DNA of 64,000 nucleotides from Deuterostichococcus epilithicus. Lineage: Eukaryota > Chlorophyta > Trebouxiophyceae > Prasiolales > Stichococcaceae. This document shows positions 1 through 64,000 of the stretch, in pieces. The stretch covers positions 434,001-498,000 of the forward strand of contig JAVTLE010000018.1 of the NCBI GenBank assembly GCA_033439295.1, read 5' to 3'. Position 1 is the first letter of the stretch, and the number at the start of each line of letters is the position of its first letter. A program made the position numbers and the translations under genes. The notes under the pieces were generated by a model that searched no databases, was not told where the DNA came from, and saw only the letters and a program-made list of their open reading frames with translations.

Positions 1-3000
1 GCGAGGCTTCGAGGCGAGCAGCGCTGGTTGACATTCGCATCCTAGCCCTGCGCAAAGACGCGACATGCTGGCCGCGGTGCAGTGCAAGCTTCTGAACCTA
101 ATAGTACGAACTGCCCGGTCCTGCAGTGCTGAAGGGCATCGAGGACGCCAAGTCGCGCGGCAAGAAGCCGGACGAGCTCCATGTGAGGGCTCCTTCTCGC
201 CATCTTGAACATGCATGCAGACAGGGCAGCGACGCTGACTAACGCTGCATGATATCGGGCTGACCCTGATCATTGTCGAGGAACATTTCTGAGACATGCT
301 TTCGACTGAAATACTGCTGTAGGCGATCATTCTGGAGCTGGACAAGAAGCACCTGCGGTACGGCAGCAGAAAGGAGAACCACTGGCGGGACCAGGTGATC
401 CACAACCCTAATGCTCATGGTAGTTTGCACACCATGGTGGCAATTTGGGTCTCTGTCTGCACGGCAGAGGCAGTGGATCAGTTGCATGGGCAATGAAGAT
501 GAGATCTGGAGCAGGTGTCGGCTTTCTGTGGCAGAATCCGTGACGCCTCCAGCGCCGCCCCACAGCAACGCGTGAGCGTGGCGGCCACCAGTGCACGAGC
601 GGCGCCTGTGACGCAGCGCTCTCTGATGGCCAATGTCCGCCATGCGGCCCCCCTATTTGTAAAGATAAATTACAAAGAAGAAAGACCTCAAGCTCTTGTC
701 CTCCACCATGCGCACAGGTGTCGCACTTTGTGCTGCGGCTGGCGCACTGCCGCGGGGAGGAGCTGCGGCGCTGGTTCCTGGCGCAGGAAGGCGAACTGTT
801 TGCCGCGCGCTTCAGGGAGGAGCCCGGCAAGGTGTGCCCTGGCAGCGCGGGCGCACACTGGCGCAGCAGGTTGACGAGTGGTGTCGCTGCAAGGCCGCCG
901 CATCATCCAGCTAGCACGCATCAGCAGCGATGCGACCAGATCGATGCCGGCCCAGCAGCGCGCTGGGCCAGTGCAGCACCGGGGCTGCAGCTTCCTCCGA
1001 AATTTCCTTTTTCTGTGCTAGTGTGCCGGCCTCACAGCGTGCTGCCCCAGCCCTGTCCCACCAGGCCCGGTCCCACCGGAAACCCTGCCTGCAGGCGGGA
1101 TCGTAGGGGCGTCGGCCTGGAGCAGCGCCAGGAGCTGCCGCGGCAGCAGGCCGGAACTAAGAAAGCAAATCCTGAGGTCCCTGCCTTGGCGTACAGGCAG
1201 AGATCTTCAGGGGCGCCGGCGCGGGGCAGCACCAGGAGCTACCATGGGAGCAGGTCAGAACCCACACTCCAAACCCTGAAACCCCTGGCGCACAGGCGGA
1301 GATCTTCAGGGGCGCCGGCCTGGAGCAGTACCAGGAGCTGCCGCGGGAGCGCGTGGCGCCGAGCACGCACGAGACCGGCTCGGCGGAGGCGGCGGAGGCG
1401 GAGGCGCTGCAGGCGGCGCTCCGGGACGTGGCCCTCTCGCGCGGCGACCGCGATGCGGCGGTCGCCATCGCCGCCGGCCGCATGGGCTTCTACTCGGTGC
1501 GGGTCCCCCCCGGGCAGTCACCGCCGCAGACGTTTCGGTCGCTCCGAATGGCGGTCGCGCAGCCGCACTCCGGGTGTGCAGCCTTGGCGGGGGTTGTCAC
1601 GGCGGGGGCGCGACGCTGTGCAACACTCGTCCCCATGGCTCTGTGGCTGCGCTCCTGGATCACGCATGTTGCGCGGCAGACTGGGCACGCGCGCGCCCTG
1701 CATCGAATCTCTCGGTTTGTCTCCTACTGCGCGCTTGTCCGACACCTCTCAATGGACATCTCGCGCTGCTGCTGCGCCGCAGGTGCCGTTCCAGGATGTG
1801 CCAGACCTAGTGGCGACGCGGCGGGTGCTGCTCGTGCGGGGCCAGGCCTACGTGCAGCAGGATCAGGTGCTTCTTTCCAGCGCAACCCAGACTCCCTCGA
1901 GGCCAGAAGTCGACAGGCCTGCAGGCGGTGCGGCGTGCTCGCCGCCGCCGCCCCCGCTGCGCGGTCCCGGCGGCTCTGTGGTTTCAATTCCTTACAAGAG
2001 CCGCGGCTGTGCTGTCTCTGCAAGGCGACTGACCTGTTGGGACCAACTGTTAGGACCGAGAAGGGTCCTCGAAGTGTTCTCGGCCGCCCGCACCAGGTGG
2101 GCTCGCTGCTGGTTCGTCACTTCCGCGGCGGCGTCGCACGCGGGCTGGCGCTAACAGCGCGTCGGTGGGTCACGCACACCGCCGCCGCCGAGGCCGGCCG
2201 CCTGGCGCCCGTCGTCGAGTCGCTGGCCACCAGGTGGGGGAGCTGCTGCAGTCTCCATCGAAGACAAGCGGCATGTTCGGGCATTGCTGCGGCGGGAGGA
2301 CGCCCGTTGCAGATGAGTGCCTCAGCAGGCGGCTGTGAATACCCTGTCTGCCGCGTGAGACCGAAGGTTCTCCACTTGTGCGATGCGAAACCCAGCCATT
2401 GGACAACCTGGGTGGAGAACCCCGTCGCCGCCCTAAACCCTGAACCCTGAACCCAGGTACCTGGGCCCGGACTACGGCGACGCGGCGGCGGGCGGCGACC
2501 GGGAGGCGGTGACGGCGGCGCAGGTGCCCGGCCTGGCGCGCCAGTCCTTCCCGCTGTGCATGGCGCTCATGGCGCAGCACCTGCACTCGGAGGCGCACCT
2601 GCGCCATGGCGCCCGCATGCAGCTGGGCCTCTTCCTGAAGGTAGGGTTTAGTGTTTAGGGTTTAGGGTTTAGGGTTTAGGGTTTAGATCGCCCCCTCTCC
2701 ATCGTTACGGGGCTGCAGGGTGACAGAGGACTGGGAGTCAGGGCAGGCAGCTGGCAGACAGCCCTCGATTGGTATGGCGCCGCGGAGGTGGACCTTCGCT
2801 GCGGCACCTGCATGCAGCTGAGCTCCTCCTGAAGGTGTGGAGTGCCGCCACACCGCAGCGCTGCCAGCCTGGAGGCGTCCCCTCCTCGAGCGCTGCCCGC
2901 GCGCAGCCGCAGGCACAGCAGCGCCTGTGGCACAGGTCGCCCTTGCAACGTGCGACTCGACGCAGGCAACACGCACACGCCACGTGCAGCACCTGTCCTT

Positions 3001-4487
3001 TGGCGGCAGCAAGCCGCTCAGGGTACACAGCAGCACCATGGTGGGCCAGAGGGATGCATTAGCGTCTGGCAGTCCCGCCTACCATTTGTCGGTATCCTGA
3101 CCGCTGCATGGCTTCCCCTGCCGCAGGGCATCGGGCTGCCCATGGAGGAGGCGCTGGCCTTCTGGCGCCAGGAGTTTGGCCCGAAAACGCCCGGCGATAA
3201 GTTCAACAAGGAGTACGCGTACGGGGTGCGGCACAACTACGGCAAGGAGGGCGGCCGCAAAGACTACACCCCCTACTCCTGCCTGAAGATCATCTCCACC
3301 ACGCCCGGCGTGGTGCGCTGCTCGTGATCTCCCTGCAAAACCCCCCTGCGAGGCTGCCATGTCTGGACCAGGTTCTCCGCACCTGCTGCAAGGCGACGTC
3401 CAAGGCCGCTCGTACAGGACGCTGTACCGGGAGGCGCTGCGGCGTGTGGGTGCAGCAGAGCCCCGCACACGTCTCACGCCCACACACACGAAACGTGTGC
3501 AATGCGCCCCGCAGGGCGATGCGCACGGGTGCCCCTACAAGACCCTGGACCGGGAATCGCTGCGGGCGGCGCTGCTGCGGCTGCGCGTGGCGGCCCCCGC
3601 CGTTGAGGAGGCCGTTGCCAAAGCCAAGGTGGGCATCGCTTGCCCGAGACCCTAGAACCTTCGCGGCCCATGAGCGGGCAAGCCTGCGAGGTTGCAGGCG
3701 CGCAGCCGGCGCGGGCGTGCAGCCTGTCGCAGTGGCACCGGCAGGAGGGCGGCAGGTTGACGTGCCTCCTTGCGAATTCGATGCCTGCTGGCATGGCCTG
3801 CACCTGCTCCCGATGTGCGGCACCGACTGCGTGCCGCTCGCAGCAGCACCGGCCGGGGCTTCAGACATTCGGCATCTTCAGGCCGCCTGCTGCTGCTGTG
3901 GCCTGACGCGGGTTCCATTCGTCACATGTCAGGCGGGGCACTTCCAGCTGGCGTGCGGCGCCGCGTTCCAGGGCGCCCACGGCTGTTCCTGCGACTCCGG
4001 CATCAACCATCCCAACCAGGTGACATCAGCCCTCAGCTGCTGACATTTGCAACTCTGCATCCTACGGACACAAGACTGCCAAGCATCGTCTGTCGCGCCG
4101 TTGGGCGTCATACCGCTGCATTCTGGGATTGCTGACGCTTCACGCCGGCGTGGCATCCTTGATGCCCGGCTTTGGAGGGACTGCCTGCGGCAAGGCTCAC
4201 AGAGCGGCGCTGGTTCGGCACACGCACCTGCCTCGACAAGGGAGCGTGTCGCCGCCCATTGAGGCCGCTCCTGACAGCAGGCATCTCGGGCTTTGGCTCA
4301 GGCTCCGCGCCAGGGTCCTTGCTCAGCTCTTCTGACGTGTGCGCCCTCTGTGCGTGCGTAGTACTACGACGAGAGCCGCAAGGTGCTGGCGGAGCAGGCG
4401 GCGGCGGCGGCCCCCAGCACGCCCGCCGCCTCGCTGCCGGCGCCGCCCAAGTCCACGCCAGAGGCGGCGCCTGCTAGTGTGAGCTGA
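1..4487 (+). CDS. PRIM2: DNA primase large subunit (p58), 5' end outside window
   Basis: Regulatory Fe-S subunit of DNA primase, which works with the catalytic small subunit and DNA polymerase alpha to make RNA primers in the nucleus. Exons whose phases close: 127-182, 323-394, 718-831, 1296-1496, 1783-1866, 2097-2233, 2457-2640, 3127-3312, 3515-3628, 3933-4019, 4362-4487; a further exon ending near 28 is uncertain. Diagnostic stretches are [20 protein letters not shown] (exon at 718) and [13 protein letters not shown] plus [10 protein letters not shown] (exon at 3127). The four [4Fe-4S] ligand cysteines are visible: [22 protein letters not shown] and [12 protein letters not shown]. The protein ends in an Ala/Pro-rich tail with TGA at 4485-4487. 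Several introns hold degenerate copies of adjacent exons and one is a TTTAGGG array (listed separately). The end of exon 3127 could be 3309 or 3312. Identity is very secure; the start is missing. Confidence 0.93.
1091..1248 (+). repeat. two degenerate copies of a PRIM2 exon start inside the preceding intron
   Basis: The real exon starts at 1296. Its first ~55 bases, including the upstream acceptor context, recur imperfectly at 1091-1150 and 1191-1248 (shared words AGGGGCG, GGAGCAG, CAGGAGCT). The three copies are spaced about 100 bp apart. Only the third stays in frame with the rest of the gene. Confidence 0.8.
2641..2686 (+). repeat. interstitial telomere-type array (TTTAGGG)n at an intron donor
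   Basis: The intron after the PRIM2 exon ending at 2640 begins directly with GTAGGGTTTAG and continues as about five TTTAGGG units, the first slightly altered. The preceding intron ends (2431-2456) with CCCTAAACCCTGAACCC just before its AG acceptor. The array is far too short for a chromosome end. Confidence 0.9.
2785..2836 (+). repeat. degenerate copy of the end of PRIM2 exon 2457-2640
   Basis: The copy matches the last ~50 bases of the exon, including the GCATGCAGCTG and CTCCTGAAGGT-like donor region. It lies about 150 bp downstream in the following intron, after the telomere-type array. It is not in frame with the gene. Confidence 0.7.
3389..3446 (+). repeat. degenerate copy of the start of PRIM2 exon 3515-3628
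   Basis: Translated, the copy reads [18 protein letters not shown]. The true exon reads [18 protein letters not shown], so the Fe-S cysteine is lost in the copy. It sits in the intron immediately before the real exon. Confidence 0.75.
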
Positions 4488-5079
4488 GGCGCACATGCCG
4501 CCAGGGTGCCGGCTGGCACGCCGCCGGCGTCGCCAGGGCGGCAACAGCGCACGGCCAGCCAGCGCTGCTGGCCGCAGCTGCCGCGAGCTTGGTACTGGAA
4601 GCGCAGCTTGACCCGGGCCCACAGTGGCACACAAGACAGCTTCCTGGGGAGAGTGTAGCCACTCAGGACATCTCCCGCTGGTGCACAGCTGGGGCAGCAT
4701 CAGTGAGTCATGATGTGTCTGCTCGCTGCCTTGTATGGCGGTAGTCTGCACGGCAATGCTTTCGCCGGGACCCCTGTGCCAACTTACCTATGGTGTTGAT
4801 CTGGTCACTCGGGACTGAAACTTGCTGCTGCGCCATGTCCGATAGAACAAGGACACGAGTGTGAAACAACAACAGCACGATGCTATTCACAATGACGTAG
4901 TCCTGCTCTGGCAGACGACAAGACTCCTCAACAGGATGTATGGGGGATAGCATGAGTGCTTGGCGTCTAGGCGCCGCCGGCACATTATGTCCCGAACTGC
5001 AGTTTTCAACCAACGGTCTAGTGTGCCAAAGTAGTGTGAATACTCACTGCGAGTACATTGCTAGGTCCGATGCAGGGTC
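4488..5079. other. intergenic or 3' part of the ATPase gene
   Basis: This stretch lies between the PRIM2 stop and the last convincing exon of the minus-strand ATPase gene. A minus-strand reading frame over 4708-5013 could be a terminal exon, but it carries no recognisable motif and no phase link was found. Confidence 0.4.
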
Positions 5080-7236
5080 AAGTGACCACTTTATGCAACG
5101 TGGGGTCGAGCTCGCTGTGCGTTGGGAGGCGCTGGGATGCCTGCTAGCACACGCCAGACATGGGCATATGCCACTGCCGCCAGCAGCGGGCATGACGCCT
5201 TCAGCAGCAGCTTGTCCTCACCCTGCAGCAACCAGGGTGTTCAATTGTTGTGCTCGAGTTATGGCAGCATGGGATCGGACAGTTGAGCACATGACATGCA
5301 GGCTGCAATATCGAGAAGTGAGGCGTCTGCAGAATGCGGGTGGCTTCCTGGCGCTTTCAACCTAAGCAAGCCTGCGCGGGGGACAATACTTTCCGCTGCT
5401 TTCCGCCTCGAAAAATGTTCAGTATACTTAGACATACCTTACCAGTCACGCTGAGCAAGCCGTCTGACAGCATGCTGGCGGCCAGGCGCCACCGGTCATA
5501 TCCAGCAGCAGCCAGTCTGCAGCACCTCTGACAGCACTGCACGCTGCTCAGGCCGAAGGTCCTTCGCAATGCTGCAGCAGCTGCGCAGCCTGCCGTCGAA
5601 CTCGAGGAGCGGCTCACCGCTGACCTGCTGCCACTCGGCCAGCGTCCGCACACCCTGGTCCTGGATGAGGCGGCAGCAGCTGCCCACGAGGCTCTTGTGA
5701 CCCTGCGACCAGGCATACACAGCAGCCGGTCATGTCGTGCACATCAGTCATTTAAATCGGTGGGAATGGCGGCACACATGCCCTCGTTTGCAGCACCAGC
5801 ATTGCAGCAGCATCTGCATCTACCTCGAGCTCGTGCTAGGGAGCGATGTGCTAAAAACGACTTCACAAGTGTCTGCCGTGGGTGGGTGGACGGATACCCG
5901 ACCGACCTGCGTGAGCTGGAAGATGGATATTGCAATGGCGCTGATGTCATCGCATCCAAACCGCCCGCGCTCCTGTACCTCGTACTGATATATAGTACTG
6001 CTCCAGCAGGTTGGGTACGTCGGCGCGGCTGAAGCGGCGTACTGTCAGGGTCGCCATGAAGCTGCTGCGCACCCAGAGTGCAGTCATCTTGTCAACACCG
6101 GAACTTGACGAAGGCGGTTTGAAGGAACTTGAGCATCGACCGAGCCCTTCCGACCTCTGGGGACAGTACAGCTTGGACGTGGTGGTTCGCAAACAGGGCT
6201 TGCTCATGGCATACTCTCCGTAATGATCTCTCTGACCATTGACATGCAGCGGAGAAGGCAATGCAGGGTCCGGCTGCTTGGAGGTCTCACATTGCGTTGT
6301 GCTCATCAAGCACCTGGTCCAGGCTGTCCACCCCGATGAGCATCACGGCATGCAGGCAGTGGCTGTCCCGCATGTTGCTCATCTCCCGTAGCGTGCCTAG
6401 GAAGTCGTTCACAATGTCCGAGTCCTGTATTCCAGCAATGCACGCTGCCTCCAGTCAAGGCTCCAAGCGTGGAGCTGCCACAGCCCTCGCTGGGTGCAAT
6501 GCATCGAAGGGAAAGAAGGGAAACTTGCAGGCCGAAGCTATCCGGTTGGAGTCACCTGGGAAAAGGCGCATTTAAGATGCAGTGAAACTTCAGAACACAA
6601 AATCGGTTGCTCAGTCACACATGCGCAAGGGAGGTTGTGGCTGCAGGGTCTAATTGCGCACCTCCTCTGCTATTGCGTGCGTATCGTCGACAAACAGCAC
6701 AATGGGCGGACGGTCTGGCCCCTTGAAGACGGAAATGAACATGGTGGAACAGGCTAGGCAACCAGCCTGTGCTGGTTGCCCTTGTGTATGGCTCAGCAGC
6801 TTGCCAGCGCGGTCTGACGCATGCAGGCGGTCTACGTAGCACCTCCTTCCAAAAGCCGGAATGGCCTTGCGACCCACCAAACAGAAATCTGGCCACTCTG
6901 TGGTCATCATCATAATGCATGACATATACAATAGTCTCTAGTGAACGACGCAGCTATGCGTTGGATATCAGCCTGGACGACAAGCTTGCCTTGTTGAAAA
7001 GTGGTTACGGGCCAAAGGTGATGCGCATAGACTCGTTGGTGCTCAAAGCGCGGATCTGCTGCTGTCCAGGCAGGCAGCCATCGTGCCAGCGCGGCAGCTA
7101 TGGTCGTCTTGCCGGCATGGCGGTGGTCCACCAGTGTCACGAAGTCGCCCTGAGCCAGCTTGCGGGCAGCAGCGTCCAGGCCTGCCGGCTGGATATAGAA
7201 GGTTGCATTTGGCATCTGCCGCGTCGCCGCTGGCAA
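5080..7236 (-). pseudogene. P-loop ATPase-like gene, probably frame-disrupted
   Basis: Exons on the minus strand with closing phases: 6947-7236, 6836-6897, 6662-6753, 6291-6424, 5907-6064, then 5702 down to about 5515, and a likely late exon ending at 5222. The proposed start reads MPAATRQMPNATFYIQPAG. A Walker-A-like P-loop follows as GDFVTLVDHRHAGKTT, and a Walker-B-like strand as PIVLFVDDTH. Later segments include LHAVMLIGVDSLDQVL and GHKSLVGSCCRLIQD, the order seen in AAA/STAND-like ATPases of fungi and algae. Exon 5907-6064 closes in phase only if 13 surplus bases (CAGTAC-flanked TATATAT) near 5980-5992 are ignored. A second shift is needed near 5515 to continue the protein. Either this is a decaying gene or my splicing is wrong at two places. 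Substrate and role are unknown. Confidence 0.55.
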
Positions 7237-7890
7237 ACGCCTTTGCTGGCGATTCGGCCGTTGCGAGCTGGGAATCGCTCTGACGCCTATTTATTCTCAA
7301 GGAGCAGCTGCGTGCACCAAGCTGCTCAATACTAGCGTGTCCTGATCACTCTGGAGAACGATCCAACTTTGCAAGCCACAACCTTTCAGGTTCAGATGCC
7401 GTATTTCGTTGCTGATCATGACCTCATGTGTTGGGGAAGTAGAACAGTCGCTTGGGCATATATGCAGCTCTACGTACATGCTTGAAGGGTATTTGAAAGT
7501 GTGCCACACTCTCTAGGTGGCGGGGCTCTCGGAGTCTCGGTGGCAGGACGTGGACGGGAACCTCGAGTCGACCGCAGGCTGGGACCCGGTGCCGGAACTC
7601 CTGCTCGACTAACAAACGACACCTTGCGGAGTCGGACATACAAAAGAGAGGCCCTTAGATGGCGTCTCTCGGCAGATACTGCATGGCCTGGTGATGGCTC
7701 AGCAGCGACAGCAGCTCTGCCTGTGCAGTGTCGAGTACTTGTGACAGATCTTGTGACGGATTGTACAGACGGATTGTACACCACAAGGCCGCACTGTTGC
7801 GCTGGACGGCTTGCAGTGACACTGCTGGATCCAGACAGTTCTTGCGCGCAAGCGAGAACAGTTATGCCGCCAGCGCATCATGCTGCATCG
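7237..7890. other. region between ATPase and BTB-PLAC8 genes, possible orphan exon
   Basis: A plus-strand segment 7517-7612 follows a good acceptor (CTCTCTAG) and encodes 31 residues starting VAGLSESRWQDVDGNLES before a TAA stop. It could be a terminal exon of an unrecognised gene or chance. Nothing else is recognised. Confidence 0.3.
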
Positions 7891-10199
7891 ATGCCCAGAC
7901 TGCAGGCTGCCGGCGGACGTGTCATTGCGACTGTGGTGCAGTACAAAAGCCGCACAGATGCTGAAGACGCAGCCTGCGAGGCAGCCCCGGCAGCCGCCCG
8001 CGCTGACACATCGAAGCCACCAAATTTCTTCGTGCGTTGCCGCCGCCACCATCATCTCTCGGGGGAGGACGCGCTGTTCGTGGATTACGCGAGCGGGTGA
8101 GAGGGCGCTCTGACACTTGAAAACTCTGTTGCATTAGCCATGCGTCAAGTTAAGCATGTTGTGACGCACGGGCGCTGCGTGCACAAAATAGTGTGCCCGA
8201 GCTGACGGCTGCTAAGAGCTTTGATGTCCTGGGTGGAGGTACCTGAACGGGCATGTGTCCGCGCCCGACTGCAAGGTTGTCACGGCAGACGGCCACACAT
8301 GCCACCTGCACCAGATTCTGTTGGAGCAGCACAGCGGCGTGCTGAGGTGTGTTCCTGTGCTCGCACCATGCAGCCACACCTCAGCTGATCTATGGCAGCT
8401 GGGCCCGAGCACCAGCAAGCCAGATGATATGCGCTACAAACATGTATGGCGCACATCAGCCGACGGCGCCGCCAATAATCAGGCGCACTCATCCTCATGC
8501 TGAGGCTCGCTGTGAAGCGCTGCAGTTGGCTGTGGTATTTCAAGAATCCACGGCATGATAGTCTGTTATGAGGCAGTCTAGGATTCTGGCGCCATGTCGC
8601 ACGAATAAGCTCGCCAAGCAAACCGCAGACCTTGCCGTCCGCAGGCGCCTGATCAGCGACCTGCCGGAGGCACGCCGCATCCAGGTGGACGACCCCGCGG
8701 CCATCTGGGCGCGCTTCGTCGTCTTTGTTTACGGCCCAGACGACGACCCGCTCATGCCAGCTGCCGAGCTAGGCCTGGAGCCGCTCGCATCGCTACTCGG
8801 CTCTGCCGCCAAGTGGGATGCCCACAAGCTGCGGGCCTGCTGTGTGACCGCACTTGAGGCGCTTGCGGCAGCGGACCGACTGCTGACTGCGGAGGAGCGC
8901 AGGCGCTTGGCTGAGCTGGCCGCTGAGCACGGTCTGGCGAAGCTGGTAGCACGCTGCGCGGAGATACTGCGTCGGCAGGAGCAGCAAGCGGCGGCCGCTG
9001 CAGTGGGGCCAGTGGGCTGGCGCCAGCCGCTGTTTGGGTGTTTCGCCACACCCCTGCAGAGTGCGAAAGGGTTGCCACCACCACGTGGCTGATGCGTCCG
9101 TGTGAATTGGCCGTGCGACTTTTGACAACGAAACTGAACGTGTGTCCCCAGGGCTGCACCTGTACATGCATGCATGCCCCTCCACAAACGATTGCGCTGC
9201 AGTCCCGTTGCGCTCACTGGCGGCCCGTCGTGTGTGCTCTGATCGTGTGATGAGCTGCATGCCGGTGCAAAGCCTCATCACGGCCGCTTGCTGCAGGTTT
9301 ATGGGCGTGCCTGGCGCTGCCATGCATCCTGGCCACCAACTACAGGGTGGCGCACCCGGAGGGCGGCCTGTGCGACTTCTGGGCGACCGCCTGGACGTGC
9401 TCTGTGCCCCTCTGCTGCTCCACCTGTGAGTAGGAGCCAGGGCACCCTGCTTTCTCCTACATGGCGGTCCACGGCGCCTACACTGCCATAACGATGCAAT
9501 TACATGCAATAGCACGGTGCACAATGCTGTCCCTGCATGCGTGCCCTCTACTGGACCACAAGCTGTAGTGCAGTTAGCCAGCCCCACTACCTCAGTGCTT
9601 CGGGTCCAGATTGACATGGGTATCATCACGCGGCATCATATGGCATTCAGCCGTGCTCCTGATACGACTTCCAGCAGCATGCACCAGTACGCCACACTCT
9701 TCCGCCGCTTGACGGATCAGCGACTGCCGCCCAATGCAGCCGCCTGCCTGATCGTGCGGGCGGGTCTGCGGCAGAAGTACGGCATCAGCAGCCTGGCTGG
9801 GCAGGAGCCGTCGGACGCCACCCTGGAGCGGGACTTCTTCCCGGTTTGCTACTGCTGGCCGTGCACCATCATGCAGGAGGCTGCCGAGGTCAAGGTGCGC
9901 CCGTCAACCAGACCATGCGGTGTGGCCTTCTGGTAGGTGTCTGCGCTGGTTGCCACCTGCATCCGCAGCTCGAGACTGGTTATTGCTGTGGGCGGCTAAG
10001 CCAATGACGGCGCCTCCCGCAGGCTTGGACACCGCCCATCAGGAGCAGCAGGATGAACTTGTGTGATTTTTGTGATGTGCCGCAGTATCGAGAGGGGCTT
10101 GCGGCCGAGCTTGCGCCGCTGCTGCCGCCCTGGGAAGATGCCGCTTTGGGAGCAGCAGCCGCCGACCTGGCCATCGCTCCTCAGCCGGTTATCATCTAG
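7891..10199 (+). CDS. BTB/POZ domain fused to PLAC8 (Cys-rich) domain protein
   Basis: Exons with closing phases: up to 8096, 8239-8346, 8645-9060, 9297-9425, 9740-9894, 10086-10199. Exon 8239 gives a BTB core, CKVVTADGHTCHLHQILLEQ, with the typical 'adG..c.lHq.iL..hS.vlr' pattern. It continues in 8645-9060 through the rest of the BTB fold (IQVDDPAAIWARFVVFVYG). The same exon then enters a PLAC8 domain at GWRQPLFGCFATPLQ. Exon 9297 supplies LWACLALPCILATNYR, and exon 9740 supplies RAGLRQKYGI and FPVCYCWPCTIMQEAAEVK. The last exon is an Ala-rich tail ending TAG. BTB domains dimerise and often bind CUL3; PLAC8 proteins are usually membrane-linked and affect metal handling or cell size. Fusion of the two rests on exon 8645-9060 carrying the end of one and the start of the other. 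The start at 7891 (or 7864) is only the most upstream in-frame ATG. Confidence 0.75.
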
Positions 10200-10738
10200 G
10201 CCACATTATGATTGCCGCACTGACAACAAAGTCGCAATGTAGCAGACGTACCCAGTTTCCAGGCACGTGACGATATCCTGCTGTGACCTCACCATGAGAC
10301 TCACAAGCAAGCAACACCTGGTGCGGCGCAACACTGACGACGGACATGGAATTGCTTCACAAGACAAGGTGTGTTGCGTTGGACTTTGACCTTCGGCACC
10401 ACGTTTCCCCCGAGCCATTGCAACCTTTATGACTACAAATTGTGGCACGACTGCAAACCAATGCAAGCGGATGCCAGGCCGTGCAACTTGCCAATGTTGG
10501 ATCGCCATTGCAGCGAAATCAACGAAATGGAACATGTGCTCAGAAAGGCCGATAACGGTCAGTTCACTCGAGCCCACGCTAGCTAGGTGGTTGTGACGCC
10601 AGCAGAGCGACTTCAGCCAGTGGTCCTCGTTGTGCAACTTCAAGGACGCCGATCCAGAACCCACAACTCTGAACCAGTAGCTGCAACTCATTCCGCCGCC
10701 TCAAAAACCCTCCTCAAGATCCCCCCTGATGCTTCCCA
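10200..10738. other. convergent intergenic region
   Basis: This 3'-3' interval lies between the BTB-PLAC8 stop and the SET-methyltransferase stop. Short antisense frames are present but none carries a motif; I see no gene in it. Confidence 0.5.
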
Positions 10739-13700
10739 CTACCGCTGCAGCGCTGCCATCTCTGTCTCCAGCTCCGTGTTGGCGCGCGCCAGCCACTGCC
10801 GCGCCAGCTGCTTCTGCCGCGCGCGGTACACAACGCAGGCGCGCACCGACGATGGCAGGCGCGCCTGTAGAGAGGACCGGCCGGGAATCACTCATGACAA
10901 AGATGTGCAGACGGAATGGAACGGCAGAGGCAAGAGTTAATGTGCACTGCGCGGCCGCTGTCACAGCAATGGCAGGGGCCGCGTGCTGCTGTCCAGAGCA
11001 GGCCGGAACGCCACAACTGCACGCAAGGGCACGCCGACGTGTGCTGAAACGGGGCGGGGATCTCGCCCCAACACACATGCCGCAGCACCGCGACCCTGAC
11101 CGCCTCAAAAATTCTGATAGCCATGGCAGCCAGCGGGCCACGGCAGCGTGTCTGTGCGAGCCCGCTGGGTTGCGCCTGGATTGCGGGTGCAGCAGCTCTG
11201 GTCACACTGGCGCCAGCGCGGACCTGGGACAAACTCGCTAAGTCCGCTTCCAGAGGCCCAGTACCGTCAGGTCCCTCCATCTCCTCGACCTGCATGCACG
11301 AGTCAGCTGTCCTGTGAATCCTTCTGTGCAACGCTGAACTGTGGACGATGCATATTGCTGCACGCATTCTTCTGCGAGTACCTGTCGCAAAGGATGTTGT
11401 GTGTGATCAGAAGCAGCTGATGCTCTGAAAGCGTGCTGCCTTCCGAATGCTCTGAAAGCATGCTGCCTTCCAAATGGTCTCAAAGCCTGCTGCCCTCGGA
11501 GTGCCTTGATGAACTCGAGACCATTTCTAGCAGCACATAAACGGAAAATCAGGGAACACAATCGTGCAGGAATACAGGGAACACAATTGTTCAATTGCAC
11601 CTTGGCCTCCAGCAGCCGCGCCGCGCTGGTCAGCACCGCCATACGCAGCGCCGCTGCCGCCTCTTCCGGCTGCCTGCCGCCTGCCGCTGGTGCTGCCGCC
11701 GCCGACGCGTTCACCGCCTGAGGCCGCGGGCTGGCAGAGCCTTGGGCGCCAGGAACTGGCAAGGCGCCGGTGTTGGCGCCGATGCTTCCTGCTTCCAGCT
11801 GCTGCAGCTGCACCACCAGCTGCGCTGGCTCCATAACGAGTGCCTCGAGCGTCTGCAACACTTCCGTCGGCAGCACGCTGCACGGCAAAAACAAGGTCGA
11901 TAGGACAAGCTGACCAAGCTGCGGCAGCCCAGGACAGCGTTTGTGCTCAAGGATGGCGGCCACTGCGGCCTTAGCAGCGAATGCACTGTGGCCACCAACT
12001 GGGTCCCCTCACCGCCAACTTCGGGCATAGTAGATGATTGCACACATCCCCAACCAGCAAACCCCAGGTCGACACCCTACGCGGCCGCACAAGGGCAGCC
12101 ACAGGAACGGAATTCTAGTACCTCTCAATCGGGGAAGGCCATCAACCTAAAGCCTAGACCCTGTGCCCACCTGTGCCCGTGCGCATGATCGCCGGCGACG
12201 GCCGGCGGCGGCAGGAACAGCTGCGGCCGCAGCCCGCGAGCCGCCAGCAGGTCCACCCGCGCGGTGAGGAGGTCGTCCCACTCTGCGGGCGGCGGCAGCG
12301 GGCAGGCCACCATCAGTACGTCGTGGGGGTTGCCCTCCTCGACGAAGCCTACGCAGCGATGCACAGCTGTCGTGAGTTCGGTGTAGACGCATGCATCTGG
12401 ACATGATGGACGTTCGCTGGCCTCAGCAGGGAGACTCAGAGACGATGATAGGGCACGGTGTCTGTCAGGGCGGCCAGTGCCGCAGCCGCCGGCGCCGCAC
12501 GGTCCGGCCCAAGGACGGAGTTCGCAAAGGGATCTCGGCTGAGTGATTGCAGTCCCCTCGCACACCATAGTGGAAGAGCAGCTCCTCGTTGCTCTTGTCG
12601 CCATAGCTGATGGCCAGCTCGGCGCCTGGCGTGGGCTGCCACCTGTGCGGCGACACCAGCGCCACCTGTGCAACCCGCATGCACACAGGCTAAAACAGGC
12701 ACACAGGCTGTCAAATTATATTATCTGACAAAGGGGGGACCGTAAAAGCAGACGAGCCATCACAGCTTTACCGAATGCGTTGTTCAAGACAGAGGTAAAA
12801 TGGCAGTGCGAGGGTGTGCGTGCGACACCATGCCAAGGTCAGCAGAGGATACGACAATTTGAGCTGTGATGGTGCGGCCGCGCAAGTCGCTGGATGAGCA
12901 GAGAACGAGATGCAATGCGTCACCTGGTCGCCACGCACTTCCCAGCGGCAGTTGGGGCCGCTGCTGTGATTGCAAAAGTCCAGACCTGGCACGATGGCTT
13001 CAGTGGCGCCGTTGCCGCCGCTGCCGCCGCCATCTGACTGGCTGAGGTTCTGCGCCCGCGACCTGCATCCCAGAGACTTGCGAATGGGACTCGTGTCCGC
13101 CGCCGCCGGTGGCGGCGCCGCCGCATGGACGGCTTTTACAAGCGTCAGGAGAGCCAATCAAGCCTCATGTGACGACTCACGAGTGGCCTGCCTCCGGTTG
13201 CCGGCTCTTCCCTCCTCCCCTTGTGGGACTGTGCAAACAGGCACTGGCTTGTATCATGCGCCGGAGCTTCTCTCGGTTGCACAGCAGCAGGCAGGATTTG
13301 TGATTGCTTGAACCCTGGCGTGATGGAGTCGAGCTTCAGCGAAGGGCAGACCCGGACCCCGGTTGCAGCGGGCTCACCAGAACACAGAGTACGCCCACAG
13401 GAAGTCGTTGAAGGTGGCGTCGGCCACATCGCCCGCCTTGCGCATCAGGTCGTGCACCAGCGGCTGCAGCCGTGCCCATTCCCGCTGCAGCTGCGCCCGC
13501 TTCAGCCTGTGGCAAGTCAAATGTGCGAGGAGTCGATTCGGAGGCGAGCCAGCGGCTGCTGTAGGCAAGCAAGGGCGTAGAGCTCGTCCATCCCATGTGC
13601 TGCCGTGCTGCAGTCCCCACATCCTGGAGGCGTCTGAACATGGTGCCGAATCCTTGCATGTCTGCTGACACTGCTGACTGAACATGGCGCCACAAAATGA

Positions 13701-15635
13701 CGAGGACTGGTGGACTGTCCCGGGGGGACCGGTGGCAGCACCCTGTGGCAGTGTGCAGAGTTGTGCCCTGCAGCTCCCGCAGCTCCTCCTCCCTGCGCGA
13801 AAGGCCATTGAACTACAGTCAGACGTGTTGAAGCAGTGACGAGAGGCAATTGTCAACATATGAAGACAGAAGGCTGCAGGGGAGGGCACTAGCAGTGGCT
13901 TTCCAGCGTGCTCCACTTCAGCCCCGCACATCCTGACTCTGGCTCGGTTTGCCACTGCATCCAACATGCCGCTCAAGCGGCGAGGCCGCGCCTCAACAGA
14001 CGCAGCACGTTGGTTGTGAAGCGCAGCAAGCAGCCTCACCCGAAGTGCAGGGGTGTGGAGAAGGTTCGCGGCAGCAGATTCAGCCACGGTGCCGTACGCG
14101 ACCGCTCCCCCCGCTTCCTGCAAGCCAAGCAACGTTCTGTGGCTGCCCCGGTCGCTGGAAGCTGCCAGGGTACTAAGTCAGCAAACAGCACTGCAGCAGC
14201 ACTTGAGAATCTGCTGATCAGTATGACCGTCCCAGATGGCCCCACGAACTGAGGGCAGGGTCTCGATTGTGAACTTCACACTTGAAAGAACCTCTGGCAA
14301 GTGGTGCAGGTACACACCGTTCCATCAGCAGCAGCAGCATGACAGCCGTCCGCTCGCCGAGCGTGCCTGCAGGTTGCCGTTCAAGCCTGGAGTGACATGT
14401 CACTGCTCAAGCCTCCGGGCACACTCTCCGCACGGGCCGCCAGACAAGCACATGCTGCGCAAGCTGGTTTCAGGTCACAATGTGCACACGCAAAGCCACT
14501 GTCTTGTGTTGCAAAACTGGAGGCTATGCACCAGCCAAGGATATAACAGAGACAAGAACGTAGAGCCGCACCGTCCTGCAGCAGGCGCTGGAAGTCGGGG
14601 CCCAAGATGGGGTCGGCAGCTGCAGTGGCGGCGGAGACGGCTGCCGCCAGCGGAAATGTCGCCAGGACAACGTCGTGCTCGCTGCGGCGCAGCCAGTGCC
14701 AGGCGCCAGACAGCCAGCCGCCTAATTGCACAAAGGACTGTTTGAAGTGCAACAGACTCGAGGCTTGATCAAACAAGCAGCGTCGCACGATTGACAGCAC
14801 AGCATGTTTTGTGGGAAGATCCTGCGGTGCTGCATTTCAGCTGCATACAGTGAAAGACGCTGCACCCCATGGGTGGGAAATATTTGTGCAATGCTGTGCA
14901 CCTGCGCCGCTGCCTGCTGGATGGGCTGCTCGCATCAGTGTCAGCCCTGATCCCGCCCCCTGCGAGGCACATTCCCTCATGTCCGTTGTGTGGGATTTTC
15001 AAGGCAGCTTCCCAAGATGCAGACCTCGCACTGACTAGCGCCACCTGTCCCTCAAGTACTGAAGTTCCTTTGTCTGGTTCACGACACATGGCGCCCCGAT
15101 GTCTCACCGCCGGCGAGAAGGTGACGTCCACCTCACCAGCATCGCCGCCTGCGGCCATGAGCCACCGCCGCAGCCGCTCCAGGTCGCCAGACATGCCGCC
15201 GGCGACCTCCTCCGCCGTCATGGCGAACGGCCGCTGCAACGCCAGCGGCTGCTGCGGCCCTGCCTGCTGCTGCCACTGCGGGGCTTTGATGGGCACTGTC
15301 TTCGCTGGCTGCATGTAAGAGGGATCTGCGGCATGCGCCGTGGCGGAGGCTGCTGCCGGCACCGCCATCGGTGCCGCCTCGCAGCGAGCAGCATCTGAGG
15401 GTGGGCCCCCAGGCATCCCGACTGCCAGCGCCATTGCTGCCGCTGCCGCTGCTGCAGCTGCCATCGTACTGCGTGCTGTCCGATTGTTCGGCCCGGCGGC
15501 GTCGGCATGCACGGAATCAGCCGCATTGCTGCCGCCATTGCTGCCGCCGCTGCTGCTGCTCGTGAGGAAGGCCAGGCACCTCGGGGATGCGAGCGCCGTT
15601 CCAGCTGGCAGAATGCACCTGGTCGCAGATGACAT
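10739..15635 (-). CDS. SET-domain protein-lysine methyltransferase, SETD3/Rubisco-LSMT-like
   Basis: Predicted AdoMet-dependent protein-lysine (or histidine) methyltransferase. Minus-strand exons: 15108-15635, 14532-14681, 14040-14117, 13742-13792, 13378-13506, 12924-about 13130, 12566-12665, 12348-12171, 11877-11601, 11289-11224, 10864-10739. Nearly all phases close. Exon 1 encodes an Ala-rich leader, possibly a plastid transit peptide, then LERLRRWLMAAGGDAGEVDV. SET landmarks are PWLNLLPRTFSTPLHF, EEELRELQGTTLH, NDFLWAYSVFW, AIVPGLDFCNHSSGPNCRW and ELAISYGDKSNEELLFHYGF. The C-terminal half (FVEEGNPHDVL, LPTEVLQTLEALVM, VVYRARQKQLARQWLA) matches the Rubisco-LSMT substrate-binding domain. An exon with the first SET strand (GRG-type motif) between 14682 and 15107 was not resolved, nor was the join before 12924. 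The leader weakly favours a chloroplast target. Confidence 0.82.
11421..11501. repeat. 27-bp tandem repeat, three copies, in a SET-gene intron
   Basis: Copies at 11421-11447, 11448-11474 and 11475-11501 share the core CTGAAAGC.TGCTGCC. The first two differ at two positions; the third is more diverged. The repeat lies between coding exons 11224-11289 and 11601-11877. Confidence 0.9.
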
Positions 15636-16581
15636 TTGTAAAAGTTTGTTTTCTAGAGGGTATCCGACGGCAGCTTTGGTGGCAGGAAGATTCAGTTTTT
15701 GCATGCGTGCGGCAGTTCACCCTGTGGCACGGGATGATGTCGCCTCTGGCCAGCATTGCAACATGCTGCAAAAATTGCGCTGCATCCATATGGGCCTCTG
15801 CACTCGACGCATCGTCATTCCTGTTTTATCCTGAAGGTTTGTCAAAGCTGAAAGAGTGTGAACGAGTGCATGATGCAAGATGTGCAAGATCGCGCGCCAG
15901 GACGCCAGGCGCTAAATAGGCTGCTCGTAAGTGCGATCAAGGCTCATCGATGTGTCGGAACGTCTTGCAGGCCGACAATGCGCTATGCGTCGTTCCGAAG
16001 TTCGCGTCGACATATAGCAGAGACTCTCGGAGAGCTCAAATCGTCAGATCCCCCTGGTTGGTTGATCTGGTGTTGTGACAACTTGGCAAGGTTAAGTCTG
16101 GAGTGCAGTTGCATGCTGGCCCGTTACCAGGTACAGTCCGGCGGTGAGAGGCAGGCCAGCTATCGGCGGATGCGAGGCTGAACATGCGGCGAGCCCGCAC
16201 CTGAGGTATCTGCTGACAAAACCTTTCTTTAACCCCAGCCCGAGCCGTAAGTCCTATGCTGTCGCAAGACCGCAACGCCGCACAACCAACGATCTCACAA
16301 ATACCTTCTACGAGCTTGCTGTGGCAATGCCTGGTCCCCTGCAGCTGCGGTCGCCACTTGGAAGGGCCACCTGATGTTACAATCAGCCTGCTCAATTATT
16401 GCGCCGCTGTCGGTCTTAGGACCGTTTTGCGGCTTTTCGCTGGCTCGGGTCGACAACTGTGGCGTCCTTTATTTTTTGAACGCCTCCCCATGCTGAGGTT
16501 TGCCGCTGTGCCGCTGTCCGCTGCACATGACAGCGCCACTGCAGTGGCTCCCCTCATCAATGTCACGTTGTGCACAGGCGC
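15636..16581. promoter_or_regulatory. divergent intergenic region (SET gene / AT-hook gene)
   Basis: Two start codons face away from each other across 946 bp, so both promoters and 5' UTRs should lie here. No TATA-like or other motif stands out. The minus-strand frame also stays open to 15704, so the SET gene could start slightly further upstream. Confidence 0.5.
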
Positions 16582-19500
16582 ATGAGCGCGAACCGTGGAT
16601 TCACGGCGGCCATTACTAGCGGCATTGGCAGCGCTTGGCGCAGATTCTCGGGTGTTGGTGCCCCTGACATGACATCGCCGCCCTCAAAGGTCAAGGTGTT
16701 CTTTATGCACCTCAAACTTTTGTGAGCCTCGATCTGCTGTGAGAAGGCTGGCTATCTGTAACCGTGCTGGATGCTTGCCGCATCAAGAGCAAGCTCTGTT
16801 CAAATTCTGGGCATTTCTGGTCAGTAGGGCTGACAGGCAACGGAGGCCTTGACTGTTGTTGTACTTCCGCAGGTAGAATCGGTCGACAACGAGCAGACAG
16901 CAGAAAACGAGGCTGAGGCGACTGTGGAGGCAGCCCAGGCTACAGCGCAGGCGGAGGCTGTGGCGCCGGCACAGCCCAAGAAGCGGGGCCGTCCACCTGG
17001 CAGCGGCAAGAAGCAGAAGGTATGTCATTGCAATCATATTACTTGATATGCAGCATCAAGTTTCAAAATGCAGTAGCATCTTACATCGTGGTGTGGCTGG
17101 AACTGATGGTGACTTTGCATGCGAGGTTCAAAGCGTTTTTTCGATCTCATACACCGAGCAGCTGCTGCAGGCACCGCCATGACTGCGGATGTTGCGGCAT
17201 CAACAGTGTATGCAAAGTGTATCATTCGCCAGTCTCACACCATGTTCTCTGCCCACTGCAGGCTGCAGCCGCCACTGCGAACGGCGGTGCGGGAACACCT
17301 GCAGCGCAGCCCAAGAAGCGGGGCCGCCCGCCCAGGAGTGGCAAGAAGCAGCGGGCCGAGGCCGCAAAGACAGAGGCTGCCGCCAACGGCACAGCAGAAC
17401 CAGCGGCGGCGCCGCCGAAGAAGCGCGGGAGGCCGCCCGGCAGCGGCAGGAAGCAGCAGGCGGCAGAGGCAGATACCCTAAACCCTACTGCTGCCAGCGG
17501 CGGAGGCGCCCCGCAGCCGAAGAAGCACGGCAGGCCGCCGGGCAGCGGCCACAAGCGACAGGCGGAGGCGGCAAAGCCTGAGGCAGGCGCCACTGGCGGG
17601 GCGGCCCCGCAGCCAAAGAAGCGCGGGCGCCCGCCAGGCGGCGCCAAGGGTCACGTGGTGCGCCTGTTTGGGTTTCCGTGCTATTTCATCTAGCTGATGC
17701 CGTTGCAAATAGCAGCCAAATGTCAAAACAAATTGCACACGGCTGGGTCCCTGCTCAGCAGTGCCGATGCAACTCTTTTGCCACCCAACAACGCTCAGCC
17801 AATCTGAGTCACACACAGCGGCGCCACTGTGCGTAAAGCACATTCAGCTCTCTAGAATGTTTGATGCGGAGGTTCGCATTTGTCCGCCAACTGCCATGCT
17901 AACAGCTGTTGCTTTGTGGTATTCAGAGCCTTACAGCCACTGCGGCGGCGGCGGCGACGCCCACGCCTGCGCAGCAGCCCAAGAAGCGGGGCAGGTCGCC
18001 TGGCAACGGCGAGGAGCACAAGGCAAGTCTGGAAGCTGCCTTGCCTCACATAGAGCTTGTCAAACTGTTGGGTTGTCATGTCTGTTGCAATGTGTGCGGA
18101 GGGAGGCAGCCAGCCATGCCCAAACCTGATGCATTTCTGAGTTTAACGGTCCTGTGGCTCGTCACTGGCGCCTGTCAGTGCGTCTCGGCGCCAGGCTCCT
18201 GCAACAGGTGCAGGTTGCAGTACCAAGGCCTTGCTGCCTACAAAGCATTGCATGCGTGGCTGAGCCAACGACTGCTTGATAATTTGTCTGCTCAAGATGA
18301 TTGCAAAACACATCTTTTTTGGCTCCTGGCAGGTGGAGGCGGCAGGCGAGGAGGCGGCGCCGCTGCCCAAGAAACGAGGCCGGCCGCCGAAGAAGCAGCC
18401 GGCGCCAGAGGCGGCAGCGGAGCAGGAGCCCGAGTCGGGAGTGACCGCCGAGGCGGCGGCGGTGACGGCGTCCCAGCCCGGCAAGCGGGGCAGGCCGCCG
18501 AAGAAGCAGCCGGCACCGAAACGGGCGGAACGTGCAGTGCAGACAGGTGCGTGCCGGCCTTTGTCGCGTGGATGCAGTGTGAGCGGGTCTGTGCAGCGTG
18601 CAGCCTGGACAGCCTCATTGCACCGAGCTGCAACACACCTTGGCAGAGAGAATATTCAGGGAAGGCTTCTGCTTGTGGGCTGCAACGGTCCCAAAGGCAG
18701 CCCCAGGTGACCTGAAATTTCAGCACAAGGTGGCGCTCTCGGAATGTCACCTCAAGCAAGCGTGAGACCATGGTCTAATTCAATTCTGAAAGACCCGCGA
18801 TGTTATTTTGCCGGGGCAGACAACATGGACGTGGACGCGCCGGCTGCGGCAGTGCCCGCAGCGGCGACGGAGGCGCCGCCAGCGCCTGCGGCGGCTGCAA
18901 CGCCCGCGGCCGCCGAGCCTGCGCCAAAGAAGAAGCGCGGCCGCCCGCCCGGCAGTCGCAACAAGCCGAAAGGCGAGCTTTCGTTGTGTGCTCAGACCTC
19001 AAACCAAGCGGCCTTGTTGGCAACAAACATGAGTGTGTTGTCAGCTCCTTTGTGCCACACCGCCTGTCGGTGCCCAAGCTTTGCACACTGCCTGCAGATC
19101 TACTTTCTGCACAACCAACATGCAGTTACGCATCCAGGCGCTCGGCTCCCACACAAGGACGTGAATGTGTGTGAGAACATCTGCTGCTCGACTGCCGATC
19201 AAACTGCAGCGGGCTGCCCTCTTACCTGTTCAAGGCAGCCTCTGCTGTTCCAGAGAGTGGCTCACCTTCTTGCGAGGCATGGGAGACACAACAGCAAGGC
19301 ATCTGGAGGCTCAACGCCGCCTGCGACCCCGCAGATCCGGAAAAGCTTGCTGCAGCGGACGGCGGCGCTGCCGCGGCGGACGGCGGTGCAGCCGCGCCGG
19401 ATCGCGGCGCCGCTGCGGCGCTGGGCGGCGAGTCGACGGCAGAGGGCACGGGCGAGACGGAGTCGCCGCCCAAGAAGCGGCGGGGCCGCCCGCCGGGCAG

Positions 19501-20811
19501 CAAGACCAAGAAGCGCGCCGCTCCTGAGGGTGCGCTCCTGTTCGTGGAGTCTTGCGCTTCTGCATAGGGTTTGTGTTTTTTATGAGCAGTCAAGAGAATC
19601 TGTGGGCGGCCATCGCCGCACAGCCATCCCCGAGCTATCTCGCCTCCGCAGACGGCGATCCTTTGCTGTCACCGCACCTTTATTTACACCTGGCTGCCCT
19701 GTGGTGCGAATCAACACCTGGCTGCCCCAGGTGGCTGCCCTATGGTGCGGTGATTACTCGGCGGTCCTTTGACTGGCCACCGCCCCCCCCCCTCGAAATG
19801 CACCCCTGCACAGGCGGCGAGGAGCCAGCCGCCAAGAAGGCTGAGGTCGCAGACGGGGCTGCCGACGCCGAGGCGGCGGCGGCACCAGCAGCGGCACCAG
19901 CGGCGGCCGCCGACAAGGGGGCGGACAAGCGTCCGGCGGACGATGCGGCGCCCGGCGCGGAGCCGCCCAAGAAGCGTGGCCGTCCCAAGGGTGCGTGTCA
20001 AAGCTGTTTCGCCGTGATGTGGGGCCATTTCCCAACATCTTCCAGACGCGGCGCTGGCGGAAGCGTGCGCGGCTGGCAGCCGGGAGATTGGCCCACGAGT
20101 GCAGGGGTGAAGCCTCGGCAAAGCCCCGGATCTTGTGATTGCCAGTGCAGCGATGCCCTCGAAAAGGACAAACGAGAGCTTGGGAGTCAGCTGAGCTTGC
20201 GGGCAGCTGCGCCGGCGCAGCGCGGCGCGTTAAAACCGCCCATCGTGCCTGTGAAGTGCAAGGAGACAATGCTGAACGCTAAACCAGTACAAATCACACA
20301 ATCAAGCCCGCCTGCTCACTATTCCCCGTAGGCAGCACCACCAAGAAGCGGGAGGCGGATGACACTGAGACGAAGCAGCCGAAGAAACGCGGCCGGCCGC
20401 TGGGCAGCAAGAACAAGCCCAAGGCCCCCGTGGCACAGGTGGGTTGGGGTGCAAAAGCAGGGGGGTCACAGTGTATATTGCCCATCACGCAATCCCCCTA
20501 ACAACAAACGACAGAGGTCCACTGTGGCCTGCTCTCCTGCGCACTGTGTTGCACACCACAACAGCAGGAACTGCACTCTTGGCTCATGTTTGCGCCTGAC
20601 CACACGTTGAGCTGGCAGGCGCACCCGGGCTGATGCCGCATGCTATCAGGACATGCGATGGCAGTGTTGTGGTGGTCCCTTTCTCGCGAAATTTTCTGGG
20701 ATTTCAGGAGGGGNGGGCAACGCGACTGAGCCTACGTCCTGTGCGATGCAGGCGGCAGATGCCGCCGCCACAACTCGGCAGGCGGCTGCTGTCGGAGACA
20801 GACAGTCGTAG
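16582..20811 (+). CDS. AT-hook array protein (twelve AT-hooks), likely chromatin architectural factor
   Basis: Exons (all phases close): 16582-16689, 16873-17019, 17262-17654, 17927-18022, 18333-18546, 18820-18972, 19335-19529, 19814-19990, 20332-20438, 20752-20811, giving 549 residues. The start MSANRGFTAAITSG is the ATG that phases into exon 2. Twelve AT-hook cores (KKRGRPPGSGKKQ type, with variants KKHGRPP, KKRGRSP, GKRGRPPKKQ, KKRGRPKG, KKRGRPLGSKNK) are separated by Ala/Glu/Pro-rich, low-complexity linkers. No other domain is seen. AT-hooks insert Arg-Gly-Arg into the minor groove of A/T-rich DNA, so a nuclear HMGA-like role is likely. Hooks are distributed one or a few per exon, as if exons were the duplication unit. 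Two introns seem to start with GC (after 18022 and 18972). Exon 3 contains two telomere-type units within its coding sequence. Confidence 0.85.
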
Positions 20812-21495
20812 CCGGAGGCATAGTGCACCCCCAGACTCCTCTCCGATGGCAAAGCGGTGTGCTTCGAAGGTTAGCAGGAGCTACAGGAGAGTGAGCAAAG
20901 GGGATCAACATGCCCACACGCGGCGGTGGGGAGGCGGTTAGCAAGTAGTCGGGCTGTCATCAGGGCATAACAAGATGGGAAGGTGTGGCTGCCACCGAGT
21001 GCTTCTGGAGGCGGGCTTGACAGACAGTAGAGCTTTGCAATTTCAATTCGGTAGGCTTGTTGCACCAGACGGTGTGTTGGTACCGAGCCTCACGTTTTGC
21101 AGTATGCCTTTGAACACGAAAAAGGTTGCGGCAAAGTTGGATCGTGACGCTGGCGGATCGAGTGATGTAATTGAGCAACCGGTGTTGCTTGCAGAGTCAC
21201 AGAGCTGACAAATGAATATGATTGAAGGCAGAGTGCTAGCTCTATGGTTGGGTGCTGGGTGCATGCTCATGGATCGACGGCGCACATATTTGTACAGCGC
21301 CAATAACAGTTTTTACAAGGTTCTAGTGCTAGGGATGATCAATGTCTCTCTCCTATCTGCCATAATACTGCCCTAAGAAGAATTTTGAACCGAGTGCCCA
21401 TGCTGCTGTATCACTGTGGAGATGCAAATTTTCTCCGACAGCACGCTGTTGCATCACCCTACTAAATACCATTGCCGCTTGCAGCCGAGCGCTGC
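20812..21495. other. convergent intergenic region
   Basis: This lies between the stops of the AT-hook gene and the mannanase gene. No gene is recognised. A TGTAA word on the minus strand near 21312-21316 could be the mannanase polyadenylation signal. Confidence 0.5.
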
Positions 21496-24400
21496 TCATT
21501 CGTCCCACCATGGTTCCATGGTTCCTGGTCCGGCCCAGGCGCCATCCGGCTGCTGCTGCCGCAAGCGTCGGCCGGACAATCCGGCAGGGGGAAGCCCGCC
21601 AGCGGCAGGTCCGTCAGCCGGCCCGTCAGCGGCTTGAACGTCAGGCGCGGCCGCATCCGCCACCAGGGGGTTGTCGAACCCAGCAGTACCCTGCAGCGGC
21701 AATTCGCAAGATGCACTGCAACCACGGAGTGCCTGGCCGGGAAACACACGACGTCACAGAGGGAGACGCAGAGCGGTAGAGCGCGGTGGTACTGTTTGAG
21801 CCATGCCAAGGCGGGCGGCACAGTCAGTCCAGCACATCTTCAAACAAGGGTGATCGCAGTACAATAGGGGCCAGAGCCGGTGTGACATCCACAATGCACC
21901 TGCGTAGGCGCGGGCGCAGCCGGTGCTGCAGCGGCGGCGCTGGTGTTTCGGTATGTGGTCCAATCGCCGCAGGCGCTGCCGGCAGCAGCACTGAGGTTGC
22001 CGGTGCATGCGACGGTTGCCGCCTGCGCATCATGCAGCATCGGCACTTTGTGGAGCATGATAGCACTGCAAACCCGCGTGCGCAGTGCGACACAAGAAAG
22101 AGCAACACGTGTCGTGCACATAACAGCTGAGGCTGTTGTTCCAGCATCCATCGTCTTCATCAGCCGCTGGTGTGCCTTCTGCAGCAAACTGTGCCGCCCA
22201 CACGGGAGCCCAAACCCCATGCCGCTGTGAGGGCCCGCGCTGCCTCATCCGGTAAACGTCAGCTCCAGCACGAAAATGTAAACAGCTACCACAGTCAAGC
22301 ACCAACCCGGCAATTGGTAGATGAGGCGCCGCTCTTCAGGTAGCACATCTGCAGCGTGGGGTTGTAGCTGATGGAGTCACATGAAGCACCCGCCATGGAG
22401 CATGCAATCTGGCAGCCTTGCGCGCTGACTGGCAGCAGCGAGCCGAAGCCGTTCTGGAAGGAACAAGAGCATTGTCAGTTGTGAGCGCTGTCCCTGAGCT
22501 GCTTTCAGTATGCACACATGGATTTGACTCTGGCTGCCTTGCGCATATGGCTTGCGCGGAATCCTGCAAAGAAGAAACCATAGCCGCATCGATGGGGACT
22601 ATCCGACGGGCTCTGGCCGCCGCACATTGGAGGTGGCACTGACGAATTATGCTTTGCTAAGCGGACCAAGTAATAGAGTATTGCGAGCGAGAGGCAGATG
22701 CATCGAGGAGAGCAGAAGGCGTGTGCGCGCCTGAGCGTCGGAGGCGCCGGTCGGGTCATAAGCGAAGCCAGGCGCTCCCGCGGGGTAGGTCACGTCAGAT
22801 CCCTGTTGCAAAGATGCATCACATCTCTGAGACCGGGAGTCTGTCATGCGCAGCGCTCACGCGCGAGGGAGCGAGGACCGACTGGATAAGAAGAACTTTA
22901 TGGCAAACTCCCCGTCGACCCTGTAGCTTCAGTGTGGCGCCGTCTACAAGCGGTGAAAGTGCATGCTGATGCACTATGTCCGCTCATCCTAGCGCAACAG
23001 CTTCTAGAGGTCTGTGAGGGGTCCGAAGTCCACTACTGGATGCCAGATACCTGATCGCATGCCAGGGTGCCGGGGCCAGCGGCGGCATACAGCGATGCCA
23101 GTCCCGCCAGGCGGCTGGTGGCGGCGCAGCCCCTGGTGCCGTCACCTACACTGGCGCGCTCGAGGGTTTCTGGCACAAGGACTACGCCGGCTCGAATGCG
23201 GAGCGTGCACAGTGATCAACCAACGGACCAACACACACACGACAAAGTCACACACCATGTGCTCCACAATGTGCACTCGTGAGCAGGTCAGCCACTGGCG
23301 TTTATTTGTTCATACATTTTTCGTCTTTCTCTCCAGCATAGCAACAGGCGAACATCAATGGCCATGCCACCAGGTGGCGCCGCAGCAGACGCCGAGGTAG
23401 TCAGTGCAGCAAGCCCCCGTGGTTGCGGTGACACTCACGCACGCAAACGGACAGCAGACGCACCAGAGTAGCCGTACTGACAGGTGCAGGTGAAGCTCCC
23501 ATTGGTGTTGGCGCAGCCGGCCTTCTGCGCGCAGCCAGCAGTGCCGCGCACGCATTCGTTGATGTCGATGTCGCACCCGGGGCCCTCGTACCTTCACACG
23601 AGAAAGCCCGGAGACCGGAGTCATCCAAGGGTAGGCACTCCCATTCAGTGACAGCCTCGCAGCTGGAAGGGGACGCACGAAGTGCCCCTAATGACTGCAG
23701 AGAGCTAATGCCCTGAGAAGGTGCAGAGGGCCGTCACGCTACATCGGTTGACAAAACGAATGTCCGCAGAGGCAGCACAGGGCTCAGCCTTAGCCCGCTA
23801 GCATGGGCAGGGCAGCTCACAAGGCTGCTGTGCATAACGAAACGAGGGGAGGTAACGAGCAGAAGCGCAACAGCCGACAGGATGATCCAGGGGCCGAGCT
23901 GACGGTCATCAAAACCCCTCACCCGGTGCCGCGCCTGCCGCCGACCCAGGTGTCCTGGCAGTCGTTGGCCGCGACGCCTGCGTACCGCTGCGCGGTGCAG
24001 TTGGCAGCCGCCGCACTCAGCCTGCGGGCGGCATCAAAAGGCGTGGAGCGTCAAGAGGTCGGTGTCGCCGATGGCGCTGGGGCCATCGAGGCAGGTTCCA
24101 TGCTGCCCGCACGCCGACGCCGCACGACACACAGCGGATCGGGCCGACTGGTGCATCGATGACGCGTCAGCTCGGCCAGCTTGCCGAAAGGCGGTTCTGT
24201 CGTGAGTGGATGGATGGATGGCAGTTTTTATTTGAACCCACACACCCGAGCATTGCGTCGGCATGTCGCTTGATGTTGACAAATACTGGGTCGCTCAGCA
24301 GGATGCCATACTCGCCCACCCCACCGCCCGGCACTTCCTGCGCATTGCAACCATGCAGCAACAACCTGTCCATTCTGGCTGTGAGTCCTTTCTTCGAATT

Positions 24401-27400
24401 TCTTGCTGCATGCATTCAGAATCTCCGAGGATGCCAATGCTTTGTCGCGGATGGCGCCAGCCACCAGCAGCAGCGGCTTGCTGCCGCCCTGGAATCGTTC
24501 CGGGAAGCTGCAGTGCCATGCGTCGCAAGCTGCAAGCCAGCCGGCAGACTAATAAAGTCCAGAAAGGCGGCTGCAATCCATGAATGCGATGGCAATTAGG
24601 TACGCACCTGTCCTTGGTCGTACCACTGCCAGAAGGCGGAGCCCTTGAGCGGGCCGCCAGCCGCCGCGGAAGCCGCCACTTGGCTGTACACGTCCGAGTA
24701 CAGCGCCAGCCGCCCGCCCGCGAATTTGCCGAACTCCTCGAGCAGCAGCTGCGGCAGAAGGACGGCGTTCTAAACGGGATGTCTCGAGTCGACATACATA
24801 TTAATGGCCTTGCGAAGCTTCGTGCCCGCTAGACTCCTTTAGCAGCAGCTGCAGTCGCGATGAGGGCGCAGTCGAAAGGTTTTGTGCGTCAACAACACTC
24901 ATTCCAGGTTGTCATCTCCACCAGAAACAGCCTGTAAACGGCAGCAGTGTGTAACCCGAAACAAGTCAGTGCGTGTCCAGAGTCGCACGGTAGCCTGTGC
25001 CACTTCTGGAATGATGACGCAGTAACTGTTGCAATTTCGCAGACACAGCAGCAGCGGGCGGCAGCAGGTGCAGAGCAGGCAGACTCGGAGTCACCGGCTT
25101 GCCCATGGTTGTCGCATCCTCGATGTGGGCGTTGATCCAGGTGGTTGGAAACTGCGTCGTGTTGTCCTGCGCGGCAGCACATGTGCGTCCATATGTCACG
25201 GCAGTACATATGTGGATGACACCATGTGCTGACGCCCATTGCTGCTGCTGAAGCACTTCAAGTCCACAGGGTCACACCTCGGTGCCTGCACTCAACTGGC
25301 GCCTGGCGGCAGGACATCGCCACCAACATGAAAGTGCATTCGCAATGAGTTGCTCCGAACGAGAACCCTTGGCACATCGGCCTCGAAGAGATCGAACTAG
25401 TACCCAGCGTCAGCGTGACTGGCGTACCAGCCAGTTGTCGACCCACAGGTGCATGGTGCCGAAGTCGATGCCGGGCGTCTGCGTGTTGGTCAGGAAGTCC
25501 TGCCCCTCGTTGCCCGCCCACCTGCAGGGGGCGGCAACATTGGCTGGCGATGCGTGAGGCAACAGATGGTTCGAGGTGGTTTTCGAAATGAAGCAGAGGC
25601 CGAACCAGCCGTTTCCAGCCGCTCTCCCCCCGTACCACCACATCAGTGCACGCCACCTGGCGGGCGGCGCAACGCACTGCGGCACACCCCGAGGCAAAGC
25701 TGCACGAACATCACTGGCACCCTACTGGGAGGCCGCACGTCTGCAGGCCCTGGGGGTCAGCGGCCAGGCTGGGGCTGCCGGCCTTGTAGAAGCCCTCCTC
25801 CCCGATCCCCAGCAGGTGGTTGGGGTCCAGGCTCTTGACATACGCCGCCATCTCCTCGATCCATGCCTGCGACGGCACACACACCAGTGCGAGTTGCACA
25901 CAAATCATGTCAAGCAGACTGGCAGATGCTGAGTCGTGGCCCAGGCTCTCGATGTGCGCTGTCACTTCCTTGATGCATGCCTGCGTGATGGAGTCGATAA
26001 AGAACACCAAGCTGTGAAACCAGATCCTGCTTGCATGGTACAATCGGTTGACATGCGCTGCCATCATCTCGCAGCAAGCAAGCCTGTGTTGGAGGATCAT
26101 CGGCATGTTGCATATCGTTGAGTTGCCAACATGACGTGCCTGTGCTGCCATTGCTACGATCTACATCTGATCGTTGCGTCACTGACATTGCACATACGTC
26201 TCTGGCATGCTTATCTGAGGCCTCTGCCCAGCAAAAGGTAGCAGAGTGTGCATGTGCCAAGAAAGAGTGCTGATGCGGTAGATGGCGAGCATGATGAAAT
26301 GCTTGTGATTCCAGCAACGCAGTGGGCATCACTGCACCAAGCCACACAAATGCGCGCCTGCAGCGCGGCAGCGCCCATGTAGCAGCGCGGCTCGTTGATC
26401 AGGTTCCATGCCATGATGGTGGGGTCCCGCGAGTAGCGGCGCCCATTGATGCTGTTGACACGCCTGCAGTGCACCATGACGGCCTTCAATCACGGCTGCG
26501 GAGCTGCCTCAACAACTCCAGCCGGCAGCTCTCGTGTCGTCGTCATATTACATAATGATTGGCAGCTCTCCCCAAGGTGAAGAGAGGAAGGAGGAGGTTT
26601 GCACGTCCCCTTGACTCCAGCAGCTTGGGCTGTGCGGCCAGGGTGATAAAATACAGGGCTTGGGCTGTGCGGCCACGGGCAGGGCAGAGCACACGACCGG
26701 GCCAGTCCGCACCTGATGACAGCGGCCACGGTGTTCCTGTAGGTCTGTACTGCAGCAGGGTCGCTGAAGAAGGCCTCGTGGCTGGGCAGGTTGTTCCAGG
26801 ACACCACCTCGCCGACGGCGCCGGTGTCGTTCCAGTTGTTGATCAGTGGCAGGATGACCTGGCACAGGCGGGAGGCACAGAAATACGTACCAGAGCCGGC
26901 TCACATGGGTACGGCTTCCTGAACAGGTCCCTGCAGGGATGGCAACTCAACGTCCCCAGGCCAAGCGCGCCAGCATGACCGACGTGACAATCGCTTTCAA
27001 CAGCCAGCTCGGGTGCACACTGCCACCTCGGTGCAGCTCAGGTGGCTGCTGGGAGGCGAGAGACCTGCGCGTAGACTGCAGAGTCTGCCGGTTCAGCCCA
27101 CAGCGGACTGCGGCGACGGCGGCGGGACGCACGCCGCCAGCCATGGGCGGCAGAGCAGGGAGGTGCTGTCGGCGCAATCCTCATGCCCGCTTACCCTTCA
27201 GACTGCACAACATTCAACTTGTGTTTGTTCTGAGGAATTTGAGGATGTGTCTTAGCGCCAAGCCACCTTGATGCCGTGCTGCCGTGCCTGGTCCAGAGCA
27301 TAGTCCAGCCCCTGGAACATCGCCTCGTTGAATTCGCCGGGTGTCGGCTGCAGCGCATACTGCTCGTCCACCGGGAGCGCAAAGAAGCGCATCAGGTTGA

Positions 27401-28981
27401 GGCCGTTGGCGACGGCGTCGTCCATGAGGTCCCGGATGAGCTGCGGCGGCAGGCAGCGAGCAGAATTTAAGAATGGGACTTGAGTGAATTTTGTCCGCAA
27501 GCACTGGCTCTGAGGTGCAGAGAGCATATGTGTATAGATAGTAGCTAGACTGCCCCAGTTGCGCGAATCTGCAAGACATTCCTGTGTTTCGTTTGGCGTG
27601 CCCAGCTGGAGATTAGAATGGGGAGTCGCATGCAGGCGCGCGGCATCCCAAACAATGCAGCCGAGGCAGCTGCCATGATGCCTGCACACACCTGAGGACC
27701 CGTTTTGCTGATGGGAATGGAGGCCGCGAACAGCTTGGGCGCCCCTGCTGCAGCCTCCACCACCTCGAACCTGTTGTTGTCAAAACAATTACATTTTGAA
27801 CGATGCTACACGGCAGTCCCTCGGCACTTTTGAGGCCAGATACGGTGTTTGACAACGCGACAGAAGCTGGCGACGGCAAATAACACCAGTCCCGACTCGT
27901 TGGCTTTTGACATCTGTGTCTAAAAGTGCAACAATGCATGAAGCACATTTGGCGCAGCCAATGCGCGGCACGCAGAGCGAGACAATGAGTCAGTCGGAGG
28001 TCCCTGTGTCAAGGGATACTCACTGGTTCCAGCCGGTGGGGTAGAACGTCTCGCAGCCGTGCATGAAGTTGCCGTCCGCACCGACAGTGATGAAATACTC
28101 ACGACCGCTGGGGTTGAACGTCGGCACGGCGCCGCCGCTGCTGTTGCTGCTGCCGCCACTGCCGCTGGAAATTGTGGCCGGTGGAGCAGCGGCCTCCGGT
28201 GCCGGAGCAACCTCCACCACCGGCTGCGCGGCAGGCTCCTCGGCGGCGGGCGCCGGCTCGGCGGCGGGCGTGGCAGCCTGCGCCGCTGCCGAGCCAGGGC
28301 TGGCAGCGGGGGCTGCAGTGGGCGCAGCCGTTGCAGGCACAGGAGCCGGGACACCTGCTGCGGGGGCTGCTGTGACAGGGCCGGCGGCGGGTGCATCTGC
28401 TGCATAGGGCGCGGCTGTTGCAGGCGCCACAGCAGGAGCTGCTGTAGGCCCCGAGGTAGGCGTGGCGGCAAAGGGCCGGGTTGCAGCACCAGGCCGATTC
28501 AGCACAAAAGGAGCTGCTTCCGGGGCAGGCGCCTCCGGCGTGGAGGCCGCAAGAGACAGCGGATCCAGCAGAGGCGGTGGCGGCGTAGCGGTGAAAGTTG
28601 TTCCGGTGCCCAGTGGGAATGCCTGGGTTAGCGTTGCCCCCTGCAGGGTTGGCGATCAATTGGCTAGCCATCGACAGTTTGACAGCGATGTCAGAGCAGG
28701 CAGTTGCGGTGCAGCCTATTCTTGCCGGACCATGCATCCTGAAAACAATATCACACTACTGTTACCCAGCGGCGCACAGATAATAACAGAAAGAGCATCA
28801 ACGATCTTGCCTGCCCGTGGCAGCCGCACAGCATGCCCAGCAGCACACTACATAGCAGCGCCGCTGCCGCCAGGGGCTGGTATGAGCAACGAGCCCTGCC
28901 CCTGAGCGAACCACTGCCTCGCCTCATGCAGCAACAGTGCGCCAGCGTGCCTGAGGCTACTTGGAGCCGCAACCTTGCCAT
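21496..28981 (-). CDS. secreted GH5 endo-beta-1,4-mannanase with EGF-like and Cys-rich tail
   Basis: Predicted extracellular hydrolase of beta-1,4-mannans. Exons, minus strand: 28811-28981, 28024-28640, 27692-27770, 27267-27440, 26713-26858, 26358-26463, 25721-25866, 25428-25521, 25095-25151, 24608-24769, 23923-24102, 23464-23591, 23051-23169, 22731-22802, 22307-22453, 21900-22022, 21496-21690; about 904 residues. The N-terminus carries a hydrophobic signal ([18 protein letters not shown]), then ~200 residues of Ala/Pro linker. GH5 landmarks are [45 protein letters not shown] (acid/base Glu), [34 protein letters not shown] and LLLEEFGK (nucleophile Glu), then [12 protein letters not shown] calcium-type EGF module follows ([15 protein letters not shown]), then PAN-like Cys-rich segments ([20 protein letters not shown]). 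Exon 23923-24102 needs a one-base correction at the A4 run 24036-24039. Three introns appear to use GC donors. An alternative start is 28927. Confidence 0.87.
25930..26080 (-). repeat. two degenerate copies of a mannanase exon in the upstream intron
   Basis: The real exon begins [17 protein letters not shown] at 25866. Reading upstream in the intron on the same strand gives [17 protein letters not shown] at about 25935-25985 and [13 protein letters not shown] at about 26035-26075. Spacing is roughly 110 bp, as in the PRIM2 case. Confidence 0.75.
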
Positions 28982-29859
28982 GCTTGCTGTCAGCGCAGCT
29001 TCTCACCAAAGTCTCAGCTTGAACGTGGCTGATCTGCTGCCGAATGAGCAAACGCCAAGCCGCGTACCAAGCTTGATCTTTCGTAAGTCACCAAGCTGCC
29101 ACGCGCGTACCCAAAGACTTTCGAGCCTGATTCCACCGTGACGCAGTAAGGTGACGTTGACAAATATGCGAGCATGCGTGCGCTGACAGGCTCGAAATTG
29201 CAACGCCGCACGCTGATGACGTGGGCTTGATTGCGCCTGGACTACGTTTCCCTGCTAGAGCAGCATGGGCTAACTCAAAATAGTCGATCTGGCGAGCACT
29301 GCCCTCGGCCGCTGTCTAATTTAGCGGCGGACGAGATGCTGCACGTCTCAGAAGGCACAGCGCTCTGCACAGCGAGTCTACGAAGGAGCTTTGCGGCAAC
29401 TTGGTGTCTGCTTTAAACGCACAAGCACGTTTGGCGCATCTAGCACGCCTTCGTTTGAACCGTACCCTTGTACACTGGCCATCTGTCATCATGCGGGACC
29501 ATTCTTGGACCGTGACACATTCGGTCAGCTGGAATCATGACGGAGTCCCTAACCTTCCGGCAGCTTCCAGCGGGCCGAGTCGAAGGCAACCTGCGACAAC
29601 GAGTGAGACGTCGAAGCTCCGAAGTAGCGGTGCTGAACAGTCCAGCCAGGCCTGGGCGCAATCGACTCGTCTGATCGGTCCAAGCACATGCGCTGGAGCA
29701 GCCAAGAAAATTATCAAGCTCGCGGTCTGACAGCCTCGAGCGAAGTGAAGCAGACATCCGAGTGGCAAGGACATGGTTCGCACTTTGGTGTGGTGAGCGT
29801 CCAGACGTGTGTAGGCTTCCGGCGGCGCCTTGGAGTATCCGGCGGCAGACTCTTGAGCT
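28982..29859. other. intergenic region upstream of mannanase, downstream of NTAQ1
   Basis: Both flanking genes are on the minus strand, so this holds the mannanase promoter and the NTAQ1 3' flank. No coding motif is recognised in the short frames present. Confidence 0.5.
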
Positions 29860-31356
29860 TCAGCCCCCACCACCAATGCCAAACGCTGCCAAGAATGCCG
29901 CCTCGTCCAGCACCACCCCGAAGCCATTGCTGCCACCTGCTGCAGCCGCTTCTGACACGCCGCCACTGTCCGCTGCCGCCGCTGCCACCGCGACTGCCAC
30001 AATGTCGCCACGTGCTGATGCCGCCGGTGCTTCCGCCGCCGCCACAGCGTCAACTCTTGTCGCTGCTGGTGGTTCCGTGCCATCTGCGGCGAGCTGGCTG
30101 CCGGCTGCTACTGCAGCCTCAGCGGCGCCAGTCATGTTCAGGTATTGGTCCAGGTTGTGCAAACCAGGTGCAGCGCCTGCGTGCGGAGAACGGGGCTGCC
30201 TCAGGCTGCGCACTCAAGCTAATATGGCAGCAGACCCTGGTCTGCCAGTGTGGTGCATTCAAAAATTCCATCGGCTGTGCCAACGCTGCACGGACCTTGC
30301 GGTCGGAGGCACGGCCACTTTGGGGGCGGCGCGGTCCAGCCGCCGTCCAACAGCCGCATGTGCCGCCGGTCCGATGCAAAGTCCCGCCGGAAATGGGCCC
30401 AGGACACACATCGGAAGCGCCTGCAGTCGGGTGACAGACTGATGTGAAGCCTGTGCGTCGTCCGCTTGGAGGTTCTGGGCTCCTCCTCGGCTCGTCTCGG
30501 AGCTGACACACTGCATGTCCGCAGCAGGCGCTGCACATCAACAATTTCAATGGCCCCAGATGCAGCAATCTGGGAGGCCATGGTGCATTAAATGCGCTTT
30601 TATGTCACCTTCACCTTTGTGTTGGGGCTGCAAAGCTGTTGATGCGCAGCGCGTGCGCTGCATACTGCTCCAGGGTGCATGGCAGCGGCAGTGTGCTGCA
30701 CATGTGAGCTTTCAGTGAGTTGCACTGTGAAAACCGACACAACTTGGATATCGTGCTTGAACAACAGAGACACAGCGTCGCCAATGTGCACCATGCTACA
30801 GCATGCGGGAGGGCCAACGGGAACACTGTAATGCCCAACCAACCTGTCCAGGTCCCAGACGAGGGTGGGTGCGCCCCGGCGCCGCTGCAGCGCCAGCACA
30901 TGGTAGTCCCACACCACAAGGCGCCCCAGGTTCGCTGCCGCGCGCTGCTCAAATAGCCAGACCTGCGCAGACGTAGGGTCGAGTGCGTGTCTCCTTTCAT
31001 TCCGGTCCGGGCATGGACATGACGCAGCGGGACGGCTCCACACAGCACATGTGCAGGACATATGGGGTTCTGCACTTTTCTTGCTGATCGGGAAGCCGCA
31101 CCCCATGGATTCACCATCGTGTTGCCTGCCGACGTGCAGCTGCATGCTGCGCTGGATAGGTGTAGACCTCGCGCCTCACCTGCTTCTCCGCATTTGAGAT
31201 GAAGACGACAACCAGATCGTCAGCGAGCTCCCGCATCTGGGCGCACAGCGCCTCGCACAGCAGCCAGATGTTCTCTTCACAGTAGCAGCTCGCATACTGG
31301 AATGCCTCCCTCATGTCAAGCGTATCTGCAATCCCGTCCGTCTCGATCGTCTGCAT
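29860..31356 (-). CDS. NTAQ1: protein N-terminal glutamine amidohydrolase (WDYHV family)
   Basis: Converts N-terminal Gln to Glu in the Arg/N-degron pathway, a cytosolic step before arginylation. Exons, minus strand: 31180-31356, 30844-30962, 30296-30420, 29860-30176; all phases close. Exon 1 has the catalytic-Cys region YASCYCEENIWLLCEAL and VVVFISNAEKQ. Exon 2 has the name-giving WDYHV within LGRLVVWDYHVLALQRR, with the catalytic His, then LVWDLD. Exon 3 has FRRDFASDRRHM and WTAPPPKWPCL, conserved in the family. Exon 4 begins LHNLDQYLNMT, where the core normally ends, then adds about 90 Ala/Gly-rich residues before TGA. The family's loop between LVWDLD and FRRDF (PFP..F..Y type) is absent from the exons I could join. 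Either a small exon between 30421 and 30843 was missed or the loop is shortened. Confidence 0.9.
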
Positions 31357-31765
31357 GGTTCCGCAGCATGCAAGTCACCGCCCGAGTGGGAGGCTTTGCA
31401 CAATACGCTTCCAAGACATCCTTGCCAATGGTGACTGCCACAGTTGGCCCTCTGATTGATCAGCTGCGATGATCAAGCTGTGGGTGTGGGCATAATCACG
31501 CAACTCTGAAGCATTCCCGTTGCAAGATGATTGGGTGTCAATTGCCAAACCAAAATGTGCCAGCACCAGGCGAAGCCTGCGTTAGAGTCCCAGGGGATGC
31601 TTCAGCAGTTTCTTACAACCGATTGTGGCAGCGCGAAAGCAATTTGGCCCAAGTTTCTGCAGAAAGTTGTTGCGTGACCATGTTCCGGAAAAAGCATTTT
31701 GGTGCAACCATTTCGCATTTTGCACGTCTGTTTTGCAGCGTTGATAACCAGCATCAGCAGGCAGC
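31357..31765. promoter_or_regulatory. divergent promoter region (NTAQ1 / F-box gene)
   Basis: This is 409 bp between the two start codons of oppositely oriented genes. No clear motif was identified. Confidence 0.5.
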
Positions 31766-34700
31766 ATGAGCGGCGTTTCGGATAGCGGCTCGACGAGCCT
31801 GGATGCACTGCCGACGGAGTGTCTGGCGATCGTTCTTGGGCACCTCCCGAACGTGCGGGATGTTGCAGCGTGCCAGTGCGCTTCCAAGCGATTCAAAGAG
31901 GCCGCCGAGATGCCGGTCGCCTGGCAGCGGAGGCTGGCGGACCACTTTGACATCCGACTGCAGGTGATCTGCCTGCGCGTCTGAGTAACCACATGCAACC
32001 AGTCGCACGTTTTGTGCAAGTCTCATGCATCTGCATGCCGTTCAGGTACCTTGCCATCTCCGCTGTAAGACAACCTCCATACGGCGTGTCCCTGCAGCAC
32101 AGTGCCCTTTTCTATGCCGCATCCGCTTTGTGCGGGACGCCTCCAGGCTGTGCCATGCACTTTATCAAGATTCACATGATGGAAGAACACCAATCTGCAC
32201 GGCAACGCATGTAAGTCAGCACTGTCCCCAGACCGTACGCGTCGCCCGGCAGCCTGGGCAACCCGGTGGCACAAATGCTGGGGGCGAGCTCGTGCGCCGC
32301 ATCCCAGCCCCAAAACTTTCGCAAACCACACACATCGTCTCGTCCGCTTTCTGCCGCAGACGACGGGGCGCGGCGAGGTGGACTGGCCGACGCTGTACGC
32401 CGACGTAGCGCGCGCCTCGCCGTTGCGCCCCGTCCGCTTCCGCGGCCTGTTCACCGATGGCGGCTGCGACGAGGGCCTGATGCAGTACTGGGTGGACAAC
32501 CTGTTCTGCGCCAACCACAACGAGAGCCACTGCTCCGCGCGGCGCGCCAACATCCACGCCATCGGCCTGCTGCTGGTGCGGGGCCTGGTTGCGGCTGTTT
32601 GAGAGTCGTGCCGAGGCGCGCATGGTCTGTCCATGTGACTCGGGGCGGTGCGCATCGAGTTCATGACGAGGAGCCCGACGTCAAGCTTCTCAGTCGCCTG
32701 ATGTGGCTGCTTGTGCTTGGAGGGATGCCGTGTGCCAGCCGTGCGTTTGTGCTTCCATGTGGCCGGCTGGTCTGACGAGGTGCATCCCGCTGCAGGGTGG
32801 CCGCGTCCCAGTGGACGAGGCTGAGGAGGCGCACCGCGCCTTCATGATCGACCGCTGCCGCATCCCTGCCCAGGTCTGGTCCTTCTTTGTCGCCCTCCCT
32901 CACGTGCGCCGTCCAACACCTCCCCGCTCTGCTGTCTTCTCAAGACCGATCACAGCTGCGGGCGCGTGCCCGTGCCCGCAACCGGGCTGTGCCTACGCCT
33001 CCAGCCATTGCCCATGGGGAGCAAGTGCCAGCTGGGCGAGGTCGCACAACCCACAATCGATGCTGGTTCCTGCAGGTGGTGTTCCATGAGGGCGGCGAGG
33101 GCGCCCTGGCGCCGCATGCCGGCGCCGGCGCCATGCCGCGCCTGGAGGCCTGGGCCACACCCGAGCTGGAGCACTTCCTGCTCATCCTGCACCAGCAGCT
33201 GGAGATGGTGCGGCGGCCTTCTGGTTGTCTCTATGAAGTATAAAGTATGAACCCTATCCAGAAGGGCCATCCCCGAGCCAGAGCACTTCCTGCTCATGCT
33301 GCACCAGCAGCTGGAGATGGTGCGGCGGCCTTCTTTCGTTTTCGTCAGCAAAACCCTATCCAGGAGGCCCACACCCGAGCTGGCGCACCTCCTGTGCATG
33401 CTGCACCACCCAGAGAGCATGCTGGAGAAACCCTAAACATCTGAACCGGGCGCCGGGCCTTGCTGCAGGGCCAGGGGCTGGGGCGACTGCTGCTGGCGGG
33501 CGTCAAGGCCGATGAGGTGTCTGCGACGGTCGTCAGGCTGCGCGAGGTGCGCTCGACAGCATTTCAGGCCGCTGCACGGGACCGGCTGTGAAGACGGTCA
33601 GTGGCCAGTTTGCCAGCCACCTGGCGGGGGACCAGACCCGAGCGTCGCAGGCTGACAGCGTCAGACGGCAGCGCGGCGAGCGCATGCCGCACATTCAGAG
33701 GCAGGCGTCAGCGCCCGACCCTGCAGTCCATAGGCGTTCACACCACGCCCAGGCTCCAGATGCGCAGGTGCCAGACCGCAGGCCCAGCTTGTGCGATGGT
33801 GCCACAGGTCGTGGACGGCATGGGGACGCGCCACCAGCGGCGCGCAAACGACATCCTGTCGCCGCCGGGGCAGCCGGACCTGATGCTGGACGCGAGCGCG
33901 CTGCCGCTGCTGCGGGCGCCGACACCGCACAGCCACCTCGGTGCGCTGCCGGGGTTTATCGCCCTCAGAATGCTCGTGTGACACCCTGTTTCTTGGCGGG
34001 CGCCGCAGCTGACGGGACCAGCCCCACAGCTCGTCAGCACAGCTGCCCAGCGATGGCGTCAGTACTGAGTCGTGTCAATCAGCCATTTTGCTGCGATTTT
34101 GCTGCGAAACCCGCCATCAGCAGGCGGTCGTGGGTCGCCAAAGCGCGAGTCCGCCTGCGGTAGTGCCTGCATCATAACCTATCTTCACACCTTCACGTCA
34201 TAGTCACCTGAGCTGACGCGCCTGCCAATGCTCGCCCGAGCCGGCGCGCAACCTGCCCAACAAGGAAGCATGACGCTGACAAGTGTGTGTGCTCTCTGCT
34301 GCCGCAGTTTTAATAATAAAGACGTAAATTGAATCTGAGAAAAGGTACTAATCAAAACAAACCGCAGCCGTGGTGGACAAGCTGGAGGTGTCTCGCGCCG
34401 GCCACTTCAGCTGCCCGGTGCGCTCCGGGCTGGTGCTGCTGGGCGACTGGCGGCACGCCATGTGCGGCGGCAGCGGCAGCGGCGCTTCAGGCGGCGGCGG
34501 CGCACGTTTCGACGGGCCTGCCGTGCTGGCCGGCTTCCAGGCGCGGTTTATTGGTTTCCCGCGACCTGGCATGCTCGGGCAGCCGGGGCCGCCTCTGGGT
34601 GTGCAGCATCTGATGCTGGGTCTATGCCCGCTTCAGAGACGATGGGCCGATCTATGCTGCAGTCTGCCCTTGCACACAGGGCCTGCAGCACTGCTCATCT

Positions 34701-37448
34701 CGCACACACGTTGGCAAGCAGCGCTCACGCTTCGAGCGGCATCTGCATAGGCCGTCGCCGCAGAGGCTGTCTGCCGGGCGTTCGACAACGTGACAGACCG
34801 CGCCGCGCTGGCAGCGCTGGAGCCGGCTGCAAAAGCCGACACCGTGCCGCGGCCGGTGGCCTGGGGCGGGTCCCCCGCTGGCGAATGGTTCGAGTTCGAC
34901 CCCGCATGGCGGCCGCCAGGTGAGGGCTTTCTTCCAGGCGTTCGTGTCAGGGCCTCCTGCATGCCAGGCCATGCTCGGGGCCTGGACTGGTGGCAGTAAC
35001 ATGGCCAGTCCAGCTCTGTTTCTCGTGCGAGGCTGAGTGTGCAGATGCCGAGAAGCTCGTGCATCAGCTCTGCGTGGGACTTGCACCAAGCGCAGACGCC
35101 AATTTGAGGCGGCATATTCATGTACCTGACCGTCCACGTGCCTGGGAACGGCCGGCAGGCCTGTCGCCGGCAAGCAGGCACTTGCACATCACAGGCCGTC
35201 AATCTATACAGTGATGTGCCTGGAATTGGGTCATCGCTAACATGCGTAGGTGACACCGGCGCCGGCCTGCGGCCAGTGGCCTGGTTCCGCTTCTTCTCCA
35301 AGAGAGAGTCGGCCGCCGTTGCCGCCCGCCTGCGTGGCGAGGGCAGAGACCCAGGAGATCATTCGGCAGCCCGCTTTTGCTGCCGCTTTGCCAGGCCGCA
35401 GCGCTACAGCGAGCTGCCAGGTGTGCGCAATGGGGTGCAGGCTGGAGCTGCAAGCTAGAATCTGTATGGGGTACGAGCATTCCTGTCTGACAGCAGTTCC
35501 ACTTCTCGTCCGTTCACAAGTTCCACAAGCTCCACAAGTTTGGCGGATCCAGTTTGCATCTTCTCGGTCTGGACACCACAAGCTCGAAGGAGGCTGGGAT
35601 CCTGGGGCACGACCTGAATGAGTGTCACCTCACTTCATGCAGCGCCCGCCGCCGAGGAACTGCCTAGCAGCCTGCGGCAGCCGCCCGCAGCACCGCCTCG
35701 CCCGACGCCTCCGGCAGCCCAAGCGGCGCAGGCGCGCCAGCCGAGCGACGGCGCCGGCGTCACGGCGGACGCGACGGCCGCGGCGGCGGCTCCAGCGGCG
35801 GACGCAGCGGCCGCGACAGACGCCACGGGCGCTGGCCAGGCAATGGAAGCAGCGAAAGCAACGGACGCAGTGACCTCCGAGGCAGTGGAGGGAGCGGAGT
35901 TCCTGGCCGCCTGGCCCGGCGCGCCGGACAACAGCGCCGCAGATGGCGGGGACGGCGCCTTCCAGCTGCCGCCGTTTCAGGACCCGCAGCTGTTTCCGCC
36001 CTTCGACCTTGGCGGCGAGTCGGACGGCGATGAGGACATGGCCTGGGAGGAGGAGGAGGCACCAGGTGCCATGTCAGGTCCAGTGTCACTGTTGCGGTGC
36101 CAGCATGTAACAGTGACACGGTGCAAGTTTGTGCTGGCCCCCTCCTGCGACTGGCGCTGACCGGAGGGCTTTGTTTTCTGTCATGAAGCGCCTGGCACTG
36201 GATACCATTCGGGCAGATTGCAGCGGTCGGCAGGCTTGAAGGCGGTGGCTGCTCCAAGGCAGCCCGGCTGATTGGCGCAATTGTTGGCGTTGAAAGGCGC
36301 TCAGGGTCGCAACCGCCACTGTTTGAGAGACCTCGCACCGCAAGTGTTTGCTGACGTCTACCAGCATTGCACTCGTAGATGGGGCTGGCGACGATGGTGC
36401 AGCTGCACCGGGCGCCGCCATAGGCGGCCAAGGAAATGGGAGCAGCCTCAGCCGCTCCACAGAGGGCCGCAACATGTGAGTGCATATGAGCCCTCGTGAT
36501 TATAGCCAATTTGTCACGCATGCCTGCAGTTTGAGTGAAGCCCGCCACCCTGACATGCCTTGGGCCACCGTGTGTCTGTCGTGCTGCGCTGTCGCGCTGA
36601 TGGAATGTGCAGCATTGCGGAAGTTGCACGCCTCTCTGGGCCTGCATCAGACGCTGTCAGCTCACGGCTGTGAGCCGCCTGCTCCCAGATGAGAGGCTGG
36701 ATGCTTCAGGAACAACTTGAAGCGGAGCGCGAAGGTGTCCGATAAGTGCCGCCGCTTCATGCTCCGCAGGCTGGACATCCAGCTGACACGGCGGCACGCC
36801 GGCAGCCTGGCGCTCGTCAAGCTGCTGGACTCTGAGAATCTCATGACGCTGTGGCACGATGAGCACGAGGAGCCTAACATCGACATTGCGGCCATCGCCT
36901 TCCGCGGCCGTCATGTGGTGCTGCCGGCCACTGTGCGGTCCGGAACATGTTTGGGCTGAAAGTGAGCACTTCCACGAGGATTTCGACCTCAAACACAACG
37001 GCGATGGCTGCTTGCACATAGCTGCAGGGCTTTGCGGTCTTAGGATGTTCACATATGACAGCTGCACTCGCCCCGCGCGGCTTGTCGCAATTCATCAGGC
37101 AGGTCGAGTGTTGGGATGAGACCAAACTGCTGAGACATTGGATGGTTGTTGAAACGAGGCTGCGTGGATGTGCTTATGATTGGTGCTTAGGGCTTCTTGG
37201 TTCTTGCGCCAGCTTGCGGCACCTGCAGCTATTGGCAGCCGGCTTAGCATCTTTCAACAGGGCAAGGACGGCTGTAACTGAACACGAGAGAATATCCTGC
37301 AGCGGACATGCCTGCAATCTATATGCTCAAGACAGCACGCTTGGCTCGTTTCCCAGCCTTCATCTTTAGGGAGCTAAAAGGTGTGGCCAACATTCCCTGC
37401 TGCTACCTCAAGATCGGCAGGCGGCTCTCAAACCGAAATATGGGCTGA
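31766..37448 (+). CDS. large F-box protein, C-terminal region of unknown family
   Basis: Exons with closing phases: 31766-31963, 32360-32575, 32796-32873, 33076-33237, 33469-33546, 33808-33940, 34368-34540, 34751-34919, 35250-35333, 35643-36065, 36379-36475, 36710-36937, 37370-37448; about 705 residues. Residues 12-50 are an F-box (LDALPTECLAIVLGHLPNV, CASKRFKEAA), so the protein probably acts as a substrate adaptor of an SCF ubiquitin ligase. The rest has clear coding character but no family I recognise: RFRGLFTDGGCDEGLMQYWV, NIHAIGLLLGGRVPVDEAEE, LEHFLLILHQQLEMV, PVAWFRFFSKRESA. A long Ala/Asp/Glu-rich acidic segment lies in exon 35643. The C-terminus includes DKCRRFMLRRLDIQLTRRHA and NIDIAAIAFRGRHVVLP. 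Exon 11 could end at a TGA (36477-36479), but the consensus donor GTGAGT at 36476 phases perfectly into exon 12. The intron after 34540 appears to use a GC donor. Confidence 0.75.
33265..33430 (+). repeat. two degenerate copies of F-box gene exon 4 in the next intron
   Basis: The end of exon 4 (LEHFLLILHQQLEMVRRPS) is repeated at about 33271-33330 almost unchanged (EHFLLMLHQQLEMV), and again, more decayed, at about 33368-33425. The copies are separated by AACCCTATCCAG.AGG words, and the block ends in GAAACCCTAAAC, a telomere-type motif. Confidence 0.85.
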
Positions 37449-37615
37449 GAACAGCGCCGGCTGTTTGATCGGCGGCGCGCGCTGCACCACTACTACTTCT
37501 GCACCACTAAACCTTGAAAGGCGTGCTTTACGTGCTAAGCAGTTGCCCAAAAATAAGGAGTTGGCAGACAACGTGCTCTCAGGGCTCGGCCGTTTCGTCT
37601 TCAGCCGGATTACTT
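37449..37615. other. short intergenic segment
   Basis: This is the 3' flank of the large F-box gene up to the MITE-like element. Nothing recognised. Confidence 0.4.
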
Positions 37616-37800
37616 ATTGCTCTTTGCAAGTCCATTTGTGCACACCGCTTTCCGGCCCGGGAAGCAAAACGTTCGAACGTTCCGTTTTTCCACTAAGTTT
37701 CAGTACTTTACGACGCGGAACGTCGTAACGTTATGGACGTTCCGGAACGTTTTGCGTCCCGGGCTGGAAGCGGTGCACAAATGGACTTGCAAAGAGCAAT
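37616..37800. mobile_element. MITE-like element with ~67-bp terminal inverted repeats
   Basis: The left arm, starting ATTGCTCTTTGCAAGTCCA (37616-37683), pairs with the right arm ending TGGACTTGCAAAGAGCAAT (about 37735-37800), with a few mismatches. The ~50-bp centre is A/T-richer than the flanks and itself contains a small hairpin around CGACGCGGAACGTCG. No transposase is encoded and no clear target-site duplication was found. It lies just upstream of the F-box-like gene's first exon. Confidence 0.75.
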
Positions 37801-37860
37801 GATAAGCGGTGTCGCGGTCTGTCTGGACGAATCGCGGGGCTGTCGCCGGACGCGGGTAGC

Positions 37861-38817
37861 CGAAGTTTGCTGCGTCGCCATTCTTGGCGCTGCCAGCAGA
37901 GCTGCAGCAGCTCATCGTGGAGGCTGTCTTTAGGTGGAACTCACACAACGTCCGCTACTCACCCTCGAAGTATCCGTTACTCGTCCTTTGCAAGCAATCT
38001 GCCACCTAGTGGTTGTCTGCCTGATATCACTTTGCAAACGACACCTTCTGCAGGGAAACAGAAATCGGATCCTTCGTGCCTCACAGCGTTGCGCCTCGTC
38101 TGTCGCTGCTTCGGCGCTGCAGTCGCAGTGTGGTGGCACGGACCCCTACAGCTTGATGGTGTGCACGCATCGGAGCCTGTTGCGGCATTTCCAGAGCTGC
38201 AAGAAATTGACCAGCACCATGCAGCCCGGAACGCGCGAGTGTCAGCGGCTGCTCCGCAGCAGTTGCTGCCACGCCTGCCTGGACTGACACGGCTGTACCT
38301 GGGAGACATCAGGTGACACACGTTTCAAGGCAGCGGCGCGCTCCCTACACTATCGCACCTGCCACAACTAAAGGGGTGTCAGGCCGTGCATAAAGTGGCA
38401 TGGGCAGCTGCAGAACTGACAAGCAACCACCGGAAGCTGCTTCACACCAATGTAAAATCTAAGGGTACGCTGAGGTAGGTACAGCCACTCTACTGGCGGA
38501 AATTTGTCAGTGTTTCTGTCGGGCACTGAATGATCCTGATGCTGTTCTCTTCATCCTGCAAACGCAGGGCCTCGTACGGGTGCGAGTCGCTGGAGGCGTT
38601 CCTTCTCGCTAGCGCCGAGTGGCGGCGGCGCGGCAAGCGTGCCCTGGCACCGGTAGTGCGGCTGCTGGACATGGGCGTTCCGAAGCGTGAGAGGGTGCCC
38701 TTGCCGGCGGGCCTGCTGCTTACGGGCGGCCTGAGCCGTGTGCTGGATCTGGATGGCCAAGCGGCTCGGTCGTCCGCGGCGACGCGCTACTCCACACCAT
38801 TTTTGAAATCAAGCTAA
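37861..38817 (+). CDS. F-box-like / leucine-rich protein, 5' end unresolved
   Basis: Three coding segments are convincing. From 37861, after a TAG acceptor, PKFAASPFLALPAELQQLIV reads like an F-box start. Around 38085-38311 is LTALRLVCRCFGAAVAVWW, then FPELQEI and LLPRLPGLTRLYLGDIR. The last exon is 38568-38817, with CESLEAFLLASAEWRRRG and LLLTGGLSRVLDL, ending TAA. Segments two and three join in phase across the intron after 38311. The join between one and two is not settled, and no start codon was found before 37861 except ATGs inside the MITE-like element. The layout fits an F-box with degenerate leucine-rich repeats, a type often amplified in algae. The last exon lies in the left arm of a large inverted repeat, so the gene may be a fragment. 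Confidence 0.5.
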
Positions 38818-39409
38818 GCTGGGCTTCTGGTGAGTCATCATATCCGCCTTTCCGCAGCATCAGTCTGCACGCCATCGGACGGCATGGGCCAAACAGAAAC
38901 AAGCAGTAATGTGTCAGGCTCCAAGATCTGCACGGTGGAGGGGCCACGGTGGAGGGGCCACCGTGCAGATCTTGGAGCCTGACACATTGCTGTTAGTTTC
39001 TGTTTGCCCCATGCCGTCCGATGACGTGCAGACTGATGCTGCGAAAAAGGCGCTGCGGATATGATGACTCACCGGAAGCCCAGTTGAGCTTGAATTCGAA
39101 GACGGTGTGGAGTAGCGTGTCGCCGCCGACGACCGAGCCACCCTGGCCATCCAGCTCCAGCCTAGGGCTCAGGCCGCCCGTGAGCAGCAGGCCCGCCAGC
39201 AAGGGCACCCTCTCACGCGTCGGAACGCCCATGTCCAGCAGCTGCACCAGCGGTGCCAGGGCACGCTTGCCGCGCCGCCGCCACTCGGCGCTAGCGAGAA
39301 GGAACGCCTCCAGCGACTCGCACTCGTACGAGGCCCTGCGTTTGCAAGATGAAGAGAACAGCATCAGGATCATCTGATGCCCGACAGAAACCCTGACAGA
39401 TTTCCGCCA
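38494..39409. repeat. large inverted repeat, ~0.45-kb arms, ~19-bp spacer
   Basis: Left arm 38494-38938 and right arm 38958-39409 are reverse complements with scattered substitutions. For example, TGGCGGAAATTTGTCAG at the left end pairs with CTGACAGATTTCCGCCA at the right end. The spacer contains a tandem GGTGGAGGGGCCAC-type word. The left arm holds the last exon of the F-box-like gene, so the right arm carries that exon in antisense. A transcript across both arms would fold into a very long hairpin. Confidence 0.93.
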
Positions 39410-39506
39410 TGAGCCCGACTAAAACCCTGACAGGCTGCCCCATACCGTCCAATGACATGCAGACTGATGCTGCGGAAAGGCGCTGTGGATATGATGACTC
39501 ACCGGA
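39410..39506. repeat. third, direct partial copy of the inverted-repeat unit
   Basis: After the right arm, 39438-39506 repeats the inner part of that arm in direct orientation: GCCCCATACCGTCCAATGAC versus GCCCCATGCCGTCCGATGAC near 39007. It is preceded by two AAACCCTGACAG words. Confidence 0.8.
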
Positions 39507-39894
39507 TCTATTGATTGTATATGTATGTGCGATGCATGTCTACATGCTACGACTTGATGCTAGGAGTAAGGCCCTTTGCGCCCTTGGGCGGCTATGTCTT
39601 GCAGCTGCCGCACGTGTCAAAGGCTGCTGCCACACACAAGAAATTGCCAGCAGCCGGACGCCGCTCAACATGTGAGTTGTTGGTTGGCTTGAGCTGAAAG
39701 CAAAATTTCAACTGTCCATTCACCATCGCCCTGTTGATGCCACATGGGCTGCCGCAAGAGCCTCCTCCTCGCCCATTGCTTCATGGACTCATCGTTGGCA
39801 GCCTGCTTTGCCACAGCCTGCATGACCCGCCGCGGCGTGCCCCGCCAGCTCACCATGACCAAGGCGCGGTTCCACGGCGGCAAGAGTGGCAGTA

Positions 39895-40269
39895 CATGCG
39901 GCCGCCTGTCATGCATCGTACAATGCGTGCCTCGCGGGCGCGGCAGCGGCGCCCGACGTTGCCGCTCCCGTCGTGCCCAGCTACCTGCCGCCGCAGCCGC
40001 CCGCCGCTACTTATGTACCTAGCTTCCTGCCGCCGCCGCAGCCCTCCGCCGCTGATGTGCCCGGCATCCCGGCGGCCTCGACGCCCGACGCCGCCGCTTC
40101 AGCAACGGACGAGCCGTTGTCGCGGCGCTGCAGCGCGCTGGCCGCTGAGCGTGCCGGCTTCGCGACCCGCAAGGCGGCGGTGGCTGCGGCGCTGTCTGGG
40201 GCCGCGGCTGCGTGTCACAGAAAGGTCTACTTATGTGAGTTAGACATGACCCCTAAGCTAGAGGCTTGA
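39895..40269 (+). CDS. Ala/Pro-rich reading frame, possible 3' exon of an unknown gene
   Basis: An open frame with strong codon periodicity encodes AVHAAACHASYNACLAGAAAA, then a Pro-rich stretch (SYLPPQPPAATYVP) and ALAAERAGFATRKAAVAAAL before TAG-type termination near 40269. An exon upstream on the same strand (about 39740-39900, containing SSLAACFATACM) is possible. No family is recognised. An intron donor in front of GTCTAC at 40227 would shorten it. Confidence 0.35.
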   Translation, partial: HAAACHASYNACLAGAAAAPDVAAPVVPSYLPPQPPAATYVPSFLPPPQPSAADVPGIPAASTPDAAASATDEPLSRRCSALAAERAGFATRKAAVAAALSGAAAACHRKVYLCELDMTPKLEA

Positions 40270-40425
40270 GGGATTTGCCCTCTAGATGCTCACTGTAGCA
40301 TTGGAGTAGCATTGGGGGTTTGATCAAGATGATCTCCCTCAGCACGTGAAGGCTTACGTGGGCAGGACGCAGGTTAACAGTCCTGCCACCATGAATGAAA
40401 GGTGATTTTAATCACCCCCAACACA
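40255..40425. repeat. cluster of short perfect or near-perfect hairpins
   Basis: In 170 bp there are five stem-loops: CTAGAGG/CCTCTAG, GATCAAGATGATC, CACGTGAAGGCTTACGTG, GGCAGGAC(11 nt)GTCCTGCC, and GTGATTTTAATCAC. No tRNA T-loop or D-loop sequence is present. It could be a structured RNA, a decayed element or chance. Confidence 0.5.
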
Positions 40426-41239
40426 CACTGGAAATCTTGTACACGCTAATCGTTTGAGAGAAAGACACAATTGTCACACTGCGGGCCACAGCGTTTGCAA
40501 TGGGATAGAGCGCGTCGCGTCAGCGTCGGCGCCCCCAACACCAGGGGTGAAGGCCGCAAGCGGTTCGGGCGGGCCTACCGAGGCCTCCCGATGCCGTTCT
40601 GTCTTGCCTCATCGGCCGCAATGTTTGCAAAGTGGTCAGATCCTGCTGTCTGAGCCACTGGTCACATGCGTGCCGCACCGCCAACAAGGCATTACGGCAG
40701 TGCGGCACGGCTGCGGCGGCGCCCCGCTGGCTGGCTTGAAGCAATGCCCTGATCCTACAGACATTGCGGACAGAGACTGGACGTACACTTCCTACACAAC
40801 AAGCCGAACGGCTTCAAGGCCGCCACGAGTGACTGCGCCCGAAAGGACGCAACTGTTGCGCCAGCAGCGACTCCTGCGGACACGGCTTGCGACAGGCAGC
40901 GAGAGGCGCGCCCGCAAGTCAACCTTCCATCCATTTCCGAGGGGTACAGCAAGGCGCCGGCACTTGTAAATCCGATCAGGCGTGCTGCACCTCTGAGCTC
41001 AATGTTGCCACTGCTTGCCAGCCTTGCACGCACCCACCCTCATGAACGCATGGTCAGCCCCCCTTCGCTTGAGCGAGACTGCGACACTGTGCGGGGTGAT
41101 GCCTGGCACCAAAATCCAAACTCCACATCTCTGCAAAGGTCAGCCTTCTTGACCTGCATCGTGCGCACCTCTCCCCCGGCGGCAGCGGCGTCACTCGCAC
41201 CTTGTGGCACTTTCGAATCCGCCTGTCTGAACGCCCAAC
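40426..41239. other. intergenic region and calmodulin 5' flank
   Basis: An open plus-strand frame (40454-40969) has no motif and looks accidental. The final ~200 bp should hold the calmodulin promoter and 5' UTR. Confidence 0.45.
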
Positions 41240-43226
<1,987 letters not shown>

Positions 43227-43855
43227 TGCTTCGGGCTGTCCAGAGGGCCAGCCCTGCAAAGGGTTCTCTGTTAACGGGTCCCTGGATGCTGCTGGAGAAT
43301 GCCGCTGCCGCTGTCCCGGCGGGCACCGCCAGGCACTACTCACAGAGTTGATACGCAGCAACGTTGTAAACAACCGAAGTGGCGATGTCGCGGTGCTTTC
43401 TCAGCTGAAAACCTTCCAAGTTTCACTCCAGAGATGAATACCTGTAAACTTGCTTCGGCAGCATTACCCCTGTTCCCAGATCTTCTCTGGGCAATTTGAC
43501 TGCGAATTAAGCAAAGTTTTACCCATGTTGATACCATTGGAACGGCAGAGATTATCAGGCTCGGATTTTGCAGCAGGGAACAGCTCATCTGTGCAAGAGT
43601 AGAGACTGATGTAGGGTGATGCCGCCGGTGTGCCACACATCCTTTCCTGCTACTGTACATCAAGAAGCTGTGTCGTTTCCATCAAGCTCAAACACTAGGT
43701 GCTTAGACCCCAGGCTCACAACACCCCTCATGTTTCAGGCCATTTTCTGACATACAACAGCGAGGTGTGTGACGTGTGATGAGTCGAACAGCCCGTGTGA
43801 AACCAGGGCCACAGCAGTTGCCGCCTCCTGAGCGGCGGTGCCTGCCTCCTGCCGC
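43227..43855. other. convergent intergenic region
   Basis: The 3' flanks of calmodulin (+) and the second coiled-coil paralogue (-) meet here. No gene recognised. Confidence 0.5.
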
Positions 43856-46800
43856 CTACTTGCTGCTGTTCACCTCCTTCGTCTCCGTCTTCACTTCCTT
43901 GCGGCCCTCGCGACGTTCCTCTGCACGTATCAGTTCAGCCGATCAGAAAACTGCAGGCGGCAGGTCTCTTGCACTCCTCCTGCGGCAGCGAGTACAGGAT
44001 CCTGTCCACATGCTGTAGCACATGCTTCAAACCAGCCCAGCGGCCGCTGTCTGACCAGCCCGGCCCCCACACGACATCACTGGTGACCTGCAGAGGTGAG
44101 CCGAAGCACCGACTTTGCCAGGTGAAAGCCCCCAGGCAGCAGCAGCTTTCGCACCGACGTGCTTGGCGGCCTGCGCGAAGCCCTTTTCGGCCTCTTTGTC
44201 CGCCGCCTCGCCCGCGCGCTTGGCGGCCCGCCAGGCCTCCTCACGCTTGCCCTGCACGAACAGGCCGACACTGCTGAAATGCGAGGCGCGGCTGTCGTCA
44301 CCAGAATGGAGATCAGTCCGGTGCTTCCGGAACACGAGCGTTGTGGCCAGTCAGCGCAGTCGCACTTGGAGTGTGCAGCATGCACCAAGCCCGCGCAGAT
44401 GCAGGTGCTTACCGAACAAAGGCATGTGCGCATTCATGGTTAGGCTGGCGCAACTCCCGGGAGCCAGCATGCAGATGTTGCCAAAACAGTATGCGGGCCA
44501 GCCAATGAAATAGACTGGCGTCCGCTTTGAGCTGCAGTTGCAGCTGGGTCGAAATAGACAGCATATATTGAACCCCGTCACTACGCCCCAGCTGCCGCCC
44601 CATGTTGTAGAAACTCGTCATGCGATTTTCGACAAGCTCTCAACGTCAGCTGAAAAGCCCTCGAACACACCTGCGCGGCCTCGGCGGCGACGCGCGCAGC
44701 CTTGGCCTCCTTCTCCAGCTCCTTGGCGCGCTCCTCGTTGCCCGTCACCGCCTTGCGCAGCTGCTTCAGCTTGTCCTGCGGACGTCATGATGACAACCCT
44801 CAACAACTCACATGTCCAGGCAGACAGGGCTGTCAGCAGATATCAGTTCCTGCAGATGTGGTCTCGTTGCCCGTCACCGCCTTGCGCAGCTGCTGTAGCT
44901 TGTCCTGTGGAAGCCATGATGAAAGACCCTCAGAAAGCGACTTGCACGCAGCGCCTGCTGCGCCGTGCCCGCCAGCGCGCCTGCCGGGCTCTGCTGGTCG
45001 GCAAACTCGCTGTAGCCTCCTAGCTCAGGACTGGCGCTGGTGCTTGATGACAACCCTCCTAGGCTGGCGACGAAGAATGGGTGGTGTGCGGTGGACGGAA
45101 GGAACGCACCAGCAGCGGCTGCAGCGCCTGCTGCGCCTTGCCCAGAGCCTGCTGCTTGGCCTGCAGCTCGCCCTCGTGCCCCTCCGCCTGCTTCTTGACC
45201 TGCGATGGATGATAGCGCCGCGGGCTGTAGAACATGCAGATGTCAGCTGTTCGCACTGCCTCAAAGTCCAGCCGTGAGTTCATGACGGGGCCTGCTTGGG
45301 ACTGGCGGCAGCACCCGCTTCAACAATTTTCGTTTCACGATTAGATGAACCCTGCTGGACGCGGCAGTCCTGACTTATGACATGCGTCGATTTGAAGGCA
45401 TGACATCGATCTGCTGCTGCGTCCAGCAGGACATCATCAGGAAACATGACTGCGAACAGCCCTCGGTGCTGACACCCGTGGTCGCAGGCATGGGCACATG
45501 CAGGCACCTTATCAAGCTCGGAGGTGTCCGCCTTCAGGCCCTGCAGCTTCTTCTCTGCTTCCTGCTTGGCTGCCTCCGACTGCTTGCCCAGCTCCTCGGC
45601 CTGCTTCTCCTTGGCCTTCAGCTCGTCCTTGGCCTCCTTCCTCTTGGCCGCCAGCTTCTCGGCACGCCGGCTCTCCGCGTCGGCGGCGGCGTTCTGCGGT
45701 TGCCATCACAATGTATTCAGCTAAAGTGTTGAGCAGCGATGAGTGACGCAGCAGAATGCGCCTCCTTCTCATTTGCGGCCAGCTACTTGGCGCTCCGGCT
45801 GTCCGCGCTCCTGGAGGCGGTCTGCAAGCGACGCTGAGGCACAACTCAGGACCAACAGGGGTGAGGCTCCTTAGTGGCGTCTTTCTGCCTCCCAGAAGAA
45901 CGAAGCCACTGGAAGACCGAGAGGGGTGAAGCTTCTCAGTGGCGAGGTTCTGCTGCCAGTGCAACGAAGCCACTGAGCTCCCGTAAAGAATGTGGACACC
46001 GTACTTATAACCTGACATTATTGGCATGATGGGTGTCAGCCTTGGCAGGAGTGCTCTGCGGCCAGGAATGTGGGGCGTGCTGGTCAGCGTTTTGATTCAG
46101 GGGCGCACTGCAAGGCAGCGTGCAGTGCTTCCGCGCCTTGGTGGCGGGACTCTGCGGCCAATGTGAGCACATGGCAACGACTCGCATGAAGTGAAGAATG
46201 CATGCTGCACTTGCTGCACCTCAACGAGAGAAGACTACGCATGGGCCCATGCGCGCTGCATGCTCGCTTGCTAGGCCCAGTTCATTCGCAGAATTGTCAG
46301 CAGTCAGCAGTGCTCCACTGCTCCATGCGGGTAGGCTGAGCTCGTGGGCCCAGCGCCTGAGCTCCGCAAGGCAGCCGTGGCAGGCTGCGACATTCCTTCC
46401 AATTGAGTCCCGCCGTCTTCCACAACGAGCCGATGGCCACAACCCACAAGCGCGCACCCATTCCTTGACGTCGTGCTCCAGGGTGTCCAGCTCGGACTTG
46501 GCGCTCGACAGCTCGCTGGCGGCGCGGCGCACCTTGGCGCGCGCCTCGCGCGCGGCCTGCTGTGCTGCCTCCATCTGCTGTCGCAGCTCCTCCGCCTTCT
46601 CCTCCGACTCCCGCTGCGCGCGCCGCTGCGTGTCCACCTCCTCCTGTCGGGCACCAGGGTCGGCTGTGACGTCTGTAAAATGTGCGAAGTTACCAGGTTT
46701 TTAATCCACAAAGGGAACCTGCCGCACCCGCCGCCGCAGCTCCTCAGCCTTCTGCTCGCTCTCTCGCTGTGCGCGCCGCCGCTTGTCCACCACCTTCTGG

Positions 46801-49800
46801 CGCTCGGCACGTGGTGGATAGGAACCTCAGTTGAGCAGGCAAAGACCATCGCTGAATTAATTGAATTTCATTGGAACCTTGATCCGTTTGCAGCCGCTCC
46901 TCCGACTCCCGCTACTGCGTGCGCCGCTGCTTGTCCAGCCTCCTCCTGCGTGCAGCACAGTAAACGGCTGTAGACTGGCTGAAACGCATAGTCCTCGCTA
47001 AGAGAAGTTGCCCCGGCTGGCGCTGCAGCTCCCTACCTCGCTGCTCGACCACGTGCAACACCTGCGTCCGCTCCCCTGCCTTGCTGCTGTGCCTTTTGTG
47101 GGCCTGCCTCTGCTTGCGCATCTCATAGTCGTGAGGGGCGTTGCACGCTGACAAGACCCTGGCATCAAGGGGCCGCAATGGCACGCATATTCCAAACACG
47201 GAACACCAGGCTCCTCCAGCACCGACTGCTGCAGCTTGGACTCTGCTGCTAGCTTGGCTCCTACTGCAGCAACATGTGACTGATATTCCGGCGTCAGAGC
47301 AGCCATGGCAAGCAGGTACATGCGCCAAAATTCCTCTGTCACATGGCAGCCTCACCCCTGAAGGCTCTTGCTCCGGCGGCAGCGGCGCTGCGGTGCACAA
47401 GCTGCTGCAATGCAGCCCTCTTCCACCACTCGCCCCGGCCCCACTGATCATCGCACCAGTTTTATGAGTCGGCGCCTATTATGCGCGCACCTGCAGCTTG
47501 GCGACCTTGGGGCGCAGCGGCTGGGCCTTTTTGTCTGCCTCCTCTGCCGCGCGCTTGCGCTCCACCGCCTTCTTGTTGGCCTGCGCGCGCATTTGTTCCG
47601 AGGATGAGGACCACTAAGCTGGTGCAACTGGGCCAGCCGGCAATGCAAGGTGGGGTGTGTGCACAGGATAAGGGGCTGGTTCAGAACCAGTGGTTCTGAT
47701 CGAGTGATCGCTGTGCTACAGCTGGCCTGCAGGTTGCATGACGGGAAGTCCGCCATGTCACACAACCGGCAACTGGGCTGCACCAGTGCGGCGCTGCCTA
47801 GAGAAAAGCACCTAGGATACAATAGAAACGTGCCTCGTCCAGGGCGGCGTTGATGCGCTGGATCTGCTTGTCGATGCGCTCCGCCTCCTTCTTGGGGCCC
47901 TCCTGCTTGGACGCCTGAGAAGACACACACAAGGCTGACATTGGCAGTAAGTGCATGCGCCATGATGCCGCATGCATATGTAGGCAATGCTGCTGACGCA
48001 GCAGCGGCGGATGGTTCACGGCGCCATCTGCTGCTGCGTTAATGTCCTATTGCGTCACCCAACCCGTACCCTCCGAGGACGAGGGCAAGGAAAATGGGGC
48101 GGACAAAGACATCCACATCCCGTGGGCAGGAGCATCCCAGCCACTGCATACTCTACACCGACTGCTGCGCTGACTGCCGCCTGGGAAGTGGATCATGACC
48201 CATGTAACCTAGGTCCTCAATGCCCCGTGGTGCAGTGTGTGCAGTGGCTGGTATGCCGCTGGCCAGCAGGCAGGCAGCCCACCAGCACATCGCCATAATC
48301 CACGGGCTTCCCGGACACACGACCAGGCGATGGCCAGCTCACTGAGAGAAAAGCAAACACACCAGCTCGTCGGCCTTGTCACGCAGGTCCTGGATCTCCT
48401 GCCGCTCTGCTTCCACCTCCTTTTCCTTGTCTTCCACCTGCCAGTAGCAATTGCGTAACGGTAGACGAGCGAGTCAGCGGCAGCAGCGGCTCTGGGAACA
48501 TGCACTGTCTTGAGGATCGCGCCAAGCCGATAGCGGCGTGGCGCGGAGGCTGTGATGTTGGGCAGAGAGCGCCAAAAGCAACTGCGGCTTGCCCAGGCAT
48601 CAGCTCCTGCAGCTAACCAGTCTCCTCATCAGTGATGATGGCAGCGGCAAGGGGTTGTATGTGCACCAGCTGTGCTGCTTGCCTGAATGAAAGGACGCAT
48701 ACCAATCTAAACACCCACGAGATGACTTCTGTATGTCGCGAAGAATCGTATTGTGCACTACAGCATTGCAGGCACGGCAACTAGGCAAAGCGCGCCATCG
48801 CAGAGCAGGCAAGCACACATCATGTTGGCGCAGCTGTGGCAGCCCTTGCAGCGCGCAGGTGTACGAAACGAAGGAGCCTCTGCATGCAGCAGAGACCTGT
48901 ACACGGGCTTCTAGGTTGGTGAGCGGTGCGGCCCCCGAAGCTCCGGTTGCAAATGCAGGCCAGCAGTGCACAGCGCATCACTCAGCGGTGTACCTGCTTG
49001 CATGCCTCGTCACGTACTATCAAGTGACCCAGCAGATGTAGCCCATTGATACAACCGCTTGCGGGCGTTGGTGTGCGCCAACGAACCGCCTCCCTGGACC
49101 ACTTGGAGTACTACAGCACGGGCCGCAGGCAGGTGCACTGCTATAATGTCTGCGGGCTTGTGTTGCAACCTTCTTGCAACGCGCACCAGCTTGCGGGCTT
49201 TGTTGTAGTCGGAGGTGACGCGGTCGAGCTCCTTCTCCACGTTGCTGACGGCCACGTCCTCCTTCTCGGCCTGCAGACAGGGGGATGAACTCCATCTTCT
49301 TTGCTGTTGGCAGACCAATGATGCAGTCTGAGGCGCGTCTGCTCTGCTGATGCGCTGTGAAGCATCGATGGATATCCCTGCCTGCGGCAGCACGTGTGAC
49401 CTGCAGCCTCGCAGGCGATTACGCCTGCCCATATTGGCAGTAGGGTTTCAATCAGAAAGTGTACCTGTACCGAGCAGGCGAGCAGGCGCTGATAGCAGGA
49501 AATGCAGGAACCAATTGAAAGTTCCTGTCGGCGTGCGGACACACAGGCGCAGCAAATGAGCCTCAATTCCCGGAAGCCCACGGCAGCAGCAGCAGGCTAC
49601 GAGCATGCAGCAGCACTGCATACCGATTGTTGGCCATGCTCCAGTGCAAGGAAAACGACCACCGGATCACGCAGGGAAAGGTGAAGCAAGGAACAGGTGT
49701 CGCGATTCAGTCATCCGGGAGGTCATGCCAAACCGATATTGAGAAAGAACAAGACGGCAAGTTGAACCAATAAGGAACACCGCACCTCCACGTGCTGCTG

Positions 49801-51004
49801 CTGCTTGCGTGCGTCCTCCGCCAGGGCGCGCGCCTCCTCGGCGGAGTGCGTCTTCTTGACGGCCTCGGCGGCGCGGACGTGCGCCACTCTCGCCTGCTCC
49901 TTCGCCTCCTCCGTCAGCCGTTGCGCCTTCTCAAACTCGGACTCGGCTTCCTGTGTGTTTATGAAAAGCGCATTTTCAGCTGTGTACAGGGATGCCGAGG
50001 GACTGACTGTGCTGGTGGACTCTGCGGCGCTGTCACTCCCACATGATGCATGGTGTGCTACCATGGAGTAGTGCTGCATGTAAGCCACAGTGCTTGGCGA
50101 CAGGTGTCGCTGTTGTGACCAGCCTTCCTTGCGACGACAGTGGAACTAGACCAAGACATCCTCGTGGCAGATCCCCAGAGTCAGCAGATGCGCTTTGCAT
50201 CTTCAAAGCAGGCTCACCGAGGAGGCGACCTTCGTCTCGGACACCTCCTTCTTCTCCTCCCTGGTGGCGTGGCTGGAGACCTCGCCACTTTTGCTGTCTC
50301 CACTGCCAAGGAGGGTGGAAGCCAGGCCGCGCACCTGTGCTGGGCGTGAAGCAGATGACTTGACCGTCAACACTACAACGACAAACCGCATGCTCTCGTA
50401 ACCTCAGGGTGCTGTGCTATCTTATAACGCAAGCACGAAGGGCAGAAGTAAATGAAAGAGCAGGGCATGACTGCTTCGGTTGCTTGAGAGATCTAAGCAC
50501 TCACGATGCCGCCGACGAGGCTGCCGCCGCTGCTCTGAGTGCGTTCAGTGCTCACCTGTGGGCAAGAGAATCACTTCACTAATTAGGTTACGGCAACTCG
50601 GTATGCAGCAGCTGTACTACATGATCTGAACCAAACCTGTGCACACAAACAGTGCCGCAGCCATTTGCGCATTGCCATTGCAACTGGGGCCTGAGTGAGA
50701 TTCTTTGCAACATCAGAAAGCAGGTCGGGCAGTTGCTTCGTATAGGTCCATGCCGACAAACATCCAGACAAGCTCAAAGCTTTCCGGCAATGCCCGTCCG
50801 AGATCCATGCGGACTGGTGCTCGATACATGTGTCTGCTGCATATGCCCAGCAGGCACTTGACACGACATTGGACCTCGTTGCAATGCAGTTGCCGGCTGT
50901 GCCAAATGGAGGTATGAACAGCAGCTTCTGAAAGCTCACACCTGCTCGCCCTCCGTGGCGTCCTTGGTATTGCCTGAAGCATCGTCGGGGCGTTTGAGCA
51001 CCAT
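43856..51004 (-). CDS. coiled-coil protein, tandem paralogue B
   Basis: Exons, minus strand: 50942-51004, 50505-50555, 50218-50334, 49786-49950, 49187-49270, 48363-48437, 47834-47914, 47491-47580, 46458-46643, 45508-45693, 45110-45199, 44671-44775, 44155-44251, 43856-43920; all phases close, 484 residues. It starts MVLKRPDDASGNTKDATEGE, then a Gly/Ser stretch. The rest is almost entirely Ala/Glu/Lys/Arg/Gln heptad-type helix, for example FEKAQRLTEEAKEQARVAH, SAKSELDTLEHDVKEW, DELKAKEKQAEELGKQ and LKQLRKAVTGNEERAKEL. No enzymatic domain is visible. Ten consecutive exons have exactly the same length as those of paralogue A, so the genes arose by tandem duplication. The intron after 47834 begins GC. 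Introns of this copy contain several degenerate exon fragments that paralogue A lacks. Function unknown; a filament-forming or scaffold role is only a guess. Confidence 0.88.
44861..44931 (-). repeat. copy of the start of paralogue B exon 12, with acceptor
   Basis: On the minus strand the copy reads DKLQQLRKAVTGNE after a CACAG acceptor. The true exon (start 44775) reads DKLKQLRKAVTGNEERAKEL. The duplication also includes about 20 bp of intron (CATGATGA..ACCCTCA). Confidence 0.85.
45758..45830 (-). repeat. degenerate copy of the start of paralogue B exon 10
   Basis: The segment resembles 45625-45693 (shared CTCCTT.., GCGGCCAGCT.CT, GCTCTCCGCG-like words) but contains a stop in the homologous frame. 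It lies in the intron just upstream of the real exon. Confidence 0.65.
45858..45975. repeat. imperfect 54-bp tandem duplication in paralogue B intron
   Basis: 45858-45911 and 45923-45975 share GGGGTGA.GCT.CT.AGTGGCG and ACGAAGCCACTG. Each copy has internal AGTGGC/GCCACT complementarity. Confidence 0.85.
46735..46950 (-). repeat. two degenerate copies of the start of paralogue B exon 9
   Basis: The start of exon 46458-46643 (on the plus strand CTCCGACTCCCGCTGCGCG and GTCCACCTCCTCCTG) is echoed at about 46737-46797 and again at about 46890-46950, both in the upstream intron. A weaker third match may exist near 47035-47120. Confidence 0.75.
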
Positions 51005-52392
51005 GTTGGCGGATGTGTAGTCTCGGTCTCCAAGATGAGGCTGCTTCTTATTTATATGTCGAGCTCGGCTGATGCGAAATCTGAACAATAGGGAGCGAGG
51101 ATGAGGAGCTGCGATGAAGCAGGTAAAACGCATTGACTTCCCGCCAAGTTTTCCGCCGCCGCTAGATGCAGCGTTGCATTGACAAATCACCATAGGACTT
51201 CACGCTGTCACCGGAAATCTTCCAAGGCAAGCTGTGCTCCAGCCCTATCTGGATGTGTGTTGCGCGGTCATGTCAGCTCCGGTGACTGTGACCAGGATGT
51301 TTGGATGTCCAGATTCGAATTCAAAACAATACTGGTATCAACATTACAGCGACGTCCGAACAGCTTTGGCCTGCACCGATCATCAAGCAGACAGATTGGA
51401 TCTAGGGCACCAACACACAGCCATCAGCGAGCGGTAGAAGTGAGCGCATCATCGTGGACCCCCCTGTGAGCGAGGTCACCCCGGACTCGGATGTGGTGCC
51501 TGCCGCTGTGCCAGGGCTGGCTGCCGCACCTGGCACCCCGGGTGCCAGTGCAGCAGGGCCTACTGCGCTGGCATACCGCAGCGGGTCCGTATGTGGCGAC
51601 AACAATTGCCAGAAGGGCAGCTTTTCTGCTGCGCGATGTGGCCGCGACGACCCGATTGGGTGGGGCCGAAGATATGCTGGATGGAGTGTCTGCTGGCGCT
51701 GTTGAAGCAGCAGGGTATAAACCTCTGGTGGAAGCAAAGCATCGGTCACACAGGTGGAGGGTGCCGCAGCCGCTGTTGATCGTGATCGCAAGTGCGCGCG
51801 GCACCCGGACAGAATGGCTGGCCTCACCTCTTGACCGCGACCCGTGCATCCCCCGGTATGCGAGTGCTGACAGTGAGGACTCAACTGTGGGGCTGTGCAT
51901 GAAGCCTGTTTCCACCGCTGGACTAGCTCCGGGTTTTTCCACCCGCCCCCACCGCCCGGTCACAGCATGCTGGATGTGCTGGAAGAAGGCGCTGATGTGG
52001 GCCACATGCTCTGTTGATGACCACGATCTGCCCACGCTCAATATTGACGATCATACGCTACTTGAGGGCTGTCGAATTCGGGTTCATGTTGCAGCATTGC
52101 TCTGTCCATGTGCTACCGAGTGTATGATCCGTGTTACACAGTAACACGGATCCGTTACAAAGTAACACGGATCATGCACTCGCTAGCACAACAGGAGCAG
52201 TTTCTCGAAGCATTTCTTTACAGGCTGCAGCAAGTGCAACCAAGTACTGTGCAGATGTGCACATTCTACACCCAGGCGACAATGTTTCGCAGACAGCTTG
52301 TCATTTTCAAAACATTCTAATGGTTCTCACACGAATCATGTGCTGCAAGAATCGTCAAAATCCATTGCTCAATCCTCTGTGAGAATTTTCAA
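51005..52392. other. intergenic region between the two coiled-coil paralogues
   Basis: It holds the promoter of paralogue B and the 3' flank of paralogue A. Open frames exist on both strands over 51424-52144 (217 codons plus, 205 minus) without any recognised motif. At most one can be real, and neither can be supported. A small inverted repeat lies at 52124-52175. Confidence 0.45.
52124..52175. repeat. short inverted repeat with internal third copy
   Basis: ATGATCCGTGTTAC (52124-52137) and GTAACACGGATCAT (52162-52175) are perfect 14-bp inverted arms. A further GTAACACGGATCC copy lies between them, so two alternative hairpins can form. It is about 220 bp beyond the paralogue A stop. Confidence 0.9.
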
Positions 52393-55300
52393 TCAATCCA
52401 CGTATGTCGTGGCCTTGGCCTCCGTCTTCTCGGATGTGACGACCTCCGCCTGCTTCTGCGCCAGCGACGCAGTCTTGTCGCTCTTCTCGGTCAGGGTCTT
52501 GGCCTTGTCCACATCACCACCTGCAGTTTCCATACCACTTGTTAGCACCTGGTGATCTGGAAAGACGGTTCACATGTATGCAGATCAAGATCGTCTATTG
52601 GTAAGCTCTCACAATTTTTGAGCCAATAACACGCAGGGAAAATTGTGACGACTCACCAACGGCCTTGGTTGCGTCCAGGTAGCCCTTGTCCGAGCGTTCA
52701 TCCGCCTTCTCGCCGATGGTCTTCGCCTTGTTCCATGCCTCCTCCTTGCGTGCCTGTAGCACACAAACAGGAAGATGTGAAAGGTCGGCAGAAAAAGAGT
52801 TTTGAAGCTGACAATCACACGAACGGAGTGTACGGATATGCAACACGCATGGCGGTCAAGCAGGAAATTTGAAACAACGGCCTAAAAAGGCTTTGGTTGA
52901 CGATGTAGGCTCACACCTGTGCGATGTCTGCCTGGTCGCTGATTTTGTGCGACTCCTGCTCCAGCTCAGAGGCGCGCGCCTCATTGCCGCGCACCGCCTT
53001 GCGCAGCTCCTCCAGCTTTTTCTGCAGTGTTGGGGGGAAAAACAGCAACGGGATCAGCGGGTTGGTTGCAGTCTGGCAACATGCTGAAACAGCAGCTGCA
53101 GCATGTGAGAGCTCTAGCATGTTGCAACGCTCCAGACTACCATGACATTGACGAACAGCTACGGACAGCCACACATTGGAAAGTGTTCGTTGTCATTTCA
53201 GGAGCATCACAACACACCTGCAGCGGCGCGAGCGCGTTCTTGGCGTTGGCCAGCTCGCCCTGCTTGCCGTCCAGGTTCTTCTGCTGGTTGGCTGCCTGCT
53301 GCTTGATCTGCAACCAGAATAAACAGGTAGCTTCGATAAGATTGTTTGAAACCTATGTCAAAATGCAACAGAGAGATGCAAACAACGACAGAAGCAAAGA
53401 AACGCATTTGTCGATCACGACCAGCTGTTGACGGAGCAACAAAACACTCTCGAGCAGCCTCAATTGCAAAGGGGAAACCCGTCACACCTGGTCCAGCTGC
53501 GAGGTGTCCAGGCTGAGCGCCTTCAGCTTGTCCTCCGCCGCCTTGCGCGCATCGGCGGCCTGGCCCTGCAGGCTGTCCACCTCGCGCTTGGCCGCCTCCA
53601 GCTTCGCCTGGACATCCTTCTTCTTGGCGGCCAGCTCGTCGGCACGCTTTGTGGCCTGGCTGGCCGTCGCTTTCTGCATATCCACAAGTCAATGTGGCAT
53701 TAGCCAGAATGGCGGTACTCACCAGCAGCAGCAGCGACACAAGGAGCGGCGGCAGCAGCACACAGCAGGACGTGACACGAGCAACGAAGGACACAGCACA
53801 ACGGCGCAGCTGTGGCGGGTTCGAGACTCACGCGCTCGCGGACGTCGTGCTCCAGGGTGTCCAGGTCGGACTTGGTGGAGTCGAGGGCGCTCTTGGCGTC
53901 GCGCTGGCGGGCGCGCGCCTGCTGCGCCGCCTGCTGCGCCTCTGCCAGCTGCCGCTTCAGGTCCTCCACCTTGGAATCGGCAGACTGCGCCTCCTGGGCT
54001 GCCGCCTCCACCTTCGACTGTGTCGCAAGCAACGAGGAGCGGGTCAGCGCCTGCAGTTCAGCCTGTGCTTTGCAGCGGGGCAGGATATCTGCTTGCGCAT
54101 ATACACTGGATTGCATATGCACTGAATTTTCCTCCTCGGGAATGAGTGCCTGGCTGGCGTCTGCAGTCTTGCAGACTCTGAACGTACACAAACATGAGAG
54201 GAACACACCTTGTAGTCGGAAACCTTGGGGCGCAGCGGCGACGCCTCCTTCTCAGCATCATCAGCAGAGCGGCTGGCGTTGACGGCCTTCTTGTTGGCCT
54301 GCAGGGGATCGATGTCAGAAAGTCAGGGGGCAGGGTGCACAGTGAGGGCAGCCACAGAGGTGTGCAAAGACGCCCTGGCTGTCTCCAGCAAGAGTCAGGG
54401 CAGCAGAGTTCACACACGAGGCGTGCAAGACCATGCGCCGAGCAGGGCATGGAACATGCACCGGCCGCAACACATGCACCGTCTGTGCGACGTCACCAGG
54501 ATGGCTCGTGGCACGTCTGCAGGCAGCGAAAATGTCTGCAGGCTTGCAGGCAGCAGGAGGAAAAGCACCGCACCTCATCCAGGGCGGCGTTGATGCGGTC
54601 CAGCTTTGCGGCGAGGCCCTCCACTTCGTCCTTGGGGCCCTTCTGCTTGGCGGCCTGCAGGTCATAGCGTGGCAGGGGCTCAGCTGCGTACGCAAGGCAG
54701 CTCCGACATGTGTGCAGCTTCTGCTGCGTGCGGCGCGTCCTGGAGGCGGACCCCAGCAACAGGTTGCAGATGCCGAAGCACGCACGTGGCACTCTGCCAC
54801 AGGGCCATATCCACGAAAACTGTTGCGCAGCAAGGCATGTGCGCAAGCAAAACAAAACCATGCAATGCACGCACCAGGTCATCGGCCTGGTCGCGCAGGT
54901 CCTGCACCTCGCGCTGCGCTGCCTCCAGCTCATTCTCCTTCTCTGCCACCTGAGTGCCAGTGAAACAGTCCAGGATGAGGAAAGCCGCTAACACACATGA
55001 CACAGCAAGCACAGCCGCCCCAGCGCTTTTGCAGAGGAGTGGACATGCCAGACGCGCACATGCCAGTTGATGCTTCGCAGCACAGCCAGCACTGTGGAGT
55101 AGGTTTCTTCCAGCAATGAGGACGGATCCACATGAGCTGGCAGGCTTCAAAGCAGCACAGCATGAGGACGGATCCAAATGGGCTGGCAGGCTTCAAAGCA
55201 GCACAGCATGAGCAGCGCAGCATGACTGGCAAAGTGAGGGGAAGCGCACGTGCTGGCGGGCCTTATTGTATTTGGCGGTCAGCGCATCCAGGTCCTCCTC

Positions 55301-56925
55301 GATGCCAGACACGTTGACATCCTTCTTCTGGGCCTGCAGCAGGCAGAATGGCACACCGATCGTCAACAGTCTCAAGCATCTCCTTGGAAGCTGTCCTGCA
55401 CCGGAGGCCGCCGCGCAAGGGAGCCAGCCTGGCGTGCAAGCACCAGATGACTCGTGAGCAGCGCTGCAGGCGGAGCAGGGCTGCCAGCGAGGCAGGCTCA
55501 GGGCACAGGGTCGGTGCGAATGGCAGCGATCGGCATACCTCGACAGAGGCCTGCTGCTTGCGGGCGTCCTCGGCCGTGAGGCGCGCCTCCTCGGCGGTGT
55601 GCGTCTTCTTGACAGCCTCTGCAGAGCGGCTCTGCGCGATGCGCGCCTGCTCCTGTGCCTCGGCTGTCAGGCGCTGTGCCTGATCCCACTGCGACTCCGA
55701 CGCCTGCACTTGAAAAGACTGGCATGAGTAGCTGGCGGTTTGGCTGTGATCAGTTGTGGAGGATGTCGCTCGCTGTCGGATCAAAAGGCCAGATCTGGAG
55801 GGTTGGTGAAATAAACCGGGCAGAATGAAGGTCAGCATGCACAGAGGGGGGTTAATCGCACATTATTGGCAGCATTGGCGTGGGTGACCTCCCTCTTCTC
55901 GGACTTGGATGCGTACGAAGAGGTCTGCACATTGCCGCCCTGGCTGGCCTGCGCAGCGCTGCCCTCATTGCTGTCGCCATCATTGTTGCCGCCGCCGAAC
56001 AGGCCACGGACCTGTGCGCCAAGCACAAGCTGACTCAGGAGACCTTGGTCAGCAACGTCGCACTGGGTCTTTGCGATATGCATACACATGGGATCTCAGG
56101 CACAGCATGCAGCCTACCATGCCACAACGGCAGTAGACAAGTGTCTGCATTCGAAGGACCACACAAAACTCACCAGGCCGCCGATGCCGCCGCCGCCGCC
56201 GGACTTCTGGGTGGTGGTGTCGGTCTGCACATGCGCGGAGCCGACCTGGCCCTGCGTCGATGACTGCGACTGCGACATCTGCGATGCACAATGAAGCAGC
56301 ATGTCAGCGACAACATGTTGGGCAGGCCTGTTGACAGCCAGACCAAAATTAATGGGTCGGAATAGCTCAATCCCGAAAATTGTCGCGAAGCCTCCATCCT
56401 ATGCGGCTGTCGAGGTCGTACAGTAAATCTTAATTCCTGGTTGCAAAGTATTGCATCGCGGCTGCAATCTCAAAGAAGAAATGCGTGAAAGAGCTGTTCC
56501 GAAGCTGATCAGAACGCGGTCATCGGGTAGCGGCGGCCGATGCAATCGAGCTGCAGTTCCTGCCATCGGATACAATATCTGCAGCTGTGGCTATTGCAAG
56601 CTTATCGAGGCTCGTGCGAGATGGCATGAAGAGCTCAATCGCGCGCAGACTGTTTCAAAACGTGTTCCGAACGTGCGCGTGGGTTTGTCGCAGTTCGAGA
56701 AGGCATGCATGCGCCGAGCGGCGCATGACACAGGCCGCTACCTTTTGCAAATGTGATTGAACCCCCCGCATGCTGCACTTGGCTGACGCGGACCCTCAAC
56801 TTCCTGAGATGGCCAGCGAGTTGACCGGCGTGAAATGCATCAGGGTCGCGGCGGCGCAAAGCCTGAATCGGCTATACCTGGTCGTTGCTGCTGTTCTCGA
56901 CGGTGTCGGGACGCTCCAGGACCAT
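52393..56925 (-). CDS. coiled-coil protein, tandem paralogue A
   Basis: Exons, minus strand: 56878-56925, 56174-56278, 55862-56011, 55539-55703, 55250-55333, 54875-54949, 54574-54654, 54209-54298, 53832-54017, 53488-53673, 53218-53307, 52917-53021, 52657-52753, 52393-52520; all phases close, 529 residues. The start MVLERPDTVENSSNDQ matches paralogue B's MVLKRPD. The next exons are Gln/Ser/Gly-rich (MSQSQSSTQGQ, VRGLFGGGNNDGDSNEG). From exon 4 on the protein is continuous charged helix: AQRLTAEAQEQARIAQSRSA, DALTAKYNKARQH, LDTLEHDVRER, AKLEAAKREVDSLQGQA, LRKAVRGNEARASELEQE. Exons of 165, 84, 75, 81, 90, 186, 186, 90, 105 and 97 nt are identical in length to those in paralogue B. The last exon ends VVTSEKTEAKATTYVD. 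No known family is assigned. Introns here are short and mostly free of exon copies. Confidence 0.88.
55116..55207. repeat. 46-bp tandem duplication in a paralogue A intron
   Basis: Copies 55116-55161 and 55162-55207 differ at only three or so positions (shared GCTGGCAGGCTTCAAAGCAG). They lie between exons 54875-54949 and 55250-55333. Confidence 0.95.
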
Positions 56926-57621
56926 GATTGCCGGGGGGCTGTTGGCGCGTTCAAGAGTGTAGACACGCGCTTGAGGAATTGGCGTCGCTTGCTGTGAGTT
57001 GCTGCGGAGTGAAAGAGTGCTTCTGGTTGATTGCAAGATCTGGGAAGGAAAGTCTCAGCTTCTTGATTCTGGTGAGATTGCTGCTGTCGAAGTGCATACT
57101 CCGACACCGTACTGCAGCTGGGCGGCAGCTCCAATCAGGCAGCTGCCACCATCAGCGGCAGCTGGAGATCTCACGTCACAAATTCTCGGAGGTGCGAAGA
57201 GAACACTTTCAAAGAGCTCGAGTGGACCAATGGCTGAAGTTTGCAGTTTAGAAACGCTCACAAATTCTGCGCAGACTCTCTGTGTCCCCTGCAGTCTCAG
57301 CGAAGAAGTCCTCACATCCGGATTCCAACCAGGTTTGCAAATGTCTCCCCAGCATGCTCAGTTTGCGGCGCCACTCTCGTGATGCCGCCGCAGTCTGCTC
57401 ACAGCTGCTGCCTTGGCGCCTGAGCTCAGCCCGGCTGCTTGTTGTGCCGTGCAGCGGCTGCAACACGGGCCGCAGTACCGCCTGCACCCGTCCAACGACC
57501 GCAGCAATGGCCCCGTCCTGCCGTTGCTCAATGGCCATGTCCATGACGCGCCGCCGCAGCCCGCGGCTCCCAACCGCCTACTGCCGCTGCGTCTGCTGCC
57601 GCTGCGACCACCGCCACGTTG
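56926..57621. other. intergenic region, HDS 3' flank and paralogue A promoter
   Basis: A minus-strand frame (57248-57544, 98 codons) is open but has no motif and no neighbour to splice to. It may be an unrecognised small gene or chance. Confidence 0.4.
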
Positions 57622-60600
57622 TTAAACAACGGCGTGCTGGCGCTCCGCAATGTCCTCCTCCTCCTCCACCGGGATCTCCATCCAACGGTCGTGCTCCTGC
57701 GGTTCATGTCACATCTCAATGTCACAGCTGCATGTGGGCTGACAGCGACAGTGTGGCACAGCGCAGTGCGGCTGTCGTGACGGTCCCTGCGCTCATGTCG
57801 GCCTGCCGTTGCGGAGGCCGGGGCTCGACTGCTGTGGGGCAGTTCAGCAGACAGGCAGGGAGCCAGCAGGCCGTCATCACAGCAGCACCGCTTGAGTTGC
57901 TGAGGCTGCTACACGGAGGTGGGGTTTACAGGAGGAAAGCGGTGCCACAGCGCCTGTCAAGCAGGGCGATGTGTGAAGCCTATCAGCAAAGGGGCCGCAC
58001 CTTGATCAGCTGGATCAGCTCATCGCAGGCGCCCTCCATGGGGATCCCTGCAAAAGAGAGTATGCCACAGTGAGTAGGGCGGATGCAACCATCTGCCGTG
58101 CTGCTAAGAACTTCAAGCAGCCGCGCGCAGGTGAGGTGTGATCTGCAACGAATGCTTCTGAGAAGCGCCAGCAGATCTCACGACACGTCTGGACTACATG
58201 ACGGGGAAGCAGGATGCACGACGCAGCAGCAAGCGGAAGCAGAGTTACCTCTGCGGACAACCTCCTTGCCCACATACAAGTCGATCTTGCCAGGGGCGCC
58301 GCCGACATAACTGCACGGATCAGGGGCAGAAATCACAGTTGACTTCTGTCTGCAGTGCGGTATTGATCTGCAGCTACATGCTTGTCTAGAGCCTCAAGCA
58401 TTTGCGGTGATGCGTCTCAAACACTGAAGCCGAGTCTCACCCAAAGTCAGCGTCAGCCATCTCGCCAGGGCCTGAGCAGTAGATGAAGAGATATTTGATT
58501 TTAACTGTGGCCGACAGACAAGATGCAGTACCGGCAAAGAATGGCAGGCAGGACGCCACCGATGCTGTCACCATGTGCAGCGAGAATGCAGGCATTGTGT
58601 CTCAGAAGCATGTGGACGGCGCACCGTTGACGATGCAGCCCATGACGGCAATCGACACGCCTGCAAGAGATGACGCCAGTGTGCAGCGGTCAGTTGTGAT
58701 GGGCAAGCGCTGTGGCGCTCGATCAGCAGTCAGCAACCCCGTCATCCCCATCGTCCATGACGAAATGCGACGCTGAGCGGCACCAGGTCTCAGGTGCAGC
58801 ACCAGACATAGCAAGATTGCCAATTATGCCATTTTCTTGGTTGCAAGGGCTGCCAGGTCATGCATCCGCACCGGGCAGATGGCCGGTGCGGGTGCGGATC
58901 TGCTCAGTGACCTCCTGCAGATCGAACAGCGTGCGGCCGCAGCTGGGGCAGCTCACGTACTCGGTCTTGATGTTGCGCATCCTCGAGCCCTGCGCAGGGG
59001 CAGTTTCGGGGGTCTCCGCGAGTGCACATGCAGGGGCGCCCTCCAGCTGCCGTCGAGCGGCCGTCGGTCTGGCAAGGCCGCGCACAGGGCTACAGAAACG
59101 ACAGAAGTAGATGTTCGTCTCGCAATGCATGCACACGACTGTAAGAAACCCAAGGGCTCTGCGGCACATAAGCAAGCGCATCGATTTGGGCGCCATGCCA
59201 CATCGCGCCATGCATGAACGAGCGCAGAAGGTGTCACGGGTCGGGGAACCAGCGTTCAGTCTGGAAACTTTCTCAGACCTCAAAACCGGATCCGCACCTG
59301 CAGCAGGCCGAAGGACATGACGCGCAGGAAGGAGAGGTCGTGCTGCAGGTACTCAATGAGGACACCATCGCCGAGGCCGTCCACCAGCAGGCCGCCGATC
59401 TCGGTGCCCGTCGCGATCACCATCTCGTCAGTCGAAGGGGCGCCCTCGAACCTGCAGTGGCGGCACAGGTCGAATCAAAGTAATTGTGGTTGGTTCAAGT
59501 ATTGTTGATGCGGGCCTAGGTGTCGACGGGCATAGGTGTCGGCGCACAAAGCTCGTCTTGGGGTGCAACACACATCGTGTGACGCCAGGGAAGGCGAGCA
59601 GATGCCACAGCACATTCAAACAACAAGCAGAGGAAGCGCACGTACCACTGATGGTGCACGATGGGCGTCTGAATGTCGTGCTTTTTGAGGATGTCGAACA
59701 CGCGGCGTGAGGCGTGGATGCGGCTCACGCCCGGAGCAGTGCGCAGCAGCGCCATCGTCGCGTCCAGCTCCTGCGAGTATGTGGAACGGACATCAGCAAT
59801 CACAGGTTCTTACAAATAGCAGGGATGGATACGGAATAACTCAGAGCATAGGGACAGACTCTGGGTTGTGCACTGCTAGCTGCACGTCAACATCTGCGTC
59901 AGCGGTGATGCAGGGGGTCCCATTCGTGCCATCCTGCCGCGGGTGTCCTGCTAGCCGCAAGCACGACTTCTAAGCGCTGCATGCCGCAAATCCAATGTGC
60001 CTTCCCAAAGGCGAAGGAGCCCCCAACCAGAAGGGCAAAGGTCGCACTGGCTGGCTGCCTGCACAAGTATATGCGCCAATTTCCAATGCTGTGTACCTGG
60101 GACTCCGTCATCCCTGTCGCTCAAGCGCACCTTGAGCGTCAGCAGCTGCTCCTCGGTCTCGGTGCCGCTGATGCTGACGGCGTAGCGGGTGGTGCCCTCC
60201 GGCAGGTCTCCTGCTGCCGCCGGCGCGTCCGCCAGGTCGATGGCCGCCACCGCCCGCGGCAGCGGCGTCGCCCGCAGCACATCTATGGGCGCGATGGCGT
60301 GCACGCCCGACTCCTGCGCCAAGAAAGGCGACAGGACGGCCTCAGTGCACACGACTCGGCAAGGCTCGCGCGCGTCATGGGCCAGCCAGCTGAGCGGCCA
60401 GCTCGCCGCCCCGCGCCTGCCGCCATGACTTCGCATGAGCCCTGGGTGGCCTTTGAAGCTGTCCACAAACCGCCCGCAAGCTGCGGGTCTGGCCGCGACT
60501 CAGTGCACAGTTCCAACGAGGCCTTCTGGGATGCCCAGTGCGAGGCTGTGCTTGCGCTGCGCACTAGGGATCTCGGGTGGCTTCGTTGGAACTGCGCAGG

Positions 60601-63600
60601 AACAGGTGAGCTGCACAGGCAAATTTGGATGTTTAGGGTTTAGGGCGCACCGCCAGGCGGCGTAGCGCTGTGCGTGCCGTGGCGTCGTCCGCCGGCGGCA
60701 CATCGCGCAGGAACAGGCTGTCGGAGGTGGCCAGGTCCTTGAACGGCATGCCGACCGCCATCTTGCATCCCAGCGCCCTGTACATCAGGTCCGGCTGCTT
60801 CAGGTCCTGCAGCACGGAATTGAACTGTTATGAGAGCAGGAGCGAAACCATCATGATTTGGTCCTTAATTTGCGCAGCTTTCTGCCTGCCACCTTGCAGC
60901 CCATCGCACAGTCGCATTAGGTTAAGCTGCTTTGGATCCAGCCGTGACTCCGTCCTACTTCCTACTTCGTCCTACCTCCAGCGTGACGGCGGACAGCACG
61001 CTGCCATCGCGGTGCAGCAGGGAGCGGTAGTCCACGTCGCCGTCGCCGGGCCGCTGCTCCGGAAGCTGCCCCACACGGCGCCCGAAGTCATGCGTGTCGC
61101 GCTGGGTTTCGTGGTACTCGGGGATGCCCAGCCCCGTGGCGACGGCGCGCTCGCCCCACCGAGCCAGCTGCCTGCGGTTGCATTGGAAGGGCCGCATCAT
61201 GAGGTGTCTGAGGTGGCGCCAAATGAGATGGCGACGCATGCAGCGCGGCGCCTGTGCGTGGGAGCTGCCCATGTGCCGGTGCCGGCTCCATGCATTCGCG
61301 ACGCCACGATGGCCGCCGCGCGGCCCACAGCACCGTGCTCTAGTATCGACAATGGCAGTGCCAGCAACAGTGCGCCCTGTTGGCCAGAGAAAAGCAAAGC
61401 GCCCTGCCGATGGATGACGCCCTGGTAACAATCGAACCAGAGGACCCCTTGGGTCCCGCACCTGCAGGGGTCGATCTCCAGTTCCGGGTCCTCTGTGAGT
61501 GACACGCGGATGGTGTCGCCCAGGCCGTCCATAAGCAGCGCCCCAATGCCAATGGCGCTTTTCATGCGCCCGTCCTCGCCCTCGCCCGCCTGTGACCCAC
61601 CATGACCAAGTTCTGATCGGTGAACAGAGTTTCACTTTGATGCAGAGCCAGAGAGCCTCAGTGCCTGCATTTTGCACTAAGCAGCGTGAAAATCTGGGGT
61701 CGAATGACACGCCTGCAGGGTGCTGCAACTGCTGGGCCGCAGCCTGACAGCGTCCCCCTCGACCGTGCATTCGAGAAACCCGACGACCAACTATCCCGAG
61801 GCACCGGATTGGGAGGAGGCGTGCCAGAGGTGTGGGTCAGAGTCTGCACAGGATGCGGACCTCGGTGACGCCCAGGTGCAGGGGGTAGTCCCAATTCTTG
61901 AGGTACATCTCCTCCGCCAGCAGGCGGTACGCCTGTGGGTGCGCAGCAGACAACATTGCATATGGGGATGTGACATCAGCTGAAAGGACAATGTGCGGCG
62001 GTCCATGCGGCTTGCTGACGACGCTGCCGGCGCGCCGCAGGCTCGGGCGCGGGAACTGCAGGCGCCGAGCGCGACCCAGCAGCTGGTCTGCCCAAGGTCG
62101 GCCACGAGTGGCTCCCGCAGCGATGCATGTGCCCCTGCAAATCCATACACTAAGGCGCACGAACCCTAAACCCTACGCACCTGGACCATGACCAGCGGGT
62201 TGGAGGCCTTCATGGAGAACAGGAAGTTGTGGTAGTCCAGGTCGCGGCACATGTCCGCAAACTCGAAGGCGGACTCCACCATGCCGCGGGGGGTGTCGCC
62301 GTAAAAGGACAGGATGCGCGCCGACAGGGAGCCGTGGTTGGTGCCGATGCGCATCGCGCGGCCCAGGCGCTTGCACTTCTCCACCAGCGGCGTGAACTTC
62401 TGCGGGCAGCAGGGCAGAAGGGCGGGTGCGTGAGGGGGACCCAGCTCGGAGCGTGGGAACAGCCCGCCAGCTTGTGCTTGCAGGGCGTGCGTGGGACTTC
62501 AGCAGACTGTGCCCATTTGGGCAAGCACGGCTGCCTTCTCAACCGCCAGCTGCATCCTTGCAGAGGGCGTGCTCCAGTTTTGATGACACATGTGTGCAGG
62601 GGGCTGCCGAATAAGGTGCCATGTTCACTCCGTGCCTCCCTCCTCGTGCCTGGCTCCTCAAGACGCTGCGAGGGCGTCCACAAGGTTGAAGCTGATGCGC
62701 AGACAATGTGCTTAGATTCACCACAAAACTGAAACTATTTTATTCTATCTACCTCCCGCATGTACTCGCGCTCAGCGACGAAGGCCTTGGGGTCGTCGTA
62801 CGTCATCTCCTCGAAGGTCTTGCGGCCGTCTGAAAAGTTCCCGGGGTTGATGCGGATCTTCTCGAAGGCGTCCGCCACCAGGAGCGCCACCTTGGGGTTG
62901 AAGTGGATGTCTGCCACCAGCGGGGTGTCGTAGCTGCGGCGGGTCAGCCAAGATTTGGTTGTCACGTTTCTCGCGTGAAAGAGTGACAACGTCTGATGTG
63001 CAGTGAGGAGCCCTTTCTGAGTTGAAATGGATGTCTGCCACCAAGGGGCATCGTGGCTGTGTGCAGGGGTCAGAGAGAAATCGGACGCTGCGGCCTGCTC
63101 TGGCGGGCATTTCCTGCGGACACTTGCGGATGCTGCCAAGCCTATAAAGCGGTCGGCTGCACATTGTGCTCAGCGCCGCTGCGGTCTCACACCGCACGAA
63201 ATCCTGTCCCCTCCCGCCGGGCAGCAGCTCCTTGCAGGCGCCAGTTGCAGCATCCAGGGCGCAGGCGCACTCGAGGGCACCAACAGAGAGCGTCCCCCAG
63301 CGACCGGAGCGCACCCGTCCTGGAAGAGGCGGTCGCGGATCTTGCCGCAGGCCTTGGCCTCCTGCATGCCCTGCACCGTGATGCGCACAATGTCCGCGCC
63401 CACATCCGCGCACCGCTTCACCTGGTGGACACGAAAAAGCTGCTCTCAGGAGGCTGAAGGTGTAGGGTTATGTCCGTGGGGCGGCCCGTCCGCGTGCCTC
63501 TCGGTCCCATCAGGGATGTGCCGGGCAGGCGCAGCTGGGAGAACGGAGTCTGCGCGCCGCACTGCATGCGCTGCCTGTCGCGCAACTTCATTTCGCACGC

Positions 63601-64000
63601 AGCCCACGACACGCCGTGCGGTGTCGTGGCGACTGCGACCGCCCGTGGACGGCTGGGCTGTCTCCCTGCTCACTGCACCAGCCGCCCGCTCACCTGGTCG
63701 ACTGTGCCTTCGATGTCACGTGTGTCTGTGGTCGTCATGGTCTGCAGCGCAATTTTGTGCTCGCTGCCGACCTTGACGTTCCCGATCTGCGCAGGCGGCA
63801 ACCTCTCACTCTTCCTGAAAAAGCGCTTAGTGCATCGCACGCAGCTTGCTTTCTCATGATCTCGTGCAGGGGGATATCCGCTGAGGTGGTCCACATATCA
63901 CAGCGTCTGCAGCATACAACCCACGTGAACAGTGCGGGTCGGGCGCCGCCTCGTCTGCCATGTGCTCTCGCAGTATTTGTGGGTGCCCGAGGCAGCGGCA
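57622..64000 (-). CDS. HDS: 4-hydroxy-3-methylbut-2-enyl diphosphate synthase (HDS/IspG), 5' end outside window
   Basis: Plastid [4Fe-4S] enzyme of the MEP isoprenoid pathway, converting ME-cPP to HMBPP. Exons, minus strand: 63925 to beyond 64000, 63694-63786, 63315-63421, 62753-62933, 62181-62399, 61861-61932, 61462-61589, 60976-61171, 60651-60806, 60131-60313, 59646-59770, 59298-59451, 58872-58989, 58625-58660, 58441-58471, 58249-58310, 58001-58047, 57622-57696; all phases close. Landmarks in order: [116 protein letters not shown]. The plant-type insert domain follows ([33 protein letters not shown]). The cluster ligands are [16 protein letters not shown] and [18 protein letters not shown]. 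The C-terminus reads [15 protein letters not shown]. Exons of 36 and 31 nt encode the last cluster cysteine region. The transit peptide is outside the window. Confidence 0.95.
60634..60650 (-). repeat. telomere-type units at an HDS intron donor
   Basis: The intron after exon 60651-60806 starts GTGCGCCCTAAACCCTAAAC, placing two telomere-type units within the first 20 intron bases. Confidence 0.9.
62162..62180 (-). repeat. telomere-type units at a second HDS intron donor
   Basis: The intron after exon 62181-62399 starts GTGCGTAGGGTTTAGGGTTC. The donor GTGCG is followed at once by two TTTAGGG-type units, in the opposite orientation to the array at 60634. Confidence 0.9.
63018..63066 (-). repeat. 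degenerate copy of the start of HDS exon 62753-62933
   Basis: The copy repeats the exon's beginning (plus strand TTGAARTGGATGTCTGCCAC and following bases including the CTGTG.GCAGG acceptor side). It sits in the intron about 85 bp upstream of the true border. Conserved DIHFN codons are still recognisable. Confidence 0.85.

Follow-up and report, generated by a model that had tools for sequence, protein, structure and literature searches.

Introns of a probable green alga carry partial, decayed copies of the adjoining exon edge, and this pattern is a real, mostly old local duplication process. The adjoining edge was copied in 47 of 567 introns (8%). With slightly better than even confidence, these copies, here called echoes, are best read as ancient tandem duplications of about 120 bp across exon borders.

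Introns carry copies of adjoining exon edges

A gene finder whose training set was the window, meaning the whole 64-kb stretch of DNA analysed, plus 23 further stretches of 10 kb each from this genome predicted 597 introns. The 567 introns of at least 90 bp gave 1134 exon-intron pairs, and a raw score of at least 30 was taken as an echo. The results showed that 48 of the 1134 pairs reached this score, against 0.7 in permuted and 0 in reversed controls, while reverse-complement introns gave 3 matches; the comparison with shuffled introns proposed by the sequence-only reading came out in its favour. Local direct repeat pairs of at least 36 bits numbered 27 in the window versus 0 in ten shuffles. 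Pairs longer than 400 bp were omitted from the comparison of repeat pairs with gene models, and one stretch, a satellite (L022), was dropped from the count of local direct and inverted repeats onward.

Echoes were found in 10 of the 119 window introns, in all five genes for which they had been claimed, each recovered as a gene model, and in 37 of the 448 introns outside the window, from 13 of the 23 sampled stretches. They lay in unrelated genes on 8 of the 10 sampled contigs, bearing out the proposed recurrence. The further claim of a genome-wide process held in that echoes occur outside the window, but their distribution was uneven: one contig (C18) had an echo in 1 of 150 introns versus 46 of 417 elsewhere, and the echo share varied among stretches beyond what intron length explains (P 0.0005).

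Echoes are direct, local and partial

The copies, their locality, direction and size were observed directly. Echoes lay at a median offset of 123.5 bp (10-90% range, 91-203 bp) with a median aligned length of 42 (15-87), in agreement with the size and spacing first described; one to three copies had been reported, and the arrays inspected had one or two per exon edge. Orientation was direct in 46 cases and inverted (reverse-complement) in 1 among the 1134 exon-intron pairs. Among local repeats of at least 36 bits in the sample, 83 were direct and 3 were spaced inverted repeats, 20 more inverted ones being palindromes, and inverted templated insertions were rejected on this count. In exons of at least 130 bp, the near 60 bases were copied in 36 of 485 and the far 60 bases in 1 of 485, so echoes are partial exons. 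The far exon border was reached in 3 of 48, and the copy lay in the next intron rather than the adjacent one in 1 of 1002. Multiples of 3 were not favoured among the offsets (17 of 48 by eye count).

Nearly all copies differed by 4-30%, and one 31-bp pair was identical. This divergence argues against assembly duplicates, the artefact that had been named as a possible refutation. The described decay to varied degrees was also found, but few echoes are young. A spliced cDNA source was rejected, the exon end continuing into the next exon at 190 of 696 bases (27%), the baseline level.

Echoes in the genes of the window

PRIM2, identified by a Pfam match, carried echoes (score at least 30) in introns 832-1295, 2641-3126 and 3313-3514, with all sources and copies on the plus strand. 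The start of exon 1296-1496 with its acceptor AG (1293..1350) was repeated as a first echo (1194..1251), forming a contiguous tandem repeat with units of about 100 bp, and as a second (1092..1147) at an offset of 201 bp. The end of exon 2457-2640 (2588..2642) recurred with the donor GT at 2783..2836 (offset 195), and the start of exon 3515-3628 (3511..3565) recurred at 3388..3442 (offset 123). Intron 832-1295 is a contiguous tandem array, with pair-HMM log odds of 5.5-7.3 across the five settings that had an indel ratio of 0.08 and d no higher than 0.4. A search elsewhere with the PRIM2 query 1091-3000 found telomere-like repeats only and no other copy.

Pfam identified the mannanase as a GH5 glycosidase, HDS as GcpE/HDS and an F-box-like domain in the F-box gene. 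On the minus strand, GH5 intron 25867-26357 held a weak echo (25938..25985, raw score 31) of a source at exon 25739-25866 (25824..25871), and another GH5 border segment (28285..28338) had a copy at 28366-28425. The F-box gene (plus strand; echo intron 33208-33310) had its source at 33152..33222, the end of exon 33076-33207 with the donor and 15 intron bases, with a first echo (33264..33334, 93%; unit 112 bp) and a second (33366..33436, 68%) in a contiguous tandem array. The predicted intron ends inside the first echo, and by eye the intronic part of the 112-bp unit was alike at both ends and not in the middle. HDS (minus strand; echo introns 60807-60975 and 62934-63314) had a source at exon 62753-62933 (62897..62947) with an echo at 63021..63073 (offset 124), and a weak second echo of exon 60651-60806 (60888..60932, score 31).

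The coiled-coil gene, on the minus strand, was found as a gene model, and its introns 44776-44877, 45694-46457 and 46797-47490 carried echoes. An exon-border segment (44734..44802) had a copy at 44863..44932 (90%, 70 bp), both being partly predicted exon, and a source at exon 45508-45693 (45632..45697) had an echo at 45760..45825 (offset 128). An intron-only contiguous tandem duplication with a 65-bp unit, given without strand, lay at 45850..45975. Paired copies at 46582..46649 and 46735..46802 were both predicted as exons, with a further copy in intron 46797-47490 (46897..46971); judged by the gene model, the 46582/46735 pair could be an exonised case.

The score was only 30-31 in four window introns (25867, 44776, 46797 and 60807), with about 0.7 false matches expected over the 1134 pairs. 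Two of these introns are backed by longer pairs, 44734/44863 and 46599/46897 (82%, 76 columns), which are interrupted by where the gene model sets a border or exon.

Echo introns are longer and echoes decay as neutral DNA

Introns with a single echo (n=26) exceeded the median of the other introns of the same gene by 116 bp, and those with several (n=12) by 248.5 bp, in line with the claim that introns had been enlarged. These gains correspond to roughly one and two units, so an event seems to have added its full offset instead of just the echo of about 50 bp; comparison with the other introns of a gene thus supports indirectly that sequence gain equals repeat offset. In the 400-600 bp size class 19 of 55 introns had an echo, versus 5 of 323 in the 150-300 bp class. 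None of the counted echoes scored at least 80, while a constant rate predicts 17-21, and an old age of most echoes is supported indirectly. Two pairs cut by predicted introns, 33152/33264 (F-box) and 44734/44863 (coiled-coil), would, by their identity and length, exceed 80 if taken whole.

Echoes decay as neutral DNA. Across 40 echoes with alignments of at least 25 bp, mismatch by codon position was 0.17/0.15/0.24, 17 of 19 indels were not multiples of 3, and 4 stops occurred in 587 codons. Splice dinucleotides were kept in 15 of 28 echoes, and good donor or acceptor motifs persist in some. The suggestion that echoes supply raw material for alternative exons found no support in general, mismatches being spread over codon positions and indels mostly breaking the frame, with the one coiled-coil pair as a possible exception.

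Similarity ends at the splice border

Similarity stopped about 4 bases past the splice border on both donor and acceptor sides, and a few pairs included 12-30 intron bases. Copies had been said to include the border and some intron; the border does recur, but the intronic part is mostly about 4 bp. At echo borders (n=23), the first 4 intron bases fitted the splice consensus by 43.5 nats over random, and bases +5 to +8 were not copied (copy minus random, -26.4 nats). For the first 4 bases, true copying did no worse than independent consensus (copying better by 4.8 nats). Copy coverage was 5-11% of cases in exon 10-base bins up to 30 bp from the border and 0-4.4%, mostly 1-2.5%, in intron bins beyond the first 10 bases.

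Contiguity was found in 2 of 49 exon-involving pairs, versus 4 of 7 that lay within introns only (Fisher P 0.0013, pairs within one array not being independent), a count that left out snoRNA-like copies in one intron (L011) and EE, NN, IN, bN and Nb pairs. The contiguous intron-only duplications had units of 65-145 bp, on the scale of the exon echoes. In one array (L021), two intronic copies were 95% alike over 40 bp, with flanks that by eye were unrelated beyond about 13 bp past the border; another case (L016) looks by eye like a duplication unit. The snoRNA-like copies of the L011 intron illustrate how copies under selection look when the spacers between them are unrelated.

A first ungapped border profile seemed decisive against tandem duplication, but indels and best-match selection weaken it, and we therefore relied on a pair-HMM test. 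The spacers of 26 echoes were not clearly closer to the expected partner than mismatched spacers (P 0.06-0.26). Under simulated tandem duplication with neutral decay, 0 of 5000 resamples fell to the observed level, both at d 0.2-0.4 and an indel/substitution ratio of 0.08 and at d 0.25-0.3 and a ratio of 0.2, the test being without power at d 0.4 with a ratio of at least 0.2; eight further settings gave P values of 0 to 0.013. In a local-score version, z exceeded 2 for 4 of 26 spacers versus 38-53% expected. Simulated tandem duplications gave higher spacer similarity than observed, and the sharp border is mostly not reproduced by neutral decay after plain tandem duplication or slippage, which speaks against that simple model.

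Origin of the echoes

We propose that short direct duplications once arose locally in a wave, long ago, and that their units, about 100-150 bp in size, would have straddled exon-intron borders. The most likely route would be small tandem duplications from DNA break repair or replication; Schiml in 2016 reportedly obtained small tandem duplications from paired nicks in plants. With the original splice site kept in use, the duplicated exon edge would join the intron, which would become longer by about one unit, and the exon-edge copy would then decay as neutral DNA. We infer both the tandem-duplication event itself and the repair pathway. Direct short-range orientation was found and homology over the whole unit was not, and the tandem model does not account for why the intron-derived half of a unit has lost its detectable similarity to within about 4 bases of the border. 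Echoes are best explained by tandem duplication, and we do not file them as proven cases. The earlier proposal of local tandem duplication or slippage thus stands for locality and direction, but alone does not give similarity that ends at the splice border.

That border is the strength of a somewhat unlikely alternative, in which a template switch during repair or replication would place a copy of the exon edge, ending at the splice site, in the intron. The switch might use the splice motif shared with intronic decoy sites as microhomology, or might be limited by exon chromatin or the pre-mRNA. It fits the ending of similarity at donor and acceptor borders, the splice consensus in the first 4 intron bases with +5 to +8 uncopied, the higher coverage of exon than of intron bins, and the disfavour of pure tandem duplication with neutral decay. 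However, introns gained about 116 bp per echo and not about 55, true copying fits the first 4 bases equally, the two contiguous tandem cases and L016 (by eye) resemble duplication units, and decay on both sides makes intronic copies more difficult to detect. A pathway that would stop copying at splice sites is not known to us. A mutational process that reads exon borders, and that placed short exon edges with up to about 4 bases beyond the splice site, in direct orientation, about 60 bp away in the intron, is unlikely; it would have been a former burst affecting perhaps a tenth of exon-intron borders and still visible in about a third of 400-600 bp introns. Former alternative exons, once spliced under selection and later pseudo-exons in which only exon and splice consensus stayed alike, would account for the consensus at echo borders and for the coiled-coil pair still predicted as two exons, with the L011 copies exemplifying selected copies with unrelated spacers. 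The partial nature of echoes, their offsets, the loss of splice dinucleotides in nearly half, and a third-position divergence (0.24) that seems too low for an intron-saturating age make this quite improbable.

Present function as decoys, poison exons or alternative splice sites is very improbable: some good splice motifs are kept, but the mismatch pattern is neutral, indels break the frame and about half of the splice sites are gone. Chance similarity, codon composition, satellite repeats or assembly error are barely credible, since the permuted, reversed and shuffled controls, the PRIM2 query and the divergence between copies stand against them; only single matches scoring 30-31 speak for them. 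No spacer-spacer match exceeded 21 bp, so a shared spacer element was not found, and searches for paralogous introns without the echo gave short matches only for L021 1900-9100 and window 43800-48100. Among eight motifs counted over the whole sample with telomeric filler in mind, AAACCCT stood out (56 versus 23.1 expected from base composition).

Comparison with known systems

Echoes offer a cause of intron lengthening that can be measured and roughly dated. Coding selection preserves one of the two copies, which makes echoes natural fossils of short duplications otherwise lost in introns, and one genome is enough to estimate how often these arose, how large their units were and how old they are. 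Should the border-sharp edge survive comparison with relatives, a mutation process would respond to splice borders, which would be surprising. Open-access PMC titles and abstract openings, with subscription literature mostly outside this scope, gave no description of algal introns as generally containing copies of parts of exons.

Introners and introner-like elements (PMC9860276) likewise change introns on a genome scale; unlike them, echoes are local exon copies whose spacers have no shared element family, and no similar sequence was found across unrelated introns (spacers, PRIM2 query). Animal surveys of duplicated exons (PMC9013439) found exon copies in an intron of the same gene by similarity search, a placement that echoes share. 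Echoes differ in being partial, mostly anchored at one border, decayed, about 120 bp away and from a probable alga, and mutually exclusive exons were not observed among them; features of tandem exon duplication were not found, the reading frame not being kept by selection and the whole exon with both splice sites not being copied. A potato RdRp paper (PMC4974935) concerns a short tandem duplication touching exon and intron, a feature in common with echoes, and also mentions an 83-bp duplication within an intron; unlike the first of these, echoes make no new intron but lengthen an existing one, the original splice sites apparently still being used. Small tandem duplications from break repair arise by CST-Pol alpha fill-in and end joining (PMC8355091). 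Unlike these, most echo spacers are not fitted by contiguous duplication with neutral decay, but both are short, direct and local, on a scale of tens of bp.

Results

The window is C16:434001-498000 of a genome of 46.8 Mb in 21 contigs; its TTTAGGG-type repeats at contig ends and GC content of ~61% are consistent with a green alga. From nine contigs we sampled 24 stretches, each 10 kb long. One of these, L022, is a satellite array (offsets near 255 and 585 bp, 72% GC, 51 N) and was left out, so the survey covers one genome, 294 kb including the window, and HMM-predicted gene models. A self-trained HMM gene finder predicted 597 introns in sample and window (exons averaging 132 bp and introns 291 bp; intron 59% and exon 28% of the sequence), with CAG/GTGNG as the donor and GCAG/G as the acceptor consensus. 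None of the 55 gene models contained an internal stop, which is partly built in because the HMM rules out in-frame stops inside exons. Pfam recognised all three protein stretches from the window and six of ten short source exons, one of the six below its cut-off; in a set of 10 stretches it recognised two, both PRIM2 exons, and the remaining eight had no match.

The window contained 27 direct repeat pairs of at least 36 bits at offsets of 20-600 bp, and ten dinucleotide shuffles yielded 0. Part of the 27 are ordinary coding repeats (16.9-19.5 kb); those at 16956-18517 lie within one gene, partly at ~105-bp spacing, and show a KKRGRPP-like motif (read by eye), which we take to be AT-hook-like. 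The same search in the random stretches gave 58 pairs, 39 of them at offsets of 80-180 bp (L022 still counted). By class, 82 repeat pairs comprised 47 joining an exon or exon border to an intron, 16 exon-exon, 11 intron-intron and 8 others.

We then aligned each 120-bp exon edge to the adjacent intron (introns of at least 90 bp, cut-off score 30). The results showed scores of at least 30 in 48/1134 exon-intron pairs, located in 47/567 introns, compared with 0.7 for permuted introns (mean of ten), 0 for reversed and 3 for reverse-complement introns, which bears out the sequence-only reading that introns carry degenerate copies of an adjoining exon border. The sources of these echoes, decayed copies of an exon edge inside the adjoining intron, lie near the border: in exons of at least 130 bp, the near 60 bp matched in 36/485 cases and the far 60 bp in 1/485, and the next, non-adjacent intron matched in 1/1002. 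Up to 260 bp from the border, direct copies numbered 46 and inverted ones 1. The median offset was 123.5 bp (10-90% range 91-203). Copies covered the last 30 exon bases at 10-11% on the acceptor side and 5-7% on the donor side, intron bases 10-39 at 0.7-2.4%, and deeper bases at 0-4.4%, mostly 1-2.5% (218 and 214 borders). Separately, a ~60-bp piece at L021:7430-7490, another sampled stretch, occurs at many genome places on both strands, with two copies ~100 bp apart on contig C12.

The process had also been proposed to be genome-wide; echoes do extend beyond the window, but their distribution is uneven. Contig C18 (stretches L009-L015) had almost none, 1/150 echo introns, versus 46/417 elsewhere (Fisher 7.7e-6, which overstates certainty because echoes cluster in genes; by stretch P 0.003). 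Stretch-to-stretch differences exceeded the intron-length effect (P 0.0005).

Echo introns numbered 6/70 at 90-150 bp, 2/110 at 150-200 bp, 3/213 at 200-300 bp, 11/85 at 300-400 bp, 19/55 (20 echoes) at 400-600 bp and 6/34 at 600-2000 bp. Relative to the median of the same gene's other introns, single-echo introns were 116 bp longer (n=26) and introns with more than one echo 248.5 bp longer (n=12), an indirect comparison that agrees with the proposed enlargement of introns by the copies. As these gains approximate one and two offsets, each duplication event seems to add a whole unit, assuming that echo introns began as gene-average introns.

In 40 echoes (L at least 25), mismatches by codon position were 0.17, 0.15 and 0.24, 17/19 indels were not multiples of three, and 4/587 codons were stops, so echoes are decaying much as neutral sequence would, and the source exon stays conserved. 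Splice dinucleotides were kept at 7/12 donors and 8/16 acceptors. In the coiled-coil gene, a duplicated piece (46582-46649 and 46735-46802) is predicted as two exons, possibly an echo taken into the protein. Four short pieces of this gene, 73-132 bp long, also match places ~7-8 kb downstream in the window at 74-82% identity (regions 43856-51004 and 52393-56925 compared), and no longer match was found.

A telomere-like array (2642-2686, 6.4 copies of TAGGGTT) lies just behind a PRIM2 donor site in an echo-bearing intron. A near-palindrome of ~920 bp (38494-39409, 89.7% identity) has a 72-bp piece recurring directly at 39436-39506; no copy was found elsewhere in the genome.

Discussion

Fits to the echo score distribution put most events at a divergence d of about 0.25-0.3 substitutions per neutral site and some at 0.4-0.5, with 93-126 events in all for the 1134 borders. 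At a constant rate, scaled at score 30, 17-21 echoes scoring at least 80 would be expected, and 0 were counted; two pairs cut by predicted introns, in the F-box gene and the coiled-coil gene (44734/44863), would reach this score if whole. Under a simple substitution model with assumed exon constraint, this shortage suggests that most echoes are old or that the process has slowed.

In simulations of contiguous tandem duplications with neutral decay, the unit's intronic half retains similarity. Across 26 testable echoes, the observed mean log odds of this half lay near that of mismatched pairs (P 0.06-0.26 for higher) and below all 5000 resamples of simulated duplications under the five settings up to d 0.4 with indel ratio 0.08. 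Eight further settings gave P 0 to 0.013, each with more indels per base (0.016-0.026) than observed (0.011); heavier decay (d 0.4, indel ratio at least 0.2) conceals the signal in simulation. At echo borders, intron bases five to eight are not copied, and the first four resemble the splice consensus and are fitted about equally well by copying. One of the 26 echoes, in PRIM2, is clearly contiguous, as is the F-box array (33152-33436, + strand; unit 112 bp). In that array the intronic part is, by eye, conserved at both ends and replaced in the middle. We lean towards a loss of intronic halves more rapid than small changes would account for, for example by such block replacement; the alternative, that copying itself ends at splice borders, appears rather unlikely to us.

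Spaced copies can also mean selection, a warning that comes from three 91-bp copies at L011:8021-8588, in a further sampled stretch (92-95% alike, spacers unrelated). They match SNORD24-like C/D snoRNA models at 30-31 bits, below the gathering score of 41, and searching the same genome turned up no further place; this is probably an intronic snoRNA cluster.

The pervasive, border-anchored, decayed form represented by exon-edge echoes, which enlarges introns by ~120-bp steps, did not appear in searches of open-access papers. Its known relatives are duplicated exons in introns (PMC9013439), tandem genomic duplication (PMC4974935) and short repair duplications (PMC8355091).
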